Shown one piece after another: positions 1 to 64,000 of a stretch of 64,000 bases of DNA. A program made the translations under genes and the position numbers. The notes beneath the pieces were generated by a model. The model was given only the letters and a program-made list of their open reading frames with translations, did no database searches and was not told the DNA's origin. Each line of letters starts with the position of its first letter. Positions within the stretch are counted from its first letter, which is position 1. Origin of the DNA: Raphanus sativus (lineage: Eukaryota; Streptophyta; Magnoliopsida; Brassicales; Brassicaceae); contig NC_079519.1 in NCBI RefSeq assembly GCF_000801105.2, positions 26,635,288 to 26,699,287 of the forward strand, written 5' to 3'.

Positions 1-70
1 ATCAACGATGATGGTTATCTGATCTTTTCTACCTTTTTTACATGTGTAGATGACATAATTAATCTACTAA

Positions 71-660
71 TCTATCTTATTAAAACAGAAACATTATGAC
101 TTTTTCTAGGTGGATTTTTAAATTGGACCTACTATTAGATATGATATATTTTCTGATCCTATTAACTAACAATTAATGTTAGTAAATTATTTTCTTATTC
201 TATGCTAACTTAATACCTTATATACATTCATTTTATCAGTTGGCCCATTTTCTTTCTATTCAAAAAAAATATTTTCTTTCCTAATTGATTTCATAACCAA
301 CATGCAGTAATGTTAAATTTGAGATTTCATAATCACCATCCAATAAGTCTATGCGATGATCACCATGCAATACATTACTCCTTAACCAATTAATTTTATA
401 TAATAGTCGTATTATATGATATATTCAAAGTGGATTAAAATCAAACTTATTAACCCATTACTTTTTAACCAATTCAAACATGATTATATATCGGATTACC
501 GGGTTTACTGGCTCGACGATCTAAATTAGATTTAAAAATGTTGATTCAAACGCAGTTTTTTAAATAGACAAAATTCTTACATATTAAATATTTGTAACAT
601 TGTTAACAAAATTGTGAATCATAAAATATTCCGCGCTTCCGAAGCGCGGTCATGATCTAG
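71..660 (+). mobile_element. Non-autonomous Helitron A, left arm only
   Basis: Starts TCTATCTTATT and ends CTAG, with a perfect 19-bp hairpin (CCGCGCTTC-C-GAAGCGCGG, 631-649) just before the terminal CTAG. It sits between A and T, as Helitrons do. The right arm around 62,780-62,790 has the unoccupied site, so the insertion followed the split of the two arms. No coding capacity is seen in its 590 bp. Confidence 0.88.
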
Positions 661-691
661 TTAGTTGAGAAATAAGAGTCAATCCGAATAA

Positions 692-1539
692 TCTATACTA
701 TTATTATCTATTATCTGCGAAGTGATTTTTCGCAACGGAACTCTCACGTTAAAAGTTAGACTGGTTAATATCGCTTATACCCTTAATGAATAAACATATA
801 AATTATCTATAAATAAAAACGAATTTTAATTTTATGATTAGATAACTGATTAAAATTAATAATGATAAGAATTATCTAAAATTTAAAAATATATTTTAAA
901 ATAAAAAATTACAGTGACTAATATTGTTTATATCCTTTTAGGATAAATATATAAATTACCTACAAAACAAATTAATAATGATAAGAATTATCCAAAATCT
1001 ACAAATATATTATAAAATAAAAAATTTAGAGTGGTCAATATCATTTATACCCCTAATGAATAAAACATAAATTAACCACAAAATAAAAAAAAATTTAATT
1101 TTTTGATTAGAATTAATATTAATAATAATTATCCAAAATCTAAAAGTATCTATTAAAATAAAACGAACTTATATTTATCATATTATTTTAATAAAAATTA
1201 TATTATTTTTATTTCAATCTAAACAATAAATATATTGATCCAATTATTACTTTTTGTAAGTAATTTTTTTTATGTTTAAATAGTATAGATGAGAAAAATA
1301 TATGTAATGAAAAATATAAATAATGGAAAAGAAATGGAAAATATAAGCAAAATATAAGTAAAAATAAGTGTACAAAAAGTGATAACAAAAGTATGAGATT
1401 TCAAAATCAAAAATATTTTTAATATGTTAGTATTTTCAAAAATTTAATACAATAATAAACATATATATTTTAATAAAATATATAAACTAATAAATATTCG
1501 GAAGAAAATTGTGCCCGCAAATGCGGGCAAAACACCTAG
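692..1539 (+). mobile_element. Non-autonomous Helitron B, present in both arms
   Basis: Begins TCTATACTATTATTA and ends with the hairpin GCCCGCAAATGCGGGC followed by aaaacacCTAG, flanked by A and T. Internal AT-rich blocks of about 190 bp recur in degenerate form (around 745-935, 915-1,050, 1,020-1,160). The mirror copy (62,252-62,750) has lost the 3' half, including the hairpin. No genes inside. Confidence 0.85.
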
Positions 1540-1602
1540 TTTCCCCTAAAAAGTAAATAAAATAGGTTTAGCGGACTATGAAGGGTCTACCAATCTATAT
1601 AA

Positions 1603-1809
1603 GGGCATAATTAACTCCGGTTTTTTAGCCGGGATTCTTAACTCATGATTTGACATTTTTATATATATTTTTCGGCTAAAAACAACTCTTATATCTTTTA
1701 TTTAAGAAATAATTCTTAACTTTTCTTAGTTAAAATCTAAAAAAAACTAAAAATCGTCTCTTGACTGAAGTTAAGAACCTCGGTTAAAAAGTCGGGGTTA
1801 ATCATTGTC
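1603..1809. mobile_element. Tourist-like MITE
   Basis: About 207 bp with imperfect terminal inverted repeats of about 37 bp (GGGCATAATTAACTCCGG at the left, a diverged inverse at the right), flanked by TAA on both sides, the usual PIF/Harbinger target duplication. Its equivalent in the right arm lies inside a deletion. Confidence 0.6.
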
Positions 1810-1835
1810 TAAGGAGCATGTCACAAACACAAGCC

Positions 1836-2479
1836 GAGGCCGTTGTAGTGTTTGTGGTCTCTTTCCATCGGCCTCAAAACCAACCTACGATGCCTTCCTG
1901 CATAACATTTGCTAATTCTTATGATCAAAAAGATCCATCTCTTCTAGAACAACACATTATTTGGGTCTAGTGATGGGCTGCAACACTTTCTGTTTCATTA
2001 ACTGGACTTAAATTAGTCAATGAGGCCTAATCATGTAGAGCTTGCCACCTCGACCGACCTTTTGTGGTCGTCATATGACGCTTTGCTTTCTAATGACACA
2101 AGCATGAATCATGCTCATCATTAATACATTAGGATAACGTTAACAATGGACCAACCATACTTTATACTACAGACAAAGTTAAACGTAGTAATCATATAAT
2201 CTTTCCTTCGACGCCTTGGTGATGCTTTTTAACTATGGTACCAAATAATTTTATTTTTCAATAAAATACATAAATTAGACAGTCTCGTAACTTAACAAGT
2301 AACTCCATGTATATGTAAATGGTGTATAAACGACTATAGTTTATACGAATAGTTCATGTTAAGTTGTCCGTCCTTGTGTTGCGTTATGGTGTGCTGTATA
2401 TTTTCTTTTTTTCTAATAGAATTTTAAATTTATTCAAAACTTAGGTACAAATAATGCATCTTTCTATAAGAAAAAAAAA
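1836..2479. other. Gene-free conserved intergenic segment
   Basis: This stretch pairs with about 61,605-62,246 of the other arm. I see no gene, RNA or mobile-element termini in it on either strand. Confidence 0.6.
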
Positions 2480-3854
2480 GGAAAATTGCCAAAAAAGAAC
2501 AAAAAAATAAGGTTGTTGTTCCCCTGGTATAAAACCAACATAAAATTGTCCCAATAGTATAATATTTCTCATAATCCCAAAACTAACCCTATAATTAATC
2601 TAACTAAACATAATTTAAAAGTTAATTTGAATTAAAAAAAATATTATCAAGTGGTTGATAATAATCAAGATTCTACGTGGAGGCTTAAGACCAGCATACC
2701 TTTTCAAAAATATTTGATTAACTATAATCTAGTCTCTGACATCTTGTGTGTAATAGGTTAGTTGTTCATTGTGATCAGTATTTGATTGGATCGTCTAATT
2801 GATGTGGTCAGTTAGATATATATGTGTTCCGTCACCTTGTTTCAAAATTTAGGTTGACAAAATGCAATGATTATATAGTTTTAGTATTTACTGTTATCAT
2901 TACGGCTTCAAATCGGCTAAGCTATCTTCTTCCATATCAAAATCATCCACAACCATTCTTTTTAAATCCTCTAAAGTAGAATTTGATTCCAATAACTGTA
3001 GTCTAACCCATTTGTCATCAGCAGAAAAAACTCATACAGTAGTTTCACCTAATTTTCAAACACCACATATGGTATAAATATGCATCATAAAGAACAAGAG
3101 TTTGTGAAAAAATTCAAAAGAAAAGCTATAGAAAAACCATAGATTGATGAAGAAGATAATGGAGAATCATTTTTTTTTTAGTTTTTGACAAGTAAAATCG
3201 AAAATAACACGTTTTAGGAAGTTAGAATATTTTTAGAAGATTTTTAGAATATTTCCTTAACTGAAACTTTCATTAATTTTCGCAAAAATCAGGTAATCTT
3301 ATCAGTAAAAGGCGCCTTCTAAAAGTTTAGAAGATTGACAAAAATCCAGAACACGCTTTCTACTTTTAGTATACTTTTAGTAGACGGAAGAGTATATTTT
3401 AGAAAACACATTCCGCGAAATCTAGAATACTTAATAAAAGTAGAAGATTCTTCTAGACGAAAAGTAGATAGTTTTAGGATTAGTAGAATGCGCATTCCAT
3501 TTTTTTAGAAAATTAGTAAATAGTAGAATGTATGTTCTAAAAATAGTAGATGAACATGTTTATTTTAGAAATCACTTTCTACTATACCATTTTCCCTAGA
3601 AGGAACATTCTACTTTTAGTAGAACATATTTTCAAATTTTTATTTATCAACTTTTTGAAGAAAAAAAATACCAGCTTGTGTATGTAGATGTTTTATTAAT
3701 TGTTTATATTTTTAATATTTTTTTTATTCACAAAAGTATTTATTTCATTATTTTTCAGAAATACAAAGGGTAAAAAGGAGAAAAATTAGACAAAAAATGA
3801 TTTATACCAAAAGGACAGCACTTTTGTTTTTTTGTTCTCTATTGGCAATTTTCC
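2480..3854. mobile_element. MULE-like terminal-inverted-repeat element, left arm only
   Basis: The ends are inverted repeats of about 27 bp (GGAAAATTGCCAA then AGAACAAAAAA; mirrored at 3,828-3,854). The flanks are A-rich 9-mers (2,471-2,479 and 3,855-3,863) that could be a 9-bp Mutator-type duplication, though low complexity weakens this. There is no transposase frame. The 3' third (3,350-3,640) is packed with TCTAC/GTAGA words. The right arm lacks it. Confidence 0.7.
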
Positions 3855-3868
3855 CAAAAAAAATAGAA

Positions 3869-4340
3869 TTAAGCCTTAAAAGTGTTTAGAAAAGAATTCG
3901 AAAGAACCAAAGTTTCCATGCTTATTTTGAACCAACTTGTCCAGATAAGTAATCGGTCGATTAGAAGGCTTTGGAGGCTCTCCAACTCCACGAACATTTG
4001 GCTCATACCAGATAGCGTAAACCACTGCTTGGAAGCAATACAAAAATAAGAAAATGGAGCTTCTCTCTTGTAGTCCATCCATCCACCAGTTTTTGAACCA
4101 AGAGAGACCATTGGATTCGACAACTTGTACCAGCCAGATCTTTAATAGTTCCAAGCCAAACACATTCTCAGAATAAGAACATTCAAAAAATGGTTTCTTC
4201 TTTATGTGACAGAGTTACAGAACCAACAAATAGAGACAGTTTGTGGGTTCCACTCGAGTAGATGATCTCCTGACGATAATTTGTTATGAACCACAATCCA
4301 TGTAAAAAATGAGTCTTAGGAGTTGCTTCTAGAAACAAGA
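3869..4340 (-). pseudogene. LINE remnant, zf-RVT-like C-terminal part
   Basis: Read on the minus strand, the open segment contains AIWYEPNVRGVGEPPKPSNR followed by ITYLDKLVQNKHGN. This is like the tail of plant non-LTR retrotransposon polyproteins after the reverse transcriptase, where an IWxERNxR...P..R..L.D..V motif is common. Upstream a CWFCNS motif suggests the preceding zinc-binding part. Frames are broken and no reverse transcriptase is nearby, so it is debris. The mirror copy is at 59,770-60,241. Family assignment is from motif memory. Confidence 0.55.
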
Positions 4341-4599
4341 CTCATTTATACCATAAATTTTTTGGTGACTCCAACCTTATGATGTGGTGAAATCGGGGCG
4401 AAAATCTCCAACCTTATAAAAGAAAAAAAACTAATATAACCTTAATTCATTAGTTAATTAATAAAATAACTCCAAATTTATTTTAATTACTTATTTTATT
4501 TCCGTACTTGTTTTATCTTTAATTCTTTGAAATCAAAAACTATAATTACGAAAATAACATTACTCACAAATTTATTTTGTTCACGTTTTATATAACCAC

Positions 4600-5085
4600 A
4601 TACTTATTTTTACTTTTATTTGGTGACACATTTATTCTAAATGCTATAGACTTATAATTAGATTGCTACAGATTTATTTTAGTAAATTTGTCACGTTTAG
4701 TCACAGATTTATATTTTTTACAGATTTAATTAAGTTTAGTTTTTTTGTCTGACATATTTAATTAATTTGACATATTTTTATAAGAATCGATAGACTAGTT
4801 TTTCTTTTGGTCACCAATTTACCTATTTTTGACAGATTAATTTGGGTTTCAATAGATATATTATTCTTTGGCCACATGTTTAAATAATTTTGAGACATTT
4901 AATATAGATTTGATAGATTTAATATCTTCTGACCACAAATTTACGTAATCTAGACATATTTAATATGAATTTGATAGATTTATTTATTTTTAACCATAGA
5001 TTTAATACAATTTGACAGATATTTTTTTACTTAAACGAGAGATTTGTTAATTTTTTGTCACATATTTAAATTTGACTTAGCTAAA
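4600..5085. repeat. Degenerate ~61-bp AT-rich tandem repeat
   Basis: Successive units each hold the pattern (T)GG/ACCAC..ATTTA, then GACA.ATT(T)AAT, then TTGATAGATTTA. The clearest units begin near 4,807, 4,869, 4,929 and 4,991, spaced about 60-62 bp. The array is also present in the other arm at about 58,990-59,480. Confidence 0.6.
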
Positions 5086-5268
5086 CTGGTTATTGAAAAC
5101 CGGATTTAACCATTAAATTCTGAGTTTTTTTAGTATTCGGACAATCAAGAAATAAACCGAGATATTTCTAAAAAACAAGTTAAATTATGTAAACTAAAAT
5201 TAATTAAAGTAAAAACAAAACTTAATTAACCAAGAAAAAAATCCCTAATCTACAAAAGATCCAGCATA

Positions 5269-6103
5269 CAGGGCCGTCTCAAACTTTTCACGGATCCTGT
5301 TCAAAAAAAAAAACTTCTTTTAATAATCTGAATTTTTTTTGATTTTTTTTATAAAATAATATTATAATATAAAATAAATACATTAATTTAATTATTTATA
5401 ATCTAAATAACACCAATTTTTTTGTTATTAATGCAAAATCATTGATCAAATCATTAAACTTGTTTACTTAGTATTTTTCAATGCAAAATCATCGATCAAA
5501 TCATCAGATTTACATTTTCTAATTTTTTCAGTTTTTTACGTTTATTATATCCACAATCAGAAATCATAATCTATAAATATAATAGAGTAACAAAATCCGG
5601 ATAGTAAATATACTCTTGATTAGACAAGTCAATCTTTTTTCTTGTAAAAAGAAGTTGTATGTTAGCTTTATTTTCTTCGTGTTTGCTATTTTTAATTAAA
5701 AATGGTGAAAAAATATATTTTGTTCTACGTATTTATAATCACTAATTGATAATTGTTTCCTCAACATAATCAATTAGAATATTAACTTTTTATACTACCA
5801 TTGAATATTATAACAAACATCAACAACTATTTATTACTTTCCAAAATATATAATTGATATAAATACTAAGTATTTCCTAATTTATTGTCTTTTAGTTGGT
5901 TATATAAACAAAATAAAAAGTTGCAATTTACATTTATTGGTTATGAATACGAGAACTAAATTAAAATATAGTCATTCTGATTTTTTTATAAAAATATGAT
6001 TTTAAATTTATAACTATTAGTAAAACAAAAAAAAATTATGGACCCTCTAAAATTTTGGACCCTGTTCGACCGCTCCACTAGCACGTGCTAAAAGACGGCC
6101 CTG
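5269..6103. mobile_element. hAT-type non-autonomous element, left arm only
   Basis: An 835-bp element bounded by CAGGGCCGTCT and its inverse AGACGGCCCTG, with the 8-bp target duplication CCAGCATA at 5,261-5,268 and 6,104-6,111. The right arm near 58,820-58,830 has a single CCAGCATA, the empty site. The interior is AT-rich and non-coding. Confidence 0.92.
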
Positions 6104-6278
6104 CCAGCATATGTTCTTCTTCGATGAGGTTACGATTTCACCATCATCAATCAGTAAAGCTCTTTTGATATCACTGTACATAATACATATTGTGTGACTT
6201 ATTATTATGAGGAAAGAATCCAACTAAAGCAGATTAGATCACAACTATTCTACGAATAAATTATATGAGAGATACAGA

Positions 6279-6499
6279 CCCGGGGTGGATCCACTTGAAG
6301 AGGTGTGAGATTAGTTGACATCAGTAAAATAATAAAAATTAGATTTGTAGGCTATAAACATCAATCTTCTGCTTCAAAAGTGGTTTGACTTTAGGTAACC
6401 GAAAATCTACAAATCTCAGGTTCAAACCCCTTTATGACCATTTTCACATTTTATATTTAACCTTTGACACCAGTAAAATTTAATGTTGGGACCGCCTCT
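6279..6499. mobile_element. hAT MITE, in both arms
   Basis: About 221 bp between two copies of GATACAGA (6,271-6,278 and 6,500-6,507). The ends are CCCGGGGTGGATCC and an inverse related to AGAGGCGGTCC, a weakly conserved hAT-style terminal pair. The interior contains GGTTCAAACCC, resembling a tRNA B box, probably incidental. The right-arm copy is split by Helitron F. Confidence 0.65.
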
Positions 6500-6507
6500 G
6501 ATACAGA

Positions 6508-7485
6508 TCCGCCGTGCCTGTTTGGCAAAAAATGAAACAATGACTTAGAGCATCGATTTGATTTCAAATAAATTTAGAGGCATGTCTACAAATACTCTTT
6601 TTCATATGGTTTAAATTTTTGTTTCTTCTTACAAAATTAATCTTTTTCTTTTGAAACTGTTTTTTACAAAATTAATCTTTCTTTCTAACTCTCCACTTTT
6701 TTATATTTAACCTCACGACAATGAATTATATTTTCATTAGCTTCGCATTTGGTAATTAACTTATTCCATTTTACTTACTTAAGAAGTTATATTATATAAA
6801 TTATTGCATTATGGATCATAGTTCTATATAAAATTTATATTTTTGTAAATTTTTTATTTTTATGTCAACAAATAGTTTATTTATAAATTTAATTTCCTTA
6901 AAATTTTACGTATTATAAATTTACTTATTTAAAATTTTGGCTATTTTTTATTGTGCTTTAGGCAGCAAAAGATTAGAGTTAATCTAAGTAATTTTCAAAA
7001 GAAATGGCCTTTTACCAAAACGTCATAAATATAATAATTCACTTAGACAAAAAAATATAATAATTCACCCACAACGTCTTCTACTTAACCGTAAATTAAA
7101 ATAATATGACTGTTAGGAAGTTTGGTCGCTCGATCTTTAATTAAATTAGAATAATTCCCCACTTCTAGTTACTATTCGTAATGAAGACAAAACATGTATA
7201 ATAAAAAAACTTAGGTGAAGGTTGCTGTAACCATTGAGCTAACTGATCTCAACCGCAGCCACTTGAAGACAAATAATTCGTACAAATATATAACTAAATT
7301 GCAATAATTACAATAGGTGCGTTTTATTACCTCTTATGATTCTAAGCAAAGTTTGTCGCTCTGTAAGCAAGGCGAGAGATATTAGTTATACACTTAAAAG
7401 TTCTATCAGTTTACCACAGAAGTTGAAGCATCTCGTTAATTGTTTCGTTAAAGTAATACGATTGTTCTCGGAGGTAGAAGCACTA
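6508..7485 (+). promoter_or_regulatory. SCAR4 upstream region, left
   Basis: About 1 kb upstream of the SCAR4 start codon, AT-rich, with no gene seen. At 7,218-7,260 the minus strand reads GTTAGCTCAATGGTTACAGC, similar to a tRNA A box, but there is no folded tRNA and no downstream B box. Conserved in the other arm (54,477-55,455). Confidence 0.4.
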
Positions 7486-10400
7486 ATGACGTTGACGAGA
7501 TACCGGATACGGAACGAGTACGGCTTGGCGGATAAGGAGCTCTACAGCGATAAGGAAGATGCTGAAGATTTGCTGGAAGGTTCATCAATGGCCGGACTCG
7601 TCGGCCTTTTGCGCCAGCTTGGCGACCTCGCTGAGTAAGTTCTCTCTCCCTATTTGAGTTTTGTTCATCATATTTTAGTATTTATCTAAGATATTTCATT
7701 CATGATTATTTGAAAACCAATGTTTCAACTCTGTCCTTATTTTCACATTTATGTGTCGTGTCTATTTTACGATATAATAAGGTTTGCTGGTGAAGTGTTC
7801 CATAACCTGCATGAAGAACTAATGACAACTTCAGCACGAGGGCAAGGTTTGGCAGTTCGTCTTCAACAGCTTGAAGCAGAAGTTCCTAATTCAGTTGAGA
7901 TACCTATTCTGTCTCAAACGGATCATTCAACATTCTTTTACGAACCAGGCGAGTCATTTTTGATCTTACTATAGCTTAATTATACTAATTACAAGAGCTA
8001 TGAGCTATTAGATTCTTCTTTTAGAGCATGTCCAACGGAAGGCTGTGACTGAATTTCTAATGATTAAAAGAAAAGAAAAAAAGAAATTTGTTCAAAAAAA
8101 TACAACAATCGGTCCTTGAATTAGTGCCTGGAAGAAACTCTCTGTAACTTTTCCTTCCACATGTCATTTGCATCAATGGTTTAGACATTTGATTTTTATC
8201 CTTTAAACACAACAAATTAAAATAATATATTTTTTACTTTTAAAAACCTGTTTTTAAGAGCATGCGCAGTACAAGTCTCTAGCACCATTTCTCAACAATT
8301 AAAAAATATAAAAAATTCAGAAAGAATAAATATAAAGTAAAAAGAAAGAGAGAGAGGAGTAGGAACGATTGGTCAAAAATAGACTTTCTTGTTTGTTGTA
8401 AAGATTAGTTTTCCACTTGTCATCTTTTTAATAGTATAAAGCTTTTGATAAAGATAGATTTAATTGTGGAAGAAAATTTATGTAAAAATATTAATATACT
8501 AAGTTGAAAGATTGGATTCAAGAAACAAAACCAATGCTGATGCTCTAAAATCTTATCGTTAAGGTTGCTCTAAAGTCCTCTTATGCACAAATATTTCAGG
8601 GTTGGAATGGCATTGTAATTTGCAAACAGAAGAGAATCTAATTTCTCCAAGCAAGTTGCCTCATTGTATTACGGATTCATATGAGGAATGCCGTGGTCCG
8701 CCACAGCTCTACCTTCTTGACAAGTACAAGTTTCAGTAAATAGATTCAAGGAAGTTTCAGAAGTCTTAATTATAATAAAACTTGGCTTACAAGTTTGTCA
8801 TTTGTCATTTTTTCTGCTGTCTTTAAGGTTTGATGTTGATGGGTCTGGATCATGCTTGAAGCGTTACTCTGACCCATATCTGTTGAAGACGCTTACTGCA
8901 TCAGCAGTCCTGGGAACATCACAACTCAGCAAAGATGAGAGACCAAACAAACCAAAGGTATTCATGTAATACATATTCTTATTCTCAATTTACTTAACTA
9001 CTCAGATCTTGTCACTGTCTTGTCCAAAACAAGCATCTAGAATGCAGAATTGTGTATTTTATGTGGTACAATATTTTTCATCTACAGAAGAAAATATCAC
9101 ACATTAGTAATGGAGAGACGGCACTTGAGGATTCACAAACATCACATGCTAAGTGAGCACTCATGCTTTATATTTAGTTTTGTCTCAGCCATTACTGTTT
9201 CTCAAGTTAACATGATCAACTCTTTGATTTGGTGACACAATCTGCTTTTTGGATGGTACAGGTTGAATCAGCTCTTCTTAATGGACCATGTTGAGAACGG
9301 ACACAAAGATCCTGAATTTTATGTGAAACTAAAGAAAAGACATCTGAATGGACCTCCAATTGACTCAAGCTCAGGTTATATGGAGAAGTTCCTCAAGAGT
9401 CTGGATCAGTCATCTTCAGCAATGGAAACTAAAGTTACAGCATGCAACGTACGAGTAGACTTATCAACACCTTCTTTGGTTTATCTTCCAAGCAATGAAG
9501 ATACTAGAAAAGCGAAGGAAATGGAAGCCGTTGCTGATGATGAAAGACCTTATGTAGAGGGAGGAGCAATAATGGTTTGTGTAGAAAGAAGCTCTTTGGT
9601 GAATAATGACACAGATGCACCTGCTTCCACAGACGGTGATGACAAGGCTGATGGTAACTTGGATAATGCAGATGTGACTCAAACAGAGGTCCTGGCTTCT
9701 AATATTTTGTACCACTCAACGGAGGAAGGAGAATCTAGTCAGTTAAACGCATCAGAGGGTGGGACCAAAGATCTTCAAACAAATGACGTTGAGGATGCTC
9801 ATTCTCAACATGTCTTCAGTGTGGAGACTGGATCTGAGATGTCTTTAACTGGTTTGGTGGAAGACCAGTTCTCTTCCATAACCAATCAGGAGACAGAGAA
9901 AGAGCCTGATTGTCTTCTTATTCAAAACCAGCATATTAGCACATTTAACAACTTTGAAGATTTATCTATGCATGTTGATGCAGTACATGACAATGCTGTT
10001 CCAAGAGAAGATGAAACCAACACACAAGATGGATATTCCATGAGTACCGAACAGTCTGGACACATTTCAACTTTTGATATCAGTTCAGAAGCTGGAACTC
10101 TGATGTTAGATACTCCAAGAGATGGTCTCACAGGAAACATGAACCCCTCAGCCTTATCTTGTCAAGAAGACGCATTAGCCGACTCTGATCTAGGTGAGAT
10201 ATCATCAGATTCTGGACAAGAGGATCCACAAACCATGTCTATTATTGCAGATGTGAGTAGTGATGGTACTGATGGTGCAGCAGGTGATAACCATACTAGC
10301 CTGAATGATAAGGCCAGTGAGACCGTCCCCGAAGTGGACTTAGAAGTAGATCCGCAAGAGTGTCTTTTAGGTGCACAAGAATGTTTGTCACCTGAGTATT

Positions 10401-11777
10401 GCATACAGATACATGGCCAAGGTCAAGAGAGCCCATCAGAAACAGAGTCAGAAAATCAAACAGCAGCAGCCGAGTTACTTTCTTCACAAGATGTTCCACT
10501 TGGTGTTCAGTGTTCACCTTCAGAGGAAACACTAACAAGCAATGAAAAGCCTTACCGTTCAAGTGAAGCTGAAGGAGAAGCTCTTAATGCACCACACCAA
10601 GGAGCTATCACATCATTAAATGGTAATATCTCTGAGTCTGATCATTCCATGGAACCTACTACTGATCAAGAAAATTGCTTGGATGTGCCCATGTATCCCT
10701 TCTCCACGTCCCTCCATGAAGCACCTCAGGAAGATCCAGACATAAGGCCTCCACTTCCACCTCTCCCTCCAACACAATGGTGGATGGGGAAGCTGTTTGA
10801 TTCTGTTAAAACAACCGAGACTCAGTTCTCTCCAGCGCCATCACTTGCATACAATGAAGACACACATAATGGATTCGTTCAAGCGACCGCTGCACAAGAT
10901 TCCTCAGTTACAGCAGGTGAAAACCAAAATACTGATGTTTATACAGTTTCAGCACAAACTACTCTGAATGAACAGTCTCCTTCAGAATCAGTTGCTTGGA
11001 TGTCACTACTACTCACACCTGAAGTTACACCAGAGGCAGAATCAGCCCAAGGTTTAGAAGCACTTGAGTGGTTTAGTCAGAACTTCAAAGAGCATACCAA
11101 TACTAACCTTACAAAGCTAGAAGAGGAGCCTAAGCTTGATCAACCACCAGGGGAAACAGAACGAGACAATAAATCATATGAACAGAATGAGAAAGTTGAG
11201 AAGCTTCCAAGAGACAAGGAGTCTCTTGTTATCGGCATTGATAGAAGCATGGTGATTAATAATTACCTTAAAGTTTATATCTCTATGGTTAGTTTAGTAG
11301 TTATCTCTCTCGCTTACGTTGATCATGTGACTCTATTTTGTTTGAATGCAGTTGAGGAAGGTATCTGAACGAAACAGGACACAGCTTCGAGCTCGAGTGG
11401 AAGAGAATGATTCACTACTGGAGATCATACGCAGCAAGGTCAAACGCTCTTTTTTTTTTCCCTTTTGACTTCACTTAGCTTCTATAAAGTATAAACTACT
11501 AACTGATAAAATGTATTAGCAGTCATTCAACTTGAGACCAGCAGATGCATCGGTGAGACACAACTTTCAAGTAGCTGCTCCTATAACCAATTTGAAGGTC
11601 GCTGCAATTCTAGAGAAAGCCAATAGTCTTCGCCATGTCTCTCTCTCTAACCTTATTTGGTTTAATTTGGAAAATTACATGTATATATTATATCAAAAAG
11701 TGATTAATGTTTTTAATTATATGTAGGCAATGGCGGGAAGCGACGACGACCACGATTCAGATAGCTGGAGTGAATGA
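7486..11777 (+). CDS. SCAR4: SCAR/WAVE family actin regulator (SCAR4-like), left copy
   Basis: Nine exons: 7486-7634, 7782-7948, 8600-8723, 8828-8957, 9088-9152, 9262-11251, 11352-11438, 11523-11636, 11727-11777; 2,877 nt, 958 residues. The family scaffolds the WAVE complex and activates Arp2/3 actin nucleation at the plasma membrane. The N-terminal SCAR homology domain (residues 1 to about 210) is clear: [66 protein letters not shown] long acidic, low-complexity middle in exon 6 has a proline block ([17 protein letters not shown]). The C terminus has a WH2/verprolin segment, a central segment ([15 protein letters not shown]) and an acidic tail ending DSDSWSE with the key Trp. The start is the Met matching the family N terminus. 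Intron 2 has a GC donor (7,949-7,950) where the right copy has GT. Arabidopsis SCAR4, as I recall, is about 1,170 aa, so the middle is shorter here. Confidence 0.9.
8268..8545. mobile_element. Tourist-like MITE in SCAR4 intron 2, left arm only
   Basis: A 278-bp insert with ends GAGCATGCGCAGT and the inverse of GAGCATCAGCATTGG, flanked by TAA on both sides (8,265-8,267; 8,546-8,548). The equivalent right-arm intron (about 53,765-53,800) lacks it. Confidence 0.7.
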
Positions 11778-12187
11778 GAGTCTCCATGTAACCTATTCAT
11801 CATACACACACACACACATATCCTGTAGTTTGTATAGAAGAATTGTTAGCTTCTTCTCAGATTGTATTTTTTGTATCTGCTAATGTTTGTATTGCTCTGT
11901 TTCACACATATGCAATGTATGCCACTCTCAGTTTTTTTCTTACTTTCTTTATTGAAAATTTCAGTTAATGAATAATTCGTTCTAAGAACAACATTTCTGT
12001 GACTCAACAAAACTTCACCTATGTCTAAGAAAGGCAAAGAAGGAACCTCTACTATCCTCTTAATTACCAATATTGGTTTGTAACACACATATGATATGAC
12101 ATGACATATGAACAATAGAAAATATCCTCCTATATATTTATAATAACTCTTTGGTAAAACTCAAAATCGAATTCAACTCATCTGAAA
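11778..12187 (+). promoter_or_regulatory. SCAR4 3' region and ACOS5 promoter, left
   Basis: A 410-bp spacer between the SCAR4 stop and the ACOS5 start. A short AC-dinucleotide run (11,804-11,818, about 7 units) lies in the presumed SCAR4 3' UTR; the mirror run has about 13 units. A TATA-like stretch TATATATTTATAA (12,131-12,143) lies about 45 bp before the ACOS5 start codon. The two genes are in tandem on the same strand. Confidence 0.55.
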
Positions 12188-15100
12188 ATGGAGTCTCAAA
12201 AGCAAGACAATGAACACATTTTCCGCAGTCTATATCCATCTGTGCCCATTCCCGACAAGCTTACACTGGTATGGATTTGAATTTGTTTTTTTCTCTTACA
12301 AAGAAAACTCTTTGAATATGAGTATATGGGCTTATATTTGGTTTGTCTGACTAGCCTAATGAGAATTACTTAATTTATGATGTGGTGTTAAGCCTGAGTT
12401 TGTGCTACAAGGAGTAGAAGAATTCACAGAGAAGGTAGCGTTCGTTGAAGCTGTGACTGGTAAAGCCGTCACGTACGGTGATGTAGTGAGGGACACAAAG
12501 AGGCTAGCCAAAGCGTTGACCTCAGTTGGACTAAGAAAAGGTCAAGTAATGGTTGTGGTTCTACCAAACGTGGCCGAGTATGGGATTATTGCCCTTGGCA
12601 TTATGTCCGCTGGTGGAGTTTTCTCCGGCGCTAATCCGACGGCTCTTGTCTCGGAGATCAAGAAGCAAGTTGAAGCTTCTGGTGCTAGAGGAATCATCAC
12701 TGATTCTACTAACTTCGAAAAGGTAAAACGTTTATGTTTCTTTTGTATGATTGATTGTGTAACACACAAATTATTTGTGACATATATGATTCGGTTCGGT
12801 TTGGTTACTTTAAGATTTCGTACGTAAACTGTTATCACTGGTATAGCCTTAACATGTTGGATTGGTTTTTGGTTTTGATTTGGTTAGATTTAATTCGTGT
12901 TTCATTTAGTTTTCGGTATAAATTCACTTTGATCTTGAATGGAAAACTAACAAAAATACGAATAAATTGTAATTATAATAATATGCAATATAGTTTAATT
13001 AATTCAGTTTGGTTGGACTATATTAGGGTTGTATCTTTTTGGAGTGGAACGTTTTTTTATAGAATTTCGTACGGTTAAAATCTAGTTATCCGCGTATAAC
13101 ATGTACCGATTTTGAACAGGTTAAGAATTTGGGTCTACCGGTAATATTGTTAGGTGAAGAGAAGATCGAAGGAGCAGTGAACTGGAAAGATATTCTAGAA
13201 GCAGGAGATAAATGTGGAGATAACAACAGAGTAGAGATTCTTCAGACAGATCTATGTGCACTTCCTTTCTCTTCAGGCACGACAGGGTTACAAAAAGGAG
13301 TAATGCTCACGCATCGCAACCTCATAGCAAATCTTTGCTCTACTCTCTTCAGCGTCCGGTCTGAAATGATCGGTGAGATCGTGACTCTTGGTTTGATTCC
13401 TTTCTTTCATATTTACGGTATCGTTGGAATTTGTTGTGCTACAATGAAGAATAAAGGCAAAGTTGTTGCTATGAGTCGGTATGATCTAAGGCTTTTCTTG
13501 AATGCTTTGATTGCTCACGAGGTCTCCTTTGCGCCTATTGTTCCACCTATTATATTGAATCTTGTCAAGAATCCGATCGTCGATGAGTTTGATCTTTCTA
13601 AGCTTAAACTCCGTTCTGTTATGACTGCTGCTGCTCCGTTAGCCCCCGAGCTTCTCACTGCCTTTGAAGCCAAGTTTCCTAATGTTCAAGTCCAAGAGGC
13701 AAGTTCAAAAAAAAACCTAAAACCTTTTTGTTTTTGTTGTTCTTTTTTATTATTATTAATAACTAGGAGGAGTTCGAACTAGGGGGACAACGGAACCAAC
13801 TCTTTGTGTTTGGTCCTTTTTTTGTGTTATTGTTGTTCTCAATCTAGGTTTCGTTGTGTGAATAGGCTTATGGATTAACGGAGCATAGCTGCATTACTTT
13901 AACTCACGGTGATCCTGATAAAGGACAAGGAATTGCAAAACGAAACTCTGTCGGTTTTATACTTCCGAATCTCGAGGTGAAGTTCATAGATCCTGACACT
14001 GGCCGGTCGCTTCCGAAGAACACTTCTGGTGAGCTCTGTGTGAGGAGCCAATGTGTGATGCAAGGTTACTTCGAGAACAAGGAAGAGACGGAGAAGACTA
14101 TCGATGAAGAAGGCTGGCTTCACACTGGAGATATAGGTTACATTGATGATGATGGAGATATCTTCATCGTTGATCGCATCAAAGAACTTATCAAGTACAA
14201 GGGCTTTCAGGTAACTTGATTCAGAATTAATCTTAGCGGTTTTCTTTACCGGTTATTTCTGGTTTGAAAATTTCATCCTTATACCGAACTCGGTTTTTAG
14301 CTCCAGATTGGATTTTCATATTTTTGTGTTGAGTTTTATATTGGATCAAAAATTTAATTAATCTATTCTATTATTTATGAAGTGATTTTGCTTATTTGTC
14401 ATGTCTTCCATGATTTTAGCTAATTTTGCTTATTTGTCATATTTTTATTAAGTTAAAACTAATTATCATTGATGTATTATTTGTTTTGAGCTGAGTCACT
14501 AAATCATTAATTTAAAATAATAGTCTTGAAGAATATTCTATATAAATAAAAACGAATTTTATTTTATTAATATTAAATTTATATGTTATATTAGCTTTTT
14601 TTATTTGTCATATTTTTATTAAGTTTTAGACTTTTAGATAGGTTACTAATTTATTATTAGTTTCTAACTATTCACTAATTTATTTTAATGATATAAAGTT
14701 TATATGTTATATGCTATATTAAATAACTGATTACAAAATAATATTTTAGAATTATCAAAAAAAGATAATTCTTCTATATATATTCTTTTTGTGCTTATCT
14801 GAAAACAATATCTATCTATACTATTATTTATGAAGTGATTTTGCTTATTTGTCATGTTCTCCATGATTTTAGTTAATTTTGCTTATTTGTCATATTTTTA
14901 TTAAGTTTAAGCTAATTATCATTGATGTATTATTTGTTTTGAGCTGAGTCACTAAATCATTAATTTAAAATAATAGTCTTGATGAATATTCTATATAAAT
15001 AAAAACAAATTTTATTTTATTAATATTAAATTTATATGTTATATTAGCTTTTTTATTTGTCATATTTTTATTAAGTTTTAGACTTTTAGATAGGTTACTA

Positions 15101-16116
15101 ATTTATTATTAGTTTCTAACTATTCACTAATTTATTTTAATGATATAAATTTTATATGTTATATGCTATATTAAATAACTGATTACAAAATAATATTTTA
15201 GAATTATCAAAAAGGATAATTCTTCTATATATATTATTTTTTGTGCTTATCTGAAAACAATATTTTTATTATAAAAGTTAAAAAAAAAATTAAGATACAA
15301 AACAATTTATTATTAAATATTAGTCAACCAAAAAATATAAATATATTTTCTAAACTATATCTAAGATATGAGTGCTTTAAAAAAACTTAACACAATAATA
15401 AGTATATATTTTGATTAAAAGTATTTAACATATATAAATATTTTGATGTTTGATTTAACTATTTAAAAACATAAATAATAATTTATTATGCTGGTTTTAG
15501 ATTAATAAGACATAAACTAATAATTATTTATAAGAAATTTATGCCCGCATGTGCGGGCAAAACACCTAGTGTCGCATTATATGTCTACTAAACTTTTACC
15601 CATATACTTGTGTTTGCAACAATTAAAACCTTATTTGGTTCAGTTTGCTTTGGTTTGGTTTGGTTATGGATCAGTCTTGTCTAAGTAAATCAATTACATG
15701 TCTAAAAACAGAGTTATTTATTTGCGGGCAGGTGGCTCCGGCGGAGCTTGAAGCTATTCTACTCACTCACCCATCTGTTGAAGACGTAGCCGTCGTGCCG
15801 TGAGTATATACATTGCCGTCTAATTATTAATATTTTCAAGAATGGTTAATTAAAATAAATAGTTTGGAATAAAATAATGATTCAAAGGTTACCGGACGAG
15901 GAAGCGGGAGAGATTCCGGTGGCTTGTGTTGTGATGAATCCAAAAGCGAAAGAGAAAGAAGAAGACATCCTTAGCTTTGTTGCGGCAAATGTGGCTCACT
16001 ACAAGAAGATCAGAGCCGTATATTTTGTGGATTCAATTCCCAAGTCTCTCTCTGGTAAAATCATGAGGAGGCTTCTCAGAGACAACATCCTCAGCATCAA
16101 GAAAACGTTGTTCTAA
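12188..16116 (+). CDS. ACOS5: Fatty acyl-CoA synthetase ACOS5-like (4CL-like), left copy
   Basis: Six exons: 12188-12268, 12393-12722, 13120-13698, 13866-14210, 15732-15799, 15888-16116; 543 residues, close to the 542 I recall for Arabidopsis ACOS5. The enzyme activates medium-chain (hydroxy) fatty acids to CoA esters through an acyl-adenylate; in Arabidopsis it acts in tapetum to supply sporopollenin precursors for pollen exine. The AMP-binding P-loop LPFSSGTTGLQKG is at about residues 185-197, YGLTEHS follows at the exon 3/4 junction, then GWLHTGDIGYIDDDGD and the hinge IVDRIKELIKYKGFQV. The C-terminal domain has the catalytic lysine context SLSGKIMRRLLRD. Intron 3 uses a GC donor (AG|GCAAGT) in both copies. 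Intron 4 (about 1.5 kb) is swollen by Helitron C. The frame is uninterrupted. A 4-coumarate ligase is the alternative; sequence resemblance favours ACOS5. Confidence 0.92.
14362..15569 (+). mobile_element. Helitron C in ACOS5 intron 4, internally duplicated in left arm
   Basis: The 3' end is the perfect hairpin GCCCGCATGTGCGGGC (15,543-15,558) then aaaacacCTAG. A 5'-type start (TCTATtCTATTATTTATG) occurs at 14,362 and again at 14,815. The two blocks 14,362-14,814 and 14,815-about 15,264 are near-identical direct repeats of about 453 bp. The right-arm copy (47,375-48,104) has a single block. ACOS5 splice sites are unaffected. Confidence 0.85.
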
Positions 16117-16178
16117 TTGGTTGATTAATGGTTTGGTTATCCATTAGTCGCTTAATTTTATCTTTCTTTTATTAAGAA

Positions 16179-19100
16179 CTAGGACCGGCCCGCCCTACGG
16201 GCGGGATGTAAGAAATGTTGATTGTATGTGAGGATTTTCGAAACGGAAATAAACATATGATCTAATATACCAGAGCACTCCAAGAATGTTTGTGTTGTTG
16301 CAGGACACGCAAGTAAAAGATCAGCAGTTCTTTGGAGAGTTGACAAAAAAAAAATAGTTCTTTGGAACTTATTGTGCACAGGAGCAGGAAATGTAACACC
16401 AGTTTTTGTCTATCTTTGATTCTATTATGTATTTACCTATATTGTAGATGGTTATTTGTTTATGTTTTATTTTGTTTTATATTTTTAAAATTTTATGTTT
16501 TGATTATTTATTTAGTTTTCATTAACTGTTAACTGTTAGCGGTTAGAAATTATTCTACATGAAAAACATATAATATATCATTTTCTCATAAAACTCAAAC
16601 GTCAACGTAAACTTGATATTTAGAATGTTTTGGCGTAAGTAAAATAATACAATCGATGGTAAAAAGACTATATTGTCAAATATTCCAAGTCCGTAAGAAG
16701 GTATTTTGTATTCAAGATGTTCTTTAGTATTTTTATTATTTTGATATGTTTTTGTTTTTATTTATGGTTAAATATTATGAGATACTGTACTATTTTAATT
16801 ATTATTTCTCTTTCTGTTGTGATTTTAAATTCTAGAAAATATATCTAAAACTATTGTTGTTATTATTCTTAGATCATAAATTTATGTAATCATTTAAAAC
16901 TATTATTTATATATAGTTGTGATGGTTATACAATTTTAAAATGTTTATTGGATTATATATAGTAAGCAGAGTATAGTTCTTATTGCTCGTGTGGTCTTTA
17001 GACTCGAACTATATTTGAATTTCTTGGTATTTTTATTATTATTATAAATTTTATTATTTTAAAAATTAATGAAAAAGTGAATAGTTAAATCTTTATAATT
17101 AGACAATTATTTTATATATGGCAAACGTAATGGCTATGCATTGCAAAGCTATGGGTAATCCTATAAATTGTCGATCATTGCCAAAGAAAAATAGTGGATC
17201 TGCAATCCATATTAAGTCCATGGCCTCAAGAGCAATTGAAAGATATTATTTTAGTTAAGGTGAGTTCTTACGTAGACCTATTGTTTCAGAAGCATCATGA
17301 ACTATTTTTCCTTTGAACTGTCTTTAACACCTCATTACTTCTCTAACCACGTAGCAAGTAAGACGCTTTTAGTTAAGAGTTTATAGAGCAACATTTCTAC
17401 ATTTGGTTACTCTATAAAGGTGGGGATTGATATATTACACACACATATCTGACTATATACATTTAGTATATTACACACACATATCTCCTCATTGTTTTAT
17501 TATATGTTATTTTATTTTAATATATTACACACACATATCTGACTATATACTACATATTAAAAATTAGCAAAAGTATTACGCACAATACAATAACACGTTT
17601 ATCTATCTCACCAACCGGTTTGGTTCATGAATACACATCTGAACAGCGATGTGTTTGGTTGGCTTTTAGTCAAAGTTGCTCACTTTGCCTATAAAGAAGC
17701 AAATCTCCCACCTTTTCATGGCTTCTTCTTGTTTCCTTCGTCAGATTCTTTTCTCTTCTTTTCATGACTTCCATATCGATCAGATCATCTATGACCTATA
17801 GACCTTTCTTCCCGCAGAATCTGACTTGCTTGCTCCTTCAGAACTAATGGCCCAGAAGTGGATCCAGGTACAATAACGTCCCATCCCTCAGAACCAAGTG
17901 TATGTTTTACCATTCTCTTCCCCTGCATGAAAAAAATAATAATGATCAGGAAGATTTACATAGAAAAGAGTTGACATAAGTGAGAGAAGGAAGTAACCTT
18001 CTGTTTCAAGTAGGTCTCTCTCTCGCCACGGTAGTAGTTCATTTCCAATGGCTAAACATTCTTCCTGCTTCCAACCCGATAGACCTACTTGATGAACACC
18101 CAAGACCAAAGCATCTAGAGGATAATTCCAGGAGGAAACATTTTATGATTTCACATCTTTCGCCAGTTGAAAAGCTCCTCCCATAGTTTCAAGAGCGTTG
18201 AGGAATCTACTCAAAACCATTGTCAAGAGAAGTGAAGCGGAGAAATAAAGCTCAAAAATAAATAAAAAATCTTAGGCAGACCTGCTTAGTAGAACAAAAA
18301 AAGCAGTCCTCGAGGCCAATCTCACAAAGGCGCCACTATTCAAAGGTAGCAAACTATATAAATTAAACAAACATCTACATTGATAATGCTGGAATTGAGT
18401 TTTTTTTTTAAAGCTCACCTTCTGGCGCATTGCAATGGCAGTATCAGGAGCATCATTTCTTAAGCCACTATTGAGTTCCTTAACAATTGTTTCTCTTAGA
18501 GAAGCCAGAGAATGCATAGTTTTAATCAACTCCAAAACATTGGTTGATTCTCCTGTTGCGTCAAGGCGCTGGTAAATATAAAATTTATGCAGTCAAGACT
18601 CACGAAAGAGACTGCAATATAACAAACTTTACAATGATGTGATCTATGGACCCATACAGTGAGAGAGCTTACCTCTTTACATTCAAAAAACAGACTGAGA
18701 GAAGAAAGACCTCTCTCATCCATAGATATTTTCATAGAATCAAGTTGTTCAGTGAGGCTGCAACAAAAGACACAATGGCGCTATTACCTTCTATTGATAA
18801 AAAAAAATAGAGTTGGCTTCAGAAAGTTCCGATGCTACCTTCCAGCATTCAAGAAATCCTTAAGCTCATTATGGAATATTTTGAACTGCTACACAAAGTC
18901 TCCACTGTATTTTCCTGGATTTTCAGTGATTCCATTTCTTCTGTTGCAATTAGATCTTCTGGACCCGCATTCCAGTGAAGCTTGTTTTCTATGGTATGCT
19001 TGATCTCTTGCTGTAACAAAGATGTGTTAACATGAATACTAATATAGTAACAGGTGAAAGGAGTATTAGTACCTTTCGATTGCATCATCCTAGCCTAAAT

Positions 19101-19580
19101 TCTCTATTATCAGATGCGGAGAAGCTTTCCGTTGGAGATTTAACCGGCACTGCCTCTACAGAAGCCGAAGCAGGCTTCGAAATTCTCTTTGGTGGTTGCA
19201 GAATCAGGATCAGAATCGAGAAGCGGGTTTTGACGTACCATTGTCGGAGGAAGGATATGTTTGAATACGTCAGGATGATTTCAAGAGAACAGCGTTCTAA
19301 GGAAGAAGATGCAGTAAATTGAGATAGTGTATAATGGAATCAATGAGCACTTTAAGAAGATGATTGTGTAACAGGTGAAAATCAGGCTCTGAGGAAGAAG
19401 ATGAATCGAAACCCTAGAGTTGGAGCTTCATCGTAACGGCGGAGAAGAGCAGTGCTTCAACAGAAAATGAAACGCTGAGTTTCATGAATGGGACACGTGT
19501 CGACGTCTGGATACTCGAATTAGTGACATGGATGCTGATGTGTCAGCAGGAGAGATCCAACCTTACTTTATATAAATAGA
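16179..19580 (-). mobile_element. Helitron D with captured gene fragment, left arm only
   Basis: In minus orientation the element begins TCTATTTATATAAAG (ending at 19,580) and finishes with a CCCGCCC-tac-GGGCGGG hairpin and CTAG (16,179-16,182). It lies between A and T; the right arm (46,765-46,780) shows the joined empty site TTAAGAATGTC. The 3.4 kb carries a broken phosphoglucan water dikinase fragment on the Helitron sense strand. An imperfect repeat of ACACACATATCTGACTATATAC occurs at 17,440-17,550. No Rep/helicase is present, so it is non-autonomous. Confidence 0.9.
17880..19010 (-). pseudogene. Captured fragment of phosphoglucan water dikinase (PWD/GWD3-like)
   Basis: On the minus strand a chain of exon-like pieces with splice sites reads QEIKHTIENKLHWNAGPEDL, then SMKISMDERGLSSLSLFFEC, then [20 protein letters not shown] and [20 protein letters not shown], then [11 protein letters not shown], then [20 protein letters not shown] and [18 protein letters not shown]. 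This order matches my recollection of the linker region of plastid phosphoglucan water dikinase, which phosphorylates pre-phosphorylated glucan in starch breakdown. The piece lacks the N-terminal carbohydrate-binding and C-terminal nucleotide-binding domains, and has an in-frame stop just after LAKDVKS. It lies wholly inside Helitron D and is a capture product. GWD1/GWD2 are alternatives. Confidence 0.72.
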
Positions 19581-20028
19581 TGTCTTATTATCAACTTCTT
19601 CAACGTTTCTGATGTTTAACGGAGTAGACAAAACTAATAACACACCAAGAAGATTATACTAAGTTTGTTAGATTATCTCCAATGTATCAAGCTCTACCTC
19701 TACCACCGAACTGGGTAAAATATAATACGGGTTCGTAGAAACCAAACAAAATTTAAACAAAGATGAAAGATAAATCGAAATTTTATTGTATTCACAAATG
19801 TTCTTTAGAACCATGCGACTGATTAACGGTTTAGAAGTGAATAAAGATCAATAAAATCCATTCTTATAAACTACCTACAATAATTTCATGTGCTGTTTAA
19901 TTATTATTTTTACAGAGCAAGACTCCACCAAATCGAAATCAGTAACAACACACACAAAACCGTGTTCTTGACCAACTTATATTCAGCACTCAATTTACAA
20001 AATACAGCCCATTTAGTAGTTTTTTTTT
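19581..20028. other. Gene-free segment upstream of metacaspase, left
   Basis: Pairs with about 46,320-46,765 of the other arm. AT-rich intergenic DNA; no coding or RNA signal seen. Confidence 0.5.
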
Positions 20029-20711
20029 GGGAAAATTTCATAAAAATACCCGAATTAAATTTTGTTAAGCTTTTTAATACCCAAACTTTTTCACTATCCA
20101 GTTTAATACCCCAACTAATTATTTTGTTCATTTTAATACCCAAACTTTTATCATTGTACCCACTTTAATACCCAAACTTTATTTATTAAAAAAAAATACT
20201 AATAAGTTTCAAACAAAACTTAATAAAATTTCAAAAATCTAAGAAAAAATATATTAAAAATCTAGTTTTATTTTATGATTTAGAAAAGAAGGTAGATAAA
20301 ACATGGAAAATTTATTTTTTTTTAAAAATAAATGAATTTTAATGATAAAAATAAATTTAGTTTTTTATTTCAGAAAACAAACTAAATACAATATTTAAAA
20401 CTTAGAAATTTTATTACAAAATTTAATATTTTACACTATTTCGTTATTTTTGTTTCTCAAACACCAAAATTTTTTAGAATTTTCTGAGTTTATTTTGTAA
20501 ATTTTAGAGATTTTTAAAAATTTTATTTGAAACTTATTAGTATTTTTATTAAAATAAATAAAATTCGGATATTAAAGTGGGTACAGTTTTAAAAGTTTGG
20601 ATATTAAAATAAGCAAAATAATTAGTTGGGATATTAAATTGGGTAGTGAAAAAGTTTGGATATTAAAAAGCTTAATAAAATTTAGTTCGGGTATTTTTGT
20701 GGAATTTTCCC
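20029..20711. mobile_element. Fold-back, MULE-like MITE with ~190-bp inverted repeats, left arm only
   Basis: The ends are long inverted repeats: GGGAAAATT.CA.AAAAAT ACCCGAA.TAAATTTT at the left and its inverse at the right, with pairing extending about 190 bp inward. Each arm contains short subrepeats (TTTAATACCCAAACTTT at about 30-46-bp spacing). It is inserted in a poly-T run, hiding any target duplication. The right arm (46,312-46,325) has the uninterrupted poly-T site. Confidence 0.8.
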
Positions 20712-20865
20712 TTTTTTTCTTCTTTTGAAAAGGTATTTAAACGCATGCAAAAGAGAAGAAAACCAATTATGGCCGAACCACATGCAAAGTTGGCTAAACA
20801 AAATAAAGAATGTTACGGCTCACATGGAACCTCTCCGTTACCAATAAAAGATTATAGTAAACAAA

Positions 20866-21091
20866 TACAGCTAGCTAATCCAGCATTATCAGTTTTATTT
20901 TTATAATCATCATTTCACGTTTAGTACGTGGTAAGCATACACATATAAATACATAAAATAAATAAGCCATTAACAAAATACAGCTAGCACATCCAGCATT
21001 ATCAGTTTGATTTTTTTAATCATCGTTTCACGTTTAGTACGTGGTAAGAATACACATATAAATACATAAATAAATAAGCCATTAACAAAAT
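20866..21091 (+). repeat. 113-bp direct duplication in metacaspase promoter, left
   Basis: Two consecutive units (20,866-20,978; 20,979-21,091) start TACAGCTAGC and share CCAGCATTATCAGTTT and TTTCACGTTTAGTACGTGG. Each unit therefore contributes one ACGTGG core (20,926-20,931; 21,039-21,044), an ABRE/G-box-like bZIP site. The duplication is shared by both arms, so it predates their split. Confidence 0.8.
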
Positions 21092-21123
21092 TGAACAAGA
21101 AAGTTAGAAGCCTTTTTCATCAA

Positions 21124-21130
21124 TATAAAA
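21124..21130 (+). promoter_or_regulatory. TATA box of left metacaspase
   Basis: TATAAAA lies 52 bp before the start codon, followed by a W-box core TTGACT (21,132-21,137) that WRKY factors can bind. Both are conserved in the other arm. Confidence 0.55.
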
Positions 21131-21181
21131 GTTGACTTATAACATCGTGAAGAATCAAAACATCTTACGAAATTTTCTAAA

Positions 21182-22266
21182 ATGATAAGAAGATTCACCA
21201 CACAAGTCATCAAATCATCACCAACGGTGAAGAAAGCAGTACTGATTGGGATCAACTACCCTGGAACCGAGGGAGAGTTACGTGGCTGCGTCAACGACGT
21301 CAAGCGAATGCACAGATGCCTCGTTGACCGGTTCGGATTCTCAGAGGAAAACATCACCGAGCTGATTGATACCGACAAGTCCAAGATCCAACCCACTGGT
21401 AAGAACATACGACAGGCATTGTCGGAGCTAGTTGGATCAAGTAACTCCGGCGATGTTCTCTTCGTACACTACAGTGGACACGGCGTGAGGCTGCCTCCGG
21501 AGACTGGTGAAGACGATGATACTGGTTTCGATGAGTGTATTGTTCCCTGTGATATGAACAACATCACTGGTACGTAGTTTTATAATGTTGTTTTATCTTT
21601 GTGAGAAATACAAACCAACTAAAATGATTTTTTTTTTCAGATGATGAAATCAGGGAGATTGTTGATAAAGTGCCTGAAGACTGCTCCATTACAATAGTCT
21701 CGGACTCTTGTCATAGTGGTGGTCTCATTGACGCAACCAAGGAGCAGATCGGAGAGAGCACCACCAAGAAGGCGGGGAAAGCAGTAAAGATTATGGAGAT
21801 CGAACATGAAGATAGGAGGAACAGAGTCCATGTGGTGAACAGATCTCTGTCTCTGGAGAGTATGATCAATATGCTAAAGCAAGAAACAGGGAAGGATGAT
21901 ATAGAAGTGGGGAGTATCAGGAGGTCTCTTCTCCATGCGTTTGGAGAAGATGCATCTCCAAAAGTGCAGGAAACTGAAGGCCTCACGGCGACGACGAAGA
22001 AACAAGTGGTGAGAAAGAAAGACAAGGGTATTTTGCTTAGTGGATGTCAGACTGATCAGACTTCGGGAGATGTACGAACCAAGGGACAAGCCTACGGAGC
22101 ATTCAGCGATGCAATACAGATAATACTTGATGAGACGAAAGGTAAGAAGATAACAAACAAAGAACTGGTTTTAGGCGTGAGAGAGCTTCTCGAGTATGAA
22201 TGTTATCCTCAACAACCGGGGCTGTATTGCAGCGATAGTAACGCTGATGCTCCATTCATATGCTGA
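21182..22266 (+). CDS. Type II metacaspase, left copy
   Basis: Two exons (21182-21569, 21641-22266), 337 residues. Type II metacaspases are Ca-dependent cysteine proteases cutting after Arg/Lys, linked to wound and stress cell death. The p20 domain has the catalytic His in VHYSGHG (H100) and catalytic Cys in SDSCHSGG (C153). The acidic [14 protein letters not shown] stretch and the p10-like block ([13 protein letters not shown], then [10 protein letters not shown], then QQPGLYC and the terminal APFIC) are intact. The linker is only about 90 residues, shorter than the Arabidopsis MC4/MC5 type. The N terminus carries about 16 residues ([16 protein letters not shown]) before the usual [12 protein letters not shown]; it is basic and Ser/Thr-rich and might affect targeting. 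There is no zinc finger. Resemblance is to the MC4-MC8 clade; the exact orthologue is undecided. It converges on SAP, whose stop is 321 bp away. Confidence 0.93.
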
Positions 22267-22586
22267 AAAATAAATTTTCAAGATTTAGTTTCTTGATTTT
22301 AAGTATTTTGGAGTTTTTTCTTTTTTTTGTTGAAGTAAGTCTGTTGTGTGTTTCCATGTAAAATAAATAAACACATTTTTAGTATAATTCAATTTTAACA
22401 GAAACTCTTCACACACACAAGTTCTATGAAAATTCTTTTATTACAGAACAAGACTCCACCACATCCAAACCAATAGCAAGAACACAAACCGAATCAAACC
22501 ATAGCTATATACACATACAACACAAGGATCACCTTTTAATAGCAAAAAGAAAAAAAAAAGGCATTCTTCAGCTTACTCTTTTACTT
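22267..22586. other. Convergent 3' region between metacaspase and SAP, left
   Basis: Holds the two facing 3' UTRs. T-rich and A-rich runs fit polyadenylation regions of both strands. No further gene. Confidence 0.5.
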
Positions 22587-23024
22587 TTAGAATCTTTTAA
22601 CCTTTTCACCCTTCACCAACGGATTAGCTTTGCTAATCGCATCTCTTCCTTGTCCTCTGAAATCGAACTCGCATTCGTGATTCTCCGGATATCTATGGTC
22701 TCCACAGAATGTGCTCCCACACTTGCACTTAAACCCCATCAAGCCCACTTTCTTGTTACAGCTCAAGCACCTCGTCTTGGCACTAGTCTGTGGAGCCGTT
22801 TCACTGCTCGTTGATGCAAGAGCTGATTCGAGGGAGGTTTTGGGTTTACGGTTTAGAGATTTCTCCAAGGAGGCTTTAGCTTGGACTTGGGTGGTTTTGA
22901 GGTCGCGATAGCATTTGGAGCAGAGGTTCATGGTAGCAGCTGTTCCGAAAAATCCGCAGCCATTCACGCAGAGCTTTGGCTCCGATGGGGAGATGTTTGT
23001 TCCGTCGTCTTGCCCTGAAGCCAT
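22587..23024 (-). CDS. A20/AN1 zinc-finger stress-associated protein, left copy
   Basis: A single coding exon of 145 residues, starting MASGQDDGT. The A20 finger has Cys at about 19, 23, 35 and 38 (CVNGC...CSKC). The AN1 finger has the full Cys/His set: C86, C89, C100, C102, C107, H110, H116, C118. Plant SAPs with this architecture bind ubiquitin and have E3-ligase or redox roles in abiotic stress. The linker between fingers is short (about 45 residues). The ATG was chosen because the sequence just upstream ends in TTTCAG, the acceptor of a likely 5'-UTR intron whose donor (AAAG|GTCTC) is near 23,270. The right copy differs at three residues (A2G, N10S, E119Q). I do not assign a SAP number. 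Confidence 0.93.
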   Translation of the reverse strand: MASGQDDGTNISPSEPKLCVNGCGFFGTAATMNLCSKCYRDLKTTQVQAKASLEKSLNRKPKTSLESALASTSSETAPQTSAKTRCLSCNKKVGLMGFKCKCGSTFCGDHRYPENHECEFDFRGQGRDAISKANPLVKGEKVKRF

Positions 23025-24020
23025 TTTTAATTTACACTGAAACAACAACATAAAAGAGAATTATTGATTTGAAGAACAGATGATAAAAGCTTAGACTTTG
23101 AACTAGGGTTAGGGTTCCTCTGACAAAAAAAAAATATATTGAGATTTAAGCAGAATAAAATGAAAATAAGATTTTTTTTCTGGTGGTATCTCGTCTTTGA
23201 GTCGAAACATGGGCAAGATTGTAATAGAAGAAGAGAAATTTAAAGGAGAAAGAAAAGAATTGGAAGAGACCTTTCCCGATCGAAATCTCAGCCGCCAGGA
23301 AAAAGGAAGCTTCGATAATCTTCTATGTTCTGTTTCCGTGCGAGTCGAAATTAACTTTATTTGGTAAAGAAGAAGTGGATGTGTCAAAGTTATATATCAC
23401 TGATCATTTCCGACAAGTGGTTCTTTATTTTTATCGGTCAAACCGAAACTTTTCTGTTTCTCGAGAGAGACACGAACCAGTTCGGTTTCTCGGGAGAGAC
23501 GGAACAAGATTCGGTACGGTAAATAACTTCGATTTTTAATTTTATCTAATCAAAATTGGAAAATTTGAAGCATAATTTCGGTTTGAATTAAGAACCGGTT
23601 TATTCGAACCGGATTTCCTTTATGAGGTAAATTGGAGTAAACATTTCGTAAATCAATGGACAAATGAAAAATATCATTTTACTTTGGGTGATCAATCTAA
23701 CCTGCAGTTTGTTTTTCTTCAACGTTCTCTAGGTTTTTAGCAAAATTCAGGTTAAGCTTAGTAGCAATCGCCGGTAATGTTTAACGTGAATTTTGCTAAT
23801 GTAGTTTTTGGATTAATGTAGTTTTGGAAGACGGGAAGAATCATTTTGATCAGTTGAGAACTCAATAAAAATGAAAAGAGTACACACAATCCACTATGAT
23901 ATTTATCGAATATATTCACACAATAATATAAGAAAATACAGAAAATATGCGAAGGAACTAAAATTTTAAGAAACAATTTTTGGATTCCGCATCCGAATAT
24001 ATAATTTTTATGGCCATGGC
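23025..24020 (-). other. SAP 5' region and CCS 3' region, left
   Basis: Contains the presumed SAP 5'-UTR intron (about 23,034-23,270), its leader exon and promoter, and the 3' flank of CCS. No extra gene. Closely matched in the other arm (43,015-44,016). Confidence 0.5.
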
Positions 24021-24822
24021 TCAGTAAACAGTAGCTTCCCAAATTGTGGTTCCATCACAAGAACAAAGCTTTCTGCAACTCTCTCCTACTTCTCCGCTTC
24101 TAGCAACAACAGCGGCAGTAATGCCGTGTACCGACTTATCCTCTGTTTCATACACCACAATGGCTCGTCCAATCAGATCCGTTACCTTCATATTCTCTTT
24201 CTTTACCGTATATAACGCTTCTCCATTTTGGTCTGCCTCCAACGTTCCTAGGTCGCCTGGTAGCTATATAACAAACATGGCAAATTTTATATCACCATTT
24301 TTATTTTATTTTGTGACCCCGGTTTGGATTGGTTCGGTTCAAACCTGTGTGGCGGCTTGATCATCTTGTAAAGGATTGTATATGTTCCCGGTAGAAGCTG
24401 CTCCTTTTGTGAGATCTCCATACTCATTGATACACCAACTATGTTTTCCTGGAGACAACCCGCCAAAACTGGCTTCAATTCTTACATTTTCCATAGAAAT
24501 TTGAACGAAACGAACCACCCCGAAGACGTTTGGTCCTTTGAATTCTGATACTGCAGCAGCTGGAACTAAGAAATATGCAATCCAACCAAGATCAATGTTA
24601 TATGGTAAACCAAGTTATCGAAAATAAGAAGGTTTAGAACCACAAACCTTGAGGAACACACGCCATGGGAGCGCTAGCACGAAGTCGAGGTGAAGATCGG
24701 GAAGAAGATGGAAATGGAAATGTCTGAGATTTGGTAGAAGAGGAAGAAGAGAGTGAAAACTCGGTCGGAATCGCAGACCCAGCTAGCGGAATTGTTGCCA
24801 CTGATCTCAGAAATGACATCAT
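24021..24822 (-). CDS. CCS: Copper chaperone for superoxide dismutase lacking domain I, left copy
   Basis: Three exons on the minus strand (24648-24822, 24345-24559, 24021-24263), 210 residues. CCS delivers copper and forms the disulfide in Cu/Zn SOD in plastid and cytosol. Residues 1 to about 52 are a Ser-rich plastid-type transit peptide. Exon 2 begins AAAVSEFKGP and enters the SOD-like domain II (SPGKHSWCINEYGDL, then LPGDLGTLEAD, then KVTDLIGRAIVVYETED). The C terminus keeps the CXC motif of domain III (C197-S-C199). The Atx1-like domain I with its MxCxxC copper site is absent: the transit peptide joins directly to MACVPQ and then domain II, in frame. Arabidopsis CCS is about 320 aa as I recall, so roughly 100 residues are missing. 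The tail after IWEAT is also shortened to VY. The reading frame is otherwise clean. Confidence 0.88.
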
Positions 24823-24870
24823 CCCCTTGTGTTCTGAGCTCGAACTTTATATTTTTATTACATTATGACA

Positions 24871-25251
24871 GTACATTTTGGGTAACCACTAACAAATCAA
24901 AGTTAGTACAGAAGTTGATAGTACGAAAAGACATTACATTTTTGTAACCACTATAAATGAGTAGTATAATGGTCGTAACTGGTGTTAAGTTTAGACTGAT
25001 AGTACAGATAGTACATCTTTCTACGAAACCAATCGTCAAATTTTGTACTGAATTAAACGTCGCTTTCGAAAAACCAATGGTTGAATGTAGTACAAAATTT
25101 GATAGTACATACATATTAAGAACATTACCGAAAAGAAACTATTAAAATGAGCAGTACAAATAATGGTACAAAGAGAAAGTGGATGTATGTCATGAGTTAT
25201 GGCGTAGTACAGATCTAGGTGGTACGTATAGTATACAAAAACAGATGGTAC
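24871..25251 (-). promoter_or_regulatory. GTAC array upstream of left CCS (candidate copper-response elements)
   Basis: Thirteen GTAC words start at 24871, 24906, 24921, 25002, 25011, 25045, 25090, 25105, 25154, 25166, 25207, 25222 and 25248, about 50 to 430 bp upstream of the CCS start codon. About 1.5 would be expected by chance. Five pairs are spaced 9-15 bp start to start. GTAC is the core bound by SPL-family proteins, including the copper regulator SPL7. A TATAAAG lies at 24,845-24,851 on the gene strand. The array stops where Helitron E is inserted. Confidence 0.6.
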
Positions 25252-25665
25252 AGAAAACAATAGACCAATCTAACACTATACTAAAAGGAAGATATGGAGA
25301 GATTCTAGCATGTCCACGTCACTTAATAAATTCCTCCAATCACAACATTTCATTAAAACATGTCATACGGGCTTGAAAATCTACCTATAAGTCCAGGCTT
25401 CATGTGTATTTGTGTTTTTGAGTGGGCTTCGCTATCGTTACGCCAAACGAGAGAAACCTCTACCTCTTCATCTTCTCCGCTTGAAACCATAGCCATAGAG
25501 TTCTATCGATCCACCTTTGCACAATCAAGACTCCACTACATCTCGATCAATAAATTTGTTTTTTTATGGTTTCGTTTCAGCTTTATCTTTTCCTCCTTCT
25601 TTATATACTCAATTCTTCTTCAGTTTTTCATTGCACCTCCCCTTTCTACTGCTCTTACATAAAGC

Positions 25666-25820
25666 TGATAGAATATGCCTCCTATATTCCTGCATAGATA
25701 GACTTTGTCAAATAACAACTCCTGTATTATAGGAAGTGTAGATACGAGATTGTAACAGACGAGGCTTTATATACCTCTGTATATCATGTCAATAAACCAT
25801 CTGAGTTATTCAAACTATTA
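25666..25820 (+). repeat. 5' LTR of Copia
   Basis: 155 bp, TGATAG...CTATTA. Ends exactly where the tRNA primer-binding site begins. 152 of 155 positions match the 3' LTR. Confidence 0.95.
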
Positions 25821-25923
25821 TGGTATCAGAGCAGGATTCTATTTGATCCTCTGCTTCTTTTTCTTTTCTGTTTGAATTTCTCTATCGTTATCTTTCTTAC
25901 TTCTCTTCTTCGATCAAATCATA

Positions 25924-28900
25924 ATGGCTACAATCGAGAGGGGGTTTGGAGTGACGAATATCAAGACGCACATTCCATTGGTGCTTGATCTTGATGTTTT
26001 TAACTATGATGCGTGGAGAGAACTTTTTCACATGCACTGCCTCACGTGTGATCTACTAGGGCACGTTGATGGCACATCCCTTCCCACAGACGATGATGAT
26101 CTGCAGTGGAAGAAGCGTGACGGCCTTGTCAAACTCTGGATCTATGGAACTCTTGCGCCGCCTCTGTTCAAATCAACGTTCAAAGCCGGTGGTTCTGCTA
26201 GGGACGTCTGGCTTCGTATCGAGAATCAGTTCCGCAATAACAAAGAGTCTCGTGCAATTCAATTGGACAATGATCTCCGTACGAAGGAGATAGGCGATCA
26301 ATCAATCCGCGAGTACGCTCAAGGTTTGAAGTCCATTGCTGATCTTCTCGAGAATGTTGATGCAGCTGTACCTGACAAGACTCTTGTTATGTATCTTCTC
26401 AACGGGTTGAATGAGAAGTATGATCACATCATTAACGTGATCAAACATCAGAAACCGTTTCCCTCATTTGAAGAAGCTCGCAACATGCTTGAGCTGGAGG
26501 AGACTCGTCTAAAGAAACCACACAGGGCCACTGCCTCTCACGCTGATCATGCCTCCTCCTCAACAGCACTCGTAAGTGCTGCTCCAGCCCAGCGTCATGA
26601 TAATCAGCATCGTCACCAACATCGCGGTGGCAGAGGAAATCGACGTGGTAGCAGGGGAAGAGGTCGATACAACAACTACAACAATCGTCAATCCCATGTG
26701 CCATGGAACATGCCCCCTCAGTTCTGGAATGCTTACAACGGTTGGCAGCAACAGAACCAATGGATGCAACCTCAGCGACAGCAGGCACCTCCACGAGCGG
26801 CATCTCAAGCCCCCACTGAGGCACATCTGATGGACAATGCTTATCAGCCCACCAGAGACTTTGCTGAGATGTTCAACACCATGACATTAGCGGAACCAAC
26901 CAGCAACTGGTACATGGACTCGGGAGCTACGTCGCACTTAACGTCAAGCCCAGGTAACCTTCAGTCTGTTGATAAGTTGAACACCAGAAACACTGTCATC
27001 GTGGGTAACGGCTCTTCTATCCCTATTTTCTCGAGTGGAAAATCTTTTATTCCTTCTACCACTCGTCCTCTTCATCTGAATAATGTTCTTGTTGCACCAA
27101 ATATCATCAAAAATCTTATTTCAGTTCGAAAGTTTACTAAAGATAATTGGTGTTCTGTGGAGTTTGATCCGTTTGGTTTTTCTGTGAAGGATCTCATGTC
27201 TCGGAAAACTCTTCTCCGCAGTGAAAGTTCAGGGGATCTTTATTCTGTTCCTCAGCATCTTCCTGGATCACAAGAACATTCAGCTTTTGTTGCAGCAACT
27301 CCTTCTTTATGGCATAAGCGTTTGGCACACGCAAATAATGAGCTTTTAAAGTCTCTCCTTTCTTCAAACTCTTTTTCGTGTAATAAAGACAGCATACCAT
27401 TTTGTAATGCTTGTCAATTGGGTAAACACCTAAAGCTTCCTTTTTCTTTATCTTCGAATAAAAGTACTAAACCATTTGATATTGTTCATTCTGATCTTTG
27501 GACATCACCAATCGCAAGCTTAAGTGGTATTAGGTACTATGTTCTCTTTCTTGATGATTTTACACACTATCTTTGGGTTTATCCATTGCGACAAAAGAGT
27601 GATGTCTTCTCCAAATACCTTCATTTCTCTAATTTCATTAAAACACAATTTGGGGTAACCATTAAAGCTTTACAATGCGATAATGGAGGGGAATATAACA
27701 ACTCTCAGTTCACTAAACACTTGGCCGATAAGGGCACTGTTTTCAGGTTCTCATGTCCTCACACCTCTCAACAAAATGGGAAATCAGAGAGGATGATTAG
27801 GACAATCAATAATGCCATCCGCTCGCTTCTCTTTCAAGCTCAAATGTCGCCAACATATTGGGTTGAAGCGCTTCATGTTGCTGCTCATATCATCAATATC
27901 TTGCCTTCCTCTTCTATAAATCATACAACACCTCACTTTCTTCTTTTTGGTCGCAGGCCTACTTATGATCACCTTCGGGTATTTGGCTGTCTCTGTTTTC
28001 CAAATGTTAATCACTCTCATCTTCACAAACTTTCAGCTAGGTCCACACCATGCTTATTCTTGGGCTATCCGATCAATCATCGTGGCTATAGGTGTCTTGA
28101 TCTTAAAACCAATCGCATCATAATGTCTAGACATGTCGTCTTTGATGAGACTACCTTTCCAGGTGCTCAGAAACATGCGACAGATCTCTCATCCTATACT
28201 TTTCTAGACTGTGAACCTTCTCCTCTTTTTCAAGCTATCTTACAAAACCAACCTGTTCAAACACTTACACCAAACACAGCTTCTCTGCCTACGATTACAG
28301 CTAGCTCTCCTCCTCCTCCTCCGGTCATTCCTAATCCTCCACGGATGACAACAAGAGGTCAGCTAGGTATAGTCAAACCGAAAAAGATCTTTTCTCTTCT
28401 TACTTCATCGAGCTCTAGAATTCCAACCAATCCTCTTAAAGCTTTAGCTGATCCCAATTGGAATCCCTCGATGACAGAGGAATATGATGCTCAAATTATT
28501 AATAAGACATGGAGGCTGGTGCCTCGGCCTATTGGTGCTAATGTGATTAACTCTTTGTGGTTGCATAAGTTGAAACATGATGCAGATGGAAACCCGACGA
28601 GACACAAGTCACGATTGGTGGCTAACGGAAAGAGACAAGAAGAAGGCATTGACTATGACGAGACCTTCAGTCCTGTAGTCAAACCTGCAACAATCCGATC
28701 AGTGTTACATCTTGCAGTAAATCATGGCTGGGAAATGAAGCAACTAGATGTGAAAAATGCTTTCTTACACGGTTCTATTTCGGAGGACATATACATGCAT
28801 CAACCGCCGGGTTTTGTAGACAAGAAGCATCCACATTATGTATGCAAACTGGAGAAGGCTCTGTACGGCCTCAAACAGGCGCCTCGTGCTTGGAACGCAC

Positions 28901-29967
28901 GGTTCAGTAGCTTCTTGACACGCCTTGGCTTCGTCACAACGAAATCTGATGCGTCACTGTTTGTTTACAAAGACAAAAATGACCTGGCGTTTCTGTTACT
29001 ATATGTTGATGATATCGTGTTAACAGGCTCAAGCTCTTCTTTGTTGCAGCATATCACTGCCAAAATGAAGCAAGAATTTCCGATGACAGACATGGGACGC
29101 TTATCTTACTTTCTGGGCATCAAAGTTGATTATAACAAGTCAGGCATCTTCCTTTCACAAAAGCAATATGCTTTGGAAATAATAGAGAGAGCGGGTATGA
29201 TGAACTGCAAGCCAATATCAACACCATCGGATGTCAACTCCAAGCTTTCAGCGGAAGTTGGAGACAGAATCGACAACCCAAAGCAGTACCGGAGTCTTGC
29301 AGGGGCGTTGCAGTATTTAACCATTACACGACCTGATATAGCTTATGCCGTTCAACAGGTCTGTCTCTTCATGCATGATCCTCGAACTCCTCACCTAGCG
29401 GCTCTCAAACGCATCATCCGCTACATACAAGGAACTCAAGATCATGGACTTCAAATGTCAAAGTCCAAGGAACACAGTCTCATTGCATACTCTGATGCTG
29501 ATTGGGCTGGCTGTCCCGATACACGCCGGTCAACCTCAGGCTACTGTGTCTACCTAGGAGACAACCTCATCTCATGGTCTTCCAAGCGCCAACAAACTGT
29601 CTCCCGATCGAGCGCTGAAGCCGAATACAGAGGAGTAGCAAACACTGTTGCAGAGACTTGCTGGATACGGAACTTACTTCTGGAACTTCATCATCCCATA
29701 TCACGAGCAACTCTGGTCTTCTGCGACAACATCAGCTCTGTTTACATGTCTGCAAACCCAGTCAAACATCAGCGTACAAAACATGTCGAGCTAGACCTCC
29801 ACTTTGTTCGTGAGAAGGTGGCACTTGGACAAGTAAAGGTGCTTCATGTTCCCACAACTTCACAGTATGCAGACATCTTCACAAAGGGCTTACCTTCCTC
29901 GCTGTTCAAAGAATTTCGTACCAGTCTAACCGTCCGACAACCCGACGATTACACTGAGGGAGGGTGA
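25924..29967 (+). CDS. Copia Gag-Pol polyprotein
   Basis: One uninterrupted frame of 1,347 residues encoding capsid and replication enzymes of a Ty1/copia element. Order: UBN2-type Gag (about 20-200); an Arg/Gly-rich stretch (about 230-250) with no CCHC zinc knuckle; aspartic protease DSGA (about 332-335); integrase HHCC (WHKRLAH...CNACQLGK) and DDE core D524, D586, E622; reverse transcriptase with KARLV-like KSRLVANG, LDVKNAFLHG and YVDD (1027-1030); RNase H with SDADWAG (about 1190) and a KHVELDLHFVREK C-terminal motif. The order protease-integrase-RT-RNase H defines copia rather than gypsy. The stop codon overlaps the first bases of the 3' LTR. The missing knuckle and small LTRs suggest the Ale/Retrofit-like lineage, an inference. 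Confidence 0.97.
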   Translation: MATIERGFGVTNIKTHIPLVLDLDVFNYDAWRELFHMHCLTCDLLGHVDGTSLPTDDDDLQWKKRDGLVKLWIYGTLAPPLFKSTFKAGGSARDVWLRIENQFRNNKESRAIQLDNDLRTKEIGDQSIREYAQGLKSIADLLENVDAAVPDKTLVMYLLNGLNEKYDHIINVIKHQKPFPSFEEARNMLELEETRLKKPHRATASHADHASSSTALVSAAPAQRHDNQHRHQHRGGRGNRRGSRGRGRYNNYNNRQSHVPWNMPPQFWNAYNGWQQQNQWMQPQRQQAPPRAASQAPTEAHLMDNAYQPTRDFAEMFNTMTLAEPTSNWYMDSGATSHLTSSPGNLQSVDKLNTRNTVIVGNGSSIPIFSSGKSFIPSTTRPLHLNNVLVAPNIIKNLISVRKFTKDNWCSVEFDPFGFSVKDLMSRKTLLRSESSGDLYSVPQHLPGSQEHSAFVAATPSLWHKRLAHANNELLKSLLSSNSFSCNKDSIPFCNACQLGKHLKLPFSLSSNKSTKPFDIVHSDLWTSPIASLSGIRYYVLFLDDFTHYLWVYPLRQKSDVFSKYLHFSNFIKTQFGVTIKALQCDNGGEYNNSQFTKHLADKGTVFRFSCPHTSQQNGKSERMIRTINNAIRSLLFQAQMSPTYWVEALHVAAHIINILPSSSINHTTPHFLLFGRRPTYDHLRVFGCLCFPNVNHSHLHKLSARSTPCLFLGYPINHRGYRCLDLKTNRIIMSRHVVFDETTFPGAQKHATDLSSYTFLDCEPSPLFQAILQNQPVQTLTPNTASLPTITASSPPPPPVIPNPPRMTTRGQLGIVKPKKIFSLLTSSSSRIPTNPLKALADPNWNPSMTEEYDAQIINKTWRLVPRPIGANVINSLWLHKLKHDADGNPTRHKSRLVANGKRQEEGIDYDETFSPVVKPATIRSVLHLAVNHGWEMKQLDVKNAFLHGSISEDIYMHQPPGFVDKKHPHYVCKLEKALYGLKQAPRAWNARFSSFLTRLGFVTTKSDASLFVYKDKNDLAFLLLYVDDIVLTGSSSSLLQHITAKMKQEFPMTDMGRLSYFLGIKVDYNKSGIFLSQKQYALEIIERAGMMNCKPISTPSDVNSKLSAEVGDRIDNPKQYRSLAGALQYLTITRPDIAYAVQQVCLFMHDPRTPHLAALKRIIRYIQGTQDHGLQMSKSKEHSLIAYSDADWAGCPDTRRSTSGYCVYLGDNLISWSSKRQQTVSRSSAEAEYRGVANTVAETCWIRNLLLELHHPISRATLVFCDNISSVYMSANPVKHQRTKHVELDLHFVREKVALGQVKVLHVPTTSQYADIFTKGLPSSLFKEFRTSLTVRQPDDYTEGG

Positions 29968-30119
29968 TAGAATATGCCTCCTATATTCCTGCATAGATAG
30001 ACTTTGTCAAATAACAACTCCTGTATTATAGGAAGTGTAGATACGAGATTGGTACAGAAGAGGCTTTATATACCTCTGTATATCATGTCAATAAACCATC
30101 TGAGTTATTCAAACTATTA
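29965..30119 (+). repeat. 3' LTR of Copia
   Basis: 155 bp; differs from the 5' LTR only in a small cluster around 30,051-30,060. Followed by the duplicated AAAGC. Confidence 0.95.
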
Positions 30120-30152
30120 AAAGCCATATGTGTAAATCTAATTGTTTCAACC

Positions 30153-30418
30153 ATTAAGAGGAAGAGGAGGCCGGGTGTGTACAGTCTCCAGTGATTGGGA
30201 GAAGAGGAGTTTCCGATCAGCCGGAACGGGAGTTTTCGAGACAACGTTAGGGTTTTTCTCCGGGACTTCACGGAGGTCAAAGAATACAACATCCGCGGAT
30301 CACCTGTTTGGTGTACGCTTCTAAATCACGAGGCAAAGAACTCAGTGATTCCTCTTCACCATCGAAGAAGACACTGCTTTATCCTCGGAACCTTACTGTC
30401 ATCACTGCAGATGCACAG
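30153..30418 (+). pseudogene. Captured first exon of an MMD1-like PHD-finger gene
   Basis: The frame reads KRKRRPGVYSLQ, stop, then FPISRNGSFRDNVRVFLRDF, TEVKEYNIRG and VWCTLLNHEAKNSVIPL; after a frameshift TIEED...SEPYCHHCRCTG continues to a GT donor at 30,419. This resembles the N-terminal part of the plant family that includes MALE MEIOCYTE DEATH 1, nuclear PHD-finger proteins acting in meiosis. Only this exon is present; the PHD finger itself is absent. The premature stop and frameshift mark it as dead. It lies within Helitron E on its sense strand. Confidence 0.7.
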
Positions 30419-33400
30419 GTTCGTCCCCTTTGATTTCAATTAGGTTTGTCCACAGCTGTTGGAGTACTTTAGATATGTCAGATCGAGACTTTGGCTTTTC
30501 AATGATTGTGGTGACCGAGCTGTACAGTTGCTATATGTGAAATCAGTTCATCCTTACAGTACGATACTCACAAACAAGTTATAATCATCAACACTCATTT
30601 GCTCTCTCCTCATGATTCAGCACTGTCTATGGTCAGGTATTGCAGCATGTACAATGTTTAATCTTAAATCTTTGTTGTATCAATCCATTCACTATCACTG
30701 CTGTTGATTTACATCTTTCTGAACAAGACTTTTTGACCGGTTTACAAGATTAACCAAGAGAGCGATCAAAACATTGCCAAGTTTGATGCTTTTGATCTGT
30801 TTGTATAATAAAAGTTGTTTCTTTCTTTCACATGATGACTTATTTACTTAAAGTTATATATTTGTTTGTGTAGCTAACGAGGGATCCTTAATGGTGTTAT
30901 AGTGTACTGGAAGCTCAGTTGATTATATTTGTTGCTTTGAAGATGTTGCATGATGCCTTCATGAAACCATTAAGATTAAAAAAGTATCTTATTAAGGCCT
31001 TGACGTGATAGATTCAGTTTCTGTTTATATATAAACAATTAACTTGAACTGCTTTTCCTGTGTTGTATGAAATTGCAGCTCTAGATGCTGCCAGTAAAGG
31101 GAACCGATTGATCCACTCTTACCTCAGGTACTTCCATAATAATCTCCATGTTAGTCTTATATGAACAGAGCAGTCTTTTTCCAAATACATTTGCTTCATA
31201 CGGTTCCTTAGCCTTGATGTCTACATCTCACAGTATCTTTTCCTTAGCCTTGATATCATTGTTATAATAAACCATGGCTTTGTTCTCTGCACCTTACATC
31301 AGTAAATTCTCTCACGCTCTTCATACTCTCTACGTTAGATAAGGCGTTCAACTTTATAGATCTGGAATAGTTTGCTTTGGGATTGGTTTGATATCTGTGA
31401 TTGATTGGCTTTTGTTTTTTTTTTCCCTGTATCAGATATCAAAGATCATAACTTTATAGGTCAGATTATTTTAACTTTGCAATTAGACTGATGTTGGTTG
31501 AAATGAACTATAGTGGAGATTCTGATTTGATTTTTTGTTTTCGTGTTTCGATTAGATTACATTTTACCATAGATTAACAAAACCCGATTTGGTGCTGTAG
31601 ATGAGCAGTAGGGGTTTCTTCAACAAGACTTATTGGTACTGTTGGACGCAGCAGCGGGTGTTATCTCAGTTTCTAATCTTTTTATCATATGCAAAAATGT
31701 AAACCTTTTTTTAAACTTCTAATTACTTCTCTGTCTCTTTGGCACAGTGAATGCAACTGTCTCTCCTCCATAAAATCTAAAGGTTAATGTGTACTTCACT
31801 TCCATTGCATATAACTGAGATTCACTTTCCTCTTGATTGCAGAGAGTTCGGAGTCTATTGGCTTATACACATATATCTTTTCGGCGTCAGTGTCGTTCTC
31901 GGTAACACTCCGCCCTTTCGTCTTCGGATACGAACCGGAACTCAAAAAGTTAAACCAATCGCTCAATTTTTGATTCTGATTGCAGGAGACGTCGTTTTTT
32001 GTTTGTTTGAATGCTCTCTTTGTGATTGAATATATGTTGAGTCTAACCTAAGGATTGCCAGATGAGATTGGGGCAGGCTCAGCAAGCAATTTCTTTCTTG
32101 AGTTATCTGAAGTTTCATCAAGGTTTGTGAGGGGCATTTTGTGAGTCAGTGAGAACTGCTTCTTATATGCAGCAACTTCTGATGCTGTATTGTTTAATGT
32201 TTGTCTTGATTTTGGCAGTAGTGTTTTGTCCTTTGAGCGTAATGGATGGTTGGGTGTCAGAGATAAATAGGTTCACTCCAAACTTGGAGTTCTTAGGTAT
32301 GTTGGTGATAAGGATTGCCGTATGGATTTGCGTAAGGAATGTATGATCATGTCAACAAGAGCTCTAATGTGAGAGTGAAAGTTTTGGTCTTTCTCTAGAA
32401 CTTGGGTTTTTATCAGCTGTGTGTAATTATATTTTTCCAGGAATCTTTGTTACCATTTTATTTATTTGTTGTTGACAACGTATGATATAGCATTGGTGGA
32501 TCAAGACTTACTTTCTCAGACACCTTGGTAGTATGTTGTAATTCATCGAGTTGTGAACTGAATGAGAAATCATAGGTTAGTAGATACTGTAGGAATTCAA
32601 GATTACCTTCCACTCATTTCACACATATTGATTATATTTTGGTATTTCATTTTTTTTATGTCACCTATGCAGAATGGAGTGGGTTTACTTTCCAGACGAA
32701 AACTCTACACTTCTGTTTTGACTTCTTATGATACATTTCTTCATGATTTACTTTCCCAACCAGACAAACCATAGGAATGAATGAACAAAAACTGCTCCCC
32801 TAGAGGTGTTAAATATATAATGCTGCTCTGATCTTAGAAAGGTGTATGCTTTAGCTTATTATGTTAGAGTTTGACTGAGAGCTTGATTACCAGTATTGTG
32901 TGAAACTACTTGCCAGTATAAAATGGAATGGGTTGATTATTTTTATATGTGACACACCGACTATTCTCCAACCAAAGTTTCAAGACTGTTTTTATCATTT
33001 ACATATTTAGGTATGATATCACAAAATCAGTCCATTAAAAACTTGACACTGTCCTTTTCAATTGGGCTAGGATTTCATTTTTTCCCGTGAGCTACGAAAT
33101 GACGTATCGTTCTAATAATTACTTCTACAATTTTTGAATCAGTATTTCAAGAAAAAAAATATATTAAATGAATTGTATATGTATAGGTGAGTGTCAATTA
33201 AATTGCTAGGAGAACAATTCGAAACAATTTTTTTCAAAAAAATAAGTGAAATGAAACATTTCTATAATCCAACCAATCAAACACATAATTAGAATTTTAA
33301 TCTATTTTTTTGTTTATTTTGCTCATCACTTTATATATTATTTCCAATAGAGAAATATCAGAAATTTGGATATTAAAAATTTTGAAATTTGTAAAACAGA

Positions 33401-33525
33401 AAAAAATGAAAATAATTTTATAGTTATCAAACTACTTATATTTTTATAATAGATTATGCCATTCATATATCAAAATAAATATACATACAAAAAATATAAT
33501 AAAAATAAAAATTAAACAAAAAATC
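30419..33525 (+). other. Unrecognised Helitron E cargo
   Basis: About 3.1 kb with no long reading frame. Base composition alternates between intron-like T-rich stretches and short mixed segments such as 31,078-31,130 (readable as LDAASKGNRLIHSYLR between an AG acceptor and a possible donor), so parts may be introns and small exons of captured genes. I could not name a source. Confidence 0.4.
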
Positions 33526-34100
33526 CCGGGCGTAGCCCGGGGCCGATTCTAGTAATAGTAAAACAAGATGATGGTACCAAGATGATCGTTAACAATAGTG
33601 GTTTTAGTATAATAATAGAAAATTAAATTAGTACTTTAAAATCATTTAATTTTAACTATAAATTTGTCTATAAATAATATCTCATATTTTATCTCCAAAA
33701 TATAAAATTACTAACACATTTTAGATTTAACTGACAAGAATTATAGTAAAACTAAATTATAAGCTAAAAATATTCCAAACTCTAGTAAAATATATAATTT
33801 ATAAACTGATAATAACACTTAAATAGTAAATATATAAATAATTAAAATTAATAAAATATAAATTAAAAAAAAACACAAATTGAAGATCAACAATAACATA
33901 TCAGCATTTTAAAACCTAAAAGAAAATACAATCATAAAAATATTAACCCATAACATATCAGTTTTTAGTTTTGCACATGAGTTGTACACACCATCTCTCA
34001 GTGTCTCAACTCTTCAAATTCAATAGCTGCAGTTACATCTTCTTTTTTCTTTTTTAGTTTTTCTTTACTTTCGTTCTTTCATTGTTGAAACCACCATCTA

Positions 34101-34103
<3 letters not shown>

Positions 34104-34132
<29 letters not shown>
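34104..34132. repeat. (TA)n microsatellite
   Basis: A run of about 14 TA units. The right arm (near 41,257) lacks this run and about 20 flanking bases. Confidence 0.85.
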
Positions 34133-34136
<4 letters not shown>

Positions 34137-34149
34137 CATCAACATGAAC

Positions 34150-34740
34150 AGACACTGAAATTCTTCTAACAATCAAATTGGAGGTTCTGCATCTATGGAA
34201 ACAACAAATGACAGTTGTTTCTTGCACCTTGTACGAAATTATTCGCCTTAGGATTTTTCGTTCTTGGAATATGGATACGTGAGTGTGCGAAACTGAATTT
34301 GAGGATCTTAATATCTTCTAGATATCTAGAAAAGGCTGGTCAATCATCTGATTCCAAAACCATCTTCATCAATTGAAAACAATCCGTTGCAAAAATTACA
34401 TGAAATTTTCGTAAATTCCTCATATGTTCTATTCCTCAAATTAAGGCCTCGAGTTCCGAGTGTAGGGTGGAAGACTAGGCATAGTATTCATCGCTTCCAT
34501 TAACCCATCAAAACCTTCAAGCGTACCAACCTTGTCTTGAAAAAAAACTGATTCTCTTTCCATGATCCGTATGCAAAACACCATTTTCCTAGTATAGAAG
34601 GTAAAATCCAATCCATAGGCTCTCGAGATTTATCAATTCTCACAATTGCCTATTAAGCCTCTGTCCAAAGGTCTGCTTATGTCTCTTCCAAATTAAGAGT
34701 ATTCCTGAGATCAATATCCAAATTGATGAAAACTTTTGCA
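34150..34740 (-). pseudogene. LINE remnant, RNase H-like part, left
   Basis: The minus strand holds broken pieces matching the tail of plant LINE polyproteins, most legible in the other arm: LWTEA, REPMDWILPS, and LRKFHVIFTTDCFQLVKMV, an RNase H-like (RVT_3) signature. Stops and frameshifts throughout. It is old, since it is shared by both arms. Confidence 0.55.
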
Positions 34741-35176
34741 TTTCGTGTGTTTTCAAATATACCACAAAATCTAAGCATATTGATGACTTTTTGTTTGCAG
34801 AGATACTCTCCAAAAAAGTGATTCATATTTGTAAGGAGTGAAAAAGCGGAAAAATAACCATCTAAAATATTTAAGTCATATAATTTATAGAAGTGTGATG
34901 ATAAAGACTAGCATCTTTTGTTTCTGATCTGTAAAATTTTTGATCTTCGAGTTCTTTCACTTTCCAAAAATTTTCTCAATAAGAGCATTTTTAATGTATT
35001 TTTATTTTTATTTTAAATATAATTAATTTATATATAGAGATGAGTTTATTTCTACATATCTTTCTATATAAGGAATTAGAAGACGTAAAAAAAATAGAGA
35101 TGTGCGTTTGGGTAACCATTCGAGTTCAGTTTATATCTATTCGGGTTTTATGTTTTTGGGGTTAATAAAATAATAT

Positions 35177-36330
35177 GGAATGTTATTTATCATCTAGCCA
35201 GAGCCCCGGTCAAACCGTAGGACCACTGTACAAACCACCTTTGCCTGTGATTTTCACTCTCTTAGCCACCGATAAAGGGAATAACCATGCATGTAGATCA
35301 GTAAAAAAAAGAGAAACAAGGAAAAAAGGGGGAAACGAGACCTCTCACGGTGCCGTCGATGAAATCAACCACAAGAAAGGCAGACGAAGATTGGTCAAAG
35401 TTGTATGCAAGAGAGAAGGTAGATAGAAGAGAAATAAAATTATATCTTCAATTGATCTTATAGATATGTGGGGTCGGAACGGTGACGTAACACCTCAAGC
35501 TCTTCCCAGTGGCAGAGGCAGGATTTATTTTTACAAGGGTCAATTGAATAAGAATTACAATTTACAAGGGTTAAAGTTAATTCCACATTATTTTATCAAA
35601 ATTTTAGAAGGAAAATACAATTTTTGTTTCATATGGGTCAAGTGACCACCCTGAATACACAATAGTTCCGCCACTGGCTCTTCCCGGTGGTCTCTCCTCA
35701 TCCCACATCGGTTTTGAGGTTCCCGGTCAAGCGGCATAGCAGATCTGGTTTATTTAGAGCGAAGGTTTGACTAGGTGGCATGTTTAGATTCAGATCTGGT
35801 CCACCGGATTCCTCCTCTTTCGCTTGCATGTCTGCTTTGAGGACGGCAGACTGAGCTCGCGTTTGGGGACGCTGGTGGAGGAAGAGGCGAGGGGTTTTTG
35901 GGGTGCTGGCTTAGACATATCTGAACTTGGGAAGCCTTTTAGATCTGAGTTTTCTCTTCTCTTCTCTTCTTTTTCTCGGGTTTCTTCAAGCTAGGATATT
36001 GGTCTTTCCGCTAGGTGTGGTTTTATGTTTGCCGTGCTTTTTTTTTGTTTTCGCTCACTGACAGAAGCTGCTCCTCCTTTTGGTTCGTGTTCTTTTGGTG
36101 CTCTGGTATGTCGAAGACTAACTTGACGTGGTTTTCTCCTTGGTGGCAGATTCCGGCGGGTTGTTCGGCGCTGGTTATTCTTTGTTTTATCTATCTTTTC
36201 ATCAGCAGCTCTAAGATATCAAAACCTGATTTTCTTAAACCAGTTTATATTTTTTTGCTTTTTATTGTTTTCATTTTTATTTTATACTTTACAGCTGTCT
36301 ATTTATATTTTGAAAAATCTATATGAAACT
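35177..36330. other. Transposon-like GC-richer block, possibly LINE 5' region, left
   Basis: Less AT-rich than its surroundings and strongly conserved in the other arm (39,130-40,170). On the minus strand (plus in the right arm) a short frame begins MSKPAPQKPLASTSTSVPKR at 39,464, which could be the start of a LINE ORF1. It contains a hAT MITE. No intact gene. Confidence 0.35.
35507..35676. mobile_element. hAT MITE, in both arms (left copy)
   Basis: 170 bp with ends CAGTGGCAGAGGCAGG and the inverse of CAGTGGCGGAACT, flanked by the 8-bp duplication GCTCTTCC (35,499-35,506; 35,677-35,684). Its counterpart is 39,706-39,877. Confidence 0.88.
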
Positions 36331-36594
36331 GTGATCATATGTTAGATTCATTTTTATTCTATTATGTAATAGAAAATTGATATGATCGGAAAATACTTTA
36401 CTTCAAACTCTATTTGAAGTAAGAAATGTAGTGAAGTTTGAAGATTCTATAAAGGTTGACAAAAAAAAGAAGATTCTATAAAGAAATGAAGAGATGCATA
36501 CACTGCTAAATAATGCATATATTTATTTTGAGGTGGTGGACCATCGTGATACTATCGTACAAAGCGCATAGGTCTGGGTAATTGGGGGTATCAG

Positions 36595-36925
36595 CAGGGC
36601 CGTCCCTTCCTTAAGGTACATGAAGCATAGGCTTTAGGCCACAGTTTACAAAGTGAATTCTAAATGCCACATTTTGAATGTTTCGTTGCTATAACATAGT
36701 GTGATGATGTTTGGATCTCTTATATTTTAAAGAAAATCCATTGATTCTGTAGTTTCCAAACTAATTTTGCATTTTTATTATTGTGAGTCTAAACACATTT
36801 CTGATCTCTTTTTTTGTAACAACACATTTCTGATTTACATATACGTTTTTGTTTAAAAATCATGACTTTATATAACAAAAAGATTTTTTTGCCTTTAGGC
36901 CACCAAAATTACCGGGACGGCACTG
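36595..36925. mobile_element. hAT MITE, left arm only
   Basis: 331 bp bounded by CAGGGCCGTCCC and GGGACGGCACTG (11 of 12 inverted), with the 8-bp duplication GGTATCAG at 36,587-36,594 and 36,926-36,933. The right arm near 38,800 has one GGTATCAG, the empty site. Confidence 0.93.
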
Positions 36926-37018
36926 GGTATCAGATTGGTTTACATCGGTTATTTTGGATATTGGATTGTTTGTTTAGGATATTTTGTATCTATTTAAGAA
37001 TCATCAAATTTTTGGTTT

Positions 37019-38403
37019 GAATAGGTTCTGCAAGTTTTAAATTCGGGTCAGTTCGGATAGTCAAATGAACCTGCCAAGACATGGAAAAAATTCAAGTCCC
37101 ATTTATTTACGGTTCATTTTTGTTTTTCGGGTAATTCGTATAAAATATTTAATATCTCAAATAAAATATATTGTAATTTATATGATTCTGATAAAAAAAT
37201 TGGATCATTCAGATTGTTTCAAATAGTTTGTATATAAGTATATGAATACTTGCAGATAATGGAAAATTCAGATAGTTTAGATAGTTAAAATATATATATA
37301 TTTAGTTATTGCATATGTATATGTATATGTATATAAATTAATATTTACATATTCCATGTATCCCTTAGGTTCTCCTTTAGTTTAGATATATGAAAACATA
37401 TAAAATTTTGGTATTTGAAAGTTTCGGTCCGATTTTGATTTCTATTTTTTTCGATTCGGTTCTTTCATATGTTGATTAAAATGATCAGGTCTAAGTGTCA
37501 AATCACTTCTTATTCACGTAACTGTGGTCAATAAAATAATAATTTTATTAGTGAAAGAAATTTAATGGTTAAAACCTCAAGTAAATTTGTTTAAAGTAAA
37601 AACTATTAAATTAATTATTAAGCGCAAACTCCCAAATAATATTCATTTAATATATTAGGTATATATTAGACTCTCTGTCTACGGTACCGGTAAAACAAAC
37701 CGATATTACCAGTCAATGTATTGTTTAGGAGTTTTATTTCAAACCAAAATTAGTTGAGGGATTCTAGAATTAATATTTTTCAAAAAATCCAATTAAATTT
37801 AATAAGTCAAGTTATAAAATTAGCACGAGGTAAATCTGTTTTAAAATCTACACTATGCTTTTTTTTGACTAAAAATCTACACTATGTTCAATATCATTTA
37901 GTATTTTTTCTAAATTACATATTTTTGGATCCAAACAAAACCTGGTCTCTTATGATAAAAGATATCTAAATGGGACTTAAATCTATACTTCCAAAATTAA
38001 ATACAAATGTATTTTTCAAAAGAAAAAAACGATTGTTGAGTGCAAGAAAAAAAACTCAGAAAATGTAAGCTACTGTGAATGCATACTCAAGTACGCCACC
38101 ACGAAGACCACCAACCAAACTTAGATTACATATATGTAAACATTTTGAATTTTTATACCAAAAAAAAAAACATTTTGAATTAGTTTTTGGTTGTTCAAAT
38201 TTTCTGAACCATTTTGTATTTTAAAAGAAAATTCTTAAGAATCAAGTTCAAGAAAAACACTCGAAAAAAATTCTTAAACATCATATGGATAATCCACATC
38301 TTTATTGACATAAATATGGGTTTCCAGCTAAAACTTCCAATTACTAATACATGAATTCCATTAATTAGGGGGTAAGCCTCTATTGGGGTGAGCGAGTATT
38401 CAT
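37019..38403. other. Unpaired spacer at the hinge of the inverted repeat
   Basis: About 1.4 kb of AT-rich DNA with no mirror partner in the window; its partner, if any, would fall in the N gap. No gene, RNA or element termini found. Confidence 0.6.
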
Positions 38404-38503
38404 NNNNNNNNNNNNNNNNNNNNNNNNNNNNNNNNNNNNNNNNNNNNNNNNNNNNNNNNNNNNNNNNNNNNNNNNNNNNNNNNNNNNNNNNNNNNNNNNN
38501 NNN
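38404..38503. other. Assembly gap of exactly 100 N
   Basis: One hundred consecutive N, the usual placeholder for a gap of unknown size. Right-arm homology starts at the first base after it. Confidence 0.99.
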
Positions 38504-38566
38504 AACTAAAAATTTGATGATTCTTAAATAGATACAAAATATCCTAAACAAACAATCCAATATCCA

Positions 38567-38758
38567 TTACCACGGATGTGGCAGTTCAGTTGGTTTAAGC
38601 GCAGCCGTTGGTGGTGTTGTGCTCCTGGGTTCGATCCACCGTGGGAGGAGTGTCCAGGGCCTTAACAGGTACAGACGCAGGCTGGCTCCGGGCCTAGGTA
38701 GGGGGATTAGGGCCGAAGGCCCGAACCTCCGACGTGGTTAATCAAAAAAAAGAAAAAA
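38567..38758 (+). mobile_element. tRNA-derived SINE, right arm only
   Basis: About 190 bp with a pol III A-box-like TGGCAGTTCAGTTGG and a B-box GGTTCGATCC, a GC-rich body and an A-rich 3' tail. A 16-bp target duplication AACAATCCAATATCCA flanks it (38,551-38,566; 38,759-38,774). The left arm (about 36,960-36,990) has a single copy of that 16-mer in reverse, the empty site. Confidence 0.93.
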
Positions 38759-39129
38759 AACAATCCAATATCCAAAATAACCGATGTAAACCAATCTGAT
38801 ACCCCCAATTACCCAGACCTATGCGCTTTGTAGGATAGTATCACGGTGGTCCACCACCTCAAAATAAATATATGCATTATTTAGCAGTGTATGCATCTCT
38901 TCATTTCTTTATAGAATCTTCTTCTGTTTTTTGGTCAACCTTTATAGAATCTTCAAACTTCACTACATTTCTTACTTCAAATAGAGTTCGAAGTAAAGTA
39001 TATTCCGATCATGTCAATTTTCTATTACATAATAGAATAAAAATGAATTTAACATATGATCACAGTTTCATATAGTTTTTTTTTTAAATATAAATAGACA
39101 GCTGTAAAATATAAAAAAAAAATGAAAAA

Positions 39130-40170
39130 AAAAAATTAAACTGGTTTAAGAAAATCAGGTTTTGATATCCTAGAGCTGCTGATGAAAAGAAAGATAAAAG
39201 AAAGAATAACCAGTGCCGAACAACCCGCCGGAATCTGCCACCAAGGAGAAAACCACGTCAAGTTAGTCTTCGACATACCAGAACACCAAAAGAACACGAA
39301 CCAAAAGGAGGAGCAGCTTCTGTCAGTGAGCGAAAACAAAAAAAGCACGGCAAACATAAAACCACACCTAGCGGAAAGACCAATATCCTAGCTTGAAGAA
39401 ACCCGAGAAGAAGAAGAGAAGAGAAGAGAAAACTCAGATCTAGAAGGCTTCCCCAGTTCAGATATGTCTAAGCCAGCACCCCAAAAACCCCTCGCCTCTA
39501 CCTCCACCAGCGTCCCCAAACGCGAGCTCAGTCTGCCGTCCTCAAAGCAGACATGCAAGCGAAAGAGGAGGAATCCGGTGGACCAGATCTGAAGCTAAAC
39601 ATGCCACCTAGTCAAACCTTCGCTCTAAATAAACCAGATCTGCTATGCCGCTTGACCGGGAACCTCAAAACCGCTGTGGGATGAGGAGAGACCACCGGGA
39701 AGAGCCAGCGGCGAAACTATTGTGTATTTAGGGTGGTCACTTGACCCATATGAAAAAAAAAAAATGTATTTTCCTTCTAAAATTTTGATAAAATACTGTG
39801 GAATTAACTTTAACCCTTGTAAATTGTAATTCTTATTCAATTGACCCTTGTAAAAATAAATCCTGCCTCCGCCACTGGAAAGAGCTTGAGGTGTTTCGTC
39901 ACAGTTCCGACCCCACATATTCGCGCCAAGAAGCCAGAGCCCCAGTCAAACCATAGGACCACTGAACAAACCACCTTTGCCTGTGATTTTCACTCTCTTA
40001 GCCACCGATAAAGGGAATAAACATGCATGTAGATCAGTGCAAAAAAAGAGAAACAAGGAAAAAAAGGGGAAACGAGCCCTCTCACGGTGCCGTCGATGAA
40101 ACCGACCACAAGAAAGGCAGACGAAGATTGGTCAAAGTTGTCTGCAAGAGAGAAGGGAGATAGAAGAGAA
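39130..40170. other. Transposon-like block, possibly LINE 5' region, right
   Basis: Mirror of 35,177-36,330. A short frame beginning MSKPAPQKPLAS at 39,464 (plus strand) ends after about 45 codons. Contains the hAT MITE at 39,706. Nothing intact. Confidence 0.35.
39706..39877. mobile_element. hAT MITE, in both arms (right copy)
   Basis: 172 bp; ends CAGCGGCGAAACT and the inverse CAGTGGCGGAGGCAGG, flanked by GGAAGAGC and a slightly mutated copy GGAAAGAGC. Confidence 0.85.
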
Positions 40171-40589
40171 ATAAAATTATATCTTCAATTGATCTTATAG
40201 ATTATATATAAAGATGATAAATAACATTCCATATTATTTTATTAACTCCAAAAACATAAAACCCGAATAGATATAAACTGAATTCGAATGGTTACCCAAA
40301 CGCACATCCCTATTGTTTTTACGTCTTCTAATTCCTAATATAGAAATATATGGAGAAATAAACTCATCTCTATATATAAATTAATTATATTTAAAATAAA
40401 AATAAAAATAAATTAAAAATGCTCCTATTGAGAAAAATTTTGGAATGTGAAAAAACTCGAAGATCAAAAATTTTACAGGTCGGAAACAAAAGATACTAGT
40501 CTTTATCATCACAAAACTATAAATTATATGACTTAAATATTTTAGATGGTTATTTTTCCGCCTTCTTCACTCCTTACAAATATGAATTA

Positions 40590-41190
40590 CCTTTTTGGAG
40601 AGTATTTCCGCAACCAGAAAGTCATCAATATGCTTAGATTTTGTGGTATATTTGGAAACACACGAAATTCAAAAGTTTTCATCAATTTGGATATTGATCT
40701 CAGGAATATTCTTAATTTGGAAGAGACATAAGCAGACCTTTGGACAGAGGCTTAATAGGCAATTGTGCTGAGAATTGATAAATTTCGAGAGCCTATGGAT
40801 TGGATTTTACCTTCTATACTAGGAAAATAGTGTTTTGCATATGGATCATGGAAAGAGAAATAGGTTTTTTCAAGACAAGGCTGGTACACTTGAAGGTTTT
40901 GATGGGTTAATGGAAGGTTTTGAAGGCTGGTACACTCAGAACTCGAGGCCTTAATTTGAGGAATAGAACATATGAGGAATTTACGAAAATTTCATGTAAT
41001 TTTTACAACGGATTGTTTTCAATTGGTGAAGATGGTTTTGGAATCAGATGATTGACCAACCTTTCCTAGATATCTAGAAGATATCAAAATCCCCAAATCC
41101 AGTTTCGCTCACTCGGCGCGTATCCATATTCCAAAAACGAAAAATCCTAAGGCGAATAGTTTCGTACAAGGTGCAAGAAACAACTATCAT
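40590..41190 (+). pseudogene. LINE remnant, RNase H-like part, right
   Basis: Plus-strand pieces include INLDIDLRNILNLEET, LWTEA, REPMDWILPSILGK and, after frameshifts, a segment near 40,935-41,060 reading LRKFHVIFTTDCFQLVKMV. A partial internal repeat (GGTTTTGA.GG.T.... around 40,880-40,930) disrupts it. Same decayed element as 34,150-34,740. Confidence 0.55.
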
Positions 41191-41784
41191 TTGTTGTTTC
41201 CATAGATGCAGAACCTCCAATTTGATTGTTAGAAGAATTTTAGTGTTTGTTCATATTGATGGTGGTTTCAACAATGAAAGAACGAAAGTAAAGAAAAACT
41301 AAAAAAAAAAGAAAAAAAAGAAGATGTAACTGCAGCTATTGAATTTGAAGAGTTGAGACACTGAGAGATGAGAGATGGTGTGTGTACAACTCATGTGCAA
41401 AACTAAAAACTGATATGTTATGGGTTAATATCTTTATGATTGTATTTTCTTTTAGGTTTTAAAATGCTGATATGTTATTGTTGATCTTCAATTTGTGTTT
41501 TTTTTTAATTTATATTTTATTAATTTTAATTATTTATATATTTACTATTTAAGTGTTATTATCAGTTTATAAATTATATATTTTACTAGAGTTTGGAATA
41601 TTTTTAGCTTATAATTTAGTTTTACAATAATTCTTGTCAGTTAAATCTAAAATGTGTTAGTAATTTTATATTTTTGAGATAAAATATGAGATATTATTTA
41701 TAGACAAATTTATAGTTAAAATTAAATTATTTCAAAGTACTAATTTAATTTTCTATTATTATACTAAAACTACTATTGTTTTCT

Positions 41785-42165
41785 GTACCATCTGTTTTTG
41801 TATACTATACGTACCACCTAGATCTGTACTACACCATAACTCATGACATACATCCACTTTCTCTTTGTACCATTATTTGTACTGCTCATTTTAATAGTTT
41901 CTTTTCGGTAATGTTCTTAATATGTATGTACTATCGAATTTTGTACTACAATCAACCATTGGTTTTTCGAAAGCGACGTTTAATTCAGTACAAAATTTGA
42001 CGATTGGTTTCATAGAAAGATGTACTATCTGTACTATCAGTCTAAACTTAACACCAGTTACAACCATTATACTGCTCATTTATAGTGGTTACAAAAATGT
42101 AATGTCTTCTCGTACTATCAACTTCTGTACTAACTTTGATTGGTTAGTGGTATCCCAAGATGTAC
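41785..42165 (+). promoter_or_regulatory. GTAC array upstream of right CCS
   Basis: GTAC starts at 41785, 41811, 41826, 41867, 41879, 41928, 41943, 41988, 42022, 42031, 42112, 42127 and 42162: all thirteen sites of the left arm are kept, with matching spacing, despite several substitutions between them. It ends about 50 bp before the CCS start codon. Here the upstream flank is uninterrupted host DNA. Confidence 0.6.
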
Positions 42166-42213
42166 TGTCATAATGTAATAAAAATATAAAGTTCGAGCTC
42201 AGAACACAAGGGA

Positions 42214-43014
42214 ATGATGTCATTTCTGAGATCAGTGGCAACTATTCCGCGAGCTGGGTCTGCAATTCCGACCGAGTTTTCACTCTCTTCTTCCTGTTCT
42301 ACCAAATCTCAGATATTTCCATTTCCATCTTCTTCCCGATCTTCGCCTCGACTTCGTGCAAGCGGTCCCATGGCGTGTGTTCCTCAAGGTTTGTGGTTCT
42401 AAACCTTCTCATTTTCGATAACTTGGTTTACCATATAACATTGATCTGGTTGGATTGCATGTTTCTTAGTTTCAGCTGCTGCAGTATCTGAATTCAAAGG
42501 ACCAAACATCTTCGGGGTGGTTCGGTTCGTTCAAATTTCTATGGAAAATGTAAGAATTGAAGCCAGTTTTGGCGGGTTGTCTCCAGGAAAACACAGTTGG
42601 TGTATCAATGAGTATGGAGATCTCACAAAAGGAGCAGCTTCTACCGGGAACATATACAATCCTTTACAAGATGATCAAGCCGCCACACAGGTTTGAACCG
42701 AACCAATCCAAACCGGGGTCACAAAATAAAATAAAAATGGTGATATAAAATTTGCCATGTTTGTTATATAGCTACCAGGCGACCTAGGAACGTTGGAGGC
42801 AGACCAAAATGGAGAAGCGTTATATACGGTAAAGAAAGAGAATATGAAGGTAACGGATCTGATTGGACGAGCCATTGTGGTGTATGAAACAGAGGATAAG
42901 TCGGTACACGGCATTACTGCCGCTGTTGTTGCTAGAAGCGGAGAAGTAGGAGAGAGTTGCAGAAAGCTTTGTTCTTGTGATGGAACCACAATTTGGGAAG
43001 CTACTGTTTACTGA
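42214..43014 (+). CDS. CCS: Copper chaperone for superoxide dismutase lacking domain I, right copy
   Basis: Exons 42214-42388, 42476-42690 and 42772-43014; 633 nt, 210 residues, the same architecture as the left copy: transit peptide, MACVPQ joined to AAAVSEFKGP, SOD-like domain II, C-terminal CSC. The Atx1-like copper-binding domain I is absent here too, so the loss predates the split of the arms. Changes include IPRAGS versus IPLAGS, SSCS versus SSSS and ASGPMA versus ASAPMA in the transit region and PNIF versus PNVF in domain II. Frames and splice sites are intact. It is divergent from nothing downstream; SAP follows on the same strand. Confidence 0.88.
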
Positions 43015-44016
43015 GCCATGGCCATAAAAATTATATATTCTAAAGTTCGGATGCGGAATCCAAAAATTGTTTCTTAAAATTTTAGTTCCTTCGCATATGT
43101 TCTGTATTTTCTTATATTATTGTGTGAATATATTCGATAAATATCATAGTGGATTGTGCGTACTCTTTTCATTTTTATTGAGTTCTCAACTGATCAAAAT
43201 GATTCTTCCCGTCTTCCAAAACTACATTAATCCAAAAACTACATTAGCAAAATTCACGTTAAACATTACCGGCGATTGCTACTAAGCTTAACCTGAATTT
43301 TGCTAAAAACCTAGAGAACGTTGAAGAAAAACAAACTGCAGGTTAGATTGATCACCCAAAGTAAAATGATATTTTTCATTTGTCCATTGATTTACGAAAT
43401 GTTTACTCCAATTTACCTCATAAAGGAAATCCGGTTCGAATAAACCGGTTCTTAATTCAAACCGAAATTATGCTTCAAATTTTCCAATTTTGATTAGATA
43501 AAATTAAAAATCGAAGTTATTTACCGTACCGAATCTTGTTCCGTCTCTCCCGAGAAACCGAACTGGTTCGTGTCTCTCTCGAGAAACAGAAAAGTTTCGG
43601 TTTGACCGATAAAAATAAAGAACCACTTGTCGGAAATGATCAGTGATATATAACTTTGACACATCCACTTCTTCTTTACCAAATAAAGTTAATTTCGACT
43701 CGCACGGAAACAGAACATAGAAGATTATCGAAGCTTCCTTTTTACTGGCGGCTGAGATTTCGATCGGGAAAGGTCTCTTCCAATTCTTTTCTTTCTCCTT
43801 TAAATTTCTCTTCTTCTATTACAATCTTGCCCATGTTTCGACTCAAAGACGAGATACCACCAGAAAAAAAATCTTATTTTCATTTTATTCTTCTTAAATC
43901 TCAATATATTTTTTTTGTCAGAGGAACCCTAACCCTAGTTCAAAGTCTAAGCTTTTATCATCTGTTCTTCAAATCAGTATTTCTCTTTTATGTTGTTGTT
44001 TCAGTGTAAATTAAAA
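43015..44016 (+). other. CCS 3' region and SAP 5' region, right
   Basis: Mirror of 23,025-24,020; includes the SAP leader and likely 5'-UTR intron ending in TTTCAG at about 44,004. No additional gene. Confidence 0.5.
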
Positions 44017-44454
44017 ATGGGTTCAGGGCAAGACGACGGAACAAGCATCTCCCCATCGGAGCCAAAGCTCTGCGTGAATGGCTGCGGATTTTTCGGAACA
44101 GCTGCTACCATGAACCTCTGCTCCAAATGCTATCGCGACCTCAAAACCACCCAAGTCCAAGCTAAAGCCTCCTTGGAGAAATCTCTAAACCGTAAACCCA
44201 AAACCTCCCTCGAATCAGCTCTTGCATCAACGAGCAGTGAAACTGCTCCACAGACTAGTGCCAAGACGAGGTGCTTGAGCTGTAACAAGAAAGTGGGCTT
44301 GATGGGGTTTAAGTGCAAGTGTGGGAGCACATTCTGTGGAGACCATAGATATCCGGAGAATCATGAATGCCAGTTCGATTTCAGAGGACAAGGAAGAGAT
44401 GCGATTAGCAAAGCTAATCCGTTGGTGAAGGGTGAAAAGGTTAAAAGATTCTAA
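44017..44454 (+). CDS. A20/AN1 zinc-finger stress-associated protein, right copy
   Basis: 145 residues, MGSGQDDGT start, single coding exon. Both the A20 and AN1 fingers keep every Cys/His ligand. It differs from the left copy by three residues outside the metal ligands. Same likely intron in the 5' UTR. Convergent with the metacaspase, 313 bp away. Confidence 0.93.
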   Translation: MGSGQDDGTSISPSEPKLCVNGCGFFGTAATMNLCSKCYRDLKTTQVQAKASLEKSLNRKPKTSLESALASTSSETAPQTSAKTRCLSCNKKVGLMGFKCKCGSTFCGDHRYPENHECQFDFRGQGRDAISKANPLVKGEKVKRF

Positions 44455-44767
44455 AAGTAAAAGAGTAAGCTGAAGAATGCCTTTTTTTTTCTTTTTGCTA
44501 TTAAAAGGTGATCCTTGTGTTGTATGTGTATATAGCTATGGTTTGATTCGGTTTGTGTTCTTGCTATTGGTTTGGATGTGGTGGAGTCTTGTTCTGTAAT
44601 AAAAGAATTTTCATAGAACTTGTGTGTGTGAAGAGTTTCTGTTAAAATGGAATTATACTAAAAATGTGTGTATTTATTTTACATGGAAACACACAACTTA
44701 CTTCAACAAAAAAGAAAAAACTCCAAAATACTTAAAATCAAGAAACTAAATCTTGAAAATCCATTTT
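44455..44767. other. Convergent 3' region between SAP and metacaspase, right
   Basis: Facing 3' UTRs; mirror of 22,267-22,586 with minor indels. No gene. Confidence 0.5.
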
Positions 44768-45852
44768 TCAGCATATGAATGGAGCATCAGCGTTACTATC
44801 GCTGCAATACAGCCCCGGTTGTTGAGGATAACATTCATACTCGAGAAGCTCTCTCACGCCTAAAACCAGTTCTTTGTTTGTGATCTTCTTACCTTTCGTC
44901 TCATCAAGTATTATCTGTATTGCATCGCTGAATGCTCCGTAGGCTTGTCCCTTGGTTCGTACATCTCCCGAAGTCTGATCAGTCTGACATCCACTAAGCA
45001 AAATACCCTTGTCTTTCTTTCTCACCACTTGTTTCTTCGTCGTCGCCGTGAGGCCTTCAGTTTCCTGCACTTTTGGAGATGCATCTTCTCCAAACGCATG
45101 GAGAAGAGACCTCCTGATACTCCCCACTTCTATATCATCCTTCCCTGTTTCTTGCTTTAGCATATTGATCATACTCTCCAGAGACAGAGATCTGTTCACC
45201 ACATGGACTCTGTTCCTCCTATCTTCATGTTCGATCTCCATAATCTTTACTGCTTTCCCCGCCTTCTTGGTGGTGCTCTCTCCGATCTGCTCCTTGGTTG
45301 CGTCAATGAGACCACCACTATGACAAGAGTCCGAGACTATTGTAATGGAGCAGTCTTCAGGCACTTTATCAACAATCTCCCTGATTTCATCATCTGAAAA
45401 AAAAAATCATTTTAGTTGGTTTGTATTTCTCACAAAGATAAAACAACATTATAAAACTACGTACCAGTGATGTTGTTCATATCACAGGGAACAATACACT
45501 CATCGAAACCAGTATCATCGTCTTCACCAGTCTCCGGAGGCAGCCTCACGCCGTGTCCACTGTAGTGTACGAAGAGAACATCGCCGGAGTTAGCTGATCC
45601 AACTAGCTCCGACAATGCCTGTCGTATGTTCTTACCAGTGGGTTGGATCTTGGACTTGTCGGTATCAATCAGCTCGGTGATGTTTTCCTCTGAGAATCCG
45701 AACCGGTCAACGAGGCATCTGTGCATTCGCTTGACGTCGTTGACGCAGCCACGTAACTCTCCCTCGGTTCCAGGGTAGTTGATCCCAATCAGTACTGCTT
45801 TCTTCACCGTTGGTGATGATTTGATGATTTGTGTGGTGAATCTTCTTATCAT
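44768..45852 (-). CDS. Type II metacaspase, right copy
   Basis: Minus-strand exons 45465-45852 and 44768-45393, 337 residues. Catalytic H100 and C153, the acidic loop and the APFIC terminus match the left copy. Two replacements are seen in exon 1 (V9I and S87A). In the 626-bp exon 2 I find a single, synonymous difference by eye. The intron has the same length. The N-terminal basic extension MIRRFTTQ is retained. Both copies appear able to encode an active protease. Confidence 0.93.
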
Positions 45853-45903
45853 TTTAGAAAATATCGTAAGATGTTTTGATTCTTCACGATGTTATAAGTC
45901 AAC

Positions 45904-45910
45904 TTTTATA
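45904..45910 (-). promoter_or_regulatory. TATA box of right metacaspase
   Basis: TATAAAA on the minus strand, 52 bp from the start codon, with the adjacent TTGACT conserved. Confidence 0.5.
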
Positions 45911-45943
45911 TTGATGAAAAAGGCTTCTAACTTTCTTGTTCAA

Positions 45944-46168
45944 TTTTGTTAATGGCTTATTTATTTATGTATTTATATGTGTATTCTTACCACGTACTAA
46001 ACGTGAAACGATGATTAAAAAAATCAAACTGATAATGCTGGATGTGCTAGCTGTATTTTGTTAATGGCTTATTTATTTTATGTATTTATATGTGTATGCT
46101 TACCACGTACTAAACGTGAAATGATGATTATAAAAATAAAACTGATAATGCTGGATTAGCTAGCTGTA
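45944..46168 (-). repeat. 113-bp direct duplication in metacaspase promoter, right
   Basis: Mirror of 20,866-21,091. Both ACGTGG cores survive (as CCACGT at 45,991-45,996 and 46,103-46,108). Confidence 0.78.
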
Positions 46169-46827
46169 TTTGTTTACTATAATCTTTTATTGGTAACGGA
46201 GAGGTTCCATGTGAGCCGTAACATTCTTTATTTTGTTTAGCCAACTTTGCATGTGGTTCGGCCATAATTGGTTTTCTTCTCTTTTGCATGCGGTTTAAAT
46301 ACCTTTTCAAAAGAAGAAAAAAAAAACTACTAAATGGGCTGTATTTTGTAAATTGAGTGCTGAATATAAGTTGGTCAAGAACACGGTTTTGTGTGTGTTG
46401 TTACTGATTTCGATTTGGTGGAGTCTTGCTCTGTAAAAATAATAATTAAACAGCACATGAAATTATTGTAGGTAGTTTATAAGAATGGATTTTATTGATC
46501 TTTATTCACTTCTAAACCGTTAATCAGTCACATGGTTCTAAAGAACATTTGTGAATACAATAAAATTTCGATTTATCTTTCATCTTTGTTTAAATTTTGT
46601 TTGGTTTCTACGAACCCGTATTATATTTTACTCAGTTCGGTGGTAGAGGTAGAGCTTGATACATTGGAGATAATCTAACAAACTTAGTATAATCTTCTTG
46701 GTGTGTTATTAGTTTTGTCTACTCCGTTAAACATCAGAAACGTTGAAGAAGTTGAAAATAAGACATTCTTAATAAAAGAAAGATAAAATTAAGCGACTAA
46801 TGGATAACCAAACCATTAATCAACCAA
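46169..46827 (-). other. Intergenic region between right metacaspase and ACOS5
   Basis: AT-rich. It contains the clean empty sites for the left-arm fold-back element (about 46,312-46,325) and for Helitron D (about 46,765-46,780). No gene. Confidence 0.6.
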
Positions 46828-49800
46828 TTATAACAACGTTTTCTTGATGCTGAGGATGTTGTCTCTGAGAAGCCTCCTCATGATTTTACCAGAGAGAGAC
46901 TTGGGAATTGAATCCACAAAATATACGGCTCTGATCTTCTTGTAGTGAGCCACATTTGCCGCAACAAAGCTAAGGATGTCTTCTTCTTTCTCTTTCGCTT
47001 TTGGATTCATCACAACACAAGCCACCGGAATCTCTCCCGCTTCCTCGTCCGGTAACCTTTGAATCATTATTTTATTCCAAACTATTTATTTTAATTAACC
47101 ATTCTTGAAAATATTAATAATTAGACGGCAATGTATATACTCACGGCACGACGGCTACGTCTTCAACAGATGGGTGAGTGAGTAGAATAGCTTCAAGCTC
47201 CGCCGGAGCCACCTGCCCGCAAATAAATAACTCTGTTTTTAGACATGTAATTGATTTACTTAGACAAGACTGATCCATAACCAAACCAAACCAAAGCAAA
47301 CTGAACCAAATAAGGTTTTAATTGTTGCAAACACAAGTATATGGGTAAAAGTTTAGTAGACATATAATGCGACACTAGGTGTTGCGGGCATAAATTTCTT
47401 ATAAATAATTATTAGTTTATGTCTTATTAATCTAAAACCAGCATAATAAATTATTATTTATGTTTTAAATAGTTAAATCAAACATCAAAATATTTATATA
47501 TGTCATCAAAATATATACTTATTATTGTGTTAAGTTTTTTTAAAGCACTCATATCTTATATATAGTTTAGAAAATATATTTATATTTTTTGGTTGACTCA
47601 TATTTAATAATAAATTGTTTTGTATCTTAATTTTTTTTTAACTTTTATAATAAAAATATTGTTTTCAGATAAGCACAAAAAGAATATATATAGAAGAATT
47701 ATCTTTTTTTGATAATTCTAAAATATTATTTTGTAATCAGTTATTTAATATAGCATATAACATATAAACTTTATATCATTAAAATAAATTAGTGAATAGT
47801 TAGAAACTAATAATAAATTAGTAACCTATCTAAAAGTCTAAAACTTAATAAAAATATGACAAATAAAAAAACTAATATAACATATAAATTTAATATTAAT
47901 AAAATAAAATTCGTTTTTATTTATATAGAATATTCTTCAAGACTATTATTTTAAATTAATGATTTAGTGACTCAGCTTAAAACAAATAATACATCAATGA
48001 TAATTAGTTTAAACTTAATAAAAATATGACAAATAAGCAAAATTAGCTAAAATCATAGAGAACATGACAAATAAGCAAAATCACTTCATAAATAATAGTA
48101 TAGATGATTAAATTTTTGATCCAATATAAAACTCAACACAAAAATATGAAAATCCAGTCTGGAGCTAAAAACCGAGTTCGGTATAAGGATGAAATTTTCA
48201 AACCAGAAATAACCGGTAAAGAAAACCGCTAAGATTAATTCTGAAAGTTACCTGAAAGCCCTTGTACTTGATAAGTTCTTTGATGCGATCAACGATGAAG
48301 ATATCTCCATCATCATCAATGTAACCTATATCTCCAGTGTGAAGCCAGCCTTCTTCATCGATAGTCTTCTCCGTCTCTTCCTTGTTCTCGAAGTAACCTT
48401 GCATCACACATTGGCTCCTCACACAGAGCTCACCAGAAGTGTTCTTCGGAAGCGACCGGCCAGTGTCAGGATCTATAAACTTCACCTCGAGATTCGGAAG
48501 TATAAAACCGACAGAGTTTCGTTTTGCAATTCCTTGTCCTTTATCAGGATCACCATGAGTTAAAGTAATGCAGCTATGCTCCGTTAATCCATAAGCCTGT
48601 TAACACAATGAAACCTAGATTGAGAACAACAATAACAAAAAAAAAGGACCAAACACAAGGAGTTGGTTCCGTTGTGCCCCTAGTTCGAACTCCTCATAGT
48701 TAATAATAAAAAAAAAAAACAACAAAAACAGAAAGGTTTTAGGTTTTTTTTTTAACTTGCCTCTTGGACTTGAACATTAGGAAACTTGGCTTCAAAGGCA
48801 GTGAGAAGCTCGGGGGCTAACGGAGCAGCAGCAGTCATAACAGAACGGAGTTTAAGCTTAGAAAGATCAAACTCATCGACGATCGGATTCTTGACAAGAT
48901 TCAATATAATAGGAGGAACAATAGGCGCAAACGAGACCTCGTGAGCAATCAAAGCATTCAAGAAAAGCCTTAGATCATACCGACTCATAGCAACAACTTT
49001 GCCTTTATTCTTCATTGTAGCACAACAAATTCCAACGATACCGTAAATATGAAAGAAAGGAATCAAACCAAGAGTCACGATCTCACCGATCATTTCGGAC
49101 CGGACGCTGAAGAGAGTAGAGCAAAGATTTGCTATGAGGTTGCGATGTGTGAGCATCACTCCTTTTTGTAACCCTGTCGTGCCTGAAGAGAACGGAAGTG
49201 CACATAGATCTGTCTGAAGAATCTCTACTCTGTTGTTATCTCCACATTTATCTCCTGCTTCTAGAATATCTTTCCAGTTCACTGCTCCTTCGATCTTCTC
49301 TTCACCTAACAATATTACCGGTAGACCCAAATTCTTAACCTGTTCAAAATCGGTACATGTTATACGTGGATAACTAGATTTTAACCGTACCAAATTCTAT
49401 AAAAAAACGTTCCACTCCACAAAAGATACAACCCTAATATAGTCCAACCAAACTGAATTAATTAAACTATATTATTATAAATAAATTTATTCGTATTTTT
49501 GTTACTTTTCCATTCAAGATCAAAGTGAATTTACACCGAAAGCTAAATTAAGCACGAATTAAATCTAACCAAATCAAACCACAAACCAATCCAAAATGCT
49601 AAAATAATTAAGGCTATAACCAGTGATAACAGTTTACTTACGGAATCTTAAAGTAACCAAACCGAACCGAATTATATATGTCACAAATAATTTGTGTTAA
49701 CATTTTTATGTGCACACAATCAATCATACAAAAGAAACATAAACGTTTTACCTTTTCAAAGTTAGTAGAATCAGTGATGATTCCTCTAGCACCAGAAGCT

Positions 49801-50286
49801 TCAACTTGCTTCTTGATCTCCGAGACAAGAGCCGTAGGATTAGCGCCGGAGAAAACTCCACCGGCGGACATAATGCCAAGGGCAATAATCCCATACTCGG
49901 CCACGTTTGGTAGAACCACAACCATTACTTGACCTTTTCTTAGTCCAACTGAGGTCAACGCTTTGGCTAGCCTCTTTGTGTCCCTCACTACATCACCGTA
50001 CGTGACGGCTTTACCGGTCACAGCTTCAACGAACGCCACCTTCTCTGTGAATTCTTCTACTCCTTGTAGCACAAACTCAGGCTTAACACATAATAAATTA
50101 AGTAATTCTCATTAGGATAGTCAAACAAACCGAATCTAAGCCCAGATAATACTCATATTCAAAGAGTTTTTCTTTGTAAGAAAAAAAAACAAATTCAATC
50201 CATACCAGTGTAAGCTTGTCGGGAATGGGCACAGATGGATATAGACTGCGGAAAATGTGTTCATTGTCTTGCTTTTGAGCCTCCAT
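46828..50286 (-). CDS. ACOS5: Fatty acyl-CoA synthetase ACOS5-like, right copy
   Basis: Minus-strand exons 50206-50286, 49752-50081, 48761-49339, 48252-48596, 47145-47212 and 46828-47056; 543 residues. The P-loop, YGLTEHS, GDIGYIDDDGD hinge region and C-terminal SLSGKIMRRLLRD are all present. Differences from the left copy are few (S3A near the N terminus, final F to L). Intron 3 keeps the GC donor AG|GCAAGT. Intron 4 holds the single-block Helitron C. Function as for the left copy: acyl-CoA supply for sporopollenin in the anther, by orthology. Confidence 0.92.
47375..48104 (-). mobile_element. Helitron C in ACOS5 intron 4, right copy, hairpin lost
   Basis: Minus orientation; start TCTATACTATT (ending at 48,104) and terminal CTAG (47,375-47,378). 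It has one copy of the 5' block, against two in the left arm. The 3' hairpin is destroyed: after GCCCGCA the sequence goes straight to ACACCTAG, a 12-bp loss of the second hairpin stem. Confidence 0.85.
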
Positions 50287-50707
50287 TTTCAGATGAGTTG
50301 AATTCGATTTTCAGTTTTACCAAAGAGTCATTATAAATAGGAGGATATTTTCTATTGTTCATATGTCATGTCATATCATATGTGTGTTACAAACCAATAT
50401 TGGTAATTAAGAGGAAAGTAGAGGTTCCTTCTTTGCCTTTTCTTAGACATAGGTGAAGTTTTGTTGAGTCACAGAAATGTTGTTCTTACAACGAATTAGT
50501 CATTAACTGAAATTTTCAATAAATAAAGTAAAAAAAAAACTGAGAGTGGCATACATTGCATATGTGTGAAATAGAGCAATACAAACATTAGGAGATACAA
50601 AAAACACAATCTGAGAAGAAGCTATAACAATTCTTCTATACAAACTACAGGATATGTGTGTGTGTGTGTGTGTGTGTGTGATGAATAGGTTACATGCATG
50701 GAGACTC
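50287..50707 (-). promoter_or_regulatory. ACOS5 promoter and SCAR4 3' region, right
   Basis: A TATA-like TATTTATAAT lies near 50,328-50,337 on the minus strand; the left copy has six extra bases here. A TG/CA microsatellite of about 13 units (50,655-50,680) lies just past the SCAR4 stop. Confidence 0.5.
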
Positions 50708-53700
50708 TCATTCACTCCAGCTATCTGAATCGTGGTCGTCGTCGCTTCCCGCCATTGCCTACATATAATTAAAAACATTAATCACTTTTTGATATTATAT
50801 ATACATATAATTTTCCAAATTAAACCAAATAAGGTTAGAGAGAGAGAGAGACATGGCGAAGACTATTGGCTTTCTCTAGAATTGCAGCGACCTTCAAGTT
50901 GGTTATAGGAGCAGCTACTTGAAAGTTGTGTCTCACCGATGCATCTGCTGGTCTCAAGTTGAATGACTGCTAATACATTTTATCAGTTAGTAGTTTATAC
51001 TTTATAGAAGCTAAGTGAAGTCAAAAGGGAAAGAAAAAAAGAGCGTTTGACCTTGCTGCGTATGATCTCCAGTAGTGAATCATTCTCTTCCACTCGAGCT
51101 CGAAGCTGTGTCCTGTTTCGTTCAGATACCTTTCTCAGCTACAGTCAAACAAAATAGGGTCACATGATCAACGTCAGCGAGAGACATAACTACTAAACTA
51201 ACCATAGAGATATAAACTTTTAAGGTAATTTAATCACCATGCTTCTATCAATGCCGATAACAAGAGACTCCTTCTCAGTTTTCTCATTCTGTTCATATGA
51301 TTTATTGTCTCGTTCTGTTTCCCATGGTGGTTGATCAAGCTGAGGCTCCTCTTCTAGCTTTATAAGGTTAGTATTGGTATGCTCTTTGAAGTTCTGACTA
51401 AACCACTCAAGTGCTTCTAAACCTTGGGCTGATTCTGCCTCTGGTGTAACTTCAGGTGTGAGTAGTAGTGACATCCAAGCAACTGATTCTGAAGGAGACT
51501 GTTCATTCAGAGTAGTTTGTGCTGAAACTGTATAAACATCAGTATTTTGGTTTTCACCTGCTGTAACTGAGTCTTCTGGGGAATCTTGTGCAGCGGTCGC
51601 TTGAACGAATCCATTATGTGTGTCCTCATTGTATGCAAGTGATGGCGCTGGAGAGAACTGAGTCTCGGTTGTTTTAACAGAATCAACCAGCTTCCCCATC
51701 CACCATTGTGTTGGAGGGAGAGGTGGAAGTGGAGGCCTTATGTCTGGATCTTCCTGAGGTGCTTCATGGAGGGACGTGGAGAAGGGATACATGGGCACAT
51801 CCAAGCAATTTTCTTGATCAGTAGTAGGTTCCATGGAATGATCAGACTCAAAGATATTACCATTTAATGATGTGATAGCTCCTTGGTGTGTTGCATTAAG
51901 AGCTTCTCCTTCAGCTTCACTTGAACGGTAAGGCTTTTCGTTGAATGTTAGTGTTTCCTCTGAAGGTGAACACTGAACACCGAGAGGAACATCTTGTGTA
52001 GGAAGTGACTCGGCTGCTGCTGCTGCTGTTGGATTTTCTGACTCTGTTTCTGATGGGCTCTCTTGACCTTGGCCATGTATATGTATGCAATACTCAGGTG
52101 ACAAACATTCTTGTGAACCTAAAAGACACTCTTGCGGATCTACTTCTAAGTCCACTTTCGGGACGGTCTCACTGGCCTTATCATTCAGGCTAGTATGGTC
52201 ATCACCTGCACCATCTCTTTGAGTATCAGTACCATCACTACTCACATCTGCAATAATAGACATGGTTTGTGGATCTTCTTGTCCAGAATCTGATGATATC
52301 TCAGCTAGATCAGAGTCGGCTAATGCATCTTCTTGACAAGATAATGCTAGATCACTGTCATGTACTGCATCAACATCCATAGATAAATCTTCAAAGTTGT
52401 CAAATGTGCTAATATGATGATTTTGAGTAAGAAGACAATCAGGCTCTTTCTCTGTCTCCTGATTGGTTATGGAAGGGAACTGGTCTTCCACCAAACCAGT
52501 TAAAGACATCTCAGATCCAGTCTCCACACTGTAAACATGTTGGGAATGATCATCCTCAACGTCATTTGTTTGGAGATCTTTGGTCCCACCCTCTGATGCG
52601 TTTAACTGACTAGATTCTCCTTCCTCCGTTGAGTGGTACAAAACATTAGAAGCCAGGACCTCTGTTTGAGTCACATCTGCGTTATCACAGATCTGGATCT
52701 GTCTAAAGTTACCATCAGCCTTGTCATCACCGTTTGTGGAAGAAGGTGTTGCATCTGTGTCATTGTTCACAGAAGGTCTTTCATCATCAGCAACGGCTTC
52801 CATTTCCCTCGCTTTTCTAGTATCTTCGTTGCTTGGAAGATAAACCAAAGAAGGTGTTGATAAGTCTACTCTTACGTTGTATGTTGTAACTTCAGTTTCC
52901 ATTGCTGAAGATGACTGATCCAGACTCTCATGAACTCTTGCACAGTTCGTCAAAGAATTCTTGAGGAACTTCTTCATATAACCTGAGCTTGAGTCAATTG
53001 GAGGTCCATTCAGATCTCTTTTCTTTAGTTTCACATGAAATTCAGGATCTTTGTGTCCCTTCTCAACATGGTCCATTAAGAAGAGCTGATTCAACCTGTA
53101 CCATCCAAAAAGCAGACTGTGTCACCAAATCAAAGAGTTGATCAAATTAACTTGAGAAACAGTAATGGCTGAGACAAAAGTAAATATAAAGCATGAGTGC
53201 TCACTTAGCATGTGATGTTTGTGAATCCCCAAGTGTCGTCTCTCCATTACTAATGTGTGATACTTTCTTCTGTAGATCAAAAATACACAAATTGTGATTC
53301 CAGATGCTTGTTTTGGAAAAGACAGTGACAAGTGTATTAAGTAATTCAGAATAAGAAAATGTATTACATGAATACCTTTGGTTTGCTTGGTCTCTCATCT
53401 TTGCTGAGTTGTGATGTTCCCAGTACTACTGATGCAGTAAGCGTCTTCAACAAATATGGGTCAGAGTAACGCTTCAAGCATGATCCAGACCCATCAACAT
53501 CAAACCTTAAAGACAGCAGAAAAAATGACAAAAGACAAACTTGTAAGCCAAGTTTTACTATAATTAAAACTTCTGCAAAATTCCTTGAATCTATCTACTG
53601 AAATTTGTACTTGTCAAGAAGGTAGAGCTGTGGCGGACCACGGCATTCCTCATATGAATCCGTAATACAATGAGGCAACTTGCTTGGAGAAATTAGATTC

Positions 53701-54476
53701 TCTTCTGTTTGCAAATTACAATGCCATTCCAACCCTGAAATATTTGTGCATAAGAGGACTCACTTAACAATAAACTCTTAAAAAACAGGTTCTTAAACGT
53801 AAAAGATATATTATTTTAATTTGTTGTGTTTAAATGATAAAAATCCAATGTCTAATCCATTGATGCACTGAAATGAAAGTTATAGAGAGTTTCTTCCGGG
53901 CACTAATTCAAGTCACAGCCTTCCGTTGGACATGCTCTTATAAAAAAAGAATCTAACAGCTCATGGCTCCTGTAATTACTATAATTAAGCTATAGTAAGA
54001 TCAAAGATGACTCACCTGGTTCGTAAAAGAATGTTGAATGATCCGTTTGAGACAGAAAAGGTATCTCAACTGAATTAGGAACTTCTGCTTCAAGCTGTTG
54101 AAGACGAACTGCCAAACCTTGCCCTCGTGCTGAAGTTGTCATTAGTTCTTCATGCAGGTTATGGAACACTTCACCAGCAAACCTTATTATATAGTATGAA
54201 TAGACATGACACATAAATGTGAAAATAAGGACAGAGTTGAAACATTGGTTTCAAATAATCATGAATAAAATATCTTAGATAAATACTAAAATGATGAACA
54301 AAACTCAAATAGGGAGACAGAACTTACTCAGCGAGGTCGCCAAGCTGGCGCAAAAGGCCGACGAGTCCGGCCATTGATGAACCTTCCAGCAAATCTTCAG
54401 CATCTTCCTTATCGCTGTAGAGCTCCTTATCTGCCAAGCCGTACTCGTTCCGTATCTGGTATCTCGTCAACGTCAT
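50708..54476 (-). CDS. SCAR4: SCAR/WAVE family actin regulator (SCAR4-like), right copy
   Basis: Minus-strand exons 54328-54476, 54016-54182, 53611-53734, 53376-53505, 53205-53269, 51238-53095, 51052-51138, 50853-50966 and 50708-50758; 2,745 nt, 914 residues. Eight exons have exactly the left-copy lengths; exon 6 is 132 nt shorter. The main gap is after AVHD, where the left copy has about 50 residues running to [10 protein letters not shown]; the right copy in turn has extra pieces such as NCARVHES and a QIQIC-containing block. The SCAR homology domain and WH2-central-acidic tail ending DSDSWSE are complete. Intron 2 has a normal GT donor. This is the most diverged of the five pairs, concentrated in the low-constraint acidic middle. 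Confidence 0.9.
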
Positions 54477-55463
54477 TAGTGCTTCTACCTCCGAGAACAA
54501 TCGTATTACTTAAAAATGAAACAATTAACGAGATGCTTCAACTTCTGTGGTAAACTTAGAACTTTTAAGTGTATAACTAATATCTCTCGCCTTGCTTACA
54601 GAGCGACAAACTTTGCTTAGAATCATAAGAGGTAATAAAACGCATCTATTGTAATTATTGCAATTTAGTTATATATTTGTACGAATTATTTGTCTTCAAG
54701 TGGCTGCGGTTGAGATCAGTTAGCTCAATGGTTACAGCAACCTTCACCTAAGTTTTTTTATTATACATGTTTTGTCTTCATTACGAATAGTAACTAGAAG
54801 TGGGGAATTATTCTAATTTAATTAAAGATCGAGCGACCAAACTTCCTAACAGTCATATTATTTTAATTTACGGTTAAGTAGAAGACGTTGTGGGTGAATT
54901 ATTATATTTTTTTTTGTCTAAGTGAATTATTATATTTATGACGTTTTGGTAAAAGGCCATTTCTTTTGAAAATTACTTAGATTAACTCTAATCTTTTGCT
55001 GCCTAAAGCACAATAAAAAAATAGCCAAAATTTTAAATAAGTAAATTTATAATACGTAAAATTTTAAGGAAATTAAATTTATAAATAAACTATTTGTTGA
55101 CATAAAAATAAAAAATTTACAAAAATATAAAATTTATATAGAACTATGATCCATAATGCAATCATTTATATAATATAACTTCTTAAATAAGTAAAATGGA
55201 ATAAAGTTAATTACCAAATGCGAAGTTAATGAAAATATAATTCATTGTCGTGAGGTTAAATATAAAAAAGTGGAGAGTTAGAAAGAAAGATTAATTTTGT
55301 AAAAAACAGTTTCAAAAGAAAAAGATTAATTTTGTAAGAAGAAACAAAAATTTAAACCATATGAAAAAGAGTATTTGTAGACATGCCTCTAAATTTATTT
55401 GAAATCAAATCGATGCTCCAAGTCATTGTTTCATTTTTTGCCAAACAGGCACGGATCTGTATC
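54477..55463 (-). promoter_or_regulatory. SCAR4 upstream region, right
   Basis: Mirror of 6,500-7,485; AT-rich with no gene. The tRNA-A-box-like GTTAGCTCAATGG is at about 54,718-54,731. Confidence 0.4.
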
Positions 55464-56049
55464 AGAGGCGGTCCCAACATTAAATTTTACTGGTGTCAAA
55501 GGTTAAATATAAAATGTGAAAATGGTCATAAAGGGCTTTGAACCTGAGATTTGTGGATTCAGTTACCTAAAGTCAAACCACTTTTGAAGCAGAAGATTGA
55601 TGTTTATAGCCTACAAATCTAATCCCCTTACTATTATTTGAGAAGACCACTTATGAAAATAACCTTTTGCCCATGTGTTTTATTACATGTGTGCCATTTC
55701 TTATGTGGCATCTCCACATTTCATCTCACACCAATTTTTCAAAAGTCCATCCTTGTCTAGAATATTTACATCTCATGCCATTGTAGTGCACATATGTTAT
55801 AATCAATGCTTTTGATGTGCTATACGTGATGTGCATATAGTTAATGTCCAATGCTATATAGTTAATGTCGAACAGATTTTCTCTTCTATTAAACTTTTTT
55901 ATGTTTATAAATTCTTCCTCGCAGGAAATGTTCAACGTATTATAACTTTTATATTATACCCAATGCTTTTTATGTATATATATATTATACCCAATGCTTT
56001 TTATGTATATATATATAAATTTTATGTTAGTATCAGCATTATAACTTCT

Positions 56050-56105
56050 ATCCAAGAACATATATATATTAAACTTTTGTATGTTTATAAAATATTCGAT
56101 CCAAG

Positions 56106-56139
<34 letters not shown>

Positions 56140-56610
56140 ATCCTAGAACATATATATTTATATTTTTTGATCCAAGAACATATATATATATATATATAAT
56201 AATATATAATATAAATGCTCATATTTTATTACACATCCATCATTTCGTGAAAAAAACTAATTTTTATACTTTTGTATTTTTATAATACAATGAAAGCATA
56301 ATGTAGAGGGATTAAATGATACAATAAATGTCATTATGAATATGAACGTTTCGGTTATGATTGATTTATATTAAGTCCGTAATCAGATCGTACATTATTA
56401 TTGATTTGTGTTTCTTGATTGATATGATAAAGCATGATTGATATGATTACGGATTTAAATTTTAATGTTTCATATTTGAGATTACCATTTTTATAAAAAA
56501 ATATAACATCCATCATTTTTTATGTACATAATATATATATACATTTGATCCTAGAATATATATTTATATTACATACATATATATATATATATTTGATCCT
56601 AGAATATATA
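56050..56610 (+). repeat. Dispersed GATCC(A/T)AGAA(C)ATATATA repeats with (TA)n tails
   Basis: Six or so copies of a 14-18-bp word (near 56,049, 56,098, 56,140, 56,169, 56,547, 56,595), each followed by a TA run of variable length, inside Helitron F. Confidence 0.7.
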
Positions 56611-57080
56611 TTGTTAATATAATTTTCATATTTTCATACTCATCCATCATTTCGTGAAAATTAATTTTTTTCTTTTGTATTTTGTTATAATACAATGAAG
56701 GCATAATTTAGAGGTATTAAATGATACAATAAATGTCATTTTTGGATATGAAATCTCGGTTATGATTGGTTTATGTTAAGTCCATAATCAGATCGTACAT
56801 TATTATTGATTTATGTTTCTTGATTTTCCTGAATATGAAATCTCGCAAAGAACATATTGATATGATTAACAATATTTCTTTTAATGTTTAATTTTTGAGG
56901 TTACCATATTTATAAAAAAAAATTAACATCCATCATTTCGTCATTAACAATTATTTGATGTTACCATAATTAAAAAAATTCTTTGTCAAATTTGTTATAA
57001 AAGGAAAGCCAGGTGAGTAAATTATGTCTTCTGTTTTCTTATAAACACTCTTTCTCACATTTCGTTCATACCCAACAAAA

Positions 57081-57784
57081 ATGGATGTCTTCTGTTTTGT
57101 GCCTTTCAAAAATATTCTAGATGGATCGCGTAATCCTCATATTCTGATTGGTAATTCATTTTTTTATGTTCATGAAGTATCAAATATTGTTTTACTAGCA
57201 GCGTATTTTTGTATAGTTGTCGTACTAATCCATTTTGGTTATCATAGATGTCATCGGACATGTTGTGCAAGCGGGTCGCATTTAGATGTTTTCTGTTAAT
57301 GGAAAAGTTATCCCGAAGATTTCATTGCTAATACGTGATGCAGAGTAAGTTCCGTTTAAAAACCATATTCAATTTTTGTCACATAGTTGATATTTTACAA
57401 AAAAAAAGTAATTGGATACACTTGCTCTATTATAGATTATTGATTTTTTAATTTTCAATGGTCTCTCAGTGATGTCCGTCTTCCAGTTGTACTGTGGGGA
57501 AATGTCGCCACTGATCTCAACAGTGCTATCCAGCTACGTCTTGGTCGTCCTATTATCTTGGTCATGAAGTCAATGGCTATTAAAGTGGTTAAAGGTACAT
57601 GAAAATATGAGTGGAGATACATCAGACTATATGTAAATTATACACTTTATTTTTATTCGAATTTATAAACATTAATATTATTGTGTCAACCTTTCGTAGA
57701 AGATCGTTCTTTGTCGAACACACTCGACATGTCCTATGTGCAGATAAATCCCAACATAGCAGAGGTTGAGGAATTCAAGGCACA
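57081..57784 (+). pseudogene. RPA1-like OB-fold (DUF223-type) gene fragment
   Basis: Four exons with good splice sites and phase: 57081-57150, 57248-57344, 57480-57594 and 57700-57784. They read VPFKNILDGSRNPHILIG, DVIGHVVQAG, an in-frame TAG, FSVNGKVIPKISLLIRDAED, VRLPVVLWGNVATDL, and YVQINPNIAEVEEFKAQ. LRD...RLPVVLWG and INPNIAEVEEF are hallmarks of plant replication protein A large-subunit-like OB folds, single-strand DNA-binding proteins often linked with Helitrons. The stop and the absence of downstream domains make it a remnant or captured piece. Confidence 0.75.
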
Positions 57785-58989
57785 GTAAGTACCTATAGGT
57801 TAAAAAACATATTAAAAAGGAAGTTTAGTAGGAATCTTAAGAGGCCATGAATTGATTCAACGGAGATTTGGTTTTATATCGTTTGTTATATTTGTAAAAT
57901 TTTGTTCTTTATAAAAGTCATTAGTTAGGTGTATATTAATCTATATGTTATATTCAAAAGTTAAAGACTTTTATAGTACGTGTTTTACGTATTTTTACTT
58001 CATCTCAGTCTCTTTCTAACTAAATTTGGTATGCAATTCGATATGTTTGACTAAAATAAAAAAGGTTGTTGTTTCCTATAATATATTACAAATCATAATC
58101 ATGTCATTATGATAATAGTCATCACCGCTGTAAATTTAATTGATTCCTTTTACTAATTCAAATTTGATCGTAATTTATGCAATACCAAAAAAATAGGAAA
58201 CTGAAATATGCAATCATCATAATGAATTTTAGTTTTGTTTAATATAGAAAAGTTACTATAAATTTATTTAAATTCTCATAACTAATTAAAAATCACACAC
58301 AAAATTCATTATTAAAAAAGTTTTTTTTTAAATAAAAAAAATCTAACCAATTACACAAGTTATAAATTACTCTTATAGATTTACTTCCTTAAAATTTACT
58401 TCAATTACGGCTAAGCAATCACACAAGTTTTTTAAAAAATCAAAGCTTACCTTATATAATAAACATGGATAATGTTCTTCGATATTTTATTATAAACATG
58501 TAATATTTGTAACTATAATTTTTATCTTTCTAATATCTATAGTTTAAAAGCTTTAATTTTTATTTAGTCATTCACTCCGCGTAGGGCGCGGATACCGCCT
58601 AGTTTTTATTATTTTAATGTCAACTAATCTCACACCTCTTCAAGTGGATCCACCCCGGGTCTGTATCTCTCATATAATTTATTCGTAGAATAGTTGTGAT
58701 CTAATATGCTTTAGTTGGATTCTTTCCTCATAATAATAAGTCACACAATATGTATTATGTGCAGTGATATCAAAAGAGCTTTACTGATTGATGATGGTGA
58801 AATCGTAACCTCATCGAAGAAGAACATATGCTGGATCTTTTGTAGATTAGGGATTTTTTTCTTGGTTAATTAAGTTTTGTTTATACTTTAATTAATTTTA
58901 GTTTACATAATTTAACTTGTTTTTTAGAAATATCTCGGTTTATTTCTTGATTGTCCGAATACTAAAAAAAATCAGAATTTAATGGTTAC

Positions 58990-59480
58990 ATCCGGTTTTC
59001 AATAACCAGTTTAGCTAAGTCAAATTTAAATATGTGACAAAAATTAACAAATCTCTCGTTTAAGTAAAAAAAATCTGTCAAATTGTATTAAATCTATGGT
59101 TAAAAATAAATAAATCTATCAAATTCATATTAAATATGTCTAGATTACGTAAATTTGTGGTCAGAAGATATTAAATCTATCAAATCTATATTAAATGTCT
59201 CAAAATTAATTAAACATGTGGCCAAAGAATAATATATCTATTGAAACCCAAATTAATCTGTCAAACATAGGTAAATTGGTGACCAAAAGAAAAACTAGTC
59301 TATCGATTCTTATAAAAATATGTCAAATTAATTAAATATGTCGACAAAAAAAACTAAACTTAATTAAATCTGTAAAAAATATAAATCTGTGACTAAACGT
59401 GACAAATTTACTAAAATAAATCTGTAGCAATCTAATTAAGTCTATAGCATTTAGAATAAATGTGTCACCAAATAAAAGTA
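58990..59480. repeat. Degenerate ~61-bp AT-rich tandem repeat, right copy
   Basis: Mirror of 4,600-5,085, with the same unit structure and similar length. Confidence 0.6.
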
Positions 59481-59769
59481 AAAATAAGTATGTGGCTATA
59501 TAAAACGTGAACAAAATAAATTTGTGAGTAATGTTATTTTCGTAATTATAGTTTTTGATTTCAAAGAAATTAAAGGTAAAACAGGTACGGAAATAAAATA
59601 AGTAATTAAAATAAAATTGGAGTTATTTTATTAATTAACTAATAAATTAAGGTTATATTAGTTATTTTCCTTTCATTTATTTTCCTTTGGAAAAGGGAGA
59701 ATGGAGATTTTCGCCCCGATTTCACCACATCATAAGGTTGGAGTCACCAAAAATTTTATGGTATAAATG

Positions 59770-60241
59770 AGTCTTGTTTCTAGAAGCAACTCCCAAGACT
59801 CATTTTTTACATGGATTGTGGTTCATAACAAATTATCGTCAGGAGATCATCTACTCGAGTGGAACCCACAAACTGTCTCTATTTGTTGGTTCTGTAACTC
59901 TGTCACATAAAGAAGAAACCATTTTTCGAATGTTCTTATTCTGAGAATGTTTGGCTTGGAACTATTAAAGATCTGGCTGGTACAAGTTGTCGAATCCAAT
60001 GGTCTCTCTTGGTTCAAAAACTGGTGGATGGATGGACTACAAGAGAGAAGCTCCATTTTCTTATTTTTGTATTGCTTCCAAGCAGTGGTTTACGCTATCT
60101 GGTATGAGCGAAATGTTCGTGGAGTTGGAGAGCCTCCAAAGCCTTCTAATCGACCGATTACTTATCTGGACAAGTTGGTTCAAAATAAGCATGGAAACTT
60201 TGGTTCTTTCGAATTCTTTTCTAAACACTTTTAAGGCTTAA
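59770..60241 (+). pseudogene. LINE remnant, zf-RVT-like part, right
   Basis: Mirror of 3,869-4,340. Here the motif reads AIWYERNVRGVGEPPKPSNR, closer to the usual IWxERN of plant LINE tails than the left copy. Ends at the insertion point of Helitron G. Confidence 0.55.
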
Positions 60242-61592
60242 CTAGATTTTGACCCGCCCTTAAAAGGGCGGATATATTTTCTGTTTTAAATTTAGTTTTC
60301 ATATTTGTGTTTTCTTTGATTATATTCATATATTTCTTTGTAATTATATTTGTGAGTAAATTAAAATATATTTTATTAAATAATGGCAATTTAAAAATTG
60401 ATCTGGTATATGTTCGGTTAAGGATGGGTTGCGGATCGAACCCGGCCTGCTGACCCGCCAATCCGCGGATTTCAATTTTGTTCTAGTCAAAAAATCTGAC
60501 CCATATAACCCGCAAACAAATAATTTTGTACCCGTTCCGCTTAATTTTACGGTTATCTGCGAGTTATTTATTTTAAACAATAATTCTTTAATATAATTAT
60601 TATGAAAATATATAAAAATATATTTATAATAAACCTTTTATCTATTATCAAAATTTATATACAGTTGTATATTTTGATTTGAATAAAACAATATTTAAAA
60701 CTTAAATAAGATATATGGTTTGAAAGTTGAGGTCGGATCATAATTTTAAATTTTTTTTCGTTATGGTCAAAACAAAACAATAATTTAAATATGTAATTTC
60801 AATGTCAATCAAAAGGATTTATCTTTGTCCAAGTTCTCGTTATTTTCTCGTGATTGAATATTATTTATGAAAATGTAACATCAGTATTTATATTTTGAAA
60901 CATCACATGTATTCTCATCCTTAAATAAGAATGTAGTTGAACGTTCTGTTTAAAAATATGTATATTTAGTTTGGGTTCGAAGAAACTACATATAACATAT
61001 AAACCTTGTACTTGTATCCATTTATTAAATTCGGGTTTGTAAAAAGAAAGAAGTTTGGGTTTGTACAAATTGCATATAACTTATAGATCTTGTACAACTA
61101 TTTGTTATGTATATTCGTTTAGTTAGTTACATGAACATAAATCTATGAATTTTAATAGCATAAATATGAATTTAATTTCGACCTATGATAATAATATAAA
61201 TCTATTTAGACCCGTTAAAACCTATTAACTAATTGGTCTCGTGACCCATTCCTTTGTTTTAGAACTAACCGTAATGTATTTTTCTTTTGAACACATAACC
61301 GTAATATATTTAACTATTAAAGCTAAATATCAATGGGTTCTAAAGGCAGTTATATTGTATGCTCTCGATAAATACAACCGTAATATTATTTGTTATAATC
61401 GACTTGTCAACTTGTTTAGAACATGGACCCCACATGTATTGTATGCTCAACGTGAAAATAGAGGAAGTTAAGAAGTTACAGTTAAATAATATTCTAGATG
61501 CAGTTATATTTATTTTATATTGTAGATGCAGTTATAAAAATTAAAAGATGGACATAACTTTTATCAATAGGTCATGCTGAAGAATTAATAGA
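60242..61592 (-). mobile_element. Helitron G, right arm only
   Basis: In minus orientation the 3' end is a CCGCCC-ttttaa-GGGCGG hairpin followed by gtcaaaatCTAG (60,242-60,245). The 5' end is approximate; TCTATTAATTCTTCAGC ends at 61,592. The left arm has a direct join near 3,866 and a different insertion (MULE) in the neighbouring A-tract. No gene cargo recognised. Confidence 0.7.
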
Positions 61593-62251
61593 ATAAATTA
61601 TTTTTTTTTATAGAAAGATGCATTATTTGTACAAAAGTTTTGAATAAATTTAAAATTCTATTAGAAAAAAAGAAAAGAAAATATACAGCACACCATAACG
61701 CAACACAAGGACGGACAACTTAACATGAACTATTCGTATAAACTATAGTCGTTTATACACCATTTACATATACATGGAGTTACTTGTTAAGTTACGAGAC
61801 TGTCTAATTTATGTATTTTATTGAAAAATAAAATTATTTGGTACCATAGTTAAAAAGCATCACCAAGGCGTCGAAGGAAAGATTATATGATTACTACGTT
61901 TAACTTTGTCTGTAGTATAAAGTATGGTTGGTCCATTGTTAACGTTATCCTAATGTATAATGATGAGCATGATTCATGCTTGTGTCATTAGAAAGCAAAG
62001 CGTCATATGACGACCACAAAAGGTTGGTCGAGGTGGCAAGCTCTACATGATTAGGCCTCATTGACTAATTTAAGTCCAGTTAATGAAACAGAAAGTGTTG
62101 CAGCCCATCACTAGACCCAAATAATGTGTTGTTCTAGAAGAGATAGATCTTTTTGATCATAAGAATTAGCAAATGTTATGCAGGAAGGCATCGTAGGTTG
62201 GTTTTGAGGCCGATGGAAAGAGACCACAAACACTACAACGGCCTCGTAGGT
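61593..62251. other. Gene-free conserved segment, right
   Basis: Mirror of 1,836-2,479. No gene, RNA or element termini found. Confidence 0.5.
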
Positions 62252-62750
62252 TAATAGATATTTTTAGATTTCGGATAATTATTATTAATATTAATTCTAA
62301 TCAAAAAATTAAAATTTTTTTTTTTGTTTTGTGGTTAATTTATGTTTTATTCATTAGGGGTATAAATGATATTGACCACTCTAAATTTTTTATTTTACAA
62401 TATATTTGTAGATTTGGGATAATTCTTATCATTATTAATTTTATTTACTTATGTAATCAAAAAAAAATTCGTTTTTATTTTGTAGGTAATTTATATATTT
62501 ATCCATCAAGGATACAAACAATATTAGTCACTGTAATTTTTTATTTTAAAATATATTTTTAAATTTTAGATAATTCTTATCACTATTAATTTTAATCAGT
62601 TACCTAATCATAAAATTAAAATTCGTTTTTATTTATAGATAATTTATATGTTTATTCATTAAGGGTATAAGCGATATTAACCAGTCTAACTTTTAACGTG
62701 AGAGTTCCGTTGCGAAAAATTACTTCGCAGATAATAGATAATAGTATAGA
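62252..62750 (-). mobile_element. Truncated Helitron B, right copy
   Basis: The 5' TCTATACTATTATTATC ends at 62,750. The 3' part, hairpin and CTAG are gone: homology to the left arm stops at left position 1,155 and resumes at 1,836, with about six filler bases between. Confidence 0.85.
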
Positions 62751-62851
62751 TTATTCGGATTGACTCTTATTTCTCAACTAATTACTAGATTAATTATGTC
62801 ATGTACACATGTAAAAAGGGTAGAAAAGATCAGATAACCATCATCGTTGAT

Positions 62852-63331
62852 TTTTGCCCAGGCCTACATCCATACTTGAGTATATGAGTGTTTATATAAC
62901 TTGAGTATATATATTTTATATCTTTACATTAAAATTTAATAGTTGGTCAATTTTGCTATATGGATCTAGTTCTTGTTGCGATTTCATTCATAAACGTTTT
63001 TAATAGCAAGGAAATATATATCTTAGTTCATGTTATTGGGGTATTTAGCATTTCTCGTTTGTCAACAGGAGAGGAATCGGATCAAACCAAAAGCAGAGCT
63101 CAAAAGTGAGTAAAACGGACGCATAATAATTCAGCGTCATCAACGTCTAATTATCTGCTTCCCCGTCAATGTATTAGCGACTGTTTTCGGTTTTCTGCGT
63201 CTCCGACATTTTTATTTTTGTCTCCGTCACAGTGCATTTATTTTGCCGCTGCCGCTGGAAGCTGCAATCTTGTAACGAACAGAAATATCATTTTGTCACA
63301 CACAAAAATTAACAAAACCACAACAATATAT
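62852..63331. other. Sequence beyond the right arm, no gene
   Basis: No partner within the window (its partner would lie left of position 1). Mixed composition with several CG-rich words (63,110-63,270). I see no complete reading frame or element end. Confidence 0.5.
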
Positions 63332-64000
63332 TTTCCCGCGAAAACTTAAAAACTATTTTTTCACGCCAAAACACCAAAAACATATTTTTCGGTCAAAATC
63401 GCAAAATCTCATTTTCTCATAAAAACCGAAAATATCGTTTTCCCGCCAAAACTGAAAACTCGTTTTTCCGTCAAAACCGCAAAAATGGTTTCCCGCCAAA
63501 ACCACAAAACGCGTTTTCTCGCCAAAATCGGAAAATCTTGTTTTCCCACCAAAACCAAAAATTCTCATTTTCCCGCAAAAATGTGGTTCCCGTTAAAACC
63601 GAAAAAATCTCGTTTTCCCGCCAAAACAAAAAAAAATTCCTGCCAAAAACTGAAAATTTTTGTTTCCCGCCAAAACCGCAAAAACGCATTTTCCAGCCAA
63701 AACCTGCAAAAAATGCATTTTCTCGCCAAAACCGCAAAAACGCATTTTTCCGCCAAAACCACAAAAACGCATTTTCCTGCCAAAATCGCAAAATCTCATT
63801 TTCCCGCCAAAACCAAAAAATCTAGTTTTCCCGCCAAAACTGAAAAATCTCGTTTTCCTGCCAATACCGCAAAAAACGTGTTTCCCGCCAAAATCACAAA
63901 AATTTGTGTTTCTCGCCAAAACCAAAAAATTATATTTTTCCACCAAAACCGAAAAGATCTCGTTTTCCCGCAAGAACCGAAAAATCTTGTTTTCCCGCCA
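63332..64000 (+). repeat. ~27-bp minisatellite with E2F-type sites
   Basis: About 25 degenerate units of the form TTTTCCCGCCAAAACCG then AAAAATC(T)CG, spaced about 27-28 bp, running to the window edge. Exact TTTCCCGC words start at 63332, 63439, 63489, 63569, 63614, 63663, 63800, 63837, 63881, 63964 and 63991, all on the plus strand. TTTCCCGC fits the E2F consensus TTTSSCGC. The 9-codon period creates open frames on both strands, which are artefacts of the repeat. Confidence 0.9.

Follow-up and report, generated by a model that had tools for sequence, protein, structure and literature searches.

Two arms of radish (Raphanus sativus) chromosome C9 face each other as mirror images across a short run of N and carry the same genes, which raises the question of whether the chromosome holds a large inverted duplication or whether the assembly has joined two versions of a single locus head to head. 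The stretch analysed, here called the window, comprises 64 kb (C9:26,635,288-26,699,287; C9 has 37,282,294 bases). It belongs to a genome assembly of 433,372,886 bases and 6,413 contigs, which we take to be WK10039 Rs2.0 or a near version: the length of C9 equals the N50 of 37,282,294 that the Bakdal genome paper tabulates for Rs2.0, and the same table lists 269,710 N and totals of 433,430,583 bases and 6,424 scaffolds, both slightly different from those here (PMC10831357).

Results

Inverted homology between the arms

When the window was compared with its reverse strand by BLAST, the left arm (1-37017) aligned with the right arm (62851-38504) in 16 colinear blocks, and the mirror-image arms described in the initial annotation were thus found where it had placed them. 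For the analysis of flanking DNA, 100 kb were fetched on each side, and the resulting 264 kb were split at N runs into 12 contig pieces (c0-c11); negative window coordinates, and those above 64000, denote C9 DNA outside the window. The arms and their hinge are as follows.

1..38403, plus strand: left arm, lying on contig c4 (entire contig at window -41670 to 38403, 80,074 bases, gap at both ends)
38404..38503: scaffold gap of 100 N forming the hinge, one of 11 gaps of exactly 100 N each
38504..64000, minus strand: right arm, lying on contig c5 (entire contig at 38504 to 78316, 39,813 bases, gap at both ends)

With the flanks included, the inverted chain between c4 and c5 runs from window -15318 to 78301 (93.6 kb); the inverted repeat that had been reported as 62.8 kb long therefore stands as a repeat, while its reported extent, 1-62851, reflects the place where the window cuts it. 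The chain covers bases 16-39,813 of the 39,813 bases of c5, and -15318 to 37017 on c4, interrupted by arm-specific insertions; its outermost block is a 195-base match of 80% identity, and the next block ends at 78122. Counting matches of at least 150 bases and at least 85% identity, 84% of the c5 bases were matched to c4.

Within the window, the block alignments contain 455 substitutions in 19,806 aligned sites (2.30%), ranging from 0.9% to 9.5% per block, together with 86 indels; the full chain yields 2.26% over about 33,074 aligned sites. About 270 bases at 35196-35465 are inverted between the arms, and a segment of about 1.35 kb between blocks is unmatched in both of them (left 2480-3859, right 60251-61597). 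Between blocks, each arm also holds insertions that are present in that arm only.

5269..6103: left-only DNA transposon, presumably hAT-like, with CAGGG...CCCTG ends and flanked on both sides by CCAGCATA; the right arm has the empty site
16179..19561, minus strand: left-only insertion, with a presumed Helitron-like end
20029..20711: left-only fold-back element, self-complementary
25264..33590, plus strand: left-only 8.3-kb insertion with a Copia retrotransposon frame at 25924-29967, flanked on both sides by AACAATAG
38580..38753: right-only insertion of 174 bases, from the arm comparison, presumably SINE-like
55624..58598: right-only insertion of 2,975 bases, from the arm comparison, with a presumed Helitron-like end

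Among these class names, Copia rests on a search; the others are presumptive. The scattered substitutions and the insertions private to each arm bear out what had been observed earlier on both counts, and the two arms are independent copies, each with its own history.

Gene content of the arms

Five genes recur in the same order in both arms: SCAR4, an AMP-binding enzyme that we take to be 4CL-like, a caspase-domain gene that is presumably metacaspase-like, an A20/AN1 zinc-finger gene, and a Cu/Zn-SOD-domain gene assumed here to be CCS-like.

7486..11639, plus strand: SCAR4, left copy (P0001); protein search and mapping
50853..54476, minus strand: SCAR4, right copy (P0003); protein search and mapping
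12381..16116, plus strand: AMP-binding enzyme, left copy; approximate extent from open frames, one exon Pfam-scanned
48752..50072, minus strand: AMP-binding enzyme, right copy; the two exons delimited, one of them Pfam-scanned
21182..22266, plus strand: caspase-domain gene, left copy; second exon Pfam-scanned
44768..45852, minus strand: caspase-domain gene, right copy; second exon Pfam-scanned
22587..23051, minus strand: A20/AN1 zinc-finger gene, left copy; Pfam
43990..44454, plus strand: A20/AN1 zinc-finger gene, right copy; Pfam
24021..24846, minus strand: Cu/Zn-SOD-domain gene, left copy; exons identified to date, Pfam
42190..43014, plus strand: Cu/Zn-SOD-domain gene, right copy; exons identified to date, by tblastn using those of the left copy

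In the scanned exons, the AMP-binding, caspase and A20/AN1 domains were supported by Pfam in both arms; the SOD domain was supported by Pfam in the left arm, and the right copy was identified by tblastn using the left exons. Public protein sets list both SCAR4 copies under radish, from a contig of 37,282,294 bases, the length of C9, and record them as full proteins of 958 aa (P0001, mapping to the left arm) and 914 aa (P0003, mapping to the right arm). Neither SCAR4 protein matched a Pfam domain at a threshold of 0.001; the protein search lists precomputed domains for both.

The six exon pairs compared, from four genes, contained no stop codons. Pooled over 1,388 codons, they gave a dN of 0.016 and a dS of 0.036, values that apply to partial exon sets from which codons facing a gap were dropped and the Cu/Zn-SOD gene was left out; in exon 2 of the AMP-binding (4CL-like) enzyme the compared stretches were offset, and 192 of 207 codons were aligned. 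Of the five intact gene pairs proposed in the initial annotation, all five pairs were thus recovered, and "intact" holds for the compared exons and for both SCAR4 proteins.

Hinge, gaps and contig edges

The only N run in the window is the hinge gap (100 N, 38404-38503), and right-arm homology starts at 38504, the first base beyond it; here sequence and earlier description agree. The right arm is the only one to touch this gap directly: on the left, c4 continues for 1,386 bases (37018-38403) between the last homologous base, 37017, and the gap. Position 37017 is the point where c5 ends at the gap.

On c5, homology reaches to 1 base from one gap and to 16 bases from the other. Inside this contig, no junction of duplicated with unique sequence was seen, nor was any sequenced junction found that links one arm to the other or the second copy to unique DNA; the hinge is a gap, and the c5 edges lie at gaps.

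All 11 gaps in the 264 kb are exactly 100 N long. Their number compares with about 1.6 expected from the published Rs2.0 N count, an expectation that assumes a length of 100 N for all Rs2.0 gaps; the comparison is also biased, since the window was chosen for containing a gap. When 11 gaps were placed at random in a simulation, both of its questions returned 0 of 200,000; the first question is not relied on here, because the gaps themselves cut c7-c10 into separate pairs, so that the units number three and not six.

Redundancy among neighboring contigs

The c4/c5 pair has company. Contig c2 (12.3 kb) matches the start of c4 in direct orientation, from the first base of c4 onward (58% covered, 93.3% identity), and contigs c7, c8, c9 and c10 align successively to c6, likewise in direct orientation, with coverage by c6 of 60%, 83%, 100% and 96% and identities of 93.2%, 95.1%, 89.7% and 87.2%, respectively. 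The 264 kb therefore hold three duplicated units (c2/c4, c4/c5 and c6/c7-c10), each split by at least one gap; one of the three, c4/c5, is inverted, and the other two are direct. Repeats within single contigs of the 264 kb are no longer than about 1.7 kb, and c4 and c6 have one 0.8-kb repeat in common. For c0, c1 (129 bases), c3 and c11 no such partner was found within the 264 kb; c3 has one 161-base match to c4.

A 40-kb control sample on C2 contained no gap and no long duplication; on that one sample, the assembly fault is claimed as local, or patchy, and not as genome-wide.

Discussion

Two probable alleles assembled side by side

The apparent inverted repeat is best explained, with a probability of roughly 0.94, as an assembly artefact, a false haplotypic (heterotype) duplication in which the second haplotype would have remained uncollapsed and been scaffolded in flipped orientation. 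The head-to-head scaffolding join of two haplotypes, one of the two readings offered in the initial annotation, is thereby strongly supported: c5 is a separate contig, bounded by gaps and chained inversely from end to end to c4, and the adjacent contigs are redundant. The five genes look duplicated and most likely are not; the left and right copies would be alleles of one locus.

The sequenced radish would have carried two diverged alleles here, differing by about 2.3% substitutions and by large insertions present in one of them only. The assembler would have left these alleles unmerged, with c4 representing one and c5 the other, and scaffolding would then have set c5 beside c4 in reverse, with the standard 100-N gap between them. 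The orientation of short contigs is unreliable during scaffolding; this unreliability could account for the flip, and thus for the observation that one of the three units is inverted and looks like a palindrome while the others are direct.

The breeding background of the sequenced plant bears on how two alleles could be present. Self-incompatibility, allogamy and high heterozygosity are ascribed to radish (PMC7334891). From the presence of both S haplotypes in the WK10039 genome sequence, a survey of S haplotypes concludes that WK10039 is heterozygous, RsS-9/RsS-30; the sequence cited there is that of 2016, an earlier version than Rs2.0 (PMC10316313). A paper using WK10039 calls its radish lines inbred, and gives single WK10039 genotypes at three SNPs in one gene (PMC10804855). 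Duplicated BUSCOs amount to 20.9% in Rs2.0 vs. 7.8% in Bakdal, in the same table as the assembly statistics (PMC10831357); for another radish assembly, 23.1% duplicated BUSCOs are attributed by its authors to the old triplication (PMC7334891). A genetic map is reported to be remarkably collinear with the WK10039 genome, at a marker binning of 100 kb that is too coarse for a 40-kb contig (PMC6920339). The S-locus conclusion, the heterozygosity of radish, the 20.9% duplicated BUSCOs and the number of gaps were counted in favor of the artefact reading; the clean C2 sample, the hints of an inbred WK10039, the collinearity of the map and the 23.1% BUSCOs credited to triplication were counted against it. 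A doubled haploid would not carry two alleles; inbreeding would restrict retained haplotypes to patches of leftover heterozygosity, which would fit the local clustering of redundant contigs.

A real palindrome or older duplicates

The strongest competitor, a real and fairly recent inverted segmental duplication on C9 whose assembly broke at the hinge, appears very improbable. In full, it would describe a 94-kb palindrome with five genes, young enough to show 97.7% identity at aligned sites but of sufficient age for its arms to have acquired their own transposons, and with both edges falling by chance at assembly breaks, a combination for which the odds are slim. The arms are adjacent, inverted and colinear, each with its own insertions, as such a palindrome would have it, and palindrome hinges are well known as frequent break points for assemblers; yet a further assembly break would be required no more than 16 bases from the outer edge, and three separate duplications would be needed within 264 kb, all of them divided at places that coincide with assembly gaps. 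Palindromes maintained by gene conversion have near-identical arms, whereas the arms compared here diverge by 0.9 to 9.5% among blocks. The large real inverted duplication that had been proposed earlier as the other reading thus finds no support, with a right arm that consists of a single contig gapped at both ends, and with redundant neighbors; a real palindrome is rejected on the grounds that c5 is bounded by gaps at both ends and that the neighboring contigs are redundant as well.

More improbable still is a reading in which homoeologues or paralogues left by the ancient Brassiceae triplication, or DNA of another plant from a pooled sample, were scaffolded together. Copies from the triplication are expected to be far more diverged than a dS of 0.036; with this pooled value (1,388 codons) and with shared intergenic DNA, the arms are far too similar, and triplication paralogues are dismissed on the strength of this similarity. 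The radish genome did go through a triplication (PMC7334891), which would supply such copies in principle. Pooled DNA from a second plant would produce a picture identical to that of two alleles, and would still amount to a false duplication. An in-silico copy of a single contig, which the initial annotation had rightly dismissed, is ruled out by the substitutions and insertions specific to each arm.

Implications and comparison with known assembly artefacts

For users of this assembly, the probable false haplotypic duplication carries a warning: gene pairs that lie across 100-N gaps here, such as the two SCAR4 genes, are probably alleles and not duplicates, and would inflate counts of gene families and copy numbers. 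As an allele pair, the arms would record how far radish haplotypes can differ, with about 2.3% substitutions and many large one-sided insertions.

Diverged haplotypes can be assembled as two copies within one primary assembly, as described for purge_dups (Guan et al., 2020; PMC7203741). The haplotypic duplications and retained haplotigs treated there take the form of contained contigs and contig overlaps, and both have counterparts here, in c5 lying within c4 and in c2 overlapping the start of c4; unlike those retained haplotigs, the second copy at this locus would have been scaffolded in reverse into the chromosome, which gives it the look of a palindrome. A gap between copies is listed among the marks of false duplications (PMC9516828). 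In that study, heterotype duplications and gene gains were recognized as false also by haploid read depth, discordant linked reads and heterozygous k-mers, and the likeness drawn here concerns the assembled sequence; the C9 locus presents the same adjacent copies with an assembly gap between them, and the same extra gene models, here in the form of two SCAR4 proteins (PMC9516828).

Differences between the two arms

The large exon of SCAR4, a gene with one copy in each arm, spans 663 codons in the left arm (9263-11251) and 619 codons in the right arm (51238-53094), with 3.5% of aligned coding sites differing between the arms and a dN of 0.032. Since this exon is more diverged than the remaining compared exons, in which 0.2-1.7% of sites differ, SCAR4 is loosely constrained or fast evolving.

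A stretch of ~270 bases (35196-35465 and 39932-40202; 95.6% identity) lies in opposite orientation in one arm relative to the other, and consequently appears as a direct repeat within the window; it represents a small inversion that differs between the presumed alleles. The left arm contains a tandem duplication of 450 bp (14361-15263; 96.9%), both copies of which match a single right-arm stretch. The contig that carries the right arm holds a 1.7-kb direct repeat (63973-65675 and 67404-69107; 99.1%); in the left contig, both copies align to roughly one and the same segment, and the repeat is probably a copy-number difference of one haplotype vs. the other. At the right edge of the window (63313-64000), short units resembling TTTTCCCGCCAAAACC form a degenerate array, to which the left contig has a match at 74% past the window edge.

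Repeated contigs beyond the window

Two further repeat sets lie in the flanks (window numbering, negative upstream):

-64355 to -52142 vs. -41670 to -32362, direct: contig c2 repeats the start of c4, the left-arm contig
78417-144634 (C9:26,713,704-26,779,921), direct: contig c6 is repeated by c7, c8, c9 and c10 in the same order, at 87-95% identity

The c2 repeat probably reflects two overlapping haplotypes, and contigs c7-c10, aligned with c6, are likely to constitute a second set of retained haplotype contigs.
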